Assembly: GCA_028821145.1 (NCBI GenBank)
Contig: JAPPHC010000048.1
Coordinates: 1 to 63,799, forward strand
Length of the DNA stretch: 63,799 nt
Direction of reading: 5' to 3'
From: Gammaproteobacteria bacterium
Lineage (GTDB): Bacteria > Pseudomonadota > Gammaproteobacteria > Steroidobacterales > Foliamicaceae
The notes beneath the pieces were generated by a model that had not been told where the DNA came from, made no database searches, and saw nothing but the letters and a program-made list of their open reading frames with translations. How positions within the stretch are numbered: the first letter of the stretch is position 1; every line of letters begins with the position of its first letter. Below, piece after piece: positions 1-63,799 of the stretch. A program made the position numbers and the translations under genes.

Positions 1-65
1 ACGCCATGGTGACGGAACCGCAGGCCTGCGCCGACCTGTTCCTGGCCGCCGCCCGCTCCTCCTGA
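1..65 (+). CDS. Alpha/beta hydrolase, C-terminal end only (partial)
   Basis: An open frame enters from the left edge (first full codon at 3) and stops with TGA at 63-65. Its last 20 residues nearly match the end of the next gene: bases 1-65 align without gaps to 753-817 with 57 of 65 identical by hand count. It is therefore the tail of a tandem paralogue of the hydrolase that follows. The retained part holds the segment after the catalytic histidine (AMVTEPQACADLF). Nothing can be said about the missing front. Confidence 0.75.
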   Translation, partial: AMVTEPQACADLFLAAARSS

Positions 66-67
66 GC

Positions 68-817
68 CTGGATACGATAACGTTCGTTCTCGTTCACGGC
101 ACCGGTCACGGCGGCTGGTGCTGGAAGTTTGTGCGCGACATCCTGGAAGGGCAGGGACATCGCGTGCACACGCCCACGCTTACCGGCTGCGGCGAGCGCT
201 CCCACCTGCTCCATCCGGACATCGGCCTGGAGACGCACATTCAGGACATCGTGAACGTGCTCGAGTGGGAAGAACTGAACGACGTGGTGCTCGTGGGTCA
301 TTCCTACGGCGGATGCGTCGTTTCCGGTGTTGCGGACCGGGCCAAGGACCGGCTGCGGCACCTGGTGTACCTGGACACGGTCATTCTGAGTCATGGCGAA
401 AGCCTGGTCGGCTCCCGCCGGGAGATGAGCGATGCCGAGGGGGATGCGGATATCGAGCGTCGCCGGAGCATGGCGCCGGACGGCAAGTACATCGTGGCGC
501 GCTCCGGAGAGTTCTACGGAATTCCGCCCGAGCCCGCGGACGTCCTCGAGTGGGTGAACCGGAGGCTGACTCCGCATCCGCTGAAAAGCTGGCTGGAGCC
601 GGTGAAGTTCGAGAACGGCGGCGAGCAAGGCGTGCCCAGGACCTTCATCCGCTGCACCGACCCCGAAATGCCCTTCAGCGGAATAAGGGACCACGCGATG
701 TTCGCGAAGGAGCACCCCCAATGGCGGTATGAGGAGCTTGCGACCGGCCACGACGCCATGGTGACCGAGCCGCAGGCCTGCGCCGACCTGTTCCTGGCCG
801 CCGCGCAGTCTTCGTAA
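68..817 (+). CDS. Alpha/beta hydrolase, EstC/methylesterase-like
   Basis: About 249 residues of a serine alpha/beta hydrolase of the plant-esterase/EstC type. Read from codon 68 it has the oxyanion segment HGTGHGGWCW (about 10-19), the nucleophile elbow GHSYGG (Ser79) and a C-terminal GHDAM with the likely catalytic His near 228. The only ATG, GTG or TTG start in frame near the front is GTG at 131, which would cut off the oxyanion motif. I therefore place the start at CTG 68, three bases after the upstream paralogue's stop; no ribosome binding site is evident. It is the second copy of a tandem pair and converges on sufT. The substrate is unknown; such enzymes cleave small esters or act as lactonases. 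Confidence 0.75.
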   Translation: MDTITFVLVHGTGHGGWCWKFVRDILEGQGHRVHTPTLTGCGERSHLLHPDIGLETHIQDIVNVLEWEELNDVVLVGHSYGGCVVSGVADRAKDRLRHLVYLDTVILSHGESLVGSRREMSDAEGDADIERRRSMAPDGKYIVARSGEFYGIPPEPADVLEWVNRRLTPHPLKSWLEPVKFENGGEQGVPRTFIRCTDPEMPFSGIRDHAMFAKEHPQWRYEELATGHDAMVTEPQACADLFLAAAQSS

Positions 818-822
818 TAGTG

Positions 823-847
823 GGAGCGAGGGCATATCCCTCGCTTC
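823..847. terminator. Hairpin between convergent hydrolase and sufT
   Basis: Perfect 8-bp arms AGCGAGGG (825-832) and CCCTCGCT (838-845) enclose a 5-base loop, with two further outer pairs (one G-T). It lies between the stops of two convergent genes and has no long T-run. It probably works as a bidirectional terminator or transcript-end stabiliser. The left arm shares its sequence with the dispersed repeat described in the findings. Confidence 0.55.
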
Positions 848-853
848 AGGAAG

Positions 854-1405
854 TTACATAAGCCCGGCTTCGAGCTGGGCGGCCTCGGACATCATGCTCT
901 GGTTCCAGGGCGGATCGAAGACCAGTTCGACGGCCACGTCGTTGATGGTGGGGATCAGGGCGATCTTCTCGCGCACGTCCTCCACCAGGATTTCGCCCAT
1001 GCCGCAGCCGGGGGCGGTCAGCGTCATCTCCACGGCCACGTTCCGGCTGCCGTCGTCGCGCCGTCTGACCTCGCAGGTATAGACCAGGCCGAGGTCAACG
1101 ATATTGACCGGGATTTCCGGGTCGTAGCAGGTCTTCATCTGTTCCCACACCAGCGCTTCCACGTCGGAATCGCCGGCGTTGGCCGGCAGTTTCGGCGGCT
1201 CTACGGGCTTCTTGCCGAGCGCGTCGGCGTCGACGCCCGCGATGCGGTACAGCCAGCCGTCCACATATACGGTGAAGCTGCCGCCCAGCGACTGGGTGAT
1301 GAACACGAGCTGTCCGGCGTGAAGTTGCGCCTCCTCGCCGGCGGGAATGATGACCGCCTTGCAGTCGCGGGTCAGGGTGACGGGTTCGCTCTGGTCGCCG
1401 AACAT
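854..1405 (-). CDS. sufT: SUF-associated Fe-S assembly protein SufT
   Basis: 183 residues with two parts. The N-terminal part (1-60, VTLTRDCKAVIIPAGEE) is typical of SufT. The C-terminal MIP18/DUF59 domain has DPEIPVNIVDLGL (95-107) and TAPGCGMG (130-137, with the conserved Cys). SufT-family proteins assist maturation or transfer of Fe-S clusters in the cytoplasm and usually sit at the end of suf operons, as here, five bases after sufU. It is the last gene of the operon and ends against the hairpin at 823-847. Confidence 0.93.
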   Translation of the reverse strand: MFGDQSEPVTLTRDCKAVIIPAGEEAQLHAGQLVFITQSLGGSFTVYVDGWLYRIAGVDADALGKKPVEPPKLPANAGDSDVEALVWEQMKTCYDPEIPVNIVDLGLVYTCEVRRRDDGSRNVAVEMTLTAPGCGMGEILVEDVREKIALIPTINDVAVELVFDPPWNQSMMSEAAQLEAGLM

Positions 1406-1410
1406 AACGC

Positions 1411-1887
1411 TTACTCGGTGCTCACGGTGTTCGGATCGCCTTCGAGCGCCGCTGTAAAGGTCTTCCAGGGCAGGGTGACGCAGCGGATCCGCGAAGGGTA
1501 GGCGCGAACGCTGCCCAGGGCAACGATTTCGCCCAGATCGCCCAGTCCGTTCTCGGCCCCGGGCTTGAACGCTTTCAGGACCTGCTCCGCCTGCTGTCTG
1601 GCCTGATCCGCGGTCTCGCCATCAATAAGTTCGGTCATCATCGATGCCGAGGCCAGACAGATGGCGCAGCCCGCCGCCTCGAAGCTGATCTCGGCGATGA
1701 CCCCCGGGAGCGAGGGCATCCCGTCCTCCTTTCCGGGTGTGCGCAGATACACGGTGACCTTGTCGCCGCACAGGGGGTTGAATCCTTCGGCCACCCGGTC
1801 GGGCTCGTCCATGGCGTGGAAATTTCGTGGCGAACGACAGTGTTCCAGCACCGTGCGCTGATAGAGGTTTTGCAGTTCGCTGCTCAT
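1411..1887 (-). CDS. sufU: SufU-type zinc-dependent sulfurtransferase/scaffold
   Basis: 158 residues of the IscU-like SufU family. Likely metal/sulfur ligands are Cys40 and Asp42 (NPLCGD), Cys74 (GCAIC) and Cys136 (RCVTLPW). SufU accepts sulfur from SufS in a zinc-dependent reaction. SufU is best known from Gram-positive bacteria, where it replaces SufE; no sufE or sufA is in this operon. The start overlaps the sufS stop by one base. Residues about 56-62 (GMPSLPG) are encoded by a copy of the dispersed GC-rich repeat (1706-1729), apparently inserted in frame in a loop before the GCAIC segment. Confidence 0.92.
   Translation of the reverse strand: MSSELQNLYQRTVLEHCRSPRNFHAMDEPDRVAEGFNPLCGDKVTVYLRTPGKEDGMPSLPGVIAEISFEAAGCAICLASASMMTELIDGETADQARQQAEQVLKAFKPGAENGLGDLGEIVALGSVRAYPSRIRCVTLPWKTFTAALEGDPNTVSTE
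1706..1729 (-). repeat. Dispersed 24-bp GC-rich repeat, copy in sufU
   Basis: On the plus strand this reads GGGAGCGAGGGCATCCCG followed by TCCTCC. It matches 48527-48550 at 20 of 24 bases and 33623-33646 at 20 of 24 (hand alignment). The left part also matches the hairpin arm at 823-832. It lies inside sufU without breaking the frame. Confidence 0.5.
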
Positions 1888-3146
1888 CAGGCCTGGCCCA
1901 GCAGCTTGCGCGCGGTCCCGATTCCGGCAACAAGACGGTCAACCTCTTCATGGGTGTTGTAGAAGGCGAAAGAGGCACGGGAGGTGCCGGGCACGCCGAA
2001 GCGGTCCATCAGCGGCATGGCGCAATGATGGCCGGCGCGAATGGCGACGCCTTCGTGATCCAGCACGGTGCCGAGGTCATGCGGATGAATGCCGTCGATC
2101 ACGAACGACACGACCGCGGATTTCGGCGAGGCCGTGCCGATGATCTTCAGCCCGGGTTCGTCCTGCAAGCGCTCCGTCGCGTACTCCAGCAGGCCGTGCT
2201 CCAGCGCCGCGAGACGTTCGAGCCCGTGTCCGGCGAGGTAGTCCATGGCGGCGCCAAGGCCGACGGCCCCGGAAATATTGGGCGTGCCGGCCTCGAACTT
2301 GTGCGGCGGATCGTTGTAGGTGGTGCCGTCGAAGCGAACTTCGAGGATCATTTCGCCGCCGCCCAGAAACGGCGGCAGATCGTCCAGCCAGGGCTTGCGC
2401 GCGTAGAGCGCGCCTATGCCGGTGGGGGCGTACATCTTGTGGCCCGACAACGCGTAGAAATCGCAGCCCAGCTCCTGCACGTCGAGCGGGATATGCCCGG
2501 CGGCCTGGGCGCCGTCGATCAGGATCGGCGCGCCCGCGCGCCGCGCCAGTTCGCAAATCTCCGCGACCGGGTTGATTACGCCCAGGGCGTTGGACACATG
2601 GGTTACCGCCACGAGTCGTGTGTTGCCGCCGATCAGCCCGGACAGAGCGGCCATGTCGAGCGCGCCCGAGTCCAGGACCGGCGCCACCCGGATTTTCGCG
2701 CCGGTGCGTTCGCAGAGCTGCTGCCACGGCACGATGTTGGAATGGTGCTCCATGCCCGTGAGCACGATTTCCGAGTCCGCATCCATGCGGCCGTCCATGC
2801 AGCGCGCCACCAGGTTGATGGACTCGGTGGCCCCGCGGGTAAAGACGATCTCGTCGGCGGATAAGGCGTTCAACCAGCCGCGGGTGCGCTCACGCGCTCC
2901 CTCGAAGGCCGCGGTCGCTCGGTCGGAACGGGCATGCACGCCCCGGTGCACGTTGGCGTGCATCTCGACTTCGTAGGTGGTCAGGGCGTCCATGACCGCC
3001 CGCGGCCGCTGGGTGGAGGCCGCGTTGTCCAGGTAGGCGAGGGGCTTGCCATGCACGGTCGTGGCCAGGCCGGGGAAGTCCGCACGCAGGGTCTGCGCCG
3101 ACAGCGGCTCCCGGACTGCGGCGAGGCGGGCGGTGGCGCTGCTCAT
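1887..3146 (-). CDS. sufS: Cysteine desulfurase SufS
   Basis: 419 residues, the usual length of group II cysteine desulfurases. It removes sulfur from cysteine as a protein-bound persulfide for Fe-S assembly. The PLP-binding Lys237 is in SGHKMYA, substrate and cofactor residues are in THVSNALG and DGAQAAGH, and the catalytic Cys375 is in RAGHHCAMP. It sits five bases after sufD and one base overlaps sufU, its probable sulfur acceptor. All key residues are intact. Confidence 0.96.
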   Translation of the reverse strand: MSSATARLAAVREPLSAQTLRADFPGLATTVHGKPLAYLDNAASTQRPRAVMDALTTYEVEMHANVHRGVHARSDRATAAFEGARERTRGWLNALSADEIVFTRGATESINLVARCMDGRMDADSEIVLTGMEHHSNIVPWQQLCERTGAKIRVAPVLDSGALDMAALSGLIGGNTRLVAVTHVSNALGVINPVAEICELARRAGAPILIDGAQAAGHIPLDVQELGCDFYALSGHKMYAPTGIGALYARKPWLDDLPPFLGGGEMILEVRFDGTTYNDPPHKFEAGTPNISGAVGLGAAMDYLAGHGLERLAALEHGLLEYATERLQDEPGLKIIGTASPKSAVVSFVIDGIHPHDLGTVLDHEGVAIRAGHHCAMPLMDRFGVPGTSRASFAFYNTHEEVDRLVAGIGTARKLLGQA

Positions 3147-3151
3147 GAAGT

Positions 3152-4015
3152 TCAGGCCGCCAACCGTTGCGGCGCCAGATCCCGAAGCGCGCGGCTGAGC
3201 ATTCCGTCAGCCATTTCCTGCGCCCGGGGCATTTCGATGTCGTTGCTGATCGACGATGCGAATGCCCGCACCAGCATGGCCCGCGCCTGATCCGGCGGCA
3301 GCCCGCGGGTCCTCAGGTAGAACAGCGCCGCTTCATCCAGCGCGCCGGTGGCGGCGCCGTGGGCGCACTGCACTTCGTCGGCGTAGACCTCCAGTTCCGG
3401 GCGGGTTTCCATGCGGGCGGATTCGTCGAGCAGGAGATTGTCGTTCCGCAGCCGCGCGTCGGCGCCCTGGACGTCCGGAGGAATCAATATCCTTCCCGCA
3501 AAGCCGCCGTGGCTCTCCGCGCCCAGAACGCAGCGGCACAGGCTCTCGCTCGCGGTGTGACGGGCATGGTGGGCTATTTCCAGGTCCAGTTCCGCGCGCC
3601 GTCCGGTGTCCGCCATCATCAGATGGCCGTGCCGGAAGCGCGACCGGGGACCCATCAGGCCGGCTCGCAGGGATTCGCGATCGAGGCTCGCGCCCGAACC
3701 CACGCGGACAAACTGCAGCCGCGCCTCCTGTGCAAGGCGAACCTGCCGGTTTATCTCGATCCGGCCTTCTCCCGAATCGTCCACGACGGCAACGTGGCGC
3801 ATTCGGGCGCCCCGGCCTACTTGAACGTCAACCTCAAGGTGTGCGGCAAAGCCGCCCTGGCCCTCGTGAAGCTCCTCGAGGTCCAGAGTGCTTTCCGGTT
3901 CCAGCACGATCCGCAGGGCATCCGCCGCCGGAGCATCGGGGCGGTGGTTCAGGCGCAGGGTCTCGGCGCGTCGCTCCCCGGCCTTCACGACGATATCCAT
4001 CGCCTTCCCGCTCAC
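3152..4015 (-). CDS. sufD: Fe-S scaffold subunit SufD (short form)
   Basis: 287 residues of the SufB/SufD family; E. coli SufD is about 420. The conserved C-terminal half is present (AHGAATGALDEAALFYLRTR and DQARAMLVRAFA, the helical end). What is missing is the N-terminal part. SufD pairs with SufB and the ATPase SufC in the SufBC2D scaffold. Its start overlaps the sufC stop by four bases (ATGA), which supports this short start. A core-only SufD is known in other lineages, so I read it as functional. Confidence 0.88.
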   Translation of the reverse strand: MSGKAMDIVVKAGERRAETLRLNHRPDAPAADALRIVLEPESTLDLEELHEGQGGFAAHLEVDVQVGRGARMRHVAVVDDSGEGRIEINRQVRLAQEARLQFVRVGSGASLDRESLRAGLMGPRSRFRHGHLMMADTGRRAELDLEIAHHARHTASESLCRCVLGAESHGGFAGRILIPPDVQGADARLRNDNLLLDESARMETRPELEVYADEVQCAHGAATGALDEAALFYLRTRGLPPDQARAMLVRAFASSISNDIEMPRAQEMADGMLSRALRDLAPQRLAA

Positions 4016-4769
4016 GCCGCCTCCCTGAGGAAAGGCTCGTATCCGGAAGCCTCCAGCTCGCCCACCAGTTCGGCGCCCCCGGAACGGGCGATGCTTCCAC
4101 CGGCCAGCACGTGCACCCTGTCGGGCGAAACCAGGTTCAGGATCCGTTCGTAGTGGGTGATCAGAACGAACGCGCGCCGGCCGTCGCGCAGCGCGCGGAT
4201 CCCCGAGGCAACGATCTTGAGGGCGTCGATGTCCAGCCCCGAATCGGTCTCGTCCAGTACCGCCAGGCGCGGTTTGAGCACCGCGAGCTGAAGGATCTCG
4301 TTGCGTTTCTTCTCTCCGCCGGAGAAGCCTTCGTTCACGCCGCGCTTGAGCAGCTCGGGCTTCAGTTTCAGCCGGGCCGCCTCCGCGCGGGCTTGCTTCA
4401 GAAAAGCGGCGGCGTTGATTTCTTCCTTGCCCGCCGCCTTGCGCTGCACGTTCACTGCCGAGCGCAGCAGGTACATATTGCTCACGCCGGGTATTTCCAC
4501 CGGGTATTGAAAGCCGAGGAACAGCCCCTTGCAGGCACGTTCTTCGGGGTTCATGTCCAGCAGATCCTCGCCGTCCAGCAATACGCTGCCGCCCGTGACC
4601 TCGTAGCCGTCGCGGCCCGCCAGCGTCTGCGCCAGCGTGCTCTTGCCGGCGCCGTTCGGCCCCATGATGGCGTGCACTTCGCCGGCTCGGACTTCAAGCG
4701 AAAGCCCGCTGAGGATTTCCTTGTTCTCGACCGAGACCCTCAGATCGCGGATGTCCAGCAGCGGCGCGC

Positions 4770-4773
<4 letters not shown>
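4012..4773 (-). CDS. sufC: SUF scaffold ATPase SufC
   Basis: 253 residues, a soluble ABC ATPase. Walker A is GPNGAGKS (38-45). The Q-loop segment contains FQYPVEIPG, the signature is FSGGEKKR, Walker B is [12 protein letters not shown] and the switch His is in LITHYERIL. It drives shape changes in the SufB-SufD scaffold during cluster assembly and is not a transporter. It overlaps sufB and sufD by four bases each, so translation is probably coupled. Confidence 0.97.
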
Positions 4774-6223
<1,450 letters not shown>

Positions 6224-6227
<4 letters not shown>

Positions 6228-6682
6228 CTCCCCATCCTCGCGTTCAGGTCGGCCGACAGCGTGCGGGCCCTGAAGCCGGGGGCGGACCGCCGCAGGTCGC
6301 TCAGCGTAACTTCCGTGAGCGCACCGCGAATCGCGCGGTTGATCTGCCGCCAGGCGCCGCCCACGGTACAGAACGACTCCAGCTCGCACTGGCTCTCCGC
6401 ATGGCTGCATTCGGTAAGCGCCATCGGCCCTTCCAGCGCTTCGAGTATCTCCACCGCGTTGATTTCGCGCGCCGCCCGGGCCAGCCGATAGCCGCCAAGG
6501 GCGCCACGCTCGGAACGGACCAGGCCGCGCCCCGCCAGTTGCTTGAGAAGCTTCTGCGCGGTCGGTAGCCTGAGGTGGGTCGCGGCGGCGATTTTCTTGG
6601 CCGAAAGCGACCGGCCCTCGGCCTGCGCCAGGCAGCCGAGGATCATGGTTCCGTAGTCGGTAAGCCTGCTGACTCTGAGCAT
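6224..6682 (-). CDS. Rrf2-family SUF operon regulator (SufR/IscR-like)
   Basis: 152 residues from ATG 6682 ([11 protein letters not shown]), preceded by TGGAG; a TTG at 6703 is a weaker alternative. The N-terminal winged helix has the Rrf2 pattern ([19 protein letters not shown]). Three cysteines in [14 protein letters not shown] are placed as in Fe-S-binding Rrf2 proteins such as IscR. The family senses Fe-S status and represses its own operon. It is the first gene of the suf operon, overlaps sufB, and an IscR-type palindrome lies 25 bases upstream of its start. It matches the gammaproteobacterial SUF regulator subfamily and is not homologous to cyanobacterial SufR. Confidence 0.93.
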
Positions 6683-6706
6683 TTGCGCGGGCTCCAAATC
6701 CAAACA

Positions 6707-6721
6707 GGACTATTTTAGTCC
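6707..6721 (-). promoter_or_regulatory. IscR type-1-like operator upstream of the suf operon
   Basis: Perfect palindrome GGACTA-TTT-TAGTCC. On the operon strand the core is GACTAAAATAGTC, which fits the published IscR type-1 core GACT-RWWWY-AGTC at every position. The embedded TAAAAT could also be the -10 box, so bound repressor would cover the promoter. It is placed just upstream of the Rrf2 regulator gene, consistent with autoregulation. Confidence 0.7.
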
Positions 6722-6814
6722 AAAATGGTTTCCCGAACGGCCCCGTGGTGGCGGTCCGGCAAGCGTGGGAATACACTACATGCCGGAGATCACGGCGAAC
6801 GGAGAAATCAGCAG

Positions 6815-7831
6815 ATGACGAACGCGAACCTGGCCGAAACCGCACAAGCCATGGTGGCCCCCGGCAAGGGCATCCTGGCGGCCGACGAAAGCACTCCAAC
6901 GATCGGAAAGCGCTTTGCGAGCATCGGGGTGGAATCGACCGAGCCGCTGCGCCGCGACTACCGCGCCATGCTGTTTGCCGCTCCGGAAGCCGACCAGTAC
7001 ATCAGCGGCGTGATCCTCTTCGACGAAACGTTGCGGCAGACCATGCCGGACGGCGAACCGATACCTCAATACCTGGCGGGCCGCGGCATGATTCCCGGAA
7101 TCAAGGTGGACAAGGGCGCCAAGCCGCTGGCCGGCTGCCCGGGCGAGAAGGTGACGGAAGGGCTGGACGGGTTGCGTGAGCGGCTGGCGGAGTATCGAAG
7201 CCTGGGGGCGCAGTTCGCGAAATGGCGGGCGGTCATCGCCATCGGCGAGGGTGTGCCCAGCGATTGCTGCGTGCACGCCAACGCCCATGCGCTGGCGCGC
7301 TATGCGGCGCTATGCCAGGAGGCCGGCCTGGTGCCCATCGTGGAACCGGAAGTCCTGATGGACGGGCCGCACCCCATATCCCGTTGCGAGCAGGTGACCG
7401 GCGTAGTGCTCGATCAGACTTTCGACGAGCTGGAGCGGCACCGGGTGGATCCGGAAGGCATCGTATTGAAGCCCAACATGGTCGTGTCCGGCAACGAGTG
7501 TCCGGCTCAGGCCGGCGTGGAGGAAGTGGCGGAGGCCACGCTGCGAACCCTGAAGGCGCATGTGCCGGCGGCGGTTCCGGGCATCGCCTTCCTGTCCGGC
7601 GGCCAGTCGGCGGAAGAGGCGACCGCGCACCTGAGCGCCATGAATGCGCGGGGACCGCACCCCTGGCAGGTGTCCTTCTCCTACGGCCGCGCGCTGCAGG
7701 CGCCGGCGCTGGCCGCCTGGCATGGCAGGGCGGATCAGCTGGTCGACGCGCAGCGGGCCTTCGGCGAGCGCGCCCGTCTTAACGGTCTGGCGCGCACCGG
7801 CGACTACCGCCCGGAACTGGAAGCCGCCTAG
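6815..7831 (+). CDS. Fructose-bisphosphate aldolase, class I
   Basis: 338 residues from ATG 6815 ([11 protein letters not shown]), preceded by GGAGA. It is a Schiff-base aldolase that splits fructose-1,6-bisphosphate into two triose phosphates in glycolysis or gluconeogenesis. Key segments are [18 protein letters not shown] (18-34), the Schiff-base lysine Lys219 in GIVLKPNMV, and [10 protein letters not shown] near the C-terminus for phosphate binding. Length and motifs match animal- and plant-like class I enzymes. It is divergent from the suf operon, with about 130 bases between the two start regions. Confidence 0.95.
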
Positions 7832-7843
7832 CAGGAGCGAGAG

Positions 7844-9166
7844 TCAGGCTTTCGCGACGCCCCGCAGCGGGGGGATCAGGTAGTACAGGACCAGGTACGC
7901 GACCATCGAGCCTGCCAGGCCTGAGAGCGCCGGCACCAGCCATTCGGGCGCGTAGTAGTAGCTCAACAGACCCAGCGGGTAAGCGAACAGCGCGGCCCAG
8001 TTGATGACAGGCAGGCGCGCTTCCTCGCCGGCGTCCATTTTTCCGCGCGCCACGAAGTAGTAGTGCGCGATGACCGGCCCGATCAGGGGCGGAACCCAGA
8101 TCGCCAGCGCGCCGATCCAGAACAGGAACTGCTGGTAGATCCCGAGCCCCAGTATGGTCCCCAGCAGTCCGCAGATCACCGTCATGACCCGGCGCGGCCG
8201 GCGCATGATGCTCGACGTCTGGATGACCGGGAGGTAGAGGTTCGCATCGCCGGTGGTCCACAGCGCGACGCTCATTCCGATGACGCCCAGCCAGGCGATG
8301 AACCCGGCCTGTTCACGCAGGTAGGAAGTGAAATCGCCGTCGCCGCCATACACGACGCCACCCAGCGCACCGACGATCTGCAGGAACCACTGCGCGATGA
8401 TCAGCACGATGAACGGTATGGCGATCGCGACCCAGGCGCGCTTGGCGAACCGTGTGTATTCGGCCATCACCACGGCCCCGACGATCCACGACCCGATAAC
8501 GACATTGACCCCGTTCAACACGCTCAGGGGCGATTCCGAAGTCGCGGCCTTGTCGGCCGAGAGCGCGAGGAAGGCGTCCCAGCCGCCGGCCTGCCCGACA
8601 TTGAGGTCGATCGAATACAGCCCGACCGCCACCAGCACGACCACCGACGGCACGCTGACCCATTCCAGGGCCCTGACACCGAAATACGTGGTGGCCGTGA
8701 ACAGCAGGCCCGCCAGCAGCGCGACGACGTAAAACGCCGTGCTGTCGAAGTTCTGCGCCCAGGCGAAGCCGAAGGCGCCCACCACGATGCCCTGCCATCC
8801 GATGGTCAACAGGGCGATGAACAACACTGGAATGTAGGCGCCGAAGCGTCCGTACACGAGCCGGTACAAGAGGCCGCTGTTGCAGGCGGTCTTGTAACCC
8901 ATGTAGCCCACGACCGCGCCGATCGCGAAATTGGCGAGGTTGCCGTAAAAGGAAGCCTGCACGGCATCGGGCCAGAAGCTCATCCCCTTGCCCAGCGCGC
9001 CTCCGGTCAGCAGGCCGGTCACCAGAAAACCCCATCCGAACGCCAGCGTCAACAGCGGCAGCGTATTGCGCCGTTGCGCGTCGCTGAGCGGCGTCAGCGG
9101 GTTGTCGGCGCTTTGCCGCTCCTCCTCGGGCTGCAAGGTCCACCATTCCCGTAGTCGATTCGCCAT
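7844..9166 (-). CDS. NCS1-family nucleobase permease (CodB-like)
   Basis: 440 residues with about twelve hydrophobic segments and a soluble N-terminus of about 35 residues. The pattern of TM1 (FGWGFLVTGLLTGGALGKGM) and the polar GSWIVGAVVMAEYTRFAKR segment fit the purine-cytosine permease branch of NCS1 symporters. It would import a nucleobase or related compound with Na+ or H+ across the inner membrane. It converges on the aldolase with only 12 bases between, and precedes bepA on the complementary strand. The substrate cannot be read from the sequence. Confidence 0.85.
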   Translation of the reverse strand: MANRLREWWTLQPEEERQSADNPLTPLSDAQRRNTLPLLTLAFGWGFLVTGLLTGGALGKGMSFWPDAVQASFYGNLANFAIGAVVGYMGYKTACNSGLLYRLVYGRFGAYIPVLFIALLTIGWQGIVVGAFGFAWAQNFDSTAFYVVALLAGLLFTATTYFGVRALEWVSVPSVVVLVAVGLYSIDLNVGQAGGWDAFLALSADKAATSESPLSVLNGVNVVIGSWIVGAVVMAEYTRFAKRAWVAIAIPFIVLIIAQWFLQIVGALGGVVYGGDGDFTSYLREQAGFIAWLGVIGMSVALWTTGDANLYLPVIQTSSIMRRPRRVMTVICGLLGTILGLGIYQQFLFWIGALAIWVPPLIGPVIAHYYFVARGKMDAGEEARLPVINWAALFAYPLGLLSYYYAPEWLVPALSGLAGSMVAYLVLYYLIPPLRGVAKA

Positions 9167-9180
9167 AGTCGGTATCCCCT

Positions 9181-10686
9181 CTATCCCCGTTGCTCCGACG
9201 ATTCCTCATCGGATTCCTCGTCTCTGTTTTGGCGCCTGCCGCCGTCCTCGGCCATCATCTCCACTTGCTCCAGGCGCGCCTCGATACGGCTGCGCCGCAC
9301 GTCGTCTGCATGCTCGGCGGCCTTCAGGGCCAGCTGGAGCTGGGTGTGCGCGCCGTTCAGGTTGCGGCGCATGAGTTGGTACTCGGCCATGTAGTAGTGC
9401 GCATCGGCCGTCTGGCCCGATTCTCCGCTTGCCTGGGCCAGCAGCCGCATGGTCTCGAGATCGAGCTTGTCGTCCAGCAGATAGTCCATCAGCAGCTCGC
9501 GGGCGAGCGGCGCCTGTCCCTCGGCCAGCAGGACTTCCGCATAGCGATGCCCAAGGCTCACGTTACCGGGGAACAGCGCCAGCGCCTCATCAAAAATCCG
9601 CCGTGCCGTGCGGCCGTCTCCCGCAACCGCGTGGGCCCGTGCAACCGCGATCCGCAACGGGATGGAGTCCGGATAGTCCGTCAGCAGGTTATTCAGAACA
9701 GCCATCGCCTCATCGGCGCGTCCCATGCCCAGAAGGGCCAGGCCCTGACCGTAGAACCTCCCGACATCCGCCTCGGTCTCCGTGAGCGGTTGCGAGCGGA
9801 ACTGCCGCATGGCTTCTTCCGGGCTGTCACTCCCCAGCAGCCGGGCCTGGGCGCGGGCCAGGTAGTAGTTGAGGCTGTTGTCGACGTTGCGCATCATGTC
9901 CGGTGTGATCCGGGCGCGCGCCTCGGCCATGCGATTGACGTTGACGGGATGCGTGCGAAGGATTTCCGGTATCGCCCTTGCGGAAAGCGATTCCGCGCGC
10001 GACATCGTCTCGAAGAAAGCGGGCAGGCCGCGCGGATCGAAACCGGCTGCGTAGAGCGTGCCTATGCCGATCCGGTCGGCCTCGTGCTCGTGCGCCCGGG
10101 TGAAATTGATCTGCTGCTGCTGCGCCATGCCCGTGCCGGCCATCAGGGCGCCCTGCATGAAGTCGCCGCCGCCGCCCATCAATCCGCCCACCAGCAGGGC
10201 GGCGAGCATCGTGGCCATGGTCATGATCGAGGTCCCGCGCATGGCCTGAATCTGCCGCGAAATGTGATTCTGGGTCACGTGGGCGATCTCGTGGGCGAGA
10301 ACTCCGGCCAGTTCGCTCTCATTGGCGGTCGCGTCAATCAGGCCCGTGTGCACGCCGATGTAGCCTCCCGGCAGCGCAAACGCGTTGATGGATTGGGCCT
10401 TGACGACGAAAAAGTGGAACTGGTGGTCGCCGTTCTGCGCCCGGTAGGCCAGCCGCCGGCCCAGGCTGGATACGTACTCGTTGATTTCCGGATCGGTCAC
10501 GAGTCGGCCGGCGCTGCGGAACTGCTCGATGACGCTCAGTGCGATCGCCCGCTCCTGCTCGCGCGTCAGCACCGTGTCGGCCGGGCTGCCCATGTCGGGC
10601 AATTCCGCGCCGCCTTGCATCTGCGCGCCCGCCGGCAGGGTCTGCAAGGTAAAGGCCAGCATGAGCGCTGCGCTGGTCGCGCGCAT
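9181..10686 (-). CDS. bepA: BepA-like periplasmic M48 metalloprotease with TPR repeats
   Basis: 501 residues from ATG 10686. This start gives a clean signal peptide (MRATSAALMLAFTLQTLPAGAQ) and avoids overlap with bcp. The zinc motif HEIAH is at 132-136 and the third ligand is in HEHEADRIG. The C-terminal half (about 300-480) is helical with TPR-like repeats. BepA acts in the periplasm in outer-membrane protein assembly and LptD quality control. The neighbours bcp and gcvR match the E. coli gene neighbourhood. The charged C-terminal tail (many Glu/Arg) is an extra. Confidence 0.9.
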   Translation of the reverse strand: MRATSAALMLAFTLQTLPAGAQMQGGAELPDMGSPADTVLTREQERAIALSVIEQFRSAGRLVTDPEINEYVSSLGRRLAYRAQNGDHQFHFFVVKAQSINAFALPGGYIGVHTGLIDATANESELAGVLAHEIAHVTQNHISRQIQAMRGTSIMTMATMLAALLVGGLMGGGGDFMQGALMAGTGMAQQQQINFTRAHEHEADRIGIGTLYAAGFDPRGLPAFFETMSRAESLSARAIPEILRTHPVNVNRMAEARARITPDMMRNVDNSLNYYLARAQARLLGSDSPEEAMRQFRSQPLTETEADVGRFYGQGLALLGMGRADEAMAVLNNLLTDYPDSIPLRIAVARAHAVAGDGRTARRIFDEALALFPGNVSLGHRYAEVLLAEGQAPLARELLMDYLLDDKLDLETMRLLAQASGESGQTADAHYYMAEYQLMRRNLNGAHTQLQLALKAAEHADDVRRSRIEARLEQVEMMAEDGGRRQNRDEESDEESSEQRG

Positions 10687-10712
10687 CAGCGGTCTCGCTG
10701 GCGGGGGCGCGT

Positions 10713-11180
10713 TCACAATTCGCGGACGGCCTCCAGCACTTCTTCGGCGTGTCCCTTCACCTTGACCTTGCGCCACTCGCGCCGCAACACGCCCTCTTCG
10801 TCGATCAGGAAAGTGCTGCGTTCGATACCCATGTACTTGCGTCCGTACATGCTCTTTTCCTTGATCACGTCATAGGCCTTGCACAGCGTTTCCTCCGGGT
10901 CCGACAGCAGGTGGAACGGAAAGTCCTGCCTGGCGCGAAAGTTGTCGTGCGAACGAATGGACTCGCGCGAAACGCCCAATATGATCGCGTTGGCGGCCGT
11001 GAATTCGTCGTGCATATCGCGAAAATTCTGTCCTTCCAGCGTGCACCCGGGGGTGCTGTCCTTGGGATAGAAGTAAAGCACCAGTTTGCTGCCCTTGAGA
11101 TCACCCAGCGTTTGCCGGTCGCCTGCAGTGCTGGCGGAATCGAAATCCGGCGCCGGCGCGCCCACTTCAGTCGTGCTCAT
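10713..11180 (-). CDS. bcp: Thiol peroxidase Bcp/PrxQ
   Basis: 155 residues of the BCP/PrxQ peroxiredoxin family, which reduces hydrogen peroxide and organic hydroperoxides. The peroxidatic Cys46 is in DSTPGCT. The resolving Cys found five residues later in E. coli Bcp is replaced by Gln (EGQNFRD). The only other cysteine is in SDPEETLCKAY, which might serve as an alternative resolving residue. It lies between bepA and gcvR on the same strand, as in E. coli. Confidence 0.94.
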   Translation of the reverse strand: MSTTEVGAPAPDFDSASTAGDRQTLGDLKGSKLVLYFYPKDSTPGCTLEGQNFRDMHDEFTAANAIILGVSRESIRSHDNFRARQDFPFHLLSDPEETLCKAYDVIKEKSMYGRKYMGIERSTFLIDEEGVLRREWRKVKVKGHAEEVLEAVREL

Positions 11181-11212
11181 TCTGGTCCTCCTTGCGGGTC
11201 CTCCATTGCCGC

Positions 11213-11743
11213 CTAGCCGTGTATCGGTTCGATGACCGCGTCCAGGTTGTTCTTGTCGCAGAAATCATGAAAGTCTTCGCGCAGCACGGCAATGCCCACC
11301 TCGCGCGGCACATGCACCTCAAGGCGCACCGCCAGCATGGCCGCACCGGTACTAGGAGCATTGTAGCGCCGGGCGTGGACCTCGGCGACGGCCAGCTCGC
11401 GCCGGGCAAAGAAACTCACCAGCGCCAGCACGAGGTTGTCCCGTTCCAGCGCCACCGCCTCCACGTGATAGGGCGCCGCGGGCGCCTGCGGCTCCCGCGA
11501 GGCCGTTTCGCTGACGGAAATCTCGCAGCCGGTGCGCTTGGCATAGCGCTCCAGCGCCGTGCGCACCTTGTTCATAGCATGCCAGTTGCCGTTCACCAGC
11601 AGCAGGGCGCCGAAGCTGTTTCCCAGTTGGGTCATGCGGGCGTCCCGGATGTCTCCGCCCGCCTCGCTGACCACTTCGCTGAGTTCGCGCGCGGACGCCT
11701 CTTCCTGCGGGCCCAGGGCCGATATCGCCAGTAATTTTTCCAT
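11213..11743 (-). CDS. gcvR: GcvR-like ACT-domain regulatory protein
   Basis: 176 residues with two ACT-like halves (about 1-80 and 90-170; VSEAGGDIRDARMTQLGNSF in the first). In E. coli GcvR binds GcvA and blocks activation of the glycine cleavage genes in response to glycine. Position supports the call: it is divergent from dapA and upstream of bcp, exactly as in E. coli. No DNA-binding domain is present, as expected. Confidence 0.85.
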   Translation of the reverse strand: MEKLLAISALGPQEEASARELSEVVSEAGGDIRDARMTQLGNSFGALLLVNGNWHAMNKVRTALERYAKRTGCEISVSETASREPQAPAAPYHVEAVALERDNLVLALVSFFARRELAVAEVHARRYNAPSTGAAMLAVRLEVHVPREVGIAVLREDFHDFCDKNNLDAVIEPIHG

Positions 11744-11771
11744 GTTGCGGCTAGCTTACACGCGGGAGCGA

Positions 11772-11777
11772 TAAAAT
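11772..11777 (+). promoter_or_regulatory. Putative dapA -10 box
   Basis: TAAAAT lies 11 bases before the dapA ATG. If used, transcription would begin about 4-6 bases before the start codon. No Shine-Dalgarno sequence is visible there, so the message may be leaderless or nearly so. No convincing -35 box is seen. Confidence 0.35.
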
Positions 11778-11788
11778 GCCGCGCCGTT

Positions 11789-12664
11789 ATGCGCGGAAGC
11801 CTCGTAGCCCTGGTGACGCCCATGGACGCCGCGGGCGCCGTGGATTATCCGGCCGTGGACCGGCTGATCGACTGGCACGCGGATTCAGGCACTGCCGCCC
11901 TGGTCGTGGCCGGAACCACGGGCGAATCGGCAACGCTGACCCATGACGAGCACGCGGACCTGATTCGCTACGTCGCCGGGCGGGCCGGCGGCAGGATTCC
12001 GGTCGTGGCCGGCACCGGATCCAATTCCACGGCGCAGACGATCGCCCTTTCGCAGGCCGTGGCCGGCTCCGACATCGTCGCCTGCCTGGTCGTTACGCCG
12101 TACTACAACAAGCCCACCCAGGAAGGCATGTTCCGGCATTTCACGGCGATTGCGGACGCAGTCGAACAGCCCCTGATCCTCTACAATGTGCCGGGCAGGA
12201 CAGCGGTGGACCTGTTGCCCGAGACGGTGGGCCGCCTGGCGGAACATCCCCGGATCGGAGCCTTGAAGGAAGCGACCGGCGAGGTCGAACGGGTGGGACG
12301 CTTGAGAGCGCTTTGCGGAGAGAGGTTTGCCTTGTACAGCGGCGATGATGCGACGGCGAGGGCCTTTATGCTGGCCGGCGGCGACGGCGTGATTTCGGTG
12401 ACCGCCAATGTTGCGCCCCGGGCCATGGCGGACATGTGCGACGCCGCGCTGGCCGGAGACTCCGCGCGCGCCGAGGAACGCGACGCGCCCCTGGCCGCAT
12501 TGCATGACGCTTTGTTCGTGGAATCCAACCCCATTCCGGTGAAATGGGCCCTGAATCGCATGAACAGGATCGGCGACGGAATCCGGCTGCCGCTCACCCG
12601 GCTGTCCGGGCCGCATCATGCACAGGTGCAGGCTGCGCTGGACCAGGCGGGAGTGTCGTCATGA
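11789..12664 (+). CDS. dapA: 4-hydroxy-tetrahydrodipicolinate synthase
   Basis: 291 residues, the standard length. It condenses pyruvate with aspartate semialdehyde, the first committed step of the diaminopimelate/lysine pathway. Motifs: AGTTGESATL (41-50), TPYYNKPTQEG (103-113), LYNVPGRT (131-138) and the Schiff-base Lys160 in IGALKEATG. The start codon directly follows a -10-like box without a Shine-Dalgarno. The stop overlaps the ATG of the small lipoprotein gene (ATGA). Confidence 0.97.
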   Translation: MRGSLVALVTPMDAAGAVDYPAVDRLIDWHADSGTAALVVAGTTGESATLTHDEHADLIRYVAGRAGGRIPVVAGTGSNSTAQTIALSQAVAGSDIVACLVVTPYYNKPTQEGMFRHFTAIADAVEQPLILYNVPGRTAVDLLPETVGRLAEHPRIGALKEATGEVERVGRLRALCGERFALYSGDDATARAFMLAGGDGVISVTANVAPRAMADMCDAALAGDSARAEERDAPLAALHDALFVESNPIPVKWALNRMNRIGDGIRLPLTRLSGPHHAQVQAALDQAGVSS

Positions 12665-12942
12665 GCAAGATCGCGCCTGCGGCCGGACTGGTCGCGCTTG
12701 CCCTGGTCCTGCAGGGTTGCGGCGTGGTCGGTGGCGTGTTCGGCGGCGGCACGCCCCCGTGCGAGATGCCGCAGGAGTACCTGGACGCCGAAGCCGCCAA
12801 CCCGATGGTTGCGCCCGAGGGGCTGGAGACGCCCCGGGCATTCGGAAATCTCGAAATTCCAGAAGGTGAGATACTTGACGGCCAGGCGCGACGGAACAAC
12901 GGTTCCTGCCTGGAAGAGCCTCCGCGGATCGAACAGCCCTAG
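12661..12942 (+). CDS. Short BamC-like lipoprotein
   Basis: 93 residues. A lipoprotein signal ends in LVLQGCG (lipobox cysteine near 21). The mature part is a short extended segment with EYLDAEAANPMVAPEGLETP, like the unstructured N-terminal region of BamC, which binds BamD. The helix-grip domains of full-length BamC (about 340 residues) are absent. Position directly after dapA with an ATGA overlap matches dapA-bamC of E. coli. The BamC link is inferred from position plus this short similarity; it could be an unrelated lipoprotein. Confidence 0.6.
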   Translation: MSKIAPAAGLVALALVLQGCGVVGGVFGGGTPPCEMPQEYLDAEAANPMVAPEGLETPRAFGNLEIPEGEILDGQARRNNGSCLEEPPRIEQP

Positions 12943-12953
12943 CAGCCAGGCGC

Positions 12954-12959
12954 GATAAT
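12954..12959 (+). promoter_or_regulatory. Putative tRNA-Ser -10 box
   Basis: GATAAT lies 11 bases before the first base of tRNA-Ser, the right distance for a -10 element of the tRNA promoter. The -35 position (near 12931) carries no clear match. Confidence 0.4.
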
Positions 12960-12970
12960 GGCGCATTGCC

Positions 12971-13058
12971 GGAGAGGTGGCCGAGTGGACGAAGGCGCCT
13001 GATTGGAGATCAGGTATACGGTCATACCGTATCGTGGGTTCGAATCCCACCCTCTCCG
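12971..13058 (+). tRNA. tRNA-Ser (anticodon GGA)
   Basis: 88 bases. The acceptor stem pairs GGAGAGG (12971-12977) with CCTCTCC (13051-13057). The anticodon arm is CCTGA-TTGGAGA-TCAGG, giving anticodon GGA. A long variable arm (ATACGGTCATACCGTAT) is typical of serine tRNAs, and the T-arm has GTGGG-TTCGAAT-CCCAC. The discriminator is G. The 3' CCA is not encoded (GTA follows), unlike most enterobacterial tRNA genes. Confidence 0.95.
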
Positions 13059-13092
13059 TATTTTGAAAGCCGCTGGACAGAATTGATCGGCC

Positions 13093-14859
13093 ATGTCCGC
13101 GACCCAACCGGAAAACGATAAAGGGCTGCGCTTCGAAGCGGACGACCGGCCCTCCCTGCCTCTCACTATCGGCCTGGGATTGCAGAACACGGCGCTGACG
13201 CTGGCCGGCGTCGTGCTTACTCCGACCATCCTCATAACAACCGCCGGTGCGGGCGATGCCTATCTCAGTTGGGCCCTGTTCGCCGCGCTGGTGGTCAGCG
13301 GCACGGCCACGTTCATTCAGGCTGTGCGATTCGGCCGTATCGGCGCCGGTTACATCCTGGTGATGGGCAGCACCACGGCTTACCTCGCGGTGGGCATCAG
13401 CGCCGTCCGGGCCGGAGGCCCCGAACTGATGGCCACGCTCATTGTCGTGGCTGCCTTCGCGCAGTTCATTCTCGGGTCGAGGATGGCCATGTTGCGGCGT
13501 GTATTTACGCCTACGGTTGCCGGCACGGTGCTCATGCTGATACCCGTGAGCATTGCGCCGATCATTTACGGCAAGCTGATCAACGTGCCGGCAAGCGTCG
13601 CTCCCGCCGCGGCGCCGGTAACGGCGCTGGTGACGCTTGCCGCCTCCGTTCTCCTGGCGCTCAGATTGTCCGGCATCTGGCGGCTCTGGGCTCCAGCCAT
13701 CGGCCTTGTATCCGGAAGCCTCGCGGGGGCGTGGTTCGGGCTCTACGACACCGCGCGGGTAGCGGCCGCGCCCTGGGTGGGGCTGCCGGATTTCAGCGCC
13801 TATCCGGGGCTTGACCTGAGCTTCGGCCCCACTTTCTGGGCGCTGCTTCCGGGGTTCGTCCTGGTCACGCTGGTCGGCGCGCTCGACACATTGGGCGACG
13901 CGATCGCCATCCAGCGCGTGTCATGGCGCAAGCCGCGCGCGACCGACTTCCGCTCGATCCAGGGCGCAATCTATGCCGATGGAGTGGGCAACCTCCTGTC
14001 GGGATTGGGCGGGACCGTACCGAACACCACTTACGGCAATTGCATCGCCGTTGTGGAAATCACGGGTGTGGCCGCCCGCCGCGTCGGCGTCTGCGTTGGC
14101 GCGGTTTTCGTCGTCCTGGCGCTGCTGCCGAAAATCGTCGCCGTTGTGGTCGCAATACCCGGACCGGTGGTGGGGGCTTATCTGGCCGTCATCATGGCGC
14201 TTATTTTCGTTCTTGGCCTGCGAATAGTGATTGCCGACGGCTTCGATTACCGCAAGCGCCTGATCGTCGGGTTCGCGGTCGTGGTGGGTATTTTGTTCCA
14301 ATTCGACCTGGTCTATCCGGCTCTCCGGGAAGGAGCGTGGGGTGAAATTCTCGGCCAGGGCATGACGGCCGGGGGCATCACCGTCATTCTCCTTTCAGGC
14401 TTTGTGGACCTGACCCGGTCCAGGCCGCGGCGCCTGCAGACCACGCTTTCCATCGCGGCCGTGCCGGCAATCGATACGTTTCTGAGCGATTTCGCTCAAC
14501 GGATGCGTCTGGACCAACGCACCACGTTCCGGCTTCGCGCAGTCGGCGAAGAAGTCCTGCATATCCTGCTGGACGATCGGGCGGAAGAGGACGGGCGCGG
14601 TCTGTTGCTGATCGCCCGGGCGGACGGTATGGCCACGGACCTGGAATTCATTGCCGGCGGCTCGGACATCAATCTGGAAGATCAGCTCGCCATGCTGAGC
14701 GAGGGAGGCACCGGCCTTCCCAACGAGTCCGAAGTGCCCCTGCGCCTGCTGCGCCACTACGCCACTTCGGTTCGGCACCAGCAGTACCACGGCACGGACA
14801 TCGCCACGATCCGCATCGAACCGGAGGGAGCTCCCAGTGAGCATGCAAACGCGGAATGA
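13093..14859 (+). CDS. NCS2 nucleobase permease with C-terminal HATPase-like domain
   Basis: 588 residues, well over the 430-460 of usual uracil/xanthine permeases. Residues 20-440 form about 14 membrane segments with family features (LGLQNTALTLAGVVLTPTIL; GALDTLGDAIAIQ; GGTVPNTTYGNCIAVVEITG). The remaining ~130 residues are soluble. They begin with a helix pattern (AIDTFLSDFAQRMRLDQ, then LRAVGEEVLHILLDD) that resembles the start and N-box region of RsbW-type anti-sigma ATPase domains, though the usual Asn is not clear. The permease would import uracil, xanthine or urate with protons. It follows tRNA-Ser by 34 bases. Confidence 0.85.
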   Translation: MSATQPENDKGLRFEADDRPSLPLTIGLGLQNTALTLAGVVLTPTILITTAGAGDAYLSWALFAALVVSGTATFIQAVRFGRIGAGYILVMGSTTAYLAVGISAVRAGGPELMATLIVVAAFAQFILGSRMAMLRRVFTPTVAGTVLMLIPVSIAPIIYGKLINVPASVAPAAAPVTALVTLAASVLLALRLSGIWRLWAPAIGLVSGSLAGAWFGLYDTARVAAAPWVGLPDFSAYPGLDLSFGPTFWALLPGFVLVTLVGALDTLGDAIAIQRVSWRKPRATDFRSIQGAIYADGVGNLLSGLGGTVPNTTYGNCIAVVEITGVAARRVGVCVGAVFVVLALLPKIVAVVVAIPGPVVGAYLAVIMALIFVLGLRIVIADGFDYRKRLIVGFAVVVGILFQFDLVYPALREGAWGEILGQGMTAGGITVILLSGFVDLTRSRPRRLQTTLSIAAVPAIDTFLSDFAQRMRLDQRTTFRLRAVGEEVLHILLDDRAEEDGRGLLLIARADGMATDLEFIAGGSDINLEDQLAMLSEGGTGLPNESEVPLRLLRHYATSVRHQQYHGTDIATIRIEPEGAPSEHANAE

Positions 14860-14883
14860 CGCGCAACGAGTACCGTGATCATC

Positions 14884-14899
14884 CGGCGCCGGCGCGCCG
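14884..14899. terminator. GC hairpin between convergent permease and amidase genes
   Basis: CGGCGC (14884-14889) and GCGCCG (14894-14899) pair around a four-base loop. It lies in the 55-base gap between two convergent genes. There is no T-run, so intrinsic termination is uncertain. Confidence 0.3.
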
Positions 14900-14914
14900 A
14901 ACAGGCAGCGACCG

Positions 14915-15796
14915 CTAAAGCGACGGTTCCAGCAAGGGGGACAGCGCCCGGGGGCGGTATTTCTCCAGCAGCGCAAACAAAATGGCCGCTGTTTCCGCGT
15001 CGGGCTGTCCGGACCAGTCCGACGCTCTGAAATGCATCTGAAACGCAACCAGCGCGGCCTGCGTTTGTGGATCGTGCTCGCCGGTTTCGTTCACGTCGTA
15101 GCCATAGCTTTTCAGCGCTCGCTGAAGCAGCGTCAGGGTCGGCGGCCGCCCCTCGAAGCGTTCCCGGTATCGGTTCACCGTGTCGTCGTCGTACCAGGCT
15201 CCGATGCCGTGTTCGTATAGCCTGCGCCAGGGAAATGTCGGCCCGGGGTCCAGCCTGCGATCGGGCGCGATGTCGGAATGGCCGACGATATCGACGGGAT
15301 CGATACGGGGATGGCGTTCCAGGATGTCGAGCACGAGTTCGATGACCAGATCGATCTGTTCGGCGTCGAAATCGTGGAATTCGCAGCGATCTTCCGGCGG
15401 GGCCGGTTCATTGCCCAGGGGCACGGGAGAACAAGCCGACCGATTCACGATCTCGATGCCGATGGAACTTGCGTTCAGTGCATCGTCGCCGTTCCAATGA
15501 CTCTGTCCGGCATGCCAGGCGCGGTGTTCCTCGTCGACGAGCCGGTACACACTGAGCCGCCGGTGCGGATATGTCGGGTCGCCGTTTTCCGGCACCAGGT
15601 AGTGCGCGCTGACGGGCCTCTGCGTGCGTTCGGTCAGCATGCGCATGGATCGGGCGAAGTCGACACTCGTGAAATGCATGACGAGGTGCTCGATGCGGCT
15701 GCTCTGGTTCTCGGACTCCACATCGACGAAGCGCAGGGGACTGCATGCGAGAAGCGCGAACGACGTCAGCAGGGAGGCGGCCGCCACGCGCGCCAT
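14915..15796 (-). CDS. AmiD-like N-acetylmuramoyl-L-alanine amidase, lipoprotein
   Basis: 293 residues from ATG 15796. A lipoprotein signal ends at the lipobox LLACS (Cys18). An amidase_2 (AmpD-type) zinc domain follows, with His41 in VMHFTS and later GHSDIAPDRRLDPG carrying further ligand/catalytic residues. The C-terminal third (LTLLQRALKSYGYDVNETGE...) is a peptidoglycan-binding_1 domain. AmiD-type enzymes cleave the amide between muramic acid and the stem peptide and sit in the outer membrane. The frame continues open upstream into the GST gene, but only this start leaves a lipoprotein signal at the N-terminus. Confidence 0.88.
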   Translation of the reverse strand: MARVAAASLLTSFALLACSPLRFVDVESENQSSRIEHLVMHFTSVDFARSMRMLTERTQRPVSAHYLVPENGDPTYPHRRLSVYRLVDEEHRAWHAGQSHWNGDDALNASSIGIEIVNRSACSPVPLGNEPAPPEDRCEFHDFDAEQIDLVIELVLDILERHPRIDPVDIVGHSDIAPDRRLDPGPTFPWRRLYEHGIGAWYDDDTVNRYRERFEGRPPTLTLLQRALKSYGYDVNETGEHDPQTQAALVAFQMHFRASDWSGQPDAETAAILFALLEKYRPRALSPLLEPSL

Positions 15797-15861
15797 CGTT
15801 AGCGAAAGGGACGGATTGCCCAAAGGCGACCGGCTGGCCGTGACCGGCTCAAACGGGCCGG

Positions 15862-16440
15862 TCACTTCCCTTTCGGTCTGAACACCGTAGCCACGATCCC
15901 GTCGAGCTGCTTGCACCGATCCATCCAGGCGCGCACGTGCGGAAACGGACCATAGTCGATCGCCTGTCCGTGCCGGCCGAGCAGGTACGGGGCAATGGCG
16001 AAATCCACGATGGACAGCTCGCCGAGGACGAATTCCCGCCCGTCGAGCTGGCCGTTGAGGACTCCGATATTGAGCTCGACGTCCTTCCCGGCAGTCTTGC
16101 TCCTGGCGCGCACCGCGATGACCGTGTTGATCAGGTGGAACGCCTGCCAGTGTAGCCAGCGGTCGCAATCCGCCCGGCCCCTGGGGTCGTCGGGCAACAT
16201 GCCCGTTTCCGGGTGCAGCGTCGCGAGATAGCAGAGGATCGCGTTCGACTCCCACAGGTGGAAATCGCCGTCGACCAGCAGCGGGGCCTTTCCCATCGGG
16301 TTCATGCGACGATAGGCGTCCGTCCTGTTCTCCTGCTCGCGGAACCCCATCGAGTAGATCTCGACCGGCAGATCAAAGTGCTTGATGAACGCTTCGACCT
16401 TGCGGTTGTTGGGTGTCGGCGAGAACGAATAGAGCTTCAA
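15862..16440 (-). CDS. Glutathione S-transferase family protein
   Basis: 192 residues. The N-terminal thioredoxin fold has SPTPNNRKV near residue 7 in the active-site position, NPMGKAPLLVDGD, and the glutathione-binding WESNAILCYLA. The C-terminal helical domain ends with SIVDFAIAPYLLGR. Such enzymes conjugate or transfer glutathione in the cytoplasm; the substrate is unknown. It lies upstream of the amidase gene on the same strand with 65 bases between. Confidence 0.88.
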   Translation of the reverse strand: MKLYSFSPTPNNRKVEAFIKHFDLPVEIYSMGFREQENRTDAYRRMNPMGKAPLLVDGDFHLWESNAILCYLATLHPETGMLPDDPRGRADCDRWLHWQAFHLINTVIAVRARSKTAGKDVELNIGVLNGQLDGREFVLGELSIVDFAIAPYLLGRHGQAIDYGPFPHVRAWMDRCKQLDGIVATVFRPKGK

Positions 16441-16459
16441 GCGGTTTCTTCCCCGGCCG

Positions 16460-17089
16460 CTATTCGCTGGCTTGCTCTGCCTGGTATTCGGCTCGCCAGG
16501 CTTCCTTTACCTTGCGCGAGCGCTCGATCAAGGGTGAGAACTTTTCGTGATCCACGTCCCGCTGGAAGAGCTTTTCGATATAAACCAGGGCCGTCATGGG
16601 GGACTCGGCCCAGTGGATATAGCGCCATCCTTCCGGCTTCTTGCGCATGACCGCGCTCACCCGTACGTCCTCTCCTATCGGGGGGCGGCCCCGCATCTTC
16701 ATTTCGAAATGCATGTACCAGGCGGCAATGGCCAGGTCATCGGCGATGAGCTTGACTGATATGTCGCGCATTTCCTCGCGCAAGCCTTCCATCACCGGGC
16801 TCGGCAGGGGCGGGGAGAGATAGGCCTTGAGCGGCTCCCAGCCGATGAACCAGCCGTCCTGCTCCTCGGCAAGGTAGAAGGGCACCTCTTCGTCGGGGTC
16901 CCAGAGCTCCAGAACCGTTCGGTAGTCCTGCGAGTTCCATCGTTCCGCGGTCTCGTGAACGAGCGCCTTTACGGCCTCGATATCGTCCTGCTCGGCGGCA
17001 TGGGCCGAGTGAATGGCAAGTGCGGTCATGGTCAATGCCACCCCCAATGCAAAAGTCGCCCGCCGCGACGCTACCACAGTTGAAAACAC
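16460..17089 (-). CDS. Exported NTF2/SnoaL-like protein of unknown role
   Basis: About 209 residues from GTG 17089, which has AGGGAGGGG just before it; a GTG at 17110 that overlaps the upstream stop is an alternative. A signal peptide (FALGVALTMTALAIHSAHAAE) is followed by an NTF2-like domain: VKALVHETAERWNSQDYRTVLELWDP, then a beta-rich part with IAAWYMHFEMKMRG and WRYIHWAESPM. The fold often binds a small ligand or acts as an enzyme; no catalytic residues can be assigned. It follows the gene at 17110-17817 on the same strand, so the two are probably an operon. Confidence 0.65.
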   Translation of the reverse strand: MFSTVVASRRATFALGVALTMTALAIHSAHAAEQDDIEAVKALVHETAERWNSQDYRTVLELWDPDEEVPFYLAEEQDGWFIGWEPLKAYLSPPLPSPVMEGLREEMRDISVKLIADDLAIAAWYMHFEMKMRGRPPIGEDVRVSAVMRKKPEGWRYIHWAESPMTALVYIEKLFQRDVDHEKFSPLIERSRKVKEAWRAEYQAEQASE

Positions 17090-17109
17090 ATTCCCCTCCC
17101 TTGCAATCA

Positions 17110-17817
17110 CTAGTACTCCTCATCGTACTCGATCAGGTCGAAATGGGCGTTCATGTATCCGCCCACGGTGATCTTGACGAACAGAAACCCGTCGGGAGTG
17201 CACCACACGTCCTCCGTAGGGTGATAGTCGAGCAGGAACCGGTAATGGTCGGTCTCGAAGGTCCCGGCCGGGACCGTGATCTCTTCGCGTCCCACGTATT
17301 CCAGGTCGAAATCGGTGGTGCACAGGTTGGGTCCGGAGCATCCGTCGTGTTCGCGTGAAGACATCAGCACGCCGCGGCACGGTTGCGGGTTCTGTTTCGA
17401 GGAGTGGATGAAGCGGGCGCAGTGGATCGCGTCGCAGGACACGGGATGCGCTCCAAAGGACAGCGGCGGCGTGGTTAGATCCATGCGCTGGCTCGTGCGT
17501 CCGGTCGTGACATTGACGGCTTCGCACTCGGCTCCGCCGTCCGTGAAACGGAACCAGCCGCTGCCGAGAAACTTGCCGCTCTGGTGCAAACGGACAAAAC
17601 AGTCCAGCGGACGGTAATCAGGGTCGGTCGTATAGACCGTTTCCCGCAAGACGGACCTGTCGGCGACGACTCCGGGTTCGATTTCGCAATGAGCCCGCAG
17701 GGTGCGCTGACCGTCCTCGTGGAAGGTGACCGACCACCATTCCCGCCCGAAATCGCGCCGTTCTCCTTCAGGATCAAAAATATAGGCAATCTTGCCCCGC
17801 ACATTTCGATGATTCAT
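17110..17817 (-). CDS. Conserved-looking hypothetical protein, beta-rich
   Basis: 235 residues without a signal peptide or membrane segment. The second half (VPAGTFETDHYRFLLDYHPT, then DVWCTPDGFLFVKITVGG) resembles the final part of DUF3108-like beta-barrel proteins, in which a substrate-derived property is tied to an 'aGtf' strand. Several Cys and His residues lie in the middle (SCDAIHCARFIHSS, HDGCSGPNLCTTD) and might bind metal. I do not recognise the family with confidence. It is the first gene of a probable two-gene unit with the NTF2-like protein and is divergent from the Tat flavoprotein. Confidence 0.55.
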   Translation of the reverse strand: MNHRNVRGKIAYIFDPEGERRDFGREWWSVTFHEDGQRTLRAHCEIEPGVVADRSVLRETVYTTDPDYRPLDCFVRLHQSGKFLGSGWFRFTDGGAECEAVNVTTGRTSQRMDLTTPPLSFGAHPVSCDAIHCARFIHSSKQNPQPCRGVLMSSREHDGCSGPNLCTTDFDLEYVGREEITVPAGTFETDHYRFLLDYHPTEDVWCTPDGFLFVKITVGGYMNAHFDLIEYDEEY

Positions 17818-17872
17818 TCCGCAAACCTAGCACAGTAGTGCCGGCAGGAAGCCCTTGGGGCATCATGTTGGC

Positions 17873-19801
17873 GTGAAGCGGAAACAGGCACGGTTCGGTG
17901 CGGGCATAACGCGGCGCGACTTCGTGAACGGGGTGGCGGCCGGCGCGGGCGCCGCACTGGCGGCGGGCGCTGCTTCGGCGTACGGGCAGGCGGTTTCCGA
18001 TCCGCTGGTGCTGCCGCTGGGCGACGACTGGTACGGCTACGGCGGGGTCGGACCGTACCGTCATTCGCACGGAAATTCCCCGGAAGTCGTGGCGGCGGCG
18101 CATCGCATTCTCGACAATCAGTTCCCGGTCGATATGGACCAGCTGGAATCGGTCGAGGAATGCGATCTGGCGATCGTGGGGGGAGGGATGGCCGGCCTGG
18201 GCGCTGCGCTTGAGTTTTCCCTCAGGCGCCGGAACGGCCAGACCTGCATTCTGCTGGACAACCATCCCATGATCGGCGGCGAGGCCAAGGAAAACGAGTT
18301 CCTCGTGAACGGCGAACGGCTGATTGCGCCGCAGGGCGCGAACGGCTTCTTCGTGCCGGATGTTCCCGACGACCCTGGCGCAGCCCGGGGGGACCCGTAT
18401 TACTACGCCGAACTCGGTATTCCGCGGGAGTTCACGTTCGCCTCATGGCCAGCGGACAAGAAGCCCTTGCGCTTTTGCCGCGACAACTACGGCTACCTCG
18501 TGGCCGGGCTGCAACGCAAGGCCAGCGTGGGGCACTTCTTCGACGACGGAGGCGGCGGGGAGGGCCGGTGGGCCGTCGACATGTTCCGCAACCGGCTTGC
18601 CGGCACTCCGCTTTCGGAAGCATCGCGAAAAAGCCTGATGGCGTGGTTCGAGTCCGGCGCCGTCCGCCGTTTCGATTCGCCGGATCAGGCGCGGCGGGCG
18701 CTCGACACGATGTCTTACGAGCAGTTTCTCCGCAACGAACTGATCCTGGGCGAGGAGGGGATCCGTTACGCGGACCTGTTCCTCGCTTCCGCCTGCGGCC
18801 TGGGGAGCGACTGCGTGTCGGCCTATGCCGCATACCAGATGCCCATGCCCGGGCTTTTCGGACAAATGCCCAACGACATGCGGCGGGTCTCGTTTCCCGG
18901 CGGAAACTCCGGGTTCGTCCGGTATTTTCTCAAGCGGCTGGTCCCGGACTCGATCCAGGGCGGGACCAGCTTCGAGGAAATCATCACCCGGCCGGTGGAC
19001 ACGGCCGCGCTGGACCGGCCGGGCCAGCCCATCCGCATGCGCACGAGCGCTACGGCCGTTCATGTTTCGCACGAAGGCGCCGCGGCAGGCGCGGGTTCCG
19101 TTGCCGTGATCTACGCGCGCAACGGGGGCTACCACGGCATCCGGGCCAAGGCGGTCGTGATGGCTACGGGAAACTGGATCAACCCGTATATCGTGCGCGA
19201 TATGCCGCCTGCGTACCGGGAGGCTTGCGCAAGCTTCCTGCATGCGCCCTTCCTGGTGGCCAACGTGGCCCTGACGAATTGGCGCTTTCTCTACCGGCTC
19301 GGCATTACCGCCGCGATCTGGGACCGGCAGGAGGACGGATTCGGTTTCACATGCAACATCCGCAATCCGATGCAGGTGGGCGACTACAGGCCGCCGCTGG
19401 ATCCCGACAAGCCGGCCGTCCTGTCTTTCTATACGCCCTTTCATTCGCCCGGCCTGGATCCGAAGGTGCAGGTCACGCTGGGCCGGGCGGAACTGCTGGG
19501 CGCCTCCTATCCCGAATACGAGGCGCGGATCCACCGGCAGATGATGCGTCTGTTCGCCGACGCCGGTTTCGAACCGGCGAAGGATGTGGCGGGCCTCATC
19601 CTCAATCGCTGGGGGCACGCGTATTCGGTGCCGTACCCCGGGTTTTACGGCGGCGCGAACGGCACGGCGCCGCGCGATACGCTGCGCAAGAACTACGGGC
19701 GGATCGCATTCGCGCACTCCGAACTCGACGGCAATCAGCACTACGGGCCGGCTGCCGACGAAGGCCGCCGCGCCTACCGGCAATTGGCCGACGCGCTCTG
19801 A
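17873..19801 (+). CDS. Tat-exported FAD-dependent oxidoreductase, SpdH-like
   Basis: About 642 residues from GTG 17873; TTG 17855 with AGGAAG before it is the alternative start. A twin-arginine signal (TRRDFVNGVAAGAGAALAAG) precedes a Rossmann FAD site (CDLAIVGGGMAGLGAALEF) and LLDNHPMIGGEAKENEF, a segment much like that of spermidine dehydrogenase SpdH. The rest follows that family in length. It probably oxidises an amine or similar substrate in the periplasm. The gene stands alone, divergent from the unknown gene upstream and convergent with an SDR. The substrate is not known. Confidence 0.75.
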   Translation: MKRKQARFGAGITRRDFVNGVAAGAGAALAAGAASAYGQAVSDPLVLPLGDDWYGYGGVGPYRHSHGNSPEVVAAAHRILDNQFPVDMDQLESVEECDLAIVGGGMAGLGAALEFSLRRRNGQTCILLDNHPMIGGEAKENEFLVNGERLIAPQGANGFFVPDVPDDPGAARGDPYYYAELGIPREFTFASWPADKKPLRFCRDNYGYLVAGLQRKASVGHFFDDGGGGEGRWAVDMFRNRLAGTPLSEASRKSLMAWFESGAVRRFDSPDQARRALDTMSYEQFLRNELILGEEGIRYADLFLASACGLGSDCVSAYAAYQMPMPGLFGQMPNDMRRVSFPGGNSGFVRYFLKRLVPDSIQGGTSFEEIITRPVDTAALDRPGQPIRMRTSATAVHVSHEGAAAGAGSVAVIYARNGGYHGIRAKAVVMATGNWINPYIVRDMPPAYREACASFLHAPFLVANVALTNWRFLYRLGITAAIWDRQEDGFGFTCNIRNPMQVGDYRPPLDPDKPAVLSFYTPFHSPGLDPKVQVTLGRAELLGASYPEYEARIHRQMMRLFADAGFEPAKDVAGLILNRWGHAYSVPYPGFYGGANGTAPRDTLRKNYGRIAFAHSELDGNQHYGPAADEGRRAYRQLADAL

Positions 19802-19816
19802 CCCGGCCCCGCGACG

Positions 19817-20572
19817 CTAGACGCGGTCCGAGCGCCCGCCGTCGACGGTGACGTTCGCGCCGACGACGAACCGTGACCGGCGCGAACAAAGGAATACCAC
19901 GACGTTCGCTATCTCTTCCGGCGTAGCCATACGACCCAGCGGGATCTCCTCGGTCTTCCTGCGGACGTACTCCGGATCTTCGGCTTCCAGTTGCGCCCAG
20001 ATCCCACCCTCGGCCCAGGTCGGGCCGGGCGAGACCATATTGACCCTTACGCCAGCGGCCGCAAGTTCATGCGAGAGGCCCTTCGCGACGTGCGCGAGCG
20101 CGGCTTTGGTGGCCCCGTAGGCGTCCCGCTTGCGCGACGAAGCGGCTGAAGTCGAGCCGATGACAACTACGGCGGCGTCGCCGAACTCCCGGGCGGCTTC
20201 CTTAAGGTGCGGGGCGGCAAAATCGACGATCCGGCTCAGTGCCGCGATCTCGACCTGGAAATTGCTCCGCCAGGCCTCCTCGGTATCGCCGGCGGCCATG
20301 GCGCCGGCGTTCAGCACGAGCAGGTCGAGGCCGCCCAGGCGGGCAATAGCCTGCTCCAGCCACTCCAGCGTTGAACCGGAATCCTCAAGATCGACGGCGG
20401 TGCCTTGAACCGCCGTCGCGCCAGCGCCGCCGGATGGCGGTTCGGCCGGCAACGACCGGGCGCAGTACTCGACCCGGCCACCCTCCGCCGCCAGTGTTTC
20501 CACGATGGCGCGTCCTATACCGCGGGAGCCGCCGGTCACGATTGCCCGCGATTGGCCGAGATGCAGGTCCAT
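19817..20572 (-). CDS. Short-chain dehydrogenase/reductase
   Basis: 251 residues of a classical SDR: cofactor motif TGGSRGIG (about 14-21), LVLNAGAMA, catalytic Ser in VIGSTSA, and Tyr/Lys in YGATKAAL. The C-terminal AGANVTVDGG-type ending (VVGANVTVDGGRSDRV) is typical of FabG-like NAD(P)H reductases. It follows the nucleoside phosphorylase gene by 35 bases on the same strand and is probably the last gene of the gntR operon, which suggests a role in the same catabolic pathway. Confidence 0.88.
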   Translation of the reverse strand: MDLHLGQSRAIVTGGSRGIGRAIVETLAAEGGRVEYCARSLPAEPPSGGAGATAVQGTAVDLEDSGSTLEWLEQAIARLGGLDLLVLNAGAMAAGDTEEAWRSNFQVEIAALSRIVDFAAPHLKEAAREFGDAAVVVIGSTSAASSRKRDAYGATKAALAHVAKGLSHELAAAGVRVNMVSPGPTWAEGGIWAQLEAEDPEYVRRKTEEIPLGRMATPEEIANVVVFLCSRRSRFVVGANVTVDGGRSDRV

Positions 20573-20607
20573 TTCGCTTGTGTCTGCGCAGTCGCGACCG
20601 CCGCCGA

Positions 20608-21357
20608 TCAGACCGGGTCGACCCGCCTCAGGGCTTCAAGGGCGATGGAGATGAGCGTGCGTTCGGCATCGGCATGCTCCCGCTTGCCGATTTTCTGCTT
20701 CTTCAGGCTGTTGACGGTGGATGCGCACATGCTTCCCGCCTTGCATCCCAGGGCCTTGCCTACGGTGAGGATCGCGGACGTCTCCATGTCGACGGCCAGC
20801 ACGTCCTGCCCGGCCAGTCGTTCCAGGTTACTGCGGACCCGGTCCTCGGTGGCTTCATCCAGCGCGAACATGTCCTGATAGAAACCGTCAAAACTAGCAA
20901 AGGCGCCGACATGGTAAGTGGCCTCGCATCCGGATGCCGCGCGGGTCAGGGCGCTAACAAGGCCGGGATCGGCGCTTGAGTTTGCCGCGCCGTGGGCGTA
21001 TGCCGAGGACGTGCCTTCGAACGACTTCGCGTTCCGGGCGATGATCATGTCGCCGATGTTGACGGGAGAAAGCCCGATGCTGGTCCCGATCCGCAGAAAG
21101 ACCGAGGCGCCGAGGTTGGCGAGCTCGTGCAGCACGATCGCGGCAATGGGGGAGCCCATGCCGAACGCCGACAGCGTGATCCGGGTGTCCTCGTACATCC
21201 CGGTCACGGTCGCGAGTCCCCGGTTGACCGGCATCGCCTCCACGTCGCTCAGGTATTGGCTGAATCGGGGCACCCGGCCCGGATCGCCCAGCAGGATTAC
21301 CCGTTCGGCCACCTGATCGGCGCTGCAGCCGATGTACCAGGCCTTTCGCGAATTCAT
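20608..21357 (-). CDS. Nucleoside phosphorylase, uridine phosphorylase-like
   Basis: 249 residues of the NP-I family. Phosphate-binding segments are ILLGDPGRVPRF (Gly and Arg) and RIGTSIGL (Arg). The ribose-binding part is VDMETSAIL, and FYQDMFALDE is placed near the base site. The family splits a nucleoside with phosphate into base and (deoxy)ribose-1-phosphate. The base-specific residues do not let me decide between uridine and another nucleoside. It lies six bases after the PfkB kinase gene in the gntR operon. Confidence 0.82.
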   Translation of the reverse strand: MNSRKAWYIGCSADQVAERVILLGDPGRVPRFSQYLSDVEAMPVNRGLATVTGMYEDTRITLSAFGMGSPIAAIVLHELANLGASVFLRIGTSIGLSPVNIGDMIIARNAKSFEGTSSAYAHGAANSSADPGLVSALTRAASGCEATYHVGAFASFDGFYQDMFALDEATEDRVRSNLERLAGQDVLAVDMETSAILTVGKALGCKAGSMCASTVNSLKKQKIGKREHADAERTLISIALEALRRVDPV

Positions 21358-21363
21358 TTCCCG

Positions 21364-22218
21364 CTACCCATACGAGCGTTCCCGCAACAGCGATGCGGCC
21401 GCATCGATGCCGCTTGCGACGACGGTGCGCAAGTCCGATTCTCCGGCAAGCAGCGCCGCCAGACAGCCGCCCGCCAGGGTATCGCCCGCGCCCGAGGCGT
21501 CGTCGAAGGTCAGGGGCTCGACGTCCACCTGAATCTGGATACCGTTTCCTTCTGCCTTGACGGCATCGACACCGGCGGTTTCCACGATCACGGGCTGGCG
21601 GCGCCCTGGAGTTGCCGCGAGCCCGTCATCGACCCATTCACGTTCCTGCCGATTGCAGAAGATGTAGTCGGCACGCGCCGCAAGCGCCGTGCGCAGTTCT
21701 ATCGGATACGAAAGAGGATCGTTCTTCATGACCCATGCCACCTTGCAATCGCCGTCGATCAGGTCAAGCGCCTCCCCCGCGATCCCGGGAGGGCCAACGG
21801 TCACGCACAGCAAATCCGCGGCCGCAATCACTTCTTTCTGCTGATCCGTAAGGGCTTCCCGCCCCAGCATGCCCGGATCGAACAGGCAGCCGCAACTGCC
21901 GTCCTGCTGGTAAATCATGAAACACACGGGCGTATTTCCCGGTTCGATGGTGGCGATCGCTTCCACGCCGACGCCGTCGCCGGCAGTCCAGGACGTGAAC
22001 AACTCACCGTGGCGATCGGCGCCCACCCAGGTCACGATGGAAACGTCAATGCCTTCGCTGGCCATGGGGCGGGCCACATACAGCGGGCAGCCACCCGGCC
22101 GGGGAAACGCGTCGGCCGGACGCTGCTTGATCATTACCGTGCGGTCACCCGAAAAATAGCCGTCGAGTACCGCGGGAAAGTCGATCGACGCGTATCCGAT
22201 CACCGCCACCCTGTTCAC
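21364..22218 (-). CDS. PfkB-family carbohydrate/nucleoside kinase
   Basis: 284 residues of the ribokinase fold. The N-terminal substrate region has GGCPLYVARPMASEG, and the C-terminal PfkB signature DDASGAGDTLAGG carries the catalytic Asp. Members phosphorylate sugars or nucleosides with ATP. It overlaps the isochorismatase-type gene by four bases and is followed by a nucleoside phosphorylase, so a nucleoside, ribose or a related glycosyl compound is the likely substrate class. The exact substrate is not readable. Confidence 0.85.
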   Translation of the reverse strand: MNRVAVIGYASIDFPAVLDGYFSGDRTVMIKQRPADAFPRPGGCPLYVARPMASEGIDVSIVTWVGADRHGELFTSWTAGDGVGVEAIATIEPGNTPVCFMIYQQDGSCGCLFDPGMLGREALTDQQKEVIAAADLLCVTVGPPGIAGEALDLIDGDCKVAWVMKNDPLSYPIELRTALAARADYIFCNRQEREWVDDGLAATPGRRQPVIVETAGVDAVKAEGNGIQIQVDVEPLTFDDASGAGDTLAGGCLAALLAGESDLRTVVASGIDAAASLLRERSYG

Positions 22219-22790
22219 GACAGCAGCCTGACGCCCTCGTCCAGCGGAACGACCCAGCCCAGGTAGCGATCGATGTCCTCAAGCGATGCGTCCGCCAGGT
22301 GCGGGCGGTTGGAGTTCACGGCGTCGCGCACCACGTGGCAGCGATATCCCAGCGAAAACGCATCCTGCACGGTGGCCCGCACACACACGTTCGTCTTGAC
22401 CCCGCCGATGACGAGTGTTCCGACGTTGAGCTCGCGCAGAAGCAGGTCCAGATCGGTGGCCTGAAACGCGCTCATGCGCCGTTTCGGCAGCAGGATTTCG
22501 CCCTGGCCCCGGGGCGCGAAGCCGTCCACCAGCTCCGAGTCGAAATCGCCGTCCACGCAGTGGGCCGGGAGTTTGGCCTCCTCGAAGTCGGCCAGCCCGG
22601 GACGGTGCCGCTCGGCGGCAAAAATGACGGGACGTTGCGCGGTTCTGGCGCTTTGCAGCAACTTGCGCAAGGCGGGGAGCAGCTCGGCGCTTTCCGAATA
22701 GTAGTTCTGCCCGTCTTCGTGAAAGAAGGAATTCTGCAGGTCAATGAGCAACAGCGCGACGGCTGTGGCGTTTCCCATGTGCTCGCTCAC
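22215..22790 (-). CDS. Isochorismatase-family amidohydrolase
   Basis: 191 residues of the cysteine hydrolase family that includes nicotinamidase and N-carbamoyl amidases. The catalytic triad is visible: Asp in LLIDLQNSF (near 17), Lys in LLPKRRMSAF (about 105) and Cys in GGVKTNVCVRAT (near 135), the last preceded by the usual non-proline cis peptide region. It overlaps both gntR and the PfkB kinase by four bases. In this context it may hydrolyse an amide on a base or carbamoyl compound; that is inference. Confidence 0.87.
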   Translation of the reverse strand: MSEHMGNATAVALLLIDLQNSFFHEDGQNYYSESAELLPALRKLLQSARTAQRPVIFAAERHRPGLADFEEAKLPAHCVDGDFDSELVDGFAPRGQGEILLPKRRMSAFQATDLDLLLRELNVGTLVIGGVKTNVCVRATVQDAFSLGYRCHVVRDAVNSNRPHLADASLEDIDRYLGWVVPLDEGVRLLS

Positions 22791-23581
22791 GAAGACTTGC
22801 GCGGGTCGTTCGGCTCTCCTTCATGGTACAGCACCGACAGCGGATTCGAGCGCACCAGGCGAGCGTCATAGGTGTAAGAGTCCTGCAGATATACGGCCTC
22901 GATCAGCTCTATGAGATTGCCCCTCTGGTCGAAACTCTTCCGATACACGAGCATCACCGCGGACGGCAGCTCGACGCCGAGTTGCTCAGCCTCCTTGTCG
23001 GTGGCCAGGCGCACGTTAATGGTTTCGTCGGCGTGGTCGATCTCGAGCCCGGCCTCATCGAAGGTCCTGTAAAGCGAGAAATCCGAGTCCGCCACCCGGC
23101 TGTCCGGGCCGGTCAGGGCCGGTACCGCGGCGGCGATGCGCATGGGCACCAGCGCCGTATGAATGGCCCACGGGAAGCCGTCCACCAGCCGGATCCGCTC
23201 CAGCAGCAATGCGGGCTCGTCGCAGCCGTATTGCAGGGCCTCACTTCGGTCCAGCTGCCGCTGGCCCATCAGGCGATGCGAGGGGACCCGGCCCTGGCGG
23301 CGCACGGTTTCCGAGAAGCCGAGCAGGTAGCCGGGAGAGCGGTGCAGGGCAGGCCGCGACACGAAGGTCCCCACGCCCTGGCGACGTTGCAGGAGGCCTT
23401 CGGCGAGCAGCACGTCGATGGCCTTTACGACCGTTCCGCGGCTCACGCCGAACTTGAGGCAGAGCTGCGCCTCGCTGGGCAGCAGGTCGCCCGGCACCCA
23501 TTTGCCCGCGCGAATGCCGTCGCGGAGTTCGTCCGACAAGACCGCGTAGCGCGGTTTTCCTGCGTTCCGGTGTGGGGTCAT
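22787..23581 (-). CDS. GntR/HutC-family transcriptional regulator
   Basis: 264 residues from ATG 23581. The winged helix (about 10-75) contains LPSEAQLCLKFGVSRGTVVKAIDVL and GLLQRRQGVGTFVS, the HutC type. A UTRA ligand-binding domain follows, with LLERIRLVDGFPWAIHTALVP and ending AVYLQDSYTYDARLV. The family represses catabolic genes until a pathway metabolite binds. It heads a five-gene operon and is divergent from the TonB receptor operon; the palindrome at 23626-23637 lies between them. Confidence 0.92.
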   Translation of the reverse strand: MTPHRNAGKPRYAVLSDELRDGIRAGKWVPGDLLPSEAQLCLKFGVSRGTVVKAIDVLLAEGLLQRRQGVGTFVSRPALHRSPGYLLGFSETVRRQGRVPSHRLMGQRQLDRSEALQYGCDEPALLLERIRLVDGFPWAIHTALVPMRIAAAVPALTGPDSRVADSDFSLYRTFDEAGLEIDHADETINVRLATDKEAEQLGVELPSAVMLVYRKSFDQRGNLIELIEAVYLQDSYTYDARLVRSNPLSVLYHEGEPNDPRKSS

Positions 23582-23625
23582 CGGGAGGATTCCTTGTGTG
23601 GAAGTGGGATTGTGCAAATGACTAC

Positions 23626-23637
23626 TTGACTAGTCAA
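23626..23637. promoter_or_regulatory. Palindromic operator, probably for the GntR regulator
   Basis: TTGACTAGTCAA is a perfect 12-base palindrome in the 139-base gap between gntR and the TonB receptor gene. HutC-type regulators bind palindromes built around GT-TA-AC or similar spacing. The gap is AT-rich right of the site (ATAATTATATTTTCATTCC), consistent with promoters there. A single site could control both operons. Confidence 0.55.
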
Positions 23638-23720
23638 CTGAATAATTATATTTTCATTCCTACCGGTGCTTCAATTGCTGTCGGGTCATTCGACAAATCC
23701 ATCCATCAAGGGGACACGCC

Positions 23721-26003
23721 ATGCGAAAGATTCTATTGATCCTTACCGCCGTTTCGATCCCGTTCCTGATTTCGGATATCACGGTTGCACAGGAATCAAC
23801 CGCGGTTCTCGAAGAGATCGTCGTCACCGCCCAGAAGCGTGAGGAGTCGCTCGCCGATGTGGGCATTGCGGTGGACGTGATCAGCGGCGACCGGCTGCGT
23901 GAGGCCGGCGCCCTGTCGCTGATCGAGGTCGGTCGTTTCTCGCCGGGCCTCAACATCCAGACGCCATTCGGAGAATTCGGCTATCCGCTGATCGCGATAC
24001 GCGGCGTGAACACCGACGGGTTCATCGAGACGCTGCCGCAGTCCACCGGCGTCTACGCCGATGGAGTCTATGTCTCGCAACCGCCCATGCAGGCCTTCCG
24101 GCTGCTCGATCTTGAGCGAATGGAAGTGCTCAAGGGGCCGCAGGGAACCATTTACGGGCGCAATACCATCGCCGGAGCGATCAATCTGATCTCCAGGCGA
24201 CCCACGTTCGAGCCGGAGGGCTATGCGACCGTGGGCTTCGGCCGCTACAGCAGGGCGTCGTTCGAGGGGGCCTACGGCGGCCCGATATCGGACACGGCAG
24301 CCGGACGGATCGCCGTCAAGTACCTGCGTCAGACGGACAGTCCGCTCACCAACCTGGATCCAAACCTGGACGACGGCGGCGAACTGGATCAACTGATGGC
24401 GCGCGGATCCCTGTTGTTCCGTCCGAACGATGATGTCGAGTTGCTGGTGCGGTTCTATGCCGGTCGCGACGATTCGGACGTCTGGCCGTGGGCGGCCATC
24501 CCCGCGGGTCAGGACATCGACGGTGACGGCATTCCGGACCAGGTCTGCCCCGAGTATGCCCGCGGAGACGTTGCCGCGGCCCAGGTGAATTGTCTTGCCC
24601 GGGACCCGTTCGTCAGCGGCGACACGTTCAACGATACGGACGGTGATCCATACACGATCAACCAGAACGCGATCGGCAACCACGGATACCGGTCAAGCGG
24701 CATTTCGGCGGAGTTGAACTGGAACATCAGCCAAATGACCTTGACGGCGGTGACCGGCTTCGACGATTTCGAACGACACGACATACTGGATGAGGACGCC
24801 GGTCCGACCGTGGCTCTGGACGATGTCCGGAAATCCGACGTTTCGCAGTTCTCGCAGGAAGTGCGGCTCGCTTCCAACGCGGGCGACGGAATGCAATGGC
24901 TGGCCGGGATTTACTATTCTTCCGATGAGATGGAAGGCGACCCTTCCTTCGATTCGGGTGGCCGCCAGGACTATTCGACACTGGAAACCGACACTCTCGG
25001 CCTGTTCGGACAGATCGAGTATCCCTTGTCCGACAATCTTGCCCTGACCGTAGGTGGCCGATGGACCGACGTGCAACGCGATTTCGACTATCGAACGACA
25101 GGTTTCTTCGCCTCCGCGGAACTCCAGGCCGGTGCGAGCAGTTCGTTTTCGGACAGCGATTATTCCGCGAGAGTGGCACTGGATTGGAACTACAACGAAA
25201 ACACACTGGTCTATGCCAGCATTTCCCGCGGATTCAATGCCGGCACCTTCAACAGTCAGTTCCTGGCGACCGTCGATAACCTGGAACCCACGAAATCCGA
25301 ATCGCTTACCGCGTATGAGGTCGGCCTGAAATCGACATTTGCCGGCGGACGCGCGAGCGTCGAGGCCGCCGTCTACTACTACGACGCCACCGATCCGCAG
25401 GTGGTCGCCGTTGAACCCCTGAGTCTTATCTCGGCCAATTTCCTCATCAATGCCGATGACTCGAAGATGCAGGGCGGTGAAGTTCAGCTTCGGGCACTTG
25501 CCGCAGACTGGCTGGAACTCAGTTTCGGCGCCGCCTACATCGACAGCGAATACGGCAACCTGGTGACTTCCGTGGCCGGGACGGGCACGGGCAGTCCGTA
25601 CCCCGACAACGCCCCGGTGTTCGGATCCACACTGGCGGACCTCACCGGCAACCGCATTCCGAACACGCCCGAATTGAGCATCAATTCCTCGGCCACGGTC
25701 GAATGGCCCGTGACCGACGGATGGCGCTTTATCGGCCAGCTGGACTTTCTGTGGGAAGACGACATCCCACGGGATCTCCGTGGCTCGCCGGCGCTGTTCA
25801 CGGAGTCCCATATCGACGTGGACCTGCGATTGGCCTTGCGGTCCGCGGACGACAAATGGGACGCCGCCTTCTGGGTGCGTAACCTGACGGACGAGGAATA
25901 CCTGACCGAGGCGTACGAGGTGCTGGGATTCGGCTTTTACATCGCCGCCGGCAACTACAGCTACCCCAGAACGTTCGGGCTCGAACTGACGCGTAATTTC
26001 TAG
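23721..26003 (+). CDS. TonB-dependent outer-membrane receptor
   Basis: 760 residues. The signal peptide (MRKILLILTAVSIPFLISDI...AQ) is followed by a TonB-box-like VLEEIVVTAQKREESLADV and a plug domain with MEVLKGPQGTIYGRNTIAGAIN. The 22-strand barrel ends in the usual aromatic residue (RTFGLELTRNF). It imports a large or scarce substrate across the outer membrane with TonB energy. Its class resembles the carbohydrate/aromatic receptors of marine and sphingomonad-type bacteria rather than siderophore receptors. It is the first gene of a nine-gene run divergent from gntR. Confidence 0.93.
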   Translation: MRKILLILTAVSIPFLISDITVAQESTAVLEEIVVTAQKREESLADVGIAVDVISGDRLREAGALSLIEVGRFSPGLNIQTPFGEFGYPLIAIRGVNTDGFIETLPQSTGVYADGVYVSQPPMQAFRLLDLERMEVLKGPQGTIYGRNTIAGAINLISRRPTFEPEGYATVGFGRYSRASFEGAYGGPISDTAAGRIAVKYLRQTDSPLTNLDPNLDDGGELDQLMARGSLLFRPNDDVELLVRFYAGRDDSDVWPWAAIPAGQDIDGDGIPDQVCPEYARGDVAAAQVNCLARDPFVSGDTFNDTDGDPYTINQNAIGNHGYRSSGISAELNWNISQMTLTAVTGFDDFERHDILDEDAGPTVALDDVRKSDVSQFSQEVRLASNAGDGMQWLAGIYYSSDEMEGDPSFDSGGRQDYSTLETDTLGLFGQIEYPLSDNLALTVGGRWTDVQRDFDYRTTGFFASAELQAGASSSFSDSDYSARVALDWNYNENTLVYASISRGFNAGTFNSQFLATVDNLEPTKSESLTAYEVGLKSTFAGGRASVEAAVYYYDATDPQVVAVEPLSLISANFLINADDSKMQGGEVQLRALAADWLELSFGAAYIDSEYGNLVTSVAGTGTGSPYPDNAPVFGSTLADLTGNRIPNTPELSINSSATVEWPVTDGWRFIGQLDFLWEDDIPRDLRGSPALFTESHIDVDLRLALRSADDKWDAAFWVRNLTDEEYLTEAYEVLGFGFYIAAGNYSYPRTFGLELTRNF

Positions 26004-26037
26004 GTCGGAGGCACACAGCAACAGAGGGGCGTTTGCG

Positions 26038-26502
26038 ATGCGGGAGGAAAAGCCGAAAGTCGCGATATCGATCATCACGCTGGGCGTTGACGACGTGGAG
26101 CGTTCGGTCCGGTTCTACACCTCGTTCGGCTGGGAAATGTCGCCGGACTCCGACCCGGCCATGTGCACCTTCATCAACACGCCTTCGACGGTGCTGGGGC
26201 TGGTGGGATACGAGTTTCTGGCCAACGACGCGCTGCTGAAGGCCAGGCCCCGTGCGCAATACCAGGGCTTCACGCTGGCCGTGAACGGCGCGTCTCCCGA
26301 AGAGGTGGACGCGATATTCGAGAACGCCATACGCAACGGCGGCACCGCGCATCAGCAGCCGCAATGGAAGGACTGGGGCGGATACGACGGCTACTCCGGG
26401 TATTTCCTCGATCCGGACGGTTACCCGTGGGAAGTCGCCTACGCCCCGTTTCTCGAACTGACCGATGATGGCCATCTGATGCCGAAATCCGCGTCCGAAT
26501 AA
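26038..26502 (+). CDS. VOC-family (glyoxalase-like) protein
   Basis: 154 residues with two beta-alpha-beta-beta-beta modules of the vicinal oxygen chelate fold. The first starts ISIITLGVDDVERSVRFYTSFGWEM; the second has FTLAVNGASPEEVDAIFENA and ends FLDPDGYPWEVAYAP with the common Glu metal ligand. The first-position ligand His of true glyoxalases is not present (Thr in ITLGV). It may be an isomerase, a dioxygenase or a binding protein; the reaction is not readable. It lies 34 bases after the receptor gene. Confidence 0.8.
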   Translation: MREEKPKVAISIITLGVDDVERSVRFYTSFGWEMSPDSDPAMCTFINTPSTVLGLVGYEFLANDALLKARPRAQYQGFTLAVNGASPEEVDAIFENAIRNGGTAHQQPQWKDWGGYDGYSGYFLDPDGYPWEVAYAPFLELTDDGHLMPKSASE

Positions 26503-26519
26503 AAGGGAATTGCGCAGGC

Positions 26520-27257
26520 GTGGCAACGGAGACCCCTCGCGGACTGGCGATCGTCACCGGCGCCAGCCGCGGCATAGGACGCGCGCTGGCGATCGGGCTG
26601 GCTGAGGCCGGTTACAAACTGGCGCTGGTGGCCCGCGACGAGGGAGCGCTCAACGGCGTGCGGACGGAGATTCGAGGCATCGATCCGGGTGTTGCCGCGA
26701 GCTGTCATCCGCTCGACGTTACCGACGCGGCGGCGGTCCGGGATCTCGTGTCCGGGCTGGAAGCCAGGCACGAGGCGATCGACGTTCTGGTCAACAACGC
26801 GGGTCTGTTCCGGCCGGGCAGCATCGAATCGGACGTCGAGGACCTGGACGCGGTTGTGGGTACCAACCTTAAGGGCGCCTTCCTGATGCTCAAGGCGGTG
26901 GTGCCGGTCATGAAGGCGCAAGAGCGCGGCCACATCATCAATCTGTCGTCGATTACGGGAAAGTGGGGCTATGCGGGATACGGCATATATGCTGCATCGA
27001 AATTCGCGTTGCAGGGCTTGACGGAAAGCCTGTACAAGGAACTTCTGGAGCACGGAGTGAAGGTGACGGCGATCTGCCCCAACTGGGTCGCGACGGAAAT
27101 GGCCGTCGCCGCCGGCGGGACCCTGCCGCCGGAAGAGATGATCCAGCTTGACGATCTGGTCAAGACCGTCTCGTGGCTTTTGAACCTTTCACAGGCTGCC
27201 TGTCCCCGCGAGGTGGTGATCGATTGCATGGGGCATCCGTATGACAGGAATACCTGA
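26520..27257 (+). CDS. Short-chain dehydrogenase/reductase
   Basis: 245 residues from GTG 26520. Classical SDR motifs are TGASRGIG (about 13-20), VLVNNAGLF, the catalytic Ser in INLSSITG and YAASKFAL with Tyr and Lys. The C-terminal substrate part is less FabG-like (CPNWVATEMAV). It would oxidise or reduce a hydroxyl/keto group with NAD(P). Its stop overlaps the start of the MFS gene by one base, placing it firmly in the receptor operon. Confidence 0.9.
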   Translation: MATETPRGLAIVTGASRGIGRALAIGLAEAGYKLALVARDEGALNGVRTEIRGIDPGVAASCHPLDVTDAAAVRDLVSGLEARHEAIDVLVNNAGLFRPGSIESDVEDLDAVVGTNLKGAFLMLKAVVPVMKAQERGHIINLSSITGKWGYAGYGIYAASKFALQGLTESLYKELLEHGVKVTAICPNWVATEMAVAAGGTLPPEEMIQLDDLVKTVSWLLNLSQAACPREVVIDCMGHPYDRNT

Positions 27258-28387
27258 TGAAAGTGGATAACCGCAACTTCGCCGGCGCACTGGGCATCTA
27301 CACGATCGGAGGGCTGTTCTGGGCGTTCCTGCCGTTCTTCGTGGGGCTGAAGGTGTCGACGGGCGGCTTCAGCCAGACGCAGGCCGGCTCGCTTGGTTCC
27401 GCCTACCTGATCGGCTTTTCCGTTGCGTCCATGACCGCGCTGTGGTGGGCGGGCCGTTACAACTGGCGGAAACTGGCCGCGGTCATGGCCGCCGTCGTGA
27501 TCGCCGCCCTGCTGCTTCTGGCGAGGGTGGACGGCTTCGCGTTGAGCCTCATGATCGTTCCCGTCGTCGGGCTCATGATGGGTGCGTTCTGGACCGTGGC
27601 GTACCGGATCTTCAGCAGCTCGGCGAACCCGGAACGCGCCTTTTCCATCGGCATTGTGGTGTCCTATAGCGCGCTCGCCCTGGTGACCTTCGTCATCGGC
27701 GAGTACGTGGTCGCCGACTTTGGGCTGAGCGGTTCCAGCTACGTGCTGGGCGGCGTTGTGCTGGTGCTGGCGCTGTCCGCGCTGCTGCTGCCGCGCGGGC
27801 TGGCGGCCGGGGGCGACGGCGGCGGCCAGGCGTCCTATCGGCCGTCGCTGCCGATAGCGCTGGCGCTTCTCGCAATCCTGGGCACCAGTTTCGGCTTTGC
27901 GGCCGTCTGGGCCTTTACCGAAAGAATCGGGATCGACGCGGGGTTCAATACGTCGCAGATCAGCCCGGTCATCGCGTCCAATCTGCTGGCGTCGGCGGGC
28001 GGTTCGGTGCTGGCGACCCTGCTGGGGATGCGGATCGGACGCATGCTGCCGCTGTTCGTGGGAATGCTCGCGATCCTGGTGTCCATCGTCAGCCTGGCCA
28101 CGGTGGACAGTTTTTCGACCTACGCGGCCGCGGTGGCCGGTCTGGGTCTTTCCATCGGCTTTGTCATGCCGTACCAGATGGGCTATCTGGCGGCGCTGGA
28201 TCGCAACAACCGGTTTGTGCTGCTGATCGCCGCCGCGCAGGGCATCGGCTCCGCCGCCGGGCCGTTCGCCGGCGGCGCCGCGGCGGATGCCGGCGGATAC
28301 GGACTGCTGGTGATGGTCGCGGGCGCCGTCGTGGCCGCAAGCATGCTGGCCATACTGATTTCAACAAGGGTGACGAACGAATCATGA
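27257..28387 (+). CDS. Major facilitator superfamily transporter
   Basis: 376 residues with about eleven or twelve hydrophobic helices and a central loop near residue 180. The compact size and lack of long loops fit a small-solute importer. No substrate motif is evident. It sits between an SDR and a SIS-domain protein with overlapping starts and stops, so it probably moves the substrate brought in by the TonB receptor from periplasm to cytoplasm. Confidence 0.85.
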   Translation: MKVDNRNFAGALGIYTIGGLFWAFLPFFVGLKVSTGGFSQTQAGSLGSAYLIGFSVASMTALWWAGRYNWRKLAAVMAAVVIAALLLLARVDGFALSLMIVPVVGLMMGAFWTVAYRIFSSSANPERAFSIGIVVSYSALALVTFVIGEYVVADFGLSGSSYVLGGVVLVLALSALLLPRGLAAGGDGGGQASYRPSLPIALALLAILGTSFGFAAVWAFTERIGIDAGFNTSQISPVIASNLLASAGGSVLATLLGMRIGRMLPLFVGMLAILVSIVSLATVDSFSTYAAAVAGLGLSIGFVMPYQMGYLAALDRNNRFVLLIAAAQGIGSAAGPFAGGAAADAGGYGLLVMVAGAVVAASMLAILISTRVTNES

Positions 28388-29148
28388 GCATTGTTCAGGA
28401 CTACCGGCGATTGCTGGATGAGAAGCTGGCCCTCGTCTTCGACAACCAGGAAGATGTGATCGACAAGGCGGCGGAGGTCTGCGCCGCCAGCATCGGGAAG
28501 GGCAAACTGGTGTTTACCTTCGGAACGGGTCATGGTTCGTTCGCGGCGCTGGAAATGTTCCCCCGCACCGGCACCGCGGTCGGTTTTCGCCCGATTGTCG
28601 AGAGCACGATGATCTCCTTTCATCGCGTGCTGGGGGACATGGGGGCACGGCAGTACCGATTCATACACGCTCAGGAAGGCTACGGGAAGGCGATACTGTC
28701 CTCGCATCAAACCGACCCGGATGACGCGATGCTGATTTTCTCGCATTCCGGAATCAATGCCGTCACGATGGATATCGCCGTCGGCGCCAGGGAGATCGGC
28801 ATGAAGGTCATCGGCGTGACGAGCGTGCCGCATTCGTCGCAAGTTCCGTCCCGGCACTCTTCGGGCAAGCGGCTGTTCGAGGCGGCCGATGTCGTGATCG
28901 ATACCGGCGCCCCGCTGGGCGATGCCGGCATTTCCATCGACGGCCTGGAAGGCAGCGTCGGCGCCACATCGACCAGCGTCGCCATTGCGGTGGGACAGGC
29001 CATCAACGCCGCCACGGTGGAAAAACTGGTGGCGCGCGGCGCGCAACCGATGATCATGGTCAGCCCCAACACCACTGAGAAGGCCAGGGCGAATCAGCTC
29101 AACGATCTGAACTACGAGGAGTTGTGGCGGCGCTTGTCCTCGCGGTAA
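28384..29148 (+). CDS. SIS-domain sugar-binding/isomerase-like protein (UPF0309-like)
   Basis: 254 residues with a SIS phosphosugar-binding fold: VFTFGTGHGSFAALEMF near 40 and AMLIFSHSGINAVTMDIA near 120, where Ser/Thr loops hold a phosphosugar. The C-terminal GLEGSVGATSTSVAIAVGQ helix brings the conserved Glu. The closest group I recall is UPF0309. It overlaps the MFS stop by four bases. A phosphosugar intermediate fits the kinase and phosphorylase in the divergent operon. Confidence 0.78.
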   Translation: MSIVQDYRRLLDEKLALVFDNQEDVIDKAAEVCAASIGKGKLVFTFGTGHGSFAALEMFPRTGTAVGFRPIVESTMISFHRVLGDMGARQYRFIHAQEGYGKAILSSHQTDPDDAMLIFSHSGINAVTMDIAVGAREIGMKVIGVTSVPHSSQVPSRHSSGKRLFEAADVVIDTGAPLGDAGISIDGLEGSVGATSTSVAIAVGQAINAATVEKLVARGAQPMIMVSPNTTEKARANQLNDLNYEELWRRLSSR

Positions 29149-29158
29149 CCTCCCGCGA

Positions 29159-30622
29159 ATGCCTGCGCCACTGGAGTGCCTGCCCTTCTACGGGGGCGAA
29201 TTTCACGCCCCGGCGTCCGGCGAGTGGCACGACGTTCATGATCCCGCCGACGGTTCGCGGGTCGGGCGTTGTGCGTTGGCGAACGAGGCAGACATCGACC
29301 GGGCCGTCAGCCATGCGCTGAGTGCGAAAAGCGCATGGGCGGCAACGCACCCTGACGAGCGCGCCGCGATCCTGCATCGCGCCGCGGATCGGGTCGAAGC
29401 GCGAACCGACGAGATCGCGGTGCTGCTCACGCGGGAGCAGGGCAAGCCGCTGTGCGACAGCCGCAAGGAGATCGGCTTCGGAGTCCAGGTGATCCGCTAT
29501 TACGCCGAGGAAGGCCGGCGCAAATTCGGCTCGCTTCGCCCTTCTTCCCTGCCGAACGTCAAGAACGTGGTTTCGTATTTCCCGGCGGGGGTAGTGGGCG
29601 CCATCGTGCCCTGGAACTACCCCGTAGACCTGTACTGCTGGAAGGTGGCGCCGGCGCTGGCGGCGGGCTGCCCGATCGTTGTCAAGCCGCCGCACGAAAC
29701 GCCGTTCGCCATTGCCCTGGTCGTGGAGTGCTTCGTGGAGGCGGGCGTGCCTTCGGGGGTGCTGGCCAACCTGCCTGGCACCGGGCCCGAGGCCGGCGCC
29801 GCGCTTGCCGGGCACCCGGACGTGGCCTGCATTTCCGCAACCGCCTCGGTGGCGGCCGGACAGGACATCATGCGGAATGCGGCGGGCAATCTGAAGCGGC
29901 TGTCGCTGGAACTGGGCGGACACTCCCCGTTTATCGTGCTGCCGGACGCGGACATCGAAGCGGCAGCCAAGGCCGCCATGCGCCGTTCGTTCTCCAACAT
30001 GGGGCAGATCTGCATCACGGTGAACCGCATCCTCACCCACCCCGACGCCCATTCGCCATTCCTGGACGCGCTGGTTGCGGAAACGGAAACGATCGAGCTT
30101 GGCCCCGGCCTCGACCCCGGCAGGCTGTACGGTCCCGTGACGACGGCCTCGGTGATCGAACGCTCGCAACTCCACATCGAGGATGCCGTATCCAAAGGCG
30201 CCAGGATCATCACCGGCGGAGGTCGCGCCGCAAGCGGAGAGCTGGCCAAAGGCCTGTTCTTTCAGCCTACGCTGCTCGATGGCGCGCCGCTCGACAGCCT
30301 TCCGATGACCCGGGAAACCTACGGGCCGGTGGCCGCCATCAGAAGCTGCGCATCGCTGGATCAGTTGCTGGCCGTGTCGAACAGCCTCAGCTTCGGGCTC
30401 GCCGCCTACGTCTATTCGGAGGACCTGGAACTGGCCTGGGCGTTGGCGGACCGCCTGGAATTCGGGGCCGTGGGCATCAACGTGTCCGACACTTCGGAAC
30501 TCCAGGCGCCGTTCGGCGGCTGGAAGCTCAGCGGTTTCGGCCGGGAGCTCGGTCCGGAGGGTCTGGACGCGTTTCTCGAGCCCAAACATGTCAAGATGCG
30601 GGTCAATCCGCTGGGATTCTGA
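29159..30622 (+). CDS. NAD(P)-dependent aldehyde dehydrogenase
   Basis: 487 residues, full family length. The general-base Glu251 is in LELGGHSP and the catalytic Cys285 in GQICITVNR. PWNYP and the KPPHETPFA segment line the NAD site, and the C-terminal PFGGWKLSGFGRELG is typical. It oxidises an aldehyde to the acid in the cytoplasm; the overall type is like succinate-semialdehyde or lactaldehyde dehydrogenases. It lies ten bases after the SIS gene. Confidence 0.92.
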   Translation: MPAPLECLPFYGGEFHAPASGEWHDVHDPADGSRVGRCALANEADIDRAVSHALSAKSAWAATHPDERAAILHRAADRVEARTDEIAVLLTREQGKPLCDSRKEIGFGVQVIRYYAEEGRRKFGSLRPSSLPNVKNVVSYFPAGVVGAIVPWNYPVDLYCWKVAPALAAGCPIVVKPPHETPFAIALVVECFVEAGVPSGVLANLPGTGPEAGAALAGHPDVACISATASVAAGQDIMRNAAGNLKRLSLELGGHSPFIVLPDADIEAAAKAAMRRSFSNMGQICITVNRILTHPDAHSPFLDALVAETETIELGPGLDPGRLYGPVTTASVIERSQLHIEDAVSKGARIITGGGRAASGELAKGLFFQPTLLDGAPLDSLPMTRETYGPVAAIRSCASLDQLLAVSNSLSFGLAAYVYSEDLELAWALADRLEFGAVGINVSDTSELQAPFGGWKLSGFGRELGPEGLDAFLEPKHVKMRVNPLGF

Positions 30623-30640
30623 CCCGAGGGAGGAGCATCA

Positions 30641-31588
30641 GTGAGTATTCACCCGGACCTGTTGCCGTTTCGTGATCAGTTCCCGGCACTGGAATTGACC
30701 GACGAGAACCTGGTCCAGACGCGCGGCGAACTGAATCGCATGACGCTGGAGACGGCGGCCAACATCGAAGGATTCGATCATGTCGAGGTCGCGGACAGGC
30801 AGATCGACGGCCCGTCCCCCGGCCAGTCGCTCAGGCTCCGGCTGTATTCGAGCGGCGATCCACCGGGCTTGCGGCCGGGCATTTTGTGGATCCACGGTGG
30901 CGGCTACATCCTGGGCTGTCCGGAGATGGACGAGCAGCTTCTTTGCCGCAAGGCCGATGAACTGGGCTGCCTGGTCGTGGCCGTCGATTACCGTCTGGCG
31001 CCCGAGCACCCTTATCCGGCGGCCCTGGACGACTGCGACGCGGCACTGGGATGGATTCTGGAGAACGCCGGCGAACTGGGCGTGGACACGAACACGCTCG
31101 TGCTGGGCGGGGCGAGCGCCGGCGGCGGCCTTGCGGCTGCGCTGGCCCTGCGCGCCAGGGACCAGAGGCCCGGCGCGATAGCCTTTCAGTGCCTGATCTA
31201 TCCGATGCTCGACCATCGCACCGGCGGGTCGGCGTCGGAGGACGCCAGGGAATACTGGTTGTGGGGCGCCGACCACAACCGCTTCGCCTGGGCCGCATAC
31301 CTGGGCCCAAACGACTTGACTCATGGCGTCTCGCCGTTGGCGTCACCCGCCGCCGCGCAGCGCCTTGACGGCCTGCCGCCAACCTATGTCTGTATCGGCG
31401 ATCAGGACCTCTTCTACGAGGAAGATGTCGACTACGCGCGCCGGCTTCGCGACAGCGGAGTGGCGGTTGAGCTCGAAGTCGTCCCCGGGGCTCCGCACGG
31501 CTTTGATAAATTGCCTGCGCCCTTGTCCGAACAGTCCCTGCAGCGCCGTTTCAAGGCGCTCTCCCGGCACTTCTCGGCGCAAGCCTGA
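30641..31588 (+). CDS. Alpha/beta hydrolase, hormone-sensitive lipase family
   Basis: 315 residues from GTG 30641, with GGGAGGAG upstream. The oxyanion motif WIHGGGYILG (about 84-93), the nucleophile Ser159 in GGASAGGG, the Asp in CIGDQDLFYEE and the His in GAPHGFDKL are all present. The family hydrolyses short acyl esters. It lies 18 bases after the aldehyde dehydrogenase and may release a sugar or alcohol from an ester in the same pathway. Confidence 0.9.
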   Translation: MSIHPDLLPFRDQFPALELTDENLVQTRGELNRMTLETAANIEGFDHVEVADRQIDGPSPGQSLRLRLYSSGDPPGLRPGILWIHGGGYILGCPEMDEQLLCRKADELGCLVVAVDYRLAPEHPYPAALDDCDAALGWILENAGELGVDTNTLVLGGASAGGGLAAALALRARDQRPGAIAFQCLIYPMLDHRTGGSASEDAREYWLWGADHNRFAWAAYLGPNDLTHGVSPLASPAAAQRLDGLPPTYVCIGDQDLFYEEDVDYARRLRDSGVAVELEVVPGAPHGFDKLPAPLSEQSLQRRFKALSRHFSAQA

Positions 31589-31591
31589 ATC

Positions 31592-33652
31592 GTGGGAAAG
31601 ATGCGCGATCTTCCGAACAACCGGCGGCTGTCGACCCTGCCGTTCCTGGTGGCGGTCCTGCTTGCCGGCTGCGGGGACGACGGCGGCCGGCCGTTCGAGG
31701 CGCGCCCGGTTATCGAGAATCCGGGCTGGCCTACGTACGCGGGCGCCGAAGGGGGCACGCGCTACTCGCCGCTGAACCAGATCAACCGCTCCAACGTTGA
31801 GGACCTGGAAATCGCATGGATTTACCACACCGGTCACCTCGAACGAGCGCCGCATCTATACGGAGCCGTGGGGTTTCAGACGACCCCGATACTCTTGCCG
31901 GAGGAGGCAGGGGGCCATCTGGTGCTGTGCGATCCGCTCAATCGGATCATCGCGCTGGATCCGGCGACCGGGAAGGAGCGGTGGGAGTTTGATCCCACGA
32001 TTGATCTAACCCCCTATGCCGGGCGTTTCAATTGCCGCGGCGTGACCTACTGGCGCGATCCGGAGGCCGCCGGGGCGGACGCTTGCGCGCACCGTCTCAT
32101 TCTGGCCACCAACGATCGCCGCCTCGTCGCCGTCGATGCGCGCAACGGCGAGCCGTGCGCGGGATTCGGCGAAGGCGGATTTGTCGACGTCACGCCGATC
32201 ATTCTCGAATTGCAGCCGGCCAACCAGTTCCTCACGATGCAGCTGAACTCGCCGGCCGCGGTGGTCAACGGCGTTATCGTCGTCGGCGGGACCGCCGACA
32301 AGTTCAGGGACGCCAGCTCCATGAACGGCGCAGTGCGCGCGTTCAGCGCCCGCACCGGCGAGCATCTGTGGACGTTCGACACGCTGATCCGAGAGCCGAC
32401 GGACGACCCGGAGAGCAGCGCCTGGCACGTGGGCGGCGCCAACGCCTGGATCAATTTTTCCTGGGACAGCGAGCACGACCTCGTGTTCATTCCCACGGCC
32501 AGTCCCGCGCCAAATTTCTACGGAGGCAAGCGCCCTGGAGATAACCTCTACGCCAATTCCGTCATCGTGCTGCGCGCCGCCACCGGGGAACTGGTCTGGC
32601 ACTACCAGGTCCTGCATCACGACCTGTGGGACTGGGACCTGCCCACCAACCCCATTCTGGCGGAGATCAGCCGCGATGGTGAGAAGATCCCGGTTGCCAT
32701 GCAACTGACCAAGCAGGGCATGATCTTCACCTTCCACCGCTATACGGGCGAGCCTTTCTTCGAGATCGAGGAGCGTCCGGTCCCCACGGACGGCTTGCCG
32801 GAGGACGACGTTTCGCCCACCCAGCCGTTTCCGGTCAAACCGCCGCCGCTGGTGAAGCACGGGATCGGGCCGGAGGATGCCTGGGGGCTTACGCCCTACG
32901 ACCGGAACAAGTGCCGCGAACTGATCGAGTCGATGCGCTACGGCCCGATTTACACACCGCCCACCACGGAGTCCACGCTGATGATGCCGAACGTGGGCGG
33001 AGGCATGAACTGGGGTGGCGGCGCCTTCGATCCCGCCAGCAATATTCTCGTTACGCCGGTGGGTCAATCTCCTTACAGGCTCCGCCTGATTCCCAACGAG
33101 GAGATCGACCCGGTAGCGGGCAGGCTGCCGACGGCCGGCCTGCCGATCGGTCCGCCCGGATACATTGAAGGCACCGACTACGGTCTGGAGCAGGGCCCGT
33201 TGTTTTCGCCCTTCATGATGCCGTGCACGGCGCCGCCCTGGGCCAAGCTCGTTGCAGTCGACATGGCCGCGGGCGAGATACTGTGGGAACAGCCGCTGGG
33301 ATTGGTCGACAAGCTGGCGCCGGTGCCCATACCATTTCGCTGGGGCACGCCGTACGCCGGTGGACCGATCGCAACCGGGGGCGGCCTGGTCTTTATCGGC
33401 GCGACCGCCGATGAGCGCTTCCGCGCCTACGACACCGAGACCGGCGAGCTGCTGTGGGAGTTCGAAGGCCCCACGTCCGCCAACGCCACGCCCATGACCT
33501 ACATGGCCGGCGGCAGGCAATACGTGGTGGTCGCGACCGGCGGTCACAACTGGGTCTATCCGTACAAGAAAGGCGATTCGGTCGTGGCCTACAGCCTCCC
33601 CGGGGGCGAGGGCGTCTCGCCCCGGAGCGAGGGCGTCCCGCCCTCAGAATGA
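31592..33652 (+). CDS. PQQ-dependent dehydrogenase, glucose/quinate-type lipoprotein
   Basis: 686 residues from GTG 31592. A lipoprotein signal ends LLAGCGDDG. The mature part is an eight-bladed PQQ propeller starting WPTYAGAEGGTRYSPLNQIN, with blade motifs such as ALDPATGKERWEFDP and WHYQVLHHDLWDWD. It resembles the soluble half of membrane glucose dehydrogenase and would oxidise a sugar or alcohol in the periplasm, passing electrons to quinone. The last residues (GGEGVSPRSEGVPPSE) are encoded by two copies of the dispersed repeat and look like an added tail. No PQQ synthesis genes are in the window. Confidence 0.88.
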   Translation: MGKMRDLPNNRRLSTLPFLVAVLLAGCGDDGGRPFEARPVIENPGWPTYAGAEGGTRYSPLNQINRSNVEDLEIAWIYHTGHLERAPHLYGAVGFQTTPILLPEEAGGHLVLCDPLNRIIALDPATGKERWEFDPTIDLTPYAGRFNCRGVTYWRDPEAAGADACAHRLILATNDRRLVAVDARNGEPCAGFGEGGFVDVTPIILELQPANQFLTMQLNSPAAVVNGVIVVGGTADKFRDASSMNGAVRAFSARTGEHLWTFDTLIREPTDDPESSAWHVGGANAWINFSWDSEHDLVFIPTASPAPNFYGGKRPGDNLYANSVIVLRAATGELVWHYQVLHHDLWDWDLPTNPILAEISRDGEKIPVAMQLTKQGMIFTFHRYTGEPFFEIEERPVPTDGLPEDDVSPTQPFPVKPPPLVKHGIGPEDAWGLTPYDRNKCRELIESMRYGPIYTPPTTESTLMMPNVGGGMNWGGGAFDPASNILVTPVGQSPYRLRLIPNEEIDPVAGRLPTAGLPIGPPGYIEGTDYGLEQGPLFSPFMMPCTAPPWAKLVAVDMAAGEILWEQPLGLVDKLAPVPIPFRWGTPYAGGPIATGGGLVFIGATADERFRAYDTETGELLWEFEGPTSANATPMTYMAGGRQYVVVATGGHNWVYPYKKGDSVVAYSLPGGEGVSPRSEGVPPSE
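33602..33647 (+). repeat. Dispersed GC-rich repeat, two tandem copies at the PQQ dehydrogenase end
   Basis: A degenerate copy (33602-33625) and a good copy (33623-33646, 20 of 24 bases as in sufU) lie next to each other and code for the final residues of the dehydrogenase just before its stop. The frame used gives SEGVPPSE, close to SGGVPSSNE made by the copy at 48527-48550. Confidence 0.5.
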
Positions 33653-33662
33653 AGAAACCCGC

Positions 33663-34322
33663 ATGAAAGCGGAATTCTGGCTCAACAAGTGGAAGCTGAA
33701 CGAGATCGGATTCCACCAGGAAACCACCAACGAGGCCTTGCAGGCGCACTGGCCGTCGGTGCGTGTGCCGGCAGGCGGCAGCGTCCTGGTTCCCTTGTGC
33801 GGCAAGTCGCTGGACATGTGCTGGCTGGCGGAGCAGGGGCACGCGGTAATCGGCATTGAGGTGAGCGCGCTGGCTTGCGAAGCGTTTTTCAACGGGCAGG
33901 GGCTTGAGCCGCGCATCGAAGCAACGGGACAGCTGCTCAGCATGAGCGCCGGGGCTTACCGCCTCCTGCAAGGTGATTTCTTCGAGTCGACCGTTGCGGA
34001 CATTGGTGCGGCCGACGCGTTCTACGACCGGGCCGCGCTGGTGGCCATGCCGCCCGACATGCAGCCGGCCTACGTCCGCCAACTGATCAGCCTGTTGCCT
34101 CCCGGCACTGCGGGCATCGTGAACTGCGTCGAGTATCCGCCGGATGCCATGGCAGGCCCGCCGTTTTCCATCGACGAGGCCCGCTTGCGCCACCTGCTGG
34201 AGCCGTATTGCCGGGTGGAAAGGTGCGCAAGCAGGGAAGTCGAGACCCTGGGTTCCGGGTTGAAGGAGCGCGGCCTGGCGGGCCTGACGGAAACGGTCTA
34301 CCGGGCCCGCGTCAATCCGTAA
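33663..34322 (+). CDS. tpm: Thiopurine S-methyltransferase
   Basis: 219 residues of the bacterial TPMT family. It starts FWLNKWKLNEIGFHQE, and the SAM-binding segments are VLVPLCGKSLDMCWLA and VIGIEVSALACEAFF, with YDRAALVAMPP after. It methylates thiol or selenium compounds with S-adenosylmethionine. It lies ten bases after the PQQ dehydrogenase and ends the nine-gene run; its link to the pathway is unclear and it may simply be co-transcribed. Confidence 0.92.
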   Translation: MKAEFWLNKWKLNEIGFHQETTNEALQAHWPSVRVPAGGSVLVPLCGKSLDMCWLAEQGHAVIGIEVSALACEAFFNGQGLEPRIEATGQLLSMSAGAYRLLQGDFFESTVADIGAADAFYDRAALVAMPPDMQPAYVRQLISLLPPGTAGIVNCVEYPPDAMAGPPFSIDEARLRHLLEPYCRVERCASREVETLGSGLKERGLAGLTETVYRARVNP

Positions 34323-34337
34323 CGACGTCCCGCCGGT

Positions 34338-35963
34338 TCAGCGCTGCGCCGCCAGCAGCGTGTCGCCGGGATAGCTGATCTCGTACCGGTGCACGATACG
34401 CCAGCGCTCTCCGGGTTCAAGCTGCCTGCGCCAGGCGATCACGCCGGGCCGCTCCTCCAGGTCCGTGCTGTCGGGCGAAGTGGCGCCGCGCGGCACGTTG
34501 ACCTCGATCCGCTCGTCCCGGGATACGGGGTAATAGTCGAGCACTTCGATATCGGTGGGAGTCGCGTGGCGATTGACAATCTCGAACAGGAAGTCCGTCA
34601 ATTCGGTCGTTCGGCTGGACAGGATTCCCTGACTGCTTTTCTCCCCGCCCTGGTCGATCGCGAGCACGCCGATCCTGCGGTCCGGTCCCATGGGCAGCAC
34701 GGTTGCGGACCCCGGCAGCAGTTCAGGGAAGCTGGAGCGTCCCACGTAGGCGCCGTCGATAAACACCCTCATCGTCCCGGCAACAAGCGGCTGGTCGCTT
34801 TCATTGCTGATCCTTGCGGTCAGGAAGGCTTCGGCGCTCTGCCGCGGGGTAACGCGCGTCACGAGCGCGGCCCGATGGCCGTATTCGGCGAGCGGCACGG
34901 CATGCGCCTGGTCGGCGCTGTTGGAAATGCTCGTCCGCTCAGGGGGTCTGTAGGAAACCGTATGCCTGTTCTGCCCGCTGCGTGCGTCCGCCCGCGCGAC
35001 TGAATCCGTCGCGGACAGGTCCGGGCCAAGGGCCATGGTCCGGGAAAGCATTCTTTCTTCCGAATCCGCCCAGGGCACGGGTTCGTAAACGTCCAGGAAC
35101 CGGCTGTCCTGCTCGGGCGCCTTCATCCGACCGCTCGGGTTCGAGGTCGACAGGACCAGTTGCACATCCCGCCACTCTTCCTCCGTGCCTTGCCGGACGC
35201 GGGCCTCGTGGGTAAGCCTGAGCGTATTCCCGCGGGTGTCGAGGTAGGCGCTGTAGCCGGACTCCCAACTCGCATCGGACTGAAGATAATGCACCCGAAT
35301 ATCCGTATCCAGGGCGTGGGCGGCATGCAGGAGGACCGACAGGCGGGCCGATGCCGGATTACGGCCGCGCAAGTCACGCAGTTGTCGTTCCAGCACCGAC
35401 AGGTTTTCCTCCAGTTGCCTGCGATCGATGCGGGCTCCGCGAATCCGGCTCCGGGCCCCGGCCGCGCCTTCGCCGAGCATGTCCAGCGCCTCGCGCCAGG
35501 AACCGATATCGACCTGACCGCCGGCCGCCTTGAGGCGCTCGGCGCTGGCGCTGTCCCGTGCTATTCCTTTCAGGAACTCAAGTTGCAGTTCGGCGGTAGC
35601 GATGTCGTCGTCTATTACGAAAATCTGATGCTCCGTTACCGCGATTTCGTTCGCGAGGCGGCCAATCTCGGCGTTGTACGCGTCGCGCTGCCGGACAAGG
35701 TCCATTTCGACGGCGCGCACCTCGACATCGCCGCTGGCGGAGTCGACCTGCACACCCTGCAGGCTGATACCGCCCGGCAGTCCGGTCAGCGCCACCCGGT
35801 TCGGGCCTTTTGCAAGCCGTACCCGGGCCAGCCTCGTAACGCGTGCGCCCTGCGGGTACACCGTTACCGCATCGATGGAGGAGTCGATCTCTTCGATCGC
35901 TCGCGCTTCCAGGGATACTGCCGCCAGCGCGACAGCAGCGAATACCACGATTCTCAGGGCCAT
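34338..35963 (-). CDS. Secreted DUF4139 (mucoidy-inhibitor A-like) protein
   Basis: 541 residues from ATG 35963, with GGGAGAA upstream. A signal peptide (MALRIVVFAAVALAAVSLEARA) precedes IDSSIDAVTVYPQGARVTR, the start of the N-terminal domain. A helical, likely coiled part (about 95-220) follows. The C-terminal DUF4139 part has AEAFLTARISNESDQPLVAG, WRRQLEPGERWRIVHRYEISYPGD and a beta-rich body. The role is unknown; family members are periplasmic and have been linked to envelope polysaccharide phenotypes. It converges on tpm and is divergent from the amidotransferase operon. Confidence 0.85.
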   Translation of the reverse strand: MALRIVVFAAVALAAVSLEARAIEEIDSSIDAVTVYPQGARVTRLARVRLAKGPNRVALTGLPGGISLQGVQVDSASGDVEVRAVEMDLVRQRDAYNAEIGRLANEIAVTEHQIFVIDDDIATAELQLEFLKGIARDSASAERLKAAGGQVDIGSWREALDMLGEGAAGARSRIRGARIDRRQLEENLSVLERQLRDLRGRNPASARLSVLLHAAHALDTDIRVHYLQSDASWESGYSAYLDTRGNTLRLTHEARVRQGTEEEWRDVQLVLSTSNPSGRMKAPEQDSRFLDVYEPVPWADSEERMLSRTMALGPDLSATDSVARADARSGQNRHTVSYRPPERTSISNSADQAHAVPLAEYGHRAALVTRVTPRQSAEAFLTARISNESDQPLVAGTMRVFIDGAYVGRSSFPELLPGSATVLPMGPDRRIGVLAIDQGGEKSSQGILSSRTTELTDFLFEIVNRHATPTDIEVLDYYPVSRDERIEVNVPRGATSPDSTDLEERPGVIAWRRQLEPGERWRIVHRYEISYPGDTLLAAQR

Positions 35964-36083
35964 ATGAGGTTCTCCCGCTTTGAGTTGCCTGGTGCCGATA
36001 ATGGGATGCGGGAGAGGCCGGAAAGCGTTGCGCGGGAGCCGGTGGACGGTTCGCGCCGTGCGCTGCCATCGGGCGCTGCGAAG

Positions 36084-36089
36084 TACAAT
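36084..36089 (+). promoter_or_regulatory. Putative -10 box for the amidotransferase operon
   Basis: TACAAT lies 29 bases before ATG 36119 in the 155-base divergent gap, giving a leader of about 20-25 bases. The -35 position has no good match. The remaining gap shows nothing else I can support. Confidence 0.35.
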
Positions 36090-36118
36090 GAATCGGCCCC
36101 ATACATTCAAGAACCGTA

Positions 36119-36832
36119 ATGAAGAAAGTACTTGTAATCCGCAATGTCAGCTACGAAACCGAGGGGCTGCTGGAATCGCTCCTTCGTGATGAAGGCCTGG
36201 TGCTCGATATCGTCGATTTCCAGCAGGACCCCTCCGCCGAACCGCTACTTGACGGTTATGCGGGCGTGGTTGTCATGGGCGGTCCGATGGGCGCCAAAGA
36301 TACGGATCGTTTCCCGTACCTGCTGCAGGTGGAGCGCCTTTGCTCCGAAGCCATGGAACGATCCGTGCCCCTGGTGGGCGTCTGCCTCGGCGCGCAGATC
36401 ATGGCCAAGGTCCTGGGCAGCGACGTGTATCCCAATCCGGTGCGCGAAGTAGGGTGGTATGACCTGACGACCGCGGAGGGCGCCGGCAGCGACGCGCTGT
36501 TTTCGGAACTGGAACCGCACGAGGTGGTCCTGCAGTGGCACGGCGACACCTTCGATCTGCCGAAGGACGCCGTTTTGCTGGCGTCGTCGCCGGATTGCGT
36601 CAACCAGGCATTTCGTTACGGCGAAAACGGCTACGCGGTGCAGTTTCACCTCGAAATCCTGGAATCGATGATCAGGGAATGGGTCCGGCGGGACGCCGCG
36701 CGCGGTTGGCTGAGCGAGGAAGGGCGCATCAGCGCCCCACGCATTCTTGCCGACACGGACACCTACATGAGCCGCTCGGAAGAACTGGGCCGGCGTGTCT
36801 ATACGTGTTTTGCCCGCATGATCGCCGCCTGA
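36119..36832 (+). CDS. Class I glutamine amidotransferase-like protein
   Basis: 237 residues of the GATase1 fold: VVVMGGPMGAKDTDRFP near 50, catalytic Cys89 in VGVCLGAQ, then HGDTFDLP and the catalytic His in VQFHLEIL (about 178). The family moves ammonia from glutamine or hydrolyses gamma-glutamyl bonds. There is no partner synthase beside it. It starts a four-gene unit with a D-amino acid dehydrogenase 19 bases later, so gamma-glutamyl or amine removal is a possible role. Confidence 0.87.
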   Translation: MKKVLVIRNVSYETEGLLESLLRDEGLVLDIVDFQQDPSAEPLLDGYAGVVVMGGPMGAKDTDRFPYLLQVERLCSEAMERSVPLVGVCLGAQIMAKVLGSDVYPNPVREVGWYDLTTAEGAGSDALFSELEPHEVVLQWHGDTFDLPKDAVLLASSPDCVNQAFRYGENGYAVQFHLEILESMIREWVRRDAARGWLSEEGRISAPRILADTDTYMSRSEELGRRVYTCFARMIAA

Positions 36833-36851
36833 GACCGGCCGGGGCGGGGTC

Positions 36852-38120
36852 ATGCACGTTCTGATCGTCGGGTGCGGCGTCATCGGCGTCAGTACTGCCT
36901 GGTATCTCGCCCGGGGCGGCGCCACGGTTACGGTCGTGGAGCGCAGGGAGGGTCCGTCCCTGGAGACCAGCTTCGCCAATGGCAGCATGCTTACTCCGAG
37001 TCTTTCCGCACCCTGGAATTCACCGGGCGTGTGGCTGACGGTTCTCAAGTATCTCGGCCGCGAGGAGGCGGCGCTGCTGGTCCGGCTGGCCGCATTCCCC
37101 GCACTGTTGGCCTGGAGCTACCGGTTTCTGCGGAACAGCCGGCCCGACCGCCACGAGGTCAGCTTTAGAAAGAATCTTAAACTATGTAATTATTCCATTG
37201 AAATAATGGCGGAAATACGTTCCGAAACCGCTATCGAATACGAGGCTGCCCTGGCCGGCGTCATGGAAGTCTGCCGGGATGAGGCGGCAATGAGACGCGG
37301 GCGGGAGCATTCCGCCACACTCGCGACCCACCGGGTGCCGGTGGAGGAATTGGGCGCCGAGGCGGTGGTGGATATGGAACCGGCCCTGGAGGCGATTCAG
37401 CATGAACTGGCCGGCGGATTCTTTTATCCGGCCGATGAAGTAGGGGACGCCTACAAGTTCAGTTGCCGTCTGCAAGCGCAGGCGGAACGCCGTGGCGCCA
37501 CCTTCCGCTTCGGTGAATCGGTGGAGCGTTTGCTGACGCACGGTGGGCGCTTGCGGGGTGTACGCTTGCGCGGTGGCGAGGAGATCGAAGCCGATCAGAT
37601 CGTGGTGGCCGCCGGCAGCTATACGCCGGGGCTGGTGCGGCCCCTGGGCGTTCGCGTGCCGGTTTGTCCGGCCAAGGGTTACTCGCTCACCGCGCCCATG
37701 CCGGAAGGATTGCCCGTACCGGGTCACGCAGTGCTGGACGACCGTTACAAGGCCGGCGTAGTGCCGCTGGGCGGCCGTCGGATCCGGGTCGGGGGAACGG
37801 TGGAGTTCACCGGCTTCAACCTGGAGCTTTCGTCCAGGCGCGTAGCGAACCTTCGCAGGCTGCTGGCCGGCGTGCTGCCCCGGCACGCCGAGCGTATTCC
37901 CGTTGAAGAAATGCGGCCCTGGTGCGGCCTTCGCCCGGCCTCGCCCGATGGCGTGCCCATCCTGGGCGCCGGCGGCGTGGACGGATTGTCCCTGGCGACC
38001 GGGCATGGCCACCTGGGCTGGTCGATGGCGGCGGGAACGGGCAAGGCGCTGGCGCAGCAACTGCTGGGCGGGCGCCGGGATTTTCCGCTCGCCGGATATG
38101 AACTGTCGAGGTTCGGCTAG
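36852..38120 (+). CDS. FAD-dependent D-amino acid dehydrogenase (DadA-like)
   Basis: 422 residues. The FAD-binding N-terminus is VLIVGCGVIGVSTAWYLARG, followed by ETSFANGSMLTPSLSAPWN, typical of DadA. The C-terminal part has RPWCGLRPASPDGVPILG and LATGHGHLGWSMAAGTGKALA. It oxidises D-amino acids to 2-oxo acids and passes electrons to the respiratory chain. A 60-base stretch (37161-37220) is only about 28% GC yet keeps the frame. Confidence 0.9.
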   Translation: MHVLIVGCGVIGVSTAWYLARGGATVTVVERREGPSLETSFANGSMLTPSLSAPWNSPGVWLTVLKYLGREEAALLVRLAAFPALLAWSYRFLRNSRPDRHEVSFRKNLKLCNYSIEIMAEIRSETAIEYEAALAGVMEVCRDEAAMRRGREHSATLATHRVPVEELGAEAVVDMEPALEAIQHELAGGFFYPADEVGDAYKFSCRLQAQAERRGATFRFGESVERLLTHGGRLRGVRLRGGEEIEADQIVVAAGSYTPGLVRPLGVRVPVCPAKGYSLTAPMPEGLPVPGHAVLDDRYKAGVVPLGGRRIRVGGTVEFTGFNLELSSRRVANLRRLLAGVLPRHAERIPVEEMRPWCGLRPASPDGVPILGAGGVDGLSLATGHGHLGWSMAAGTGKALAQQLLGGRRDFPLAGYELSRFG

Positions 38121-38134
38121 GAGGTACGATACTG

Positions 38135-39304
38135 GTGTCGCGCAAACTGGATCGCTGCTACAACCTTGAGGACCTGCGCAAGCGGGCGCGCAAACGCCTG
38201 CCTTCGCCCATGTATCACTACATGCGCGGAGGCGCCGACGACGAGTGGTCGCTCAACAACAACACCGCGGCATTCGACCGCTACGAACTGCTCCCGCGCT
38301 ACCTGGTCAACGTCGAGAAGATCGACGCCGGGGTCACCGTGCTGGGCCAGGAGCTCGAGTGGCCGCTGTTCCTCTCGCCCACCGGGATGTCGCGCATCTT
38401 TCACCACGAAGGCGAGATCGGCGCGGCCAGGGCGGCGCACCGCTCGGGCACGATGTATTCGCTGTCCACCCTGGGTTCGACGAGCATCGAGGACGTGGCG
38501 GCGGCCAGCGACGGGCCGCGGATGTTCCAGATCTACGTGCTGAGGGACCCGGGACTGAACCGGGAGTTCATCGAGCGCTGCAGGGAAGCGAAGTATTCCG
38601 CGCTGTGCCTCACGGTGGACGTGCCCGTGGGCGGCAATCGCGAACGGGATTTCCACACGGGCATGACGGTGCCGCCGAAGCTGACCTTCATGAGCAAGCT
38701 CGACGTGGCGCGGCACGTGAGTTGGACGTATCGCTACCTCACCTCGGGCGAGGCCGAAATGGCCAATTTCGCCCACCGCATACGCGATACGGAGGACACC
38801 AACCTGATGGGCTATGTCGGGCGTCAGTTCGACATGACGGTGGACTGGGACGACGCCGCGCGGATGATCGAACAATGGGGCGGGCCCTTTGCCATCAAGG
38901 GGGTGATGTGCGCGGAGGACGCGCGCCGCTCGGTGGAGGCGGGCGCCAGCGCGGTCATGCTGTCGAATCACGGCGGGCGGCAGCTGGACGGCGCGCCCGC
39001 TCCGGTCGATCTGGTGCGCGAGGTCCGCGACGCCATCGGCGACGCCGCGGAGGTGATCGTTGACGGCGGAGTGCGGCGGGGAACGCACGTACTGAAAGCC
39101 CTGGCGCTGGGCGCGACCGCCTGTTCCACCGGCCGCGGCTATCTGTATGGCCTGGGGGCGGGCGGCGAGGCCGGCGTGGACCGGGCCCTGAAAATTCTTC
39201 GTGACGAGGTGGAGAGAGATCTGGCCCTGCTGGGCTGTGTGCGCGCCCGCGATCTCGACGGGCGTTTCGTGCGGGAGGTCGGACATCAAGGAGCAAGGAA
39301 ATGA
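38135..39304 (+). CDS. FMN-dependent alpha-hydroxy acid dehydrogenase (LldD-like)
   Basis: 389 residues from GTG 38135, with a strong AGGAGG (38119-38124) ten bases before. FMN enzyme motifs: YHYMRGGADDEWSLNNN near 28, LFLSPTGMSRIFH, and the active-site base His279 in LSNHGGRQLDG followed by DGGVRRGTHVLKALALGA. It oxidises L-lactate or another 2-hydroxy acid to the keto acid. It sits between DadA and a dehydratase and overlaps the latter by four bases. Confidence 0.9.
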   Translation: MSRKLDRCYNLEDLRKRARKRLPSPMYHYMRGGADDEWSLNNNTAAFDRYELLPRYLVNVEKIDAGVTVLGQELEWPLFLSPTGMSRIFHHEGEIGAARAAHRSGTMYSLSTLGSTSIEDVAAASDGPRMFQIYVLRDPGLNREFIERCREAKYSALCLTVDVPVGGNRERDFHTGMTVPPKLTFMSKLDVARHVSWTYRYLTSGEAEMANFAHRIRDTEDTNLMGYVGRQFDMTVDWDDAARMIEQWGGPFAIKGVMCAEDARRSVEAGASAVMLSNHGGRQLDGAPAPVDLVREVRDAIGDAAEVIVDGGVRRGTHVLKALALGATACSTGRGYLYGLGAGGEAGVDRALKILRDEVERDLALLGCVRARDLDGRFVREVGHQGARK

Positions 39305-40275
39305 CTGTTCAAGACCCCCCCTCACTTGCCGAGATTCGCGCCTACCGGGACGTTGTCAGAGACCGTATCGTGCGCACGCCCGTGCATGAATGGCGCGGCA
39401 CGGAAGTCGCCAGACGCGCGCCGGACATGCGCATTTCGATCAAGTTCGAGCTGTTGCAGATGACCGGCACTTTCAAGGCCAGGGGCGCGCTGGCCTGGAT
39501 GCTTTCCCTGCCAAAGGAAAAGATTCGGAAGGGCGTTACGGCCGTCAGCGCCGGCAATCACGCCGTTGCGGTTTCCTGGGCGGCCCATGTGATGGGCGCG
39601 CCGGCCCACGTCGTGATCATTTCTCCGGCCAACCCGGCGCGGATCCGGCAGGCTAGGGCCTGGGGCGCGAAAGTGGAACTGATCGACAACGCGGAGGCCG
39701 CCTTTCAGCGGGTCCTGAACATCGAGAAGGAGGATGGCAAGACGCTGGTCCATCCGTTTGAGGGACGTTCTATCACTATCGGCACGGGCGCCCTGGGAAT
39801 GGAGTGGCTGGAACAGGCGCCGGATCTGGACGCGCTCGTGATCCCGATCGGGGGAGGAGGGCTGATCGCCGGCGTCGGTGCGGCGGTCAAGCAAATTCGT
39901 CCGGAGATTTCCGTATACGGGGCCGAGCCGTTCGGGGCGGACTCGATGTTCCAGAGCCTTTCCAGCGAGAAGCCGGTTCAGGCGAAGCGTGTCGATTCGA
40001 TCGCCGACAGCCTGCGGGCGCCCAATGCCCGCGAATACAGTTTCGCGCTGGCCAGCCGCCACATGGACGATCTCGGCCGGGTCGGCGACGACGACATTCG
40101 CGACGCGATGCGGTTGATCCTGCAGGAACTGAAGATGATGGTGGAACCCGCCTGCGCGACCGCGACTGCCGCAGCCCTCGGCCCGTTGCGCGAACGCCTG
40201 GAGGGCAGGCACGTGGGCGTGCTGCTGTGCGGATCCAACATCGACCTCGCCACCTTCAGCCGGCTGATCAACTGA
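39301..40275 (+). CDS. PLP-dependent serine/threonine dehydratase-like enzyme
   Basis: 324 residues of fold-type II. The PLP lysine is Lys59 in MTGTFKARGA, with VSAGNHAVAVSWAAH and the glycine-rich phosphate loop PIGGGGLIAG. The length without a regulatory domain matches catabolic Ser/Thr dehydratases, hydroxyaspartate ammonia-lyases and serine racemases. ATGA overlap with the hydroxyacid dehydrogenase gene marks it as last of the operon. The exact substrate is open. Confidence 0.87.
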   Translation: MTVQDPPSLAEIRAYRDVVRDRIVRTPVHEWRGTEVARRAPDMRISIKFELLQMTGTFKARGALAWMLSLPKEKIRKGVTAVSAGNHAVAVSWAAHVMGAPAHVVIISPANPARIRQARAWGAKVELIDNAEAAFQRVLNIEKEDGKTLVHPFEGRSITIGTGALGMEWLEQAPDLDALVIPIGGGGLIAGVGAAVKQIRPEISVYGAEPFGADSMFQSLSSEKPVQAKRVDSIADSLRAPNAREYSFALASRHMDDLGRVGDDDIRDAMRLILQELKMMVEPACATATAAALGPLRERLEGRHVGVLLCGSNIDLATFSRLIN

Positions 40276-40280
40276 CTCAG

Positions 40281-40303
40281 GGCGGGGCCGCTTCGATCCC
40301 GCC
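40281..40303. terminator. Hairpin between convergent dehydratase and pseudo-phosphatase genes
   Basis: GGCGGG (40281-40286) pairs with CCCGCC (40298-40303) around an 11-base loop, in the 30 bases between two convergent stops. No T-run follows on either strand. A shared transcript end is plausible. Confidence 0.4.
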
Positions 40304-40305
40304 GT

Positions 40306-40824
40306 TCAGAAATTGAGGGCGAGGGTGCGCGGTTGACCGAATGAGGGCAGGCTGATGAGGTGCAGTTGTCCCGGACCGAATTCCGCCAGGTTGAGTGCGG
40401 CGGGGTCCCATTCGGCCAACAGCGCGGACGCCAGGGTGGTGCCCGCCACGATGATCACGATTTTTCCGCGGTGCTGCCTGGCCAGCCCGCGCGCGAAGGC
40501 GGCGGGGTCCTCGATCAGCACGTCCGTAATGGGCTGCCCAAGGCTTTCGGAAAGCGCACGGACCGTCTCGCGCTCCGGTTCACCGCCGGCACTGAAGATG
40601 CCGGCCAGCAGATCGGGGGCGGCCAGGTTGCCCGCAAGCCGGCCCAGCGCTTCGGCGCGCGATCGCCCCGCGTTGCTGAGCGAAGCGGAGTCGCTGTCCT
40701 GACGCTCGGCGGACGTCAGCAGGAGGACCGTAGTCGTGGACTCGCTGCCCTGAAGTTGCCAGACAAGGATCAGCACGCCCGCCAGGAAAACGGCCGCCAG
40801 CAGGTTTCGGTAGCGCGGGCGCAT
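40306..40824 (-). CDS. Membrane-anchored degenerate histidine phosphatase-like protein
   Basis: 172 residues. A single N-terminal membrane helix (about 8-24) is followed by a domain that follows the histidine phosphatase layout: LSNAGRSRAEALGRLAGNLA matches the 'LT-G-QA' helix and FSAGGEPERETVRALSESLG the 'SS--RA--TA' helix. The catalytic RHG/RHA motif is replaced by LLTSAERQ (about 35-42), and the second catalytic His by a VAGTTLAS segment. It is therefore probably a non-catalytic family member exposed outside the inner membrane. It is divergent from the envelope cluster that begins at 40934. Confidence 0.65.
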   Translation of the reverse strand: MRPRYRNLLAAVFLAGVLILVWQLQGSESTTTVLLLTSAERQDSDSASLSNAGRSRAEALGRLAGNLAAPDLLAGIFSAGGEPERETVRALSESLGQPITDVLIEDPAAFARGLARQHRGKIVIIVAGTTLASALLAEWDPAALNLAEFGPGQLHLISLPSFGQPRTLALNF

Positions 40825-40933
40825 CAGTTCGCGCTTAGGGCGGCAAGCGACATGGCCTCGATAGTACTACTGCGATCTGCGTAAAATAAAGGCTGTTGCC
40901 GATACCCTTTCGCGCATGTGAGGCGAGTGACAC

Positions 40934-41128
40934 GTGGACCTGTTCAGCTTTTTCTTCGACAACGTGGGTGCGCTGTTCGCGCTCGCCTTCGTGCTGTTCA
41001 ACCTGGCTGCCTGGGTGATGAGGCGCGTCCGGCAAAAGCGCCAGCAGGAACGGTACGGACACTATCCGCCGGCGGTGCGGTCGGGCCGGCTGAATTACGA
41101 CGAGTACAGAAAGCGACGCGACGACTGA
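40934..41128 (+). CDS. Small single-pass membrane protein
   Basis: 64 residues from GTG 40934. One hydrophobic helix (about 10-29, VGALFALAFVLFNLAAWVM) is followed by a basic stretch (RRVRQKRQQER) and a polar tail ending YDEYRKRRDD. The positive-inside rule puts the tail in the cytoplasm. I do not recognise it. It is the first plus-strand gene of the envelope cluster. Confidence 0.6.
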   Translation: MDLFSFFFDNVGALFALAFVLFNLAAWVMRRVRQKRQQERYGHYPPAVRSGRLNYDEYRKRRDD

Positions 41129-41168
41129 TTGGCGCATCAAATGCCTAAAGGGCCCGGGGCCATGCCGG

Positions 41169-41177
41169 TGGTATGCT
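41169..41177 (+). promoter_or_regulatory. Putative extended -10 promoter element
   Basis: TG-G-TATGCT fits an extended -10 element, 30 bases before the ATG at 41208 of the Gly/Ser-rich lipoprotein. No -35 match is evident, as is common for extended -10 promoters. It could drive the lipoprotein-kinase-PEGA gene run. Confidence 0.35.
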
Positions 41178-41207
41178 AGTTTGAAATGTGAGGGTCGACC
41201 TACTGTA

Positions 41208-42365
41208 ATGAAAGCAACAGTGCGTATTTCAGGCTTTTTTGTGGCGCTCTCCGCAGTGCTGGTTCTGGCGAATTGCCAGACCACCGGAGGCGTTTCGTCT
41301 CCGTCCGGCGGCCCCCCGGTTTCGATGCCTTCACCCAGCGGCAGCTCGGGTTCCTCCGGGGGCTCGCAGGGTTCCATGGGCGGTTCCCAAGGTTCCATGG
41401 GCGGTTCGCAAGGCTCCATGGGCGGTTCGCAAGGCTCCATGGGCGGTTCGCAAGGCTCCATGGGTTCGTCCGGCGGTTCTCGCGGGTCGATGGGGGGCTC
41501 CATGGGCTCTTCCGGCGGTTCTCGCGGTTCCACGGGCGGTTCGCAGGGCTCCATGGGCGGATCGATGGGTTCAACCGGTGGATCACGTGGTTCCATGGGC
41601 GGGTCGATGGGTTCTGCAGGTGGCTCGATGGGCTCCATGGGCGGCTCCACGGGAACACCAGGCGGTTCTCGCGGTTCGATGGGATCGCAAGGCGGCACCC
41701 AGGGTTCGATGGGTTCCACGGGAGGCGCCAGCGGTTCGGCCGGCGGGCCTTCAGGCCGGCCGGGCGGTTCCGGAGGACAGCAGGCCGGTTCCACGGGAGT
41801 CGGCGGTGGCTTCGGAGGCGGGCAGGGCAGCGAGCCCGGCGGCAGAGGAGGTGCAGGCGGCACCCAGGGCTCGGGCGACCTCGATGGAATCCTGCGTGAA
41901 TCCATGGAGGGTTACGACCGCGAAATTGCCCGTGAGCGCGGCGCCATGGCGTCGGCCGGGCAGGGTTCCGCCGCCGGTTCCGGAGGCGCGGGCGGAATGA
42001 TCGGCGAGCCGGGCGGCTCCGGCGGGGCGATGGTGACCATTCCCAACGCCGCCGGCGGAGGCATTGGCGGTAGCGGTCAGGGCCCGGGCAGCGAATCGGC
42101 CGGCAGCAACGCAGGCGGAAGCAGCACCGGAAGCGGCGGCGGCTCCGGCGGGGGCGAAGGACAAGGCGGGCCGCTCGAAGACGGTACGGCGGGCGAGCAG
42201 CCGGAGACGAAGATTGAAATTCCGGAAGACATTCAGGAGGCTACCGGCAAGGAGGACCAGGTGGCGCGGCAGATCCGCGAAGCGGCGGAGCAGGAAGAAG
42301 ACCCCCGCATACGCGAGGCATTGTGGGACGAATATCGCAAGCACATGGGGCTGAAAACAAGATGA
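41208..42365 (+). CDS. Gly/Ser-rich repeat lipoprotein
   Basis: 385 residues from ATG 41208. A lipoprotein signal ends at the lipobox LANC (Cys near 23). Residues about 30-220 are nearly all Gly, Ser, Met, Gln and Arg in heptads such as GSQGSMG, GSRGSMG and GSMGSTG; 220-335 stay Gly-rich and likely disordered. The last 50 residues are charged and helical (IEIPEDIQEATGKEDQVARQIREAAEQEEDPRIREALWDEYRKH split across two helices). It may act as a flexible tether from the outer membrane. ATGA overlap with the next lipoprotein gene suggests coupling. No known family is recognised. Confidence 0.75.
   Translation: MKATVRISGFFVALSAVLVLANCQTTGGVSSPSGGPPVSMPSPSGSSGSSGGSQGSMGGSQGSMGGSQGSMGGSQGSMGGSQGSMGSSGGSRGSMGGSMGSSGGSRGSTGGSQGSMGGSMGSTGGSRGSMGGSMGSAGGSMGSMGGSTGTPGGSRGSMGSQGGTQGSMGSTGGASGSAGGPSGRPGGSGGQQAGSTGVGGGFGGGQGSEPGGRGGAGGTQGSGDLDGILRESMEGYDREIARERGAMASAGQGSAAGSGGAGGMIGEPGGSGGAMVTIPNAAGGGIGGSGQGPGSESAGSNAGGSSTGSGGGSGGGEGQGGPLEDGTAGEQPETKIEIPEDIQEATGKEDQVARQIREAAEQEEDPRIREALWDEYRKHMGLKTR
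41380..41463 (+). repeat. 21-bp tandem repeats in the lipoprotein gene
   Basis: Three perfect 21-base units (41401-41421, 41422-41442, 41443-41463; each starts GCGGTTCGCAAGG) follow one unit with two changes (41380-41400). Each unit encodes GGSQGSM. Slippage would change the length by seven residues and keep the frame. Confidence 0.85.
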
Positions 42366-43591
42366 ACCGGTTGATCACGACTCTCGGCCTGGCTGCCTGC
42401 ATCATTGTGCTGGGCGCCTGCACGTCCGCGCGCGAGGTCCAGTACACCCAGGTGGGGCTGCAGCGGGCGGAGGCCGAAATTGCACCGGAATCCCTGCTGA
42501 ACGTGGGCATCCTGGTGTTTGATGCGGGGCTGCCCGAAGGCGCGAGCGACCAGGAACTCAACGACCGTTTCATCTTTCCCGAGATTCGCCGCGCCGAGGC
42601 GCGCTTCATGCCATACCACCTCAAGAACACGCTTGAGACTACCGGCTATTGGGGGGCGGTAAGCGTCCTTCCCGAATACAGCCCGGTTGCGGATGTCGTG
42701 ATTTCGGGCCGGATCGACCAATCGGACGGCTACAGCGCGCAACTGCGTGTCGGCGCCTGGGACTCTTCCGGCCGGCAGTGGTTCGAAAACAACTATGAGA
42801 TGCTGGTCGCGGAGCAGGCCTACATTCGCAACACCGGTCCCGGCCAGGACCCGTACCAGAACATCTATAACCGGATCGCCAATGACCTGCTGCAGGCGCG
42901 CGCGCAGTTGAGTTCCGGCGATTTGCAGCGCGTGCGCGAGATCAGCGATCTGCGCTACGGACAGAGCCTGGTGCCGCAAGCCTTCAGCGGTTACCTGGAA
43001 GAGACCGGCAAGGGCCAGTATGAAGTCAGGCGCCTGCCGGCTGCTGACGAGCCCATGGTCAGTCGCATGCGCGAAGTGCGCGAACGGGAGTACGCGCTGA
43101 TCGACGCCGTCAACGAGCATTACGCCAACCTCTACTACGGTCTGGACCGGCCCTATACGGACTGGCGGCGGATGGCCCGTGAAGGCCGCCTGAGCTACGA
43201 GGAGATGCGCAGGTCTGCGAACACGCGCATGCTGCTCGGAGTCCTCGGGATTCTCGGCGCGGTTGCATACGAGGCCAGCGGTGGCGACAACATGGGCGTG
43301 ACCGGCACCATGATCCAGGGCGGCTTCATGGGAATACAGGGGAGCCTGAGCCGGCGCGAGGAAGCCAGGATGCACGCCGAGGCGCTGCGTGAGGTGGGCG
43401 AGTCCTTTGATGCCGAGGCCGAACCCATGGTAGTGGAACTCGAAGGCCAGACTCGCCGCTTGACCGGCTCCGCCGAGGAAAGGTTTCGCGAATGGCGCCG
43501 CCTGTTGCGGGAAATCTACGCCCGTGAGACCGGCGATCTTGAAACGCCGGGTGTGCAAGAGCCTGAGGGCACGTCCCTGCCGCGCTCCTGA
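42362..43591 (+). CDS. Uncharacterised lipoprotein of the envelope cluster
   Basis: 409 residues from ATG 42362, which overlaps the previous stop. The lipobox is VLGACT (Cys near 20). Residues 40-170 look like a compact alpha/beta domain (NVGILVFDAGLP, then VADVVISGRIDQSDGYSAQLRVGAWDSSGR), similar in style to LpoB/CsgG-like domains of envelope lipoproteins. A helical middle part, a hydrophobic glycine-rich stretch (about 295-335, LLGVLGILGAVAYEASGGDN) and an Arg/Glu-rich C-terminus follow. Function unknown; its place beside the kinase suggests it is part of the same envelope system. Confidence 0.72.
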   Translation: MNRLITTLGLAACIIVLGACTSAREVQYTQVGLQRAEAEIAPESLLNVGILVFDAGLPEGASDQELNDRFIFPEIRRAEARFMPYHLKNTLETTGYWGAVSVLPEYSPVADVVISGRIDQSDGYSAQLRVGAWDSSGRQWFENNYEMLVAEQAYIRNTGPGQDPYQNIYNRIANDLLQARAQLSSGDLQRVREISDLRYGQSLVPQAFSGYLEETGKGQYEVRRLPAADEPMVSRMREVREREYALIDAVNEHYANLYYGLDRPYTDWRRMAREGRLSYEEMRRSANTRMLLGVLGILGAVAYEASGGDNMGVTGTMIQGGFMGIQGSLSRREEARMHAEALREVGESFDAEAEPMVVELEGQTRRLTGSAEERFREWRRLLREIYARETGDLETPGVQEPEGTSLPRS

Positions 43592-43611
43592 AACGGACTC
43601 GAGAACGCCCC

Positions 43612-45945
43612 GTGCCCGGCGACTCGATGACCCGAAGAAAACAAGGCGAGATGCTGGCAACCCGGTTTCGGCTGGTGCGCCCGTTGGGCTCCGGCGGACT
43701 GGGCGAGGTCTGGCTTGCGGAAGATGTGCGTGAAGGCCGTGAGCGGGCCCTGAAGTTGCTGGCGGACGAACATGCACGGCATCCGGCCCATATCGATCGC
43801 TTCCGGCGCGAATTCTCCGTCGCCCAGTCGCTGGTCCACCCGGCCATCGTGCGTCCGGATGAGTTCCTGTCCGACGGCAACAGCCATTTCTTCACGATGC
43901 CCGTGCTGCCGGGCGGCCATGTCGGAGAGCGGTCCGGCGAACCCTGGAGCGCCGCCGCAAGGTGCCTGCTGCCGGTTTGCGACGCCCTGGCGTATGCGCA
44001 CCGCAAAGGCGTGGTACATGGCGATATCAAGCCGCAGAACATTCTGCTGGACGAGTCCGGCGCGGCCTGCCTGACGGACTTCGGCGCGGCCGAGCTGCCG
44101 GACGCAGCCGATAACGGTCGGGGCCGGCGTTCCGGAGGTTCGCTGGCCTATATGAGCCCGCAACGGCTTGAGGGCCGCCCGGCGCGGGTCAGCGATGACG
44201 TGTATGGGCTGGGCTGCGTCGTCTACGAGTTGTTGTGCGGCTTTCCGCCATTCGCGCCGGATATCAGCGAAGAGGCCATTCGCAGCGCGGAACTGGCGCC
44301 CCCCGCCGCCCCCGCGGGGCAGCCGCAACTTCCCGACGAGCTGGCCGAACTGGTTGGCGCGATGCTGGCGCGCGACGAGGACTCACGGCCGGTGACCATG
44401 CAGGCTGTGCGAACCGCCCTGGACGAAATACTGGCGGATTCCGCCACCACCGAAGCCCCGTCACAGGCCGCCGCCATTGTCGCGAGGGCGCGCGCCAGCG
44501 CCCACGCCGACGACGGAGCGCCCCCGCCGGCGCTGCAACGCAGTTCCGGAGTGCCCGTGTGGGTGGCCTACGCATTGGGAGGCCTTCTGCTGGCGGCGGC
44601 AGCGGTCCTGTTCTTCGTTTTGCCGCGCTTCGCCGAGGAGCGCGCAAGCCGGCGCCCACCTCCCGAGCGTATTGTTCAGCAGGCGGAGGCGCCCCGCCAG
44701 GACATGCAGCTGTTGAGAATGCAGCGCGATGCGGCCGATGCGGCCATGGGCGACATGTTGCAGGACCGGAATTATCTGGCTTCCCTGCAGCCTTCCCTGT
44801 GGTCGGGCGGCGCCTGGGAACAGGCCATTGCCGAGGAGGAGAAGGGGGACGACTTCTATCGCCGGCGCGAGTATCCCGACGCGCAGGGCGCATACGGAAA
44901 AGCGGGTGCGATGCTGCGTGAGCTGCGCGAACAGGCGCCGGATATTGGCCGCGGGGCCCTGGAAGAAGCGCTGCAGGCCATCGAATCGGGCGATCAGGCC
45001 GCCGCCCTGGCGGAACTCGAAAAGGCCGGAATACTTCTCGGAGCGACCGATCCGGAAGTGCAATCCGCGTCCCGGCGGGCGGCCCGGGTGCCGGAAACCA
45101 TGCAGGCCGTGGCCGAAGCGCGGGCCAGCGTGCGTGAAGGCGGCCTGGAGGAGCAGCGGACGGCCTGGCAGGCGGTGCTCCGGATCGACCCGGAACGGCA
45201 GTCCGCCCGCAGGGAGCTATCGGCGGTCAATGCACGGATCGATCGGCAATTGTTCAATTCGCGGATGTCGCGGGGACATGCCGCGCTTGGTGAGGGCGAT
45301 GTCGAAGCGGCCCGGACCGCGTTCGAGGCCGCCGCGAAACAGCGTCCGAACGATCCCGGGCCGGTCGAGGCCCTTGCCGCGCTGGAACTGGAGGAACGCG
45401 GGCAGCGGCTGGCGCAACTCCAGGCGGCCGCAATGGCGGGGAGGTTCGCGGAAGACTGGCCCAGGGCGGCCGTGAATTACCGCGGCATGCTGGAGATCGA
45501 CTCGAATATCGTCGCGGCGCAGCGCGGACTGGCGGAGTCGGAGCGGCGGGCGCGCCTGGACGACGCGCTGGAAAACACCATCGCCAATGCCCGGTCGCTG
45601 AACCGGGACGATGCCTGGCAAGACGGCAAGCGCCTGCTGGACGAAGCTGCGGCGATTCCCGATCGCGGTTCGCGGCTGGACGGGCAGATAGGACGTCTTG
45701 AGCAGGCCCTGACGGTGGCGGCCACGCCGGCGCCGGTGTGGCTGCGCTCCGACGGACTTACCGAGGTGACCATCTTTCACGTCGGCCGCCTGGGAAGTTT
45801 CGACAGTCGCATGCTTGAGCTCAGGCCCGGCGCCTACACCGCCGTAGGAACCCGCGACGGCTTCCGTGACGTGCGCCGCGAGTTCGTCGTGGCGCCGGAA
45901 GGACTGCCGGAACCGCTGGTTCTGATCTGCACGGACCCCATCTGA
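43612..45945 (+). CDS. Transmembrane serine/threonine protein kinase
   Basis: 777 residues from GTG 43612; ATG 43627 is an alternative. A Hanks-type kinase domain spans about 18-290: P-loop GSGGLG (26-31), Lys48 in RALKLL, Glu67, the catalytic loop HGDIKPQN (136-143, HGD instead of HRD) and DFG (156-158). These residues suggest it is active. One membrane helix (about 315-338) separates it from a 430-residue periplasmic part. This is rich in helical repeats (IAEEEKGDDFYRRREYPDAQ; ARTAFEAAAKQRPNDPG) like TPR units and ends in a short beta domain. It lies 20 bases after the lipoprotein gene and 17 before the FHA/PEGA gene. No PP2C phosphatase is seen nearby. Confidence 0.88.
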   Translation: MPGDSMTRRKQGEMLATRFRLVRPLGSGGLGEVWLAEDVREGRERALKLLADEHARHPAHIDRFRREFSVAQSLVHPAIVRPDEFLSDGNSHFFTMPVLPGGHVGERSGEPWSAAARCLLPVCDALAYAHRKGVVHGDIKPQNILLDESGAACLTDFGAAELPDAADNGRGRRSGGSLAYMSPQRLEGRPARVSDDVYGLGCVVYELLCGFPPFAPDISEEAIRSAELAPPAAPAGQPQLPDELAELVGAMLARDEDSRPVTMQAVRTALDEILADSATTEAPSQAAAIVARARASAHADDGAPPPALQRSSGVPVWVAYALGGLLLAAAAVLFFVLPRFAEERASRRPPPERIVQQAEAPRQDMQLLRMQRDAADAAMGDMLQDRNYLASLQPSLWSGGAWEQAIAEEEKGDDFYRRREYPDAQGAYGKAGAMLRELREQAPDIGRGALEEALQAIESGDQAAALAELEKAGILLGATDPEVQSASRRAARVPETMQAVAEARASVREGGLEEQRTAWQAVLRIDPERQSARRELSAVNARIDRQLFNSRMSRGHAALGEGDVEAARTAFEAAAKQRPNDPGPVEALAALELEERGQRLAQLQAAAMAGRFAEDWPRAAVNYRGMLEIDSNIVAAQRGLAESERRARLDDALENTIANARSLNRDDAWQDGKRLLDEAAAIPDRGSRLDGQIGRLEQALTVAATPAPVWLRSDGLTEVTIFHVGRLGSFDSRMLELRPGAYTAVGTRDGFRDVRREFVVAPEGLPEPLVLICTDPI

Positions 45946-45962
45946 AGCGGGAAGCGTGAGAC

Positions 45963-48383
45963 ATGGCGCGTGACGTGATTCTCGTGCTGCCTGAAGGGGA
46001 GCGCAGACTGGCGGAGGAGGAGCTGCCTGTCCTGCTGGGCAGCGGCGCGGGCGCGCACATCCGCCTCCCCGGACCGGCCGGCGCGCCGCCGGCTGCCAGC
46101 ATCAATCTCATTGACGACCGCGTTCTGGTGCAGTGCTATCCGGGTATTTCCGGCCTTTCACTGAACGGCGAGCCGATCAGCGGCGCCCGTTGGCTGGAGC
46201 AGGGCGACCGGCTTGCCATTGCCGGGGTCGAGGTAACGCTGGATTCGGTTTCTCCGGAAACGATGCGCCTGAATGTGAGCTACCTGGCGAGGGCATGGGA
46301 CACGCGGCCGCCCGAACCGGCGGACGACGAAGACGCCCCGGCGGCGATTGCGGTTCGCAGGCCCGCCGGGGATTCGCGTTCCGCGCCGGCGCACAAGGGC
46401 CGCCTGTGGCTGCGCCTGGCGGCGGGCGTGGTCCTGGCGCTGCTGGGCGGCAGCGCCTTGTTCGTGTTCACCGCCGAAGGCGTGCTGATCGAAGTGGAGC
46501 CCGCCGACGTTGCCGTTGAAGTTGACGCTCTGCTGCCCACTCCGCACGTGGGGACCCGCTATCTACTCTGGAAAGGCAGGTACCGGGTGCGGGCGGAACG
46601 GGAGCGCTACTACCCGCTGGACGAAGAGATCGAGGTGCGGGGCGGGGGCGGTCAGGAGTTTCGCTTCGCCATGCGGCTCCTGCCCGGACGGGTGGTCGTG
46701 GATGCCGTCGCCGGCGCGGAGATCCGCATCGAGGGAATGGACGAGGTGTTTTCGCCCGGCGAGGAAATTTCGCTGGACCCGGGCACGTACGCCCTTAACG
46801 TCAGCGCGTCCCGCTACAAGGACATGGACGTTCCGCTGGCCGTGGAGGGCGGCGGCGGACTGGAACCGTTCACGGCCGAACTGGAGCCGGACTGGGCGGA
46901 GATCACGGCCGGCAGCGATCCGCCCGGGGCTGAATTGCGCTCGGAAGGACAGATCCTGGGGGTAACGCCGGCGACCGTGGAATTGCTGTCCGGCGAGCGC
47001 ATGCTGTCGTTCTCAAGGCCGGGATTCGCCACGCATCGCGAACGGCTGACCGTGGTTGCGGGCTCGCCGCAGGTCCTGCCGACCATCCGCCTGCAACCTG
47101 CCGCCGGCGTGCTTCGGGTGCAGACCGATCCGCCCGGCGCCAGCATAACCGTGGATGGGGACTTTCGCGGAGGATCGCCTGCGACTGTTGAAGTGAGTCC
47201 GGACCGGGCGCACCGGGTCGTTGTGTCGCGGGCGGGCTACGAGTCGCAGGAGCGCACAGTGACGCTGGGGCGCGGCGCCGAGCAGTCCCTGAGCATTCGT
47301 CTCGAGCCGCGCCTGGGAACGATTCGCGTCTTGAGCCGCCCGCCCGGAGCGCAGGTCAGCGTCAACGGGCGGCCCGCGGGACGGACTCCGCTGGACCTGC
47401 AATTGCCCTCGACCGAGCAGCAGCTCGAATTCAGCCTGGAAGGCTACGTGGCGCAGTCGCGCGAGGTGGTGCCCCAGCCTGCCTATCCCCAGGAGGTGCA
47501 AGTCGAGCTCCTGACGCCCCAGCAGCAGATGCTGGCCGCCCAGCCCACCGAAATCGAAACCTCGCAAGGCGCGGCCATGATCATGCTGTTCCCCGGCGAG
47601 TTCGAAATGGGTTCGCAGCGCGGTTCGCAGGGATGGCGCAGCAACGAGGTGCGCCGCAGGATCAGGCTCACGAAACGCTACTACCTGGGCGTGAACGAAG
47701 TCACCAACCGGGAATTTCGCGCTTTCATTCCCAATCACACGTCCGGAGCGGAGCGCTTCCGATCGCTGGCGGCCGACAGCAGCCCCGCGGTGAACGTCGA
47801 ATGGCAGGCCGCCGCGGCCTTCTGCAACTGGCTGAGTTCGCAGGAGAACCTGCCGCTTCAGTATCAGAGCCGCGCCGGCCGGCTGATTCCGGTAGATGAG
47901 CCGGGCACCGGCTACCGCCTGCCGACCGAAGCCGAGTGGGTCTGGGCGGCCCGCTACCGGGGCGGCGCCGGTAACTCGCGCTACCCCTGGGGCGAGCGCA
48001 TGCCGCCTACGGCGCGCTCGGGCAACTACGCGGACCAGTCAGCCGGCAGCCTCGTTACCAACGTGCTGAGCGCCTACAACGACTACTTTCCCTTCACGGC
48101 CCCGGTCGGTTCGTTCCCGGCCAACTCGCTGGGCTTCCATGATCTCGGCGGCAACGTGGCCGAATGGACAGGCGATTACTATGGCACCGATACGCTTTAT
48201 CCCGACTTCGAGGTGGACCCGCGCGGTCCGCAGGAAGGACGCTTTCACGTGATCCGCGGCTCGGGCTGGCTGCACGGCACGTTGCGCGAACTGCGCTGGG
48301 CCTTCCGCGATTTTGGCGCCGAAGAGCGGCTCGATGTAGGATTTCGACTGGCGCGCTACGCCGAATTGCAGGAACCGGAATGA
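45963..48383 (+). CDS. Membrane protein with FHA-like, PEGA and FGE-fold domains
   Basis: 806 residues. The N-terminal 110 residues look like a degenerate FHA domain (LLGSGAGAHIRLPG, then GLSLNGEPISGARWLEQGDRL). One membrane helix (about 147-170) follows. The periplasmic part has at least three PEGA repeats (near 312 SDPPGAELRSEGQILGVTP, near 381 TDPPGASITVDGDFRGGSP, near 452 SRPPGAQVSVNGRPAGRTP). From about 535 there is a formylglycine-generating-enzyme-fold domain (GEFEMGSQRG, YRLPTEAEWVWAARY, NVAEWTGDYYG, VGFRLARYA). The catalytic cysteines of true FGE are absent, so it is likely a binding domain. The cytoplasmic FHA-like part could read phosphothreonine made by the adjacent kinase. Confidence 0.85.
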   Translation: MARDVILVLPEGERRLAEEELPVLLGSGAGAHIRLPGPAGAPPAASINLIDDRVLVQCYPGISGLSLNGEPISGARWLEQGDRLAIAGVEVTLDSVSPETMRLNVSYLARAWDTRPPEPADDEDAPAAIAVRRPAGDSRSAPAHKGRLWLRLAAGVVLALLGGSALFVFTAEGVLIEVEPADVAVEVDALLPTPHVGTRYLLWKGRYRVRAERERYYPLDEEIEVRGGGGQEFRFAMRLLPGRVVVDAVAGAEIRIEGMDEVFSPGEEISLDPGTYALNVSASRYKDMDVPLAVEGGGGLEPFTAELEPDWAEITAGSDPPGAELRSEGQILGVTPATVELLSGERMLSFSRPGFATHRERLTVVAGSPQVLPTIRLQPAAGVLRVQTDPPGASITVDGDFRGGSPATVEVSPDRAHRVVVSRAGYESQERTVTLGRGAEQSLSIRLEPRLGTIRVLSRPPGAQVSVNGRPAGRTPLDLQLPSTEQQLEFSLEGYVAQSREVVPQPAYPQEVQVELLTPQQQMLAAQPTEIETSQGAAMIMLFPGEFEMGSQRGSQGWRSNEVRRRIRLTKRYYLGVNEVTNREFRAFIPNHTSGAERFRSLAADSSPAVNVEWQAAAAFCNWLSSQENLPLQYQSRAGRLIPVDEPGTGYRLPTEAEWVWAARYRGGAGNSRYPWGERMPPTARSGNYADQSAGSLVTNVLSAYNDYFPFTAPVGSFPANSLGFHDLGGNVAEWTGDYYGTDTLYPDFEVDPRGPQEGRFHVIRGSGWLHGTLRELRWAFRDFGAEERLDVGFRLARYAELQEPE

Positions 48384-48751
48384 AGAAGGTCATCGCAGTC
48401 GCCGCCGTAATCGGCCTGGCAGTGGGCCTGACCTGGGCCGCCGAACGGGTGGGCGGCTGGCTGGGGTTCGCTCAGCAGGACAGGATCGTGGAGGACGCCG
48501 AACCCGGCAACGAAAGCGCCTCCCCTGGGAGTGGGGGTGTCCCGTCCTCCAACGAAACTCCCCTCGATGCGCCCGCCCGGGGAGAAGACGAAGCCCCCGC
48601 ACAGCAAGAACTTTCCGCCGAGGTCACTTCGATCGAGGACGACCTGGCCCGCATCGAGGAAGCGCTCGGCAGCGATGAGGTCCTGGAGGAGTTCACGCCG
48701 TCGGAGCCCCTGTCGGCGGACAATCCGGTAGTCTGGCCAACCGATATTTGA
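48380..48751 (+). CDS. Small membrane-anchored acidic protein
   Basis: 123 residues. An N-terminal signal/anchor (KKVIAVAAVIGLAVGLTWAA) is followed by a disordered, acidic tail with a predicted helix (EVTSIEDDLARIEEALGSDE). The Pro/Ser segment SPGSGGVPSSNET is encoded by a copy of the dispersed repeat. The start overlaps the stop of the PEGA gene (ATGA), so it belongs to that operon. No family is recognised. Confidence 0.65.
   Translation: MKKVIAVAAVIGLAVGLTWAAERVGGWLGFAQQDRIVEDAEPGNESASPGSGGVPSSNETPLDAPARGEDEAPAQQELSAEVTSIEDDLARIEEALGSDEVLEEFTPSEPLSADNPVVWPTDI
48527..48550 (+). repeat. Dispersed 24-bp GC-rich repeat, copy in the small anchored protein gene
   Basis: Reads GGGAGTGGGGGTGTCCCG followed by TCCTCC and matches the sufU copy at 20 of 24 bases. 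It lies in frame within the gene and encodes part of a low-complexity linker. Confidence 0.45.
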
Positions 48752-48752
48752 G

Positions 48753-48766
48753 CGGGCGAATGCCCG
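48753..48766. terminator. Small hairpin between convergent genes
   Basis: CGGGC-GAAT-GCCCG fills the 16-base gap between the small anchored protein gene and the ppx stop. It has a stable tetraloop-like loop but only five stem pairs and no T-run. Confidence 0.3.
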
Positions 48767-48767
48767 G

Positions 48768-50261
48768 TCAGGTGCGAAGACGGATCCGGTAGTCCAGGTC
48801 CAGCCTTTCCGCCAGAGCGCGCAAGCGCCGCTGGACGGTGTTCCCGACCAGGATGTGGGCGCCTTCGGGCGCCGTCAGCACGAGTTCTCCCGGTTTCCGT
48901 TGCAGTCGGAATTGCTCGAGGACGCTGACGGCCCCGCCGGAAATCGTGTAGGCGAGGCGCATGGCCAGCCCGATGCAGACTGCCCGGCGTTTTTCCCTCT
49001 TGTCGACGAGTTGGCCGAGGCCCAGGCGCTTCAAGGCCGGGGTAATGGCGGCGTGTCGCGATGCGACGGCCAGCCCGAGCATGATCCGCTCGCGGTGATC
49101 GGCGCCGGTCAACGGCATCCGCAATATACGCAGGAACACCTGTTCGGCCCGGTAGTCGGGATGTTCGGACCAGCCGATGTCGGACAGGTGACAGGCAGCC
49201 AGCCTGAGCTTGTCCGGCACGACTCCTTCCAGCGCCGGCGCGATCCAGCCGGCCAGCAAGTCGCCCCCCGAACCTCCTCGGCCCATGCGGCGGGCTGCGC
49301 TCTCGCATAGCCAAAGCAGCGGGTCTATCTGCTGTTCGAGCGGAGTCAGGGCTTCGTACAGGCAGCCTTCGCGCAGGCCGTTGGCGGAGAACACGACCCG
49401 CTCGGCGCCGCTGCGTTCCAGCAGGCATTCCAGGGCGACCGCCGCAAAGGGCAGGGATTCCAGGCGGTCGGCCCGCAGTCCCTTGGCCGATTCCAGGCGC
49501 GGGCGGGGCCAGCCGGCCAGCATCGCGCAGAATTCCGAAGCGTCGCGGGCTTCCAGCGCATAGTGATGTATGACATGCAGGGGGTAGCCCGATTCGTCCA
49601 TGTGGATCCGGGCCAACGCCCGCCAGGAGCCTCCCACCAGGTATAGAGACTGCCGCTGCGCCCGCGGCAGCCAGTCGAGCCCGTCAAGCTGGTCCCCAAT
49701 GGCCTCTCGGCTTTCCCCAATAGGCTCCTCGCCGTTTCCGCGCACCGTGCCCAGCGGCAGCGATACGCGCTCGGCCACGCTCCCGTTGTCGAGAAGCGTC
49801 AGTTCCAGGCTGGCGCCGCCGAGATCGGCCGCAACGCCGCTCGCCCCGGGAATTGCGCTGAGGACTCCGCCGGCTGAAACTTCGGCTTCCCGGTCTCCCG
49901 TCAGCAAGCGGACGTCCAGGCCGCATTCGTTGCGCACGGTCTCGAGGAACTCCGGTCCGTTGCTTGCCTCCCGGACGGCCGCGGTCGCTACCGCCTGTAC
50001 ATCGAGAACCCCCATTTGCGGGCACAGTCGGGCGAACCGGTGCAGGCTTTCCAGGGCCATCCCGATGCCGTCTTCGGACATTCTTCCGGTCCGGTCCAGC
50101 CCGCGGCCCAGACCGCACAGTACCTTTTCGTTGAATATCGGCAAGGGCGCCCGCCCGCCGTTCTCGTAGACCACCAGGCGCACGGAGTTCGAGCCTATGT
50201 CGATCACGGCTACCGGCGCCTCGCTTGGGGTCGCGGGGCTGGTTCGCAATACGCCCGGCAC
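48768..50261 (-). CDS. ppx: Exopolyphosphatase (Ppx/GppA family)
   Basis: 497 residues. The actin-like ATPase fold has VIDIGSNSVRLVVYE (about 18-32), AVATAAVREASNG and GASGVAADLGGASLELTLL. It removes terminal phosphates from polyphosphate, or acts on pppGpp as GppA does; the C-terminal HD-like helical domain of about 190 residues fits either. It lies six bases after ppk on the same strand, as in E. coli, which favours Ppx. It converges on the kinase/PEGA operon. Confidence 0.9.
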   Translation of the reverse strand: MPGVLRTSPATPSEAPVAVIDIGSNSVRLVVYENGGRAPLPIFNEKVLCGLGRGLDRTGRMSEDGIGMALESLHRFARLCPQMGVLDVQAVATAAVREASNGPEFLETVRNECGLDVRLLTGDREAEVSAGGVLSAIPGASGVAADLGGASLELTLLDNGSVAERVSLPLGTVRGNGEEPIGESREAIGDQLDGLDWLPRAQRQSLYLVGGSWRALARIHMDESGYPLHVIHHYALEARDASEFCAMLAGWPRPRLESAKGLRADRLESLPFAAVALECLLERSGAERVVFSANGLREGCLYEALTPLEQQIDPLLWLCESAARRMGRGGSGGDLLAGWIAPALEGVVPDKLRLAACHLSDIGWSEHPDYRAEQVFLRILRMPLTGADHRERIMLGLAVASRHAAITPALKRLGLGQLVDKREKRRAVCIGLAMRLAYTISGGAVSVLEQFRLQRKPGELVLTAPEGAHILVGNTVQRRLRALAERLDLDYRIRLRT

Positions 50262-50267
50262 GGGAGC

Positions 50268-52535
50268 TTAGACGGCAGCTTTGACCAGGGTCGGGCGGGG
50301 TTTGTCTTCCGCGGAAGCGGAGTCCCCGGTCTCTGGAAACAGTTCGCCGGGCATGGCCGGCTGCGACTCCCGCAGGGCGCTGCCCCGGCCGGAAAGGCTG
50401 GGGTTGGTCATGAACCAGGTATGGGCGCTGAAATCGCCGGATTGATGATCCAGGCGGCGGTAAGCGCCGTCCGGTCCGAGTTGCCAGCTCTGCATCACGT
50501 CGAAGCGATTCGCCATCAGGACCTGCTCCACGAGTTGCCGCTTGACCGTCTCGTTCTCGATCGGCACCAGCGTCTCCACGCGATGGTGCAGGTTGCGGGG
50601 CATCCAGTCGGCGGACGATACGAAAACCTTGCTGTCGGTGGAGGGAAGCTGGTGGCCGGCGCCGAAACACATGACACGGGAGTGTTCCAGGAACCTGCCG
50701 ACCATGCTGCGCACCTGGATGTTCTCCGACATGCCGGGCACGCCCGGGCGCAGGCAGCAAATGCCCCGGACGTAGAGTTCGATCCGCACGCCGGCCTGGC
50801 TCGCCCGGTAGAGGCAGTCGATGATATCCGGGTCAACGAGCGAGTTGAGTTTGGCCCAGATCTCCGCCGGGCGCCCGGCGCGGGCATGGGCGACTTCATC
50901 CTCGATCAGTTCGACCAGACTGCTTTTCATTTGCGCGGGCGCGTAAACCAGCTTTTCCATGTCCTCCGGAGTCGCGTAGCCCGTCATGTAATTGAACAGG
51001 CGCGCGGTGTCGCGCCCCAGGGCCGCGTCGCAGGTGAAGAAGCTCAGGTCCGAATAAACGCGCGCGTTGATGGGATGGTAGTTGCCGGTGCCGAAATGCG
51101 TATAGGTACGCAGCTCTCCCGCTTCTCTGCGCACCACCAGCGATACCTTGGCGTGGGTCTTGAGTTCCATGAAGCCGTACACCACCTGCACGCCGGCGCG
51201 CTCCATCTCGCGCGCCCAGCGGATGTTCGCGGCCTCGTCGAAACGCGCCCGAAGCTCGACCATGGCGGTGACCAGCTTGCCGGCCTCGGCGGCGGCGATC
51301 AGCGCCTCGACGATGGGCGAGTCCTCGGAGGTGCGGTACAGGGTCTGCTTGATCGCCACGACCGCCGGGTCTTCGGTGGCGCGGCGCAGGAATTGCACGA
51401 CCACGTCGAAACTCTCGTACGGATGCTGCACCACGAAGTCCTTGGCGCGAATGGCGGCGAGGATGTCACCGCCGTATTCGCGGACCCGTTCGGGGAAGCG
51501 CACATTGAGCGGCTCGTGCTGCAGGTCGGGGCGCTGGTCCGTGACGATCTGATTGATGTCCGCCAGGCCCAGCATGCCGTCGATATTGAACACATGCGCG
51601 TGCGAGGCATCGAACGCCTTGAGCACGAACCGGCGGAAGTTCTTCGGCATGCCGGCCGCCACCTCTACCCGGATGACGTTGCCCCGGCGCCGCCGCAGCA
51701 GGGCGGACTCGAAGGTCCGCACCAGGTCCTCGGCTTCCTCGTCGATTTCCAGATCGCTGTCACGGCTGATGCGGAAAATACCGTGGCCGAGGATCTTCAT
51801 GCCGGGGAACAGCAGCCTGAAGTTGCGGGCGATGATTTCCTCGACGGCGACGAAGCGCAGGGCCTTGCCGGGCACCCGCACGAACCGCTCGATCTGGGGC
51901 GGGACCAGCACCAGGCCGTTGATCTCGTGCTTGTCCGCGGGCCGCATCAGCCGCAGCACGTACACGAGGCAGCCGGTCTGGATGAAGGGGAAGGGGTGCG
52001 CCGTATCGACCGCCTGCGGGGTCAGCACCGGAAACAACTGGTTCTCGAACCATCGTGAAAGCCACTCGCGGGCCCGCTGGCCCAGTTCCTCGGGGCTTAC
52101 CACCGACACTCCGGCGTCGCGGCATTCGGCCAGCAACTGCGAGCTGCGCCTGGATTGGGCCTTGAGGAGCTTCTTTACCCGTTCGCGTATGGCTTCGAGC
52201 TGTTCGCCGGGGGTCAGTCCGTCATCGCTGGTCTTGGTGACGCCCGCCGCCACCTGGGCCATGAGGCCGGCCGCCCGCACCATGTAGAACTCGTCGAGGT
52301 TGCTGGCGGATATGGACAGGAACCGCACGCGCTCCAGCAGCGGGTGGTTCTCGTTGCCGGCTTCCTCCAGCACCCGCGTGTTGAATTCCAGCCAGGACAG
52401 CTCGCGGTTGATCAGGCGGCCGGCGACGCGCTCGGCCTCGCTCAGCGCCCGCGGCTTGCCGGACGCAGGCGTCATTCGGGTGTTCCCGGATGGCGTGGAA
52501 TGTGCCTCATGATCGGAGTAGCATACAGGAGTCAT
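50268..52535 (-). CDS. ppk: Polyphosphate kinase 1
   Basis: 755 residues from ATG 52535, which has AGGA seven bases upstream; ATG 52475 (735 residues) is an alternative. It polymerises the gamma-phosphate of ATP into polyphosphate, reversibly, at the inner membrane. Family segments: LINRELSWLEFNTRVLEEA, FLSISASNLDEFYMVR, THFGTGNYHPINARVYSDLS (with the phosphorylated His) and MPRNLHHRVETLVPIE near the C-terminus. It is about 50-70 residues longer than E. coli Ppk, partly from the N-terminus. It is in operon with ppx and divergent from sixA. Confidence 0.95.
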   Translation of the reverse strand: MTPVCYSDHEAHSTPSGNTRMTPASGKPRALSEAERVAGRLINRELSWLEFNTRVLEEAGNENHPLLERVRFLSISASNLDEFYMVRAAGLMAQVAAGVTKTSDDGLTPGEQLEAIRERVKKLLKAQSRRSSQLLAECRDAGVSVVSPEELGQRAREWLSRWFENQLFPVLTPQAVDTAHPFPFIQTGCLVYVLRLMRPADKHEINGLVLVPPQIERFVRVPGKALRFVAVEEIIARNFRLLFPGMKILGHGIFRISRDSDLEIDEEAEDLVRTFESALLRRRRGNVIRVEVAAGMPKNFRRFVLKAFDASHAHVFNIDGMLGLADINQIVTDQRPDLQHEPLNVRFPERVREYGGDILAAIRAKDFVVQHPYESFDVVVQFLRRATEDPAVVAIKQTLYRTSEDSPIVEALIAAAEAGKLVTAMVELRARFDEAANIRWAREMERAGVQVVYGFMELKTHAKVSLVVRREAGELRTYTHFGTGNYHPINARVYSDLSFFTCDAALGRDTARLFNYMTGYATPEDMEKLVYAPAQMKSSLVELIEDEVAHARAGRPAEIWAKLNSLVDPDIIDCLYRASQAGVRIELYVRGICCLRPGVPGMSENIQVRSMVGRFLEHSRVMCFGAGHQLPSTDSKVFVSSADWMPRNLHHRVETLVPIENETVKRQLVEQVLMANRFDVMQSWQLGPDGAYRRLDHQSGDFSAHTWFMTNPSLSGRGSALRESQPAMPGELFPETGDSASAEDKPRPTLVKAAV

Positions 52536-52577
52536 GAACAATTCCTGGAAAGGAGGGCGTGTCGCCCGTGTTCCGGC

Positions 52578-53114
52578 ATGAAGCGCCTGTGGCTGCTTCG
52601 GCACGCCAAGGCCGGGCCGTATTCCGCCGACGATTTCGAGCGGGCGCTGGCCCCTCGAGGACGGAAGAACGCGCCCGCGATGGGAGAGAAACTGGCGGCC
52701 GCAGGATGCACTCCCGAAAGGATTCTCTGTTCCGCAGGACGCCGGGCGGTGGAGACGATGTGCGGTGTCCTGCCCAGTCTTCCCCCCGACCTCAGCATCG
52801 AGGTGATGCGGAGGCTTTACACCTTCAGCCCGGGCAACGTACTGCAGTGCCTGCGCGAGCTGCCGGAGGATACCGGCGACGTCATGGTGGTCGGTCACAA
52901 CCCGGCACTGCAGGAACTGGCGCTGTACCTGGCCGGCAGGGGCGAAGAGGATGCCTTCGCGGTGCTCCACGGAAAGTTTCCCACCTGCGCGGTGGCCGAG
53001 CTGGAGTTTCCCGAGTCGCCGCACACGGCGGACTGGGACCAGGGCAGCGCCTATCTTCGCCGCGTCCTGACGCCCCGCCCCCCGCGACACTTGCCCACCC
53101 CCCTGGTCGACTAG
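52578..53114 (+). CDS. sixA: Phosphohistidine phosphatase SixA
   Basis: 178 residues. The catalytic RHA motif is in LWLLRHAKAG (His9) and the second His in VVVGHNPALQEL. The conserved Arg is in CSAGRRAVET. SixA removes phosphate from the histidine of HPt domains (ArcB) and acts on PTS NPr. It is divergent from ppk and ten bases before the MotA/TolQ-like gene on the same strand. The nearest Shine-Dalgarno-like AAGGAGGG (52550-52557) is 20 bases from the ATG, further than usual. Confidence 0.9.
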   Translation: MKRLWLLRHAKAGPYSADDFERALAPRGRKNAPAMGEKLAAAGCTPERILCSAGRRAVETMCGVLPSLPPDLSIEVMRRLYTFSPGNVLQCLRELPEDTGDVMVVGHNPALQELALYLAGRGEEDAFAVLHGKFPTCAVAELEFPESPHTADWDQGSAYLRRVLTPRPPRHLPTPLVD

Positions 53115-53124
53115 CGAGCAATCG

Positions 53125-53922
53125 ATGAGAAGACAGTTACCGGTCGAATTCGTTTTTCAGATTTTTTCGCTGTTTCTTTCGGTGATCGTGGTGCACGCGA
53201 TGTACGTCGCGTGGATTCGCCCGCAGGCCAACGCGGTCATGGAAGAGCAGCGGATCATGCTGGAGCAGGAAGCCGACTACGTGCCCGAACGCTCCCTGTA
53301 CGTGATCGTGCGCGATTTCGAGCAGGAGGCCTGCCTGATCCTGGCGCTTTGGGCGCTGGCGATTATGGGCTACAAGGCCCGCGGGGCGCTGCGCGAGCGC
53401 TCGCTGCTGCAGCGCGATCTCCTGCCGCTGGCGGAAGGGGTGCGCATCCTGCCGGAGGACACGCGCGAGCACGCGCGCCAGTTGCGTGCGCTGCCGGAAT
53501 CGCAGCAGCGCCTGCTGTTGCCGCGCGTGCTGCTCAGCGCGCTGCAGCGGTTCGGCGCCACCGGCAATGTGCAGGACGTCTCGTCCGCCACCCAGACGCT
53601 GGTCAATGCCGAGGCCGAGCGGCTGGAGTCGGAACTGTCGATGATCCGGTATATCGCCTGGGCGATCCCCTCGATCGGTTTCATCGGGACCGTGCGCGGG
53701 ATAGGCCAAGCCCTGACGCTGGCCTATCGCGCCGTTGAGGGCGACATCAGCGGCGTGACCGAGAGCCTGGGCGTGGCTTTCAATTCCACCTTCTTCGCCC
53801 TGCTGGTCAGCATTTTCATCATGTTCCTGGTCCACCAGCTTCAATTGTTGCAGGAGCGACTGGTCTTCGAGACCTCGGATTACTGCGACGAACGGCTGAT
53901 CCGCCGCCTGCAGGGCGACTGA
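53125..53922 (+). CDS. MotA/TolQ/ExbB-family proton-channel protein
   Basis: 265 residues with four membrane segments (about 8-30, 66-83, 170-195 and 212-236) and a cytoplasmic loop of about 85 residues between the second and third. The family signature is AIPSIGFIGTVRGIGQALTLAYR in the third helix, with FNSTFFALLVSIF in the fourth. Such proteins form pentameric ion channels that drive flagella, TonB or Tol systems. Ten bases after sixA and 18 bases before the Hsp70/FHA gene, with a vWA protein next: the vWA protein's N-terminal helix probably plays the ExbD/MotB part. Confidence 0.9.
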   Translation: MRRQLPVEFVFQIFSLFLSVIVVHAMYVAWIRPQANAVMEEQRIMLEQEADYVPERSLYVIVRDFEQEACLILALWALAIMGYKARGALRERSLLQRDLLPLAEGVRILPEDTREHARQLRALPESQQRLLLPRVLLSALQRFGATGNVQDVSSATQTLVNAEAERLESELSMIRYIAWAIPSIGFIGTVRGIGQALTLAYRAVEGDISGVTESLGVAFNSTFFALLVSIFIMFLVHQLQLLQERLVFETSDYCDERLIRRLQGD

Positions 53923-53940
53923 GCCGGGGGGCGTCAACAA

Positions 53941-55356
53941 ATGGCGCTGGTCGCGCTGGAAGTCAATGGAGCGGCGCTGGTGGGCGCTACCTCCGCCGGA
54001 GTGCTGTTCAACGAACCGGGCGTGGCGCTGGTGCAAAGGCGCCGCGTGGCTTTCGGGCGCGAAGCGGTCGACGAGGCGCGGCGCGACCCCGCAAGCAGTT
54101 ACCGGAATTACTGGGAACTGCTGTCGGACGAACCGCTGCCCCGGCCGGCAAAGGGATTTCGCAGCTATGCCGACCTCGCCCACGGTCAAATGCAGGTGCT
54201 CTGGAAGCGCTTCCGGGATTCCGTGGGAGACATCAGCGGTGTGGTCCTGGTTATTCCGGCCGGCGTTGCGGAAGACCGTCTTGCGCTGCTGCTGGGGATC
54301 GCCGAGGAAGCCGGGCTGCCGGTGGCCGGGCTGGTCGAAAGCGGAGTGGCCGCGGTGCGCGGCGCCGCGGCGGGCCGCGCCTGCCTGCACATGGAAGCAA
54401 CCGCCGAACGTCTGGCGGTGTCCCGGCTCGCGGCGGGTGACGGGCGAATCCGGCGCGAGGAGATCCTGTTCGACGGCCGTCCCGGATTGCGGCATCTGCG
54501 GGCGGCCATGACCGGCTACGTTGCCGGCCGCTTCGTGGCGGGTTCCCGCTTCGATCCGCTGGACCTGCCCGCAACCGAACAGGAGCTGGCGGGGCGACTG
54601 GATGCCTGGCTTGAGGCGGTCCTGTCCGGCGGCGAACTCAGTATTCAACTTGAAGAGGCTCCTGTGACCGCTACCGCAGTCCTCACTCGCGATAACTATC
54701 TTGCTTCGATCGAGCGGCTGCTGGGAGCCGCGGGGAACCGTCTGCGATCGTGGTGCACGGGTCCCGGGGCCGCGGACGTATACCTGTCGGGAGCCCTGGC
54801 GGAGGCCCCCGGCTGCGCCGAGGTTTTTGCGCGCCTGCTCGCCACGGAGGTCCAGGTCCTGCCGGCAGGCGCTGCGGCATTGGGCGCGCTGGAGCGGTTC
54901 ACGCCGACGGCGGGCGCGAAGGACCGATACGTATTGCTCAAGTCCCTGCCGGCCGTTGAGTCGGCGGACGGCCCGGACACGACGCGCACAGCCCGGCCGG
55001 ATGCCGGCGCACTGCCGGCGGCCGCCGGCAACGGGGAAGCGGGAGAGCGAACGCCGACACACGTCGTGTTCGATGGCCGGGCCTGGCGCATCGGCGTGGA
55101 AGGCCTGCATCTCGGATCGTCGCCGCAACCCGGGGGCCTGTCGATCGTGCTTTCGCCGGAAGGCGGGATTTCGCGAAACCACTGCACTGTCGTACTGGAG
55201 AACGGACAGGCGGTATTGCATGATCACAGCCGATACGGAACCAGCCTGAACGGCGCCCCGGTGGCCGATTCCGCGCCGTTGCGCGGTGGCGACGTGGTGG
55301 GCGTGGGACCGCTGGAGTTCCTGATCGCGCGCGAGGTGGGTGGCGATGGCTCGTAG
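53941..55356 (+). CDS. Hsp70/actin-like protein with C-terminal FHA domain
   Basis: 471 residues. Residues 1-330 follow the layout of Hsp70/MreB-like ATPases (VALEVNGAALVGATSAGVLF; VVLVIPAGVAEDRLALLLGIAEEAG; then VYLSGALAEAPGCAEVFARLL near 280). The first phosphate loop lacks the usual DxG, so ATP use is uncertain. The FHA domain at about 365-465 has LHLGSSPQPGG, GISRNHCTVV and SRYGTSLNGAPV, the residues that bind phosphothreonine. It lies between the channel protein and the vWA protein and overlaps the latter by 17 bases. It could respond to the kinase encoded 8 kb upstream. Confidence 0.82.
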   Translation: MALVALEVNGAALVGATSAGVLFNEPGVALVQRRRVAFGREAVDEARRDPASSYRNYWELLSDEPLPRPAKGFRSYADLAHGQMQVLWKRFRDSVGDISGVVLVIPAGVAEDRLALLLGIAEEAGLPVAGLVESGVAAVRGAAAGRACLHMEATAERLAVSRLAAGDGRIRREEILFDGRPGLRHLRAAMTGYVAGRFVAGSRFDPLDLPATEQELAGRLDAWLEAVLSGGELSIQLEEAPVTATAVLTRDNYLASIERLLGAAGNRLRSWCTGPGAADVYLSGALAEAPGCAEVFARLLATEVQVLPAGAAALGALERFTPTAGAKDRYVLLKSLPAVESADGPDTTRTARPDAGALPAAAGNGEAGERTPTHVVFDGRAWRIGVEGLHLGSSPQPGGLSIVLSPEGGISRNHCTVVLENGQAVLHDHSRYGTSLNGAPVADSAPLRGGDVVGVGPLEFLIAREVGGDGS

Positions 55357-56443
55357 GCGTTTTCACGTATTCAGCATGTCGTTTCTGGACATCATTTCCT
55401 GCGGCTTCGGCGCGGTCGTGCTGTTCTTCGTGATCATCAACGCCCAGGTGCGCCTGCGGGCCGATGCCGAGCGCATCGATCTGCTCAGCGAATCCACGCG
55501 GCTGGAAGAGGAGGTCCTGGAAGGGCGAAAGGACCTGCTGCACTTACGCGGCGAGCGCGACACGCTCGACGAGCGCCGCGCCACGGCAATCGAGGAGTTG
55601 AGAAAGCTGCGCGAACGCCGTGCCGCCTTGCTGGCGGAGCTGGCGGAATACGAGCGCCTGGGGACGCAGAGCCAGGAGTCGGTCGAGCGGCTTCGGGCCG
55701 ACGTGGACCGGCTCAGGGAAGTGCAGGCGGAACTTGAGGCGCGGGTCGCCGAGGCGGAGGAAGGAACGGGGCAGCGGGTGCGTGGCTTTGAAGGCGAGGG
55801 CGCGCGGCAATACCTGACGGGCATGCAGATGGGCGGCGACCGCGTAATGATTCTCGTGGATGCGTCCGCCAGCATGCTGGGGCGCACCTATATCGACGTC
55901 TTGCGGTTTCGCCTGATGGACGAGGAACTCAAGCCCCGGGCTCCCAAATGGGTCCAGGTCGTGAATTCGGTGGACTGGATCACCACGCGTCTGGAGCCGC
56001 AGCAGAGATTTCAGGTCTACATCTTCGGGGTGGAGCACAGAAGCATCCTCGAGGGCACGGACGGCGAGTGGCTGAGCGTGGCCGACGGGGCGCGGGTAGG
56101 CGAAGCGATCGAGGCCCTGCGCAATTTTGCGCCGAGGGGCGGGACCAGCCTGCATGCGGCGATGCGCGCCATCCGCGCCATGCAGCCGCTGCCGGACAAC
56201 GTGTACCTGTTGACCGACGGACTGCCGACGCAGGGCGCCAGCCCTCCCTCGCGGGTCGGATGGGTGGATACGCGGGCGCGCGAACGGTTCTTCACCCGCG
56301 CGGTGCGCGACCTTCCTTCGGGGATTCCGGTCAACGTGCTGTTCTACCCGATGGACGGGGACCCGACCGCCACCGGCTACTACTGGCTGATGGCCTCGCA
56401 GTCCCGGGGATCCTTCGTCAGCGTTTCGCGCGACTGGCCGTGA
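55340..56443 (+). CDS. vWA-domain protein with ExbD/MotB-like membrane helix
   Basis: 367 residues from GTG 55340; ATG 55346 is an alternative. A single membrane helix near the front (SFLDIISCGFGAVVLFFVII) carries an Asp (Asp17) at its beginning, as in the stator helices of ExbD and MotB. A coiled coil of about 110 residues (38-145, many ERRA/LRER heptads) leads to a periplasmic vWA domain. Its MIDAS is intact: DASAS (about 174-178), the Thr in GGTSLHA and the Asp in LLTDGLPTQG. Directly preceded by the MotA/ExbB-type gene and the Hsp70/FHA gene. It probably uses metal-dependent binding to an envelope partner. Confidence 0.85.
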   Translation: MAMARRRFHVFSMSFLDIISCGFGAVVLFFVIINAQVRLRADAERIDLLSESTRLEEEVLEGRKDLLHLRGERDTLDERRATAIEELRKLRERRAALLAELAEYERLGTQSQESVERLRADVDRLREVQAELEARVAEAEEGTGQRVRGFEGEGARQYLTGMQMGGDRVMILVDASASMLGRTYIDVLRFRLMDEELKPRAPKWVQVVNSVDWITTRLEPQQRFQVYIFGVEHRSILEGTDGEWLSVADGARVGEAIEALRNFAPRGGTSLHAAMRAIRAMQPLPDNVYLLTDGLPTQGASPPSRVGWVDTRARERFFTRAVRDLPSGIPVNVLFYPMDGDPTATGYYWLMASQSRGSFVSVSRDWP

Positions 56444-56508
56444 ATCCCGCCGTCCGGCGCGCTGAATAAAAATCTGCGGGATAATGCGCGCGCCGGGAGA
56501 ACAGCCGT

Positions 56509-57300
56509 ATGGACTTGCAGTTGAACGACAAGGTTGCGCTGATTACCGGGGCCACCGGTGGCCTGGGAGCAGCCTGCGCGCGTGAACTGGCTCGCGAGGG
56601 CGCAACGTTGTTTCTCTGCGCCCGCACGGAGAGCGATCTTGAGGAACTGGCGGGGGAACTGAGCAGGGCCGGTTGCGAAAAGGTGCGCTGGCACGCGGCG
56701 GACCTGACTTCCCCCGAGGCGGCTGGCGCGGTCGCGGCCTCCGCGGACGAAAACTTCGGCAGGGTGGACGTGCTGGTGAACTGCGCCGGGGCGTCGGCCG
56801 GCGGTCTGTTCTGGGAAATACCGGATTCGGCCTGGGAGGACAGTCTTGCGCTCAAGTTCATGGCCACCATCCGGATGATCCGCGCGGTACTGCCCGGCAT
56901 GATCGAGCGGCGCTACGGGCGAATCGTCACCCTGGTGGGCAATTCGGGACGCGAACCGGACCCCCGGATGCTGCCGGGCGCCGCCGCGAACGCCGGTTTG
57001 CTCGCGGTCACCACCGGACTGGCGCGGGAAGTAGCCGAACACGGCGTGGTCATCAACGCCGTCAATCCCGGCCCCACGCGGACGGGCCGCTGGGAGGGCA
57101 TGATGGAATCGTTCGCCACCCGCAGCGGGAAGACGCCTGAGCAGGAGGAACAGGGTTTTCTGGATGCAATTCCCCAGAAGAGGTTGGGAACGACCGGCGA
57201 AATCGCCCGGCTGGTTGCGTTTCTGGCGAGCGATGCCGCTCCGCACGTCACCGGGCGCTCGATTACGGCCGACGGTGGGGCCGCCCGCGCAATTCTTTGA
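56509..57300 (+). CDS. SDR-family protein lacking the usual Tyr/Lys
   Basis: 263 residues with GGGAGA eight bases before ATG 56509. The Rossmann motif TGATGGLG (about 13-20), VLVNCAGAS and the C-terminal GRSITADGGAAR are normal for SDRs. At the catalytic YxxxK position the sequence is GAAANAG (LPGAAANAGLLAVT), so both Tyr and Lys are missing; VGNSG keeps a possible Ser. NPGPTRTGRWEGM after it belongs to a subfamily I have seen in part. It may use another mechanism or only bind acyl or cofactor. It lies 21 bases before an acyl-CoA dehydrogenase. Confidence 0.85.
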   Translation: MDLQLNDKVALITGATGGLGAACARELAREGATLFLCARTESDLEELAGELSRAGCEKVRWHAADLTSPEAAGAVAASADENFGRVDVLVNCAGASAGGLFWEIPDSAWEDSLALKFMATIRMIRAVLPGMIERRYGRIVTLVGNSGREPDPRMLPGAAANAGLLAVTTGLAREVAEHGVVINAVNPGPTRTGRWEGMMESFATRSGKTPEQEEQGFLDAIPQKRLGTTGEIARLVAFLASDAAPHVTGRSITADGGAARAIL

Positions 57301-57321
57301 CCTCCAGCGCTATTGAAGCTC

Positions 57322-58470
57322 ATGGATAAGGAACAACTGACCGAAATCCGGGAGGCGGTGCAAGCCGTCTGCGCCGACTTCCCGGGGGAGTACTGGCGCG
57401 AACTGGACCGTGAGCGGGCCTATCCCACGGAATTCACGCGGGCCATGACCGAGGGCGGCTTTCTGGGCGCGCTGATCCCGGAGGAGTACGGCGGCAGCGG
57501 CCTGGGCCTGGTGGCGGCCACGGCGATTCTGGAGGAGATACACCGCTCGGGCTGCAACGCCGGCGCCTGCCACGCGCAGATGTACACGATGGGCACGGTG
57601 CTTCGTCACGGCAGCAGGGAACAGAAGCAGCGCTGGCTCCCGGGCATAGCCTCGGGCGATCTGCGCCTGCAGGCTTTTGGCGTCACGGAACCGGGCAGCG
57701 GCACCGACACGCTCGCATTGCGTACGAGCGCCCGTCTGGAGAACGGCGAGTACGTCGTGAACGGCCAGAAGATCTGGACGTCGCGGGCGGAACACTCCGA
57801 CCTGATGATTCTGCTGGCCCGTACCACCCCGCGTGAAGAGGTCGGGCGCCGAACGGAGGGCCTTTCCGTCCTGATGGTTGACATGCGAGAGGCGCCGGGT
57901 CTGAGCATCACACCGATCCGCACCATGATGAATCACGCTACCACCCAGGTTTTCATGGATGACGTCCGCGTGCCGGCGGAGAACCTGATCGGCAAGGAGG
58001 GGCAGGGCTTTCGCTACATCCTGGACGGGATGAACGCCGAACGCACGCTGATCGCGGCGGAATGCATCGGCGACGGACGCTGGTTCATCGACAGGGCTGC
58101 CGCCTACGCCGGCGAGCGGGAAGTATTCGGCCGGCCGATCGGCCGCAATCAGGGGGTGCAGTTTCCCATCGCCCGGGCCTATGCCTCGGTTGAAGCGGCG
58201 GCCCTGATGGTCACTGACGCGGCGGAGAAATTCGACCGGGGGCTGTCCGCCGGCAAGGAGGCCAACATGGCCAAGCTGCTGGCTTCCGAAGCCGCCTGGG
58301 AAGCGGCGGAGGCCTGCGTCCAGACCTTCGGCGGATTCGGTTTCGCGGAGGAATACGACGTGGAACGCAAGTTCCGGGAGACGCGCCTATACCAGGTCGC
58401 GCCCGTGTCCACCAACATGATTCTGAGCTACATTGGGCAGCACGTCCTCGGCATGCCGCGCTCCTATTAG
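57322..58470 (+). CDS. Acyl-CoA dehydrogenase
   Basis: 382 residues from ATG 57322 (MDKEQLTEIREAV). FAD enzyme features: GFLGALIPEEYGGSG (N-terminal domain), AFGVTEPGSGTDT and the YVVNGQKIWTS beta domain, then RTLIAAECIGDG and QTFGGFGFAEEYDVERKFRETRLYQVAPVST near the C-terminus, split over two conserved blocks. It introduces a double bond into an acyl-CoA and passes electrons to ETF. The chain length and acyl type are not readable. It follows the SDR, and transcription may continue toward gyrA. Confidence 0.93.
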   Translation: MDKEQLTEIREAVQAVCADFPGEYWRELDRERAYPTEFTRAMTEGGFLGALIPEEYGGSGLGLVAATAILEEIHRSGCNAGACHAQMYTMGTVLRHGSREQKQRWLPGIASGDLRLQAFGVTEPGSGTDTLALRTSARLENGEYVVNGQKIWTSRAEHSDLMILLARTTPREEVGRRTEGLSVLMVDMREAPGLSITPIRTMMNHATTQVFMDDVRVPAENLIGKEGQGFRYILDGMNAERTLIAAECIGDGRWFIDRAAAYAGEREVFGRPIGRNQGVQFPIARAYASVEAAALMVTDAAEKFDRGLSAGKEANMAKLLASEAAWEAAEACVQTFGGFGFAEEYDVERKFRETRLYQVAPVSTNMILSYIGQHVLGMPRSY

Positions 58471-58484
58471 AGGCATGCCCCTGA

Positions 58485-58493
58485 TGGTAGAAT
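58485..58493 (+). promoter_or_regulatory. Putative extended -10 promoter of gyrA
   Basis: TG-G-TAGAAT is an extended -10 element about 50 bases before the gyrA ATG. It would start transcription near 58500 and give a leader of about 45 bases that contains the hairpin at 58515-58540. No -35 match is visible. Confidence 0.4.
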
Positions 58494-58514
58494 TGACGGC
58501 GTAGAAGCCGTACT

Positions 58515-58540
58515 GCGCCGCGTCCGTCGCGGCGCGTTTT
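58515..58540 (+). terminator. Hairpin plus T-run directly before gyrA (attenuator-like)
   Basis: GCGCCGCG (58515-58522) and CGCGGCGC (58528-58535) pair perfectly around TCCGT and are followed by GTTTT. This has the look of an intrinsic terminator but ends four bases before the gyrA ATG. No Shine-Dalgarno sequence is present in the leader. It could end read-through from the acyl-CoA dehydrogenase gene or act on gyrA expression. Confidence 0.6.
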
Positions 58541-58544
58541 GTGC

Positions 58545-61082
58545 ATGGCCGGGCCAGCCCCTGAAATCGTACCGGTAAAGCTCGAAGAGGAGATGCGCCG
58601 GTCCTATCTGGACTATGCGATGTCCGTCATCGTGGGCCGGGCCCTCCCCGACGTTCGCGACGGCCTCAAACCCGTTCATCGGCGCATCCTGCACGCCATG
58701 CGCGAGCTCGGGAACCTGCATGACCGGCCGTACAAGAAGTCGGCCCGGATCGTCGGCGACGTCATTGGCCGCTATCACCCGCACGGCGACACGGCCGTGT
58801 ACGACGCGATCGTTCGCATGGCGCAGGATTTCTCGCTGCGCTACCCGCTGGTGGACGGCCAGGGCAACTTCGGGTCCATGGACGGCGACGCGCCCGCGGC
58901 GATGCGCTACACCGAGATCCGGATGGCGCCGATCGCCGCGCTCATGCTCACCGACATCGACCGCGATACGGTGGACTTTGCCGACAACTACGACGGGGCG
59001 GAACAGGAGCCGACGGTGCTGCCGGCGCGGCTTCCCAACCTGCTGGTCAACGGCGCATCGGGGATCGCCGTGGGCATGGCCACCAATATTCCCCCGCACA
59101 ACCTGCGCGAAGTCATCGACGCCGCCCTGGCCCTGAGCCGCGAGCCCGATATCGGCATTGCCGAATTGATGGAACACGTGCCGGGACCGGATTTCCCGAC
59201 CGCGGCGCAGATCGTGGGCGAAGCCGGCATGGCCGAGGCCTACCGGACCGGCCGCGGGACGATTCAGCTCCGCGCCCGGGCGGAGATTGAGGAGGGTAAG
59301 ACGCGCGATTCGATCGTGGTCACGGAACTTCCGTATCGCGTCAACAAGGCCCGCTGCGTGGAAAAAATCGCGATGCTGGCCCGCAAGAAGGAGATTGCCG
59401 GCATCCAGGAAGTCCGCGACGAGTCCGACAAGGACGGCACCCGGGTGGTGGTGGAATTGCGCCGCGACGTCAGCGCCGAGATCGTCCTCAACAACCTTTA
59501 TCGACGCACGCCGCTGGAATCGAGCTTCGGCATCAACATGGTCGCGCTGTGCGGAGGGCGCCCGCAGTTGCTGAACCTCAAGCAGATGCTCGAGCATTTC
59601 CTCGACCATCGCCGCGACGTGGTCACGCGGCGCAGCGTCCACGATCTGCGCCGGGCCAAGGCGCGCGCGCATGTCCTGGAAGGCCTGACGGTGGCGCTGG
59701 CCAATATTGACGAGGTCGTGGCGCTGATCAGGGCTTCGAGCAACGCTCAGGAGGCGCGCGAAGCGCTCACCGCGAGAATCTGGGCGCCGGGGGCGGTGCG
59801 GGGGCTGCTTGAGCGGGCCCAGGCCGCGCTGACGGAACTTCCCAATCTCAGCGACCGGGGCTACCGCCTCAGCAACCGCCAGGCGCGCGCGATACTGGAA
59901 TTGCGCCTGCAGCGCCTGACCGGACTGGAACAGGAAGCGATTCTCGACGAATACGCCGAACTGTTGCGGAAGATGGAGGAGCTGACGGACATCCTGCGCG
60001 ATCCGGACCGGCTGCTCGAAGTGGTGCGCAACGAACTGATCGAACTGCGCGGCGACTACGGCGACGAACGCCGCACCGAAATCATCGCCGACTACACGCG
60101 CACGGCGGACGAAGACCTGATTCCGCGGCGCGAGGTGCTCGTGACCCTGTCGTGGCGCGGCTATGTGAAGACGCAGGAGCTGGAGACCTTCCGTACCCAG
60201 GGACGCGGCGGGCGAGGCAAGCGCGGCGCCTCGGTCGGCCAGGAGGACTTCATCGACCAGTTGTTCGTGACCCATTCGCATTCGACCCTGCTGTGCTTTA
60301 CCGACCGGGCCCGCGTGTTCCAGCTGCGGCCCTTCGAGATACCCACGCAGAGCCGTGCAACGCGGGGACTGCCGATCGCCAACCTGCTGCCCGGGCTCGA
60401 GGAAGGCGAGCAGATCAATTCGGTCCTGCCTGTCGATTCCTTCGATCATGGACGCTTCGTGTTCATGGCCACCCGCAAGGGGCGGGTCAAGAAGACCCGG
60501 CTGGACGCGTTTGCGAAGATCCGCCGCACCGGGATCTATGCGCTGAGCCTCAAGAAGAAGGACCGCCTGGTGGAAGCGGCGATCACCGATGGCGACAGCG
60601 ACGTCATCCTGCTGGCGAGCAATGGGCGGGCCGCGCGCTTCTCCGAATCCAACGTGCGGCCGATGGGCCGTATCGCGGCGGGCGTGATCGGCCAGCGGCT
60701 CAAGAAGAAGCACCGGGTCGTTGCGGCCCTGATCGTGAACGGCGAAGACGATGCCTGGGTGCTGCAGGCCACGACCAAGGGTTTCGGTAAGCGAACGCCC
60801 GTGAGCGAGTTCCCGCGCAAGGGCAGGGCGGCGCAGGGCGTGATTTCGATCCGCACCGAAGGGCGCAACGGCAAGCTGATCGGCGCCGCCCTGGTTCGCG
60901 AGGGCGACGAGGCCATGCTGATGACCGCCGGAGGCACCCTGCTGCGCACGGCGGTCGGCGACGTTTCCATTCAGGGGCGCTATTCGCACGGCGTGCGGCT
61001 GATGCGGCCCGACGAGGGCGACCACGTCGCCGGCTTCTGCACCCTGGCGGGGGAAGAGGAAGAATCCGCTTCCAGGCAATAG
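58545..61082 (+). CDS. gyrA: DNA gyrase subunit A
   Basis: 845 residues from ATG 58545, aligned at the start with E. coli GyrA ([20 protein letters not shown]). The catalytic Tyr122 is in AAMRYTE. The quinolone region is [11 protein letters not shown], with Thr at the position of E. coli Ser83 and Asp87 retained. The GyrA box is QGRGGRG, a variant of QRRGGKG. The C-terminal beta-pinwheel ends in an acidic tail ([10 protein letters not shown]). GyrA with GyrB makes and reseals double-strand breaks to introduce negative supercoils. It lies two bases before serC. Confidence 0.98.
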
Positions 61083-61084
61083 GC

Positions 61085-62164
61085 ATGGACCGGATCTTCA
61101 ATTTCAGCGCCGGTCCGGCGAACCTTCCGCTTGCCGTTCTGGAGCAGGCCCGCGAGGAACTGCTGAGCTGGCAGGGCCGCGGCCTGTCGGTCATGGAGGA
61201 CAGCCACCGGGGCCGTCAGTTCATCGATCTCGCCGAGCAGTCCGAACGGGACCTGCGCGAGCTGCTCGGGATTTCCGATGAATACGCCGTGCTGTTCATG
61301 CAGGGCGGCGCCACGCTTCAGTTTGCAACGGTCCCGATGACCCTGGCCCGCGAAGGGCAGGGCGTGGACTACCTGATTACCGGGCACTGGGGCCGCAAGG
61401 CTTCGTCCGAGGCGGCCAAACTCCGGCTGCTGCGTGTCGTTGCCGATGGCGAGGCGCTGCAGTACCGCTCGGTGCCGGCGCGCGGCGAATGGGCGCTAGG
61501 TGGCGACGCGGCCTATTTCCACTACACCGCGAACGAAACGCTGCACGGACTCGAGATCGACCCGCCGCCGGACGTGGACCATGCCCCCCTGGTTTGCGAC
61601 ATGTCCTCCACGCTGCTTTCGCGGCCGATTCCGGTGGATCGCTTCGGGCTGATCTACGCCTGCGCGCAGAAGAACCTCGGCCCGGCCGGCGTAACCGTGG
61701 TCATCGTTCGCCGCGACCTGCTGGAGCGCGTGCCCGAGGATACGCCGCTGGCCTTCAATTACCGGAGGATCGACGCCGCCGGGTCCATGCTCAACACGCC
61801 GGCGACTTTTTCCTGGTACGTGGCCTCGCTGGTGTTTCGCTGGGTTGCGGGGCAGGGCGGAGTGGCCGGGATGGCGGAACGCAACCGGCGCAAGGCGATG
61901 CGCTTGTACGACTACATCGACGGCTCCGGTTTCTACGCCAATCACGTCGATCCGGAATGGCGCTCATGGATGAACGTGCCGTTTACGCTGGCCGACCCGG
62001 AGTTGAACGGGACCTTCCTCGAAGCTTCCGAGGCCGAGGGCCTGTATGGCCTGAAGGGCCACCGCGCGGTAGGCGGCATGCGCGCCTCGATCTACAACGC
62101 CATGCCGGAAGAAGGCATCGAGGCGCTGGTCGGTTTCATGGAGGAGTTCGAACGCAAGGCCTGA
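61085..62164 (+). CDS. serC: Phosphoserine aminotransferase
   Basis: 359 residues, class V fold. It starts FNFSAGPANLPLAVLEQA, the PLP lysine is in CAQKNLGPAG, and LLSWQGRGLSVMEDSHRG and GGATLQFATVPMTLA are phosphate-site segments. It converts 3-phosphohydroxypyruvate and glutamate to phosphoserine, and acts in PLP synthesis in many gammaproteobacteria. It starts two bases after gyrA and is followed by serA, the preceding step of the pathway. Confidence 0.97.
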   Translation: MDRIFNFSAGPANLPLAVLEQAREELLSWQGRGLSVMEDSHRGRQFIDLAEQSERDLRELLGISDEYAVLFMQGGATLQFATVPMTLAREGQGVDYLITGHWGRKASSEAAKLRLLRVVADGEALQYRSVPARGEWALGGDAAYFHYTANETLHGLEIDPPPDVDHAPLVCDMSSTLLSRPIPVDRFGLIYACAQKNLGPAGVTVVIVRRDLLERVPEDTPLAFNYRRIDAAGSMLNTPATFSWYVASLVFRWVAGQGGVAGMAERNRRKAMRLYDYIDGSGFYANHVDPEWRSWMNVPFTLADPELNGTFLEASEAEGLYGLKGHRAVGGMRASIYNAMPEEGIEALVGFMEEFERKA

Positions 62165-62190
62165 GGGCGTCCCCATACTGGAAACAAGCC

Positions 62191-63366
62191 ATGTTCAATA
62201 TCCGGATTTACAACAATATCGCCAACGAGGGGCTGGCACGCCTGCCCGCGGAGCGCTTCACGGCGCCGTCCGCGGACGACTCCCCCCATGGAATCCTGCT
62301 GCGTTCGCATGACCTGCACTCGGAAACTATCCCCGACAGCGTCGAGGTCGTGGCGCGCGCGGGGGCCGGCGTCAACAATATCCCGGTGGATGCCCTCGCA
62401 AAGCGGGGGATTCCGGTGCTGAACGCACCCGGCGCCAACGCCAACGCCGTCAAGGAACTGGTCGTGGCCGGCATGCTCATGGCGGCCCGCAACCTGTTGC
62501 CGGCCTGGGACCACCTGCGGGCAATAGACCTGCCCGCCGATGAATTGCACAAGACCGTGGAGGCGCACAAGAAGCGCTTCGCGGGCCGCGAACTGGCCGG
62601 CCGGGTCATGGGCGTCGTGGGCCTGGGCGCGGTGGGCGTGAAAGTGTCCAACGCCGCGATAGGGATGGGAATGGAGGTGTTCGGCTATGACCCCGCCCTG
62701 GCGCTGGACCGGGCCTGGGAATTGTCCTCGCAGGTCGGCAAGGGGCAGAGCCTGGAGCACGTGTTCGCCGGCGCGGATTTCGTCAGCGTCCACGTTCCGC
62801 TTGTGGATGAAACCCGCGGGCTGGTGGGAGGGAAACTGATCAGCAGCATGCGCAAGGGGGGAGTACTGCTCAATTTCGCCCGCGGCGGCATCGTGAAGAG
62901 CGGCGCCGTTCTCGAGGCCCTGAATTCGGGATGGCTTTCGTCCTACGTCTGCGATTTTCCCGAGCCTGAACTGATGGGCCATCCAGGCGCGATCCTGCTC
63001 CCGCATCTGGGCGCTTCCACTTCCGAAGCGGAGGTGAACTGTGCCGTGATTGCCGCGGACAACCTGCGGGCCTACCTGGAAGACGGCAACGTGCGCGGAT
63101 CGGTGAATTTCCCGGTGATCGATCAGCCGCGCGGCGGCGGCTTCCGTCTGACGATTGCCAATGAAAACGTGCCGTGGATCGTGGCAAGGGTCTCCGCCGT
63201 GCTGGCGCAAGAGAATCTCAACATCGAATCGATGATGAACATGTCGCGCGGCCGGCTTGCCTACACCATGCTGGACCTCAACGACCATGCCCCCGACCTG
63301 GTGCTCAAGCGCCTGCGCGGCATGGAGGGCATCCTGCGGGTACGGGACCTGGGGGTGAGATCGTGA
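62191..63366 (+). CDS. serA: D-3-phosphoglycerate dehydrogenase
   Basis: 391 residues from ATG 62191 (MFNIRIYNNIA). The open frame runs upstream through serC out of phase, but this start fits the family. Motifs: RAGAGVNNIPVDAL, NAPGANANAVKELVVA, the NAD site GVVGLGAVGVKVSNAA, the catalytic Arg in NFARGGIV and His in LPHLGASTSE. A C-terminal ACT domain (FRLTIANENVPWIVARVSA) suggests serine or amino-acid feedback. It makes 3-phosphohydroxypyruvate for SerC. It lies 26 bases after serC and is followed closely by aroA. Confidence 0.96.
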   Translation: MFNIRIYNNIANEGLARLPAERFTAPSADDSPHGILLRSHDLHSETIPDSVEVVARAGAGVNNIPVDALAKRGIPVLNAPGANANAVKELVVAGMLMAARNLLPAWDHLRAIDLPADELHKTVEAHKKRFAGRELAGRVMGVVGLGAVGVKVSNAAIGMGMEVFGYDPALALDRAWELSSQVGKGQSLEHVFAGADFVSVHVPLVDETRGLVGGKLISSMRKGGVLLNFARGGIVKSGAVLEALNSGWLSSYVCDFPEPELMGHPGAILLPHLGASTSEAEVNCAVIAADNLRAYLEDGNVRGSVNFPVIDQPRGGGFRLTIANENVPWIVARVSAVLAQENLNIESMMNMSRGRLAYTMLDLNDHAPDLVLKRLRGMEGILRVRDLGVRS

Positions 63367-63373
63367 AAGGAGG
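63367..63373 (+). promoter_or_regulatory. Ribosome binding site deciding the aroA start
   Basis: AAGGAGG is a near-perfect Shine-Dalgarno sequence that begins directly after the serA stop. The next in-frame codon for EPSP synthase at proper spacing (six bases) is CTG at 63380. No ATG, GTG or TTG in the aroA frame lies between here and the conserved PGDKSISHR segment. Confidence 0.75.
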
Positions 63374-63379
63374 ACGCTT

Positions 63380-63799
63380 CTGAGGTCCTGGCGCGCCAGC
63401 CGCATTCCCGCCACGCCGTCGCCCGAACCGTTAACGGTACCGGGAGACAAGTCGATCTCCCACCGCGCCGTAATGCTCGCGGCGCTGGCGGAGGGCGAGA
63501 GCGAGATCGTCAATTTCCTTCCGGGGCACGATTGCGTCGCCACGGCAAGGGCGCTTGAAGCGCTGGGTGTTCGGATTTCCCGGCTGGCGCCGGACCGGTT
63601 GCTCGTGCGCGGCGGAACGAGCCTGAAGCCGCCTCAGAGCTTGCTGGATTGTGGCAACTCCGGAACTTCGATGCGGCTCCTCGCCGGCCTCCTGGCCGGT
63701 CAGGGGGTGGCCGCCGAATTGCATGGGGACGCCTCGCTCAGCAACCGGCCCATGCGCCGGATCATCGAACCCCTGGCCCGGATGGGCGCGCGCATCGAC
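63380..63799 (+). CDS. aroA: EPSP synthase, N-terminal part (runs off the window), CTG start
   Basis: The first 140 codons of 5-enolpyruvylshikimate-3-phosphate synthase, which adds enolpyruvate to shikimate-3-phosphate in the chorismate pathway. Family segments: LTVPGDKSISHRAVML (PEP/S3P Lys and Arg), ALGVRISRL, DCGNSGTSMRLLAG and DASLSNRPMRRI. The frame has no ordinary start codon before these motifs; CTG 63380 lies six bases after AAGGAGG, giving an N-terminus of about 17 residues before LTVPGDKS. The order serC-serA-aroA is a common variant of the gammaproteobacterial cluster. The rest of the gene is outside the window. Confidence 0.9.
   Translation, partial: MRSWRASRIPATPSPEPLTVPGDKSISHRAVMLAALAEGESEIVNFLPGHDCVATARALEALGVRISRLAPDRLLVRGGTSLKPPQSLLDCGNSGTSMRLLAGLLAGQGVAAELHGDASLSNRPMRRIIEPLARMGARID

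Follow-up and report, generated by a model that had tools for sequence, protein, structure and literature searches.

The window (the whole stretch of 63,799 nucleotides that was analysed) carries a set of genes that form one conserved bacterial operon outside the window's genus. This operon was judged, with a probability of roughly 0.55 and on the basis of sequence, to encode an ion-driven, envelope-spanning machine that would be switched by a kinase via an FHA protein in many lineages, including the window's genus.

All genes assigned to the system in the window lie on the forward strand. The operon's first gene encodes a Gly/Ser-rich low-complexity lipoprotein (41208..42365; lipobox LANC) and is followed by the genes for lipoprotein 2 (42362..43591; lipobox LGAC), a transmembrane Ser/Thr kinase comprising a kinase domain, a transmembrane (TM) segment and a TPR-like plus C-terminal region (43612..45945), a protein combining a degenerate FHA-like domain, a TM segment, three PEGA stretches and an FGE-fold domain (45963..48383) and a small single-TM protein (48380..48751), in whose position a small ORF was also found in many other loci. 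The second half encodes a MotA/TolQ/ExbB-type channel subunit (53125..53922), a protein with an Hsp70-like domain and a C-terminal FHA domain (53941..55356) and vWA1 (55346..56443), which contains an N-terminal transpore-like helix with an Asp residue, a coiled coil and a vWA domain with a DxSxS motif. The parts named in the original prediction were all recovered by Pfam, profile, TM and lipobox scans; its gene set was incomplete in that a second vWA protein, encoded on another contig of the assembly, also belongs to it. Of the gene overlaps reported earlier, those with ATGA at 42362-42365 and 48380-48383 and one of 11 nt at 55346-55356 were present, but the remaining junctions are gaps of 10-20 nt. 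The halves are separated by ppx and ppk (reverse strand, within 48768..53114), as described before, but no locus read outside the window's genus shows this arrangement, and a sixA-like gene (forward strand, 52578-53114) sits there too; all three genes lie outside the system.

Among 117 relatives, 99 gave a strong MotA match (E <= 1e-40). Each of these 99 genomes also matched vWA (G026 by a fragment only) and the PEGA/FGE gene (E <= 1.1e-39); lipoprotein 2 was present in 97/99 and the C-terminal part of the kinase was matched in 96/99. Inheritance of the gene set is near all-or-none, with 11 of the 18 absences falling in three genera (g12, g14, g30). In a first set of 118 loci, for which some genomes had been fetched twice, the gap between the PEGA/FGE and MotA genes was <700 bp in 109/109 loci outside the window's genus. 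A larger set of 114 complete loci was derived from 167 by dropping 34 incomplete and 15 duplicate loci and 4 without MotA; the window's own row was left out as a duplicate (its last 200 MotA residues are those of L072), with L072 and L059 standing for the genus. In this set, the gap was <700 bp in 109 of the 112 distinct complete loci outside the genus. In two of the three exceptions (L188, L215, L220) the MotA gene has moved to the operon end, and in L220 a 2.8 kb insert of other ORFs is present. The ppx-ppk-sixA segment lay between the halves in nine loci from seven genomes of the window's genus; none of the other loci read has it there, and it was rejected as a part of the system. The proposal that the two halves constitute one system is supported by their joint presence and adjacency elsewhere; independent occurrence of the halves was not the pattern found in related genomes.

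The channel subunit matched MotA_ExbB (PF01618) at E 9.9e-15, with T189 and T222 present in 84/84 aligned sequences. vWA1 has one N-terminal TM segment, and its matches to vWA models (E 4e-5 to 8e-5) are under the Pfam cut-off; the codon of its transpore-helix Asp is 55388-55390. The helix motif was found in 79/83 vWA1 and 79/80 vWA2 sequences, and the five misses comprise two ORFs that begin past the Asp and three that retain it, the residue being kept wherever the ORF includes that segment. vWA2 was identified in 107/114 loci, at <=300 bp from vWA1 in 106 and at 355 bp in L089. The seven loci without it are two from the window's genus and five (L085, L112, L135, L147, L217) whose fetched stretch stops near vWA1. 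In the window's genus, vWA2 was found away from the operon in 9/9 genomes (G000:C15:23832-24761 in the window's assembly). A relocated second MotA gene beside it was considered and rejected for the three loci whose neighbours were tested, these being DUF1295 (L181, L183) and DUF899 (L182) genes and not channels.

A 2025 paper (PMC12204202, section 8) already predicted a motor core in which a TolQ-like channel is combined with paired vWA proteins that carry a TolR-like helix. The system described here shares with these motors a TolQ-like channel without adjoining tolR/exbD, two different vWA genes, a TolR-like helix with a conserved Asp and the channel Thr, a likeness in gene layout and motifs to a family whose reference is from Idiomarina. 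A PF01618 channel next to vWA genes, the Asp-containing transpore helix and a heterologous vWA pair were all present, and PF02472 (ExbD/TolR) was not matched by any of the ten window proteins scanned with Pfam. The conservation of T189/T222 and the helix Asp agrees with the motor type published in that work. Kinase, FHA, PEGA/FGE and lipoprotein genes, by contrast, are not named in section 8. The system had been considered undescribed; this no longer applies to the motor core, but no account of the whole kinase/FHA/PEGA-FGE/lipoprotein set turned up in the open-licence papers searched.

Lipoprotein 2 was without a match in Pfam, NCBIfam or PDB, and its lipobox was detected by a crude pattern in 77/115 sequences. 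A gene directly upstream of it was found in 107 loci, with a lipobox-like motif within the first 120 aa of the product in 66/107; Gly, Ser, Gln or Pro is abundant in most of the 40 upstream-gene products displayed.

The kinase matched Pkinase at E 3.7e-39, gave weak TPR matches and has one TM segment at approximately aa 318-336. In the window, the Lys, HGD and DFG elements (Lys, catalytic Asp, DFG Asp) are all present. This triad is intact in 55 of the 114 complete loci (in L032, where the alignment is unsure, the Lys reads as Arg in one alignment and the triad as intact in another). Among the other 59, no kinase domain was found in the operon by profile in 50, and the catalytic triad is altered in 9. 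The form lacking a kinase domain occurs, for example, in Exilibacterium tricleocarpae R142 (L141). The channel/vWA/PEGA-FGE/lipoprotein core is retained in loci lacking the kinase or an intact triad, and the phospho layer is optional, not the core of the system. The idea of a kinase-controlled, ion-driven envelope machine is partly supported by the machine-like layout and the intact kinase of the window, but not in its view of phospho-signalling as the centre of the system.

The C-terminal FHA domain of 53941-55356 (E 2.4e-9) contains the S, H, D and N of the site in the window, and the N-terminus of the same protein gave a weak profile match to DnaK chain 8w1m (E 5e-5). The FHA Ser and His are both intact in 55/55 loci with an intact kinase triad versus 6/59 without (Fisher 4e-26, calculated from rows that are not independent). 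When independent tree pairs were compared, the larger set yielded 4-6 pairs in the same direction, 0 in the opposite direction and 2-4 without a difference (median p 0.0625, above 0.05 and based on a quick tree with long-branch warnings). The corresponding numbers for 82 loci were 5-6, 0 and 3-4 (median p 0.031); these loci were obtained from an early set of 83 rows by removing L071 and L056, which were kinase-less only because the stretch or contig ended, and adding the window. As anticipated by the original prediction, kinase and FHA domains co-occur: the intact triad co-varies with the C-terminal FHA site, with not one independent pair pointing the other way (median p 0.03-0.06). Of the six loci with an intact FHA site but no intact triad, L080 and L186 contain another kinase, and the remaining four are L097, L127, L135 and L192. 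The phosphothreonine site of FHA domains is taken here to consist of Ser, His, Asn and a loop Arg. This Arg, located after a conserved Gly, was found in 13/61 proteins with the Ser and His and is absent in the window; because of its rarity and this absence, phosphothreonine binding by the C-terminal FHA domain is not certain. PP2C phosphatase genes were observed in the vicinity of the operon in 17 loci, upstream in 14 and downstream in 3; the query (L069) is among these loci, and one genome was counted twice (L068, L090).

These signalling parts could alternatively form a damage sensor. Damage to the outer membrane would be sensed by the lipoproteins and the FGE/PEGA protein, which would activate the kinase, and the motor would next be switched on by the FHA protein, comparable to the way in which TagQ-TagR-PpkA-Fha turns on type VI secretion. 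TagR has an FGE-type fold. The part types match those of the type VI TagQRST-PpkA-Fha pathway, namely an outer-membrane lipoprotein, a TM kinase of the inner membrane and an FHA protein (PMC11881912 and PMC12607579). PpkA, however, bears a vWA domain on the kinase itself (PMC1262709), whereas here the vWA proteins are separate and a motor channel is present. The type VI marker VipA was found in 7/117 relatives, six of them among the 99 carriers, and was not found in the window's assembly (66% complete); with VipA in only 6/99 carriers, a type VI accessory was rejected. Since the core is kept in 50/114 loci in which no kinase domain was found in the operon, kinase-mediated sensing cannot be the basic role everywhere, and we consider the damage sensor unlikely.

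The PEGA/FGE protein gave Pfam matches to PEGA (E 6.4e-42) and the FGE fold (E 1.2e-41) behind one TM segment at aa 152-170, and no lipobox was noticed. Its N-terminal domain had no Pfam match, but aligned with the intact FHA domain in hhalign (E 3.9e-5, probability 71) and had FHA proteins as its best PDB matches (EmbR, E 0.002). The postulated degenerate FHA domain is FHA-like by profile. In every member it has a degenerate appearance, judged by eye and in a pattern check, where a loose S-x-x-H pattern, which is a pattern only, matched 3/73 sequences within aa 26-90 (L080, L147, L188). A role of both FHA domains as phosphate readers was rejected, as the N-terminal one is without a reader site by eye. 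We presumed the place of the catalytic cysteine pair of formylglycine-generating enzyme. No Cys was found in the corresponding stretch in 45/45 proteins in which the pattern located the site, out of 83, and an active enzyme was rejected on the basis of these located sites. The FGE domain matched GldK in NCBIfam (E 4.1e-29, 102 bits, cut-off 350) and PorK chains at E 1.9e-14, with true FGE chains scoring somewhat better.

These matches would suit a machine for secretion or surface motility of the type represented by T9SS PorKLMN or Agl-Glt. Its motor would drive cargo or adhesins across the outer membrane or along it, and the kinase would do no more than gate assembly. According to PMC12421860, PorK lacks the catalytic Cys and acts as a hub for docking on the PorLM motor; a PMF motor and an FGE fold without catalytic Cys are features that PorKLMN/GldKLMN and the present system would share. 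Unlike in the T9SS, the PEGA/FGE protein has the TM segment and no lipobox noticed, the partners are vWA proteins, and neither GldL nor GldM was matched in NCBIfam by the ten window proteins. The Myxococcus Agl-Glt machinery likewise combines a MotA-like subunit and its two partners with TPR proteins and an FHA protein, but the partners AglQ and AglS are ExbD/TolR proteins (PF02472) and the FHA protein has a TonB domain (PMC3169522), neither of which was found here. Outer-membrane barrels aside, none of the genes whose order is conserved was identified as encoding cargo, and secretion or motility appears improbable as well.

A Zorya-type anti-phage defence system, which would likewise have a MotA-like channel with an accessory set, is very improbable. 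The kinase domain matched PADLOC defence kinases, which may be mere general kinase likeness, but the channel, the lipoproteins and the FHA and PEGA/FGE proteins had no PADLOC match, none of the system proteins matched ZorA or ZorB, and the vWA proteins gave only weak LmuB matches, located in their coiled-coil part. vWA proteins and a kinase are present here, in difference to Zorya, and the system occurs in 99/117 relatives, with 11/18 absences within three genera. Viral spread was rejected, as only one of 13 candidate stretches in viral_contigs encodes a relative (L151), which lies beside phage-tail-like genes, with the other system genes absent from its 8 kb. Finally, two unrelated modules that became neighbours by chance, as their separation in the window's genus might suggest, can be rejected with near certainty because the halves are present together and adjacent in genomes outside this genus.

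For the ion-driven envelope machine, we infer a scheme of complex assembly, ion use, force direction, phosphorylation targets and cargo. MotA-like subunits would surround the transpore helices of vWA1 and vWA2 as a ring in the inner membrane, and ions flowing past the Asp of the helix and the Thr ring would make the vWA pair turn or shift. The periplasmic coiled coils and vWA heads may then act on a periplasmic frame built from the PEGA/FGE protein together with the kinase protein's periplasmic portion; this frame would be linked to the two outer-membrane lipoproteins. In many lineages, the cytoplasmic kinase domain would phosphorylate one or more threonines, and the Hsp70-like/FHA protein would read this mark at the motor's inner face and couple or release the motor. 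More tentatively, and with the odds slightly against it, the system may represent a new class of envelope machine with a proton- or sodium-driven 5:2 motor, vWA grippers, a periplasmic PEGA/FGE frame and its own kinase, which would switch the motor through a clutch made of an Hsp70-fold FHA protein on the cytoplasmic face. A stator-type motor with an operon-encoded kinase and phosphate reader would be a direct case of a phosphorylation-controlled trans-envelope motor. The system would show the attachments of the recently predicted vWA motors, and lineages that naturally have or lack the kinase layer would provide a ready comparison.

Five plus-strand genes open the set in the window: 41208-42365 encodes a Gly/Ser-rich lipoprotein, 42362-43591 a second one (lipoprotein 2), 43612-45945 a transmembrane (TM) Ser/Thr kinase, 45963-48383 a protein (PEGA/FGE) that combines an FHA-like N-terminus with one TM segment, PEGA repeats and an FGE-fold domain, and 48380-48751 a small TM protein. 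Next come ppx and ppk, both read from the minus strand, and a plus-strand sixA-like gene. Beyond them, again on the plus strand, lie genes for a MotA/TolQ/ExbB-type channel (MotA; 53125-53922), an Hsp70-like/FHA protein (53941-55356; Hsp70 part a weak profile match to DnaK, E 5e-5) and a vWA protein whose N-terminal part holds a TM helix (vWA1; 55346-56443). Several lineages have a relative of the window's threonine-dehydratase-like gene (39301-40275) close to the operon (e.g. locus L037:16496-17473); it is located upstream in members of the window's genus but downstream in loci of the Woeseiaceae type.

Strong MotA matches (E ≤ 1e-40) were obtained in 99 of 117 relatives. PEGA/FGE and vWA were matched in all 99 (vWA in genome G026 by a fragment), lipoprotein 2 in 97 and the C-terminal part of the kinase in 96. 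Among the 18 other relatives, one genome (G066, 70% complete) gave strong matches to all four other genes and the rest gave weak matches or none: PEGA/FGE in G008, G022, G043 and G101 (E 1e-23 or weaker), vWA in G008, G022 and G055 (E 1e-10 or weaker) and the kinase part in G109 (1e-22). G008, a member of the window's genus, carries a second vWA gene (vWA2; G008:C171:2433-3365, locus L183) and lacks strong matches to MotA, the kinase part, lipoprotein 2 and vWA1, reflecting either gene loss or missing contigs. One vWA match (G092:C15:1-1068) is interrupted by six in-frame stops, and the same genome has an intact copy on a different contig. Two large genomes contained divergent second operon copies (L041, L060), in which neither the kinase domain nor the Hsp70-like/FHA gene was found.

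Stretches fetched from relatives and from named records showed a single operon. In a first set, the PEGA/FGE-to-MotA gap was below 700 bp in 109/109 loci outside the window's genus, compared with 4.7-9.6 kb, with ppx-ppk-sixA intervening, within it (9 loci, 7 genomes). After 40 loci had been added and duplicates removed, the gap was below 700 bp in 109 of 112 outside loci; L188 and L215 had the same gene set with MotA relocated to the operon end, after vWA2, and L220 had 2.8 kb of other ORFs between the two genes. Because the halves form one operon outside the genus, the window layout most plausibly reflects an older operon that was split at the level of the genus. The original prediction had treated both halves as one system and proposed a search for their co-occurrence and adjacency across genomes; their joint presence in the strong-MotA relatives and their adjacency outside the genus bear this out. 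In some members of the genus, an additional long ORF on the minus strand separates the small TM gene from ppx (L052:10382-13312, L055:10156-13176, L056:2196-4982). Outside the genus, vWA2 follows vWA1; of all 114 complete, distinct loci, it was detected in 107, within 300 bp of vWA1 in 106. Within the genus, vWA2 lies elsewhere in 9/9 genomes, at G000:C15:23832-24761 in the assembly of the window and in duplicate in G004 and G007, its neighbours, among those tested, being unrelated genes.

At E ≤ 1e-20, MotA relatives occurred in 37/369 sampled genomes of the class (six weak, 1e-21 to 1e-30), and they were found in 16/398 of the phylum. In a named-genome scan, at least 496 of 596 candidate stretches were relatives, and the best 80 of these were retained; the matches listed include Woeseiaceae, Pseudomonadales, Exilibacterium tricleocarpae R142, Desulfobacterales, Deltaproteobacteria and Thermoanaerobaculia. 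Locus L071, from a metagenome-assembled gammaproteobacterium, encodes an identical MotA; such bins are known from sponges. A lone MotA relative lies amid phage-tail-like genes on an IMG/VR contig (L151:5929-6777), with no other operon genes found in the 8 kb covered.

MotA T189 and T222 were present in 84/84 aligned sequences, the helix Asp motif in 79/83 vWA1 and 79/80 vWA2 proteins (of the five misses, two ORFs begin after the Asp and three retain it), and the D-x-S-x-S pattern in 83/83 and 80/80. These features are described for TolQ-like motors whose paired vWA proteins carry a transpore helix (PMC12204202), and all features of this 2025 motor type that were tested were found in the window set. 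Type VI accessory systems (VipA in 7/117 relatives), Agl-Glt (no PF02472 in window proteins), Zorya and T9SS share some logic with the set but failed to match it in the tests made. The FGE domain, whose presumed active site could be located in 45 of 83 proteins and lacked Cys in all 45, matches GldK, below the NCBIfam cut-off, and PorK chains. This is in line with PorK, whose FGE fold is described as a docking hub on a motor complex (PMC12421860).

Across 114 complete, distinct loci, the kinase domain was sought by profile between lipoprotein 2 and PEGA/FGE; its triad (Lys, catalytic Asp, DFG Asp) was intact in 55 and changed in 9, and no domain was found there in 50. The Ser and His of the C-terminal FHA site were intact in 55/55 loci with an intact kinase versus 6/59 without, 18 of these 59 having no detectable Hsp70-like/FHA gene; an FHA profile score ≥ 90 gave 54/55 versus 7/59. 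The Fisher value (4e-26) is overstated because the rows are related. On a quick MotA/vWA1 tree with long-branch warnings, the minimum number of state changes was 11 for the kinase and 10 for the FHA site; independent pairs (n=8) gave 4-6 in the same direction and 0 opposite (median p 0.0625, range 0.031-0.125), and pairs from 82 loci and three genes (n=9) gave 5-6 and 0 (median p 0.031). Two of the six exceptions (L080, L186) contain a different kinase in their locus; this explanation does not extend to L097, L127, L135 and L192. In 17 loci, PP2C phosphatase genes are found close to the operon (14 upstream, 3 downstream; assigned by Pfam for L069, the query). FHA readers are expected to carry a loop Arg, which occurs in 13 of the 61 proteins with Ser and His intact and is absent from that of the window; this counts as a point against a reader role. 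Of the two FHA readers predicted, the C-terminal site keeps its Ser and His wherever the kinase is intact, but in the N-terminal domain of 45963-48383, assigned FHA-like from profile matches, inspection by eye revealed no reader site in any relative (a loose pattern matched 3/73).

Gene anatomy suggests an inner-membrane MotA ring that would encircle two vWA transpore helices, with periplasmic vWA heads acting on a PEGA/FGE frame and the lipoproteins; we infer ion flow, cargo and phosphorylation as well as the assembly of the complex. A cytoplasmic kinase/FHA switch would operate in many but not all lineages, so that the predicted kinase control would hold for part of the family. The claim that no named system has this set needs narrowing: searches of open-licence papers returned no description of the whole kinase/FHA/PEGA-FGE/lipoprotein set, but its tested motor features match the vWA motor type published in 2025. 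To that type, the present analysis adds the remaining operon genes, a kinase/FHA layer that is optional, and the finding that intact kinase and FHA site occur together.
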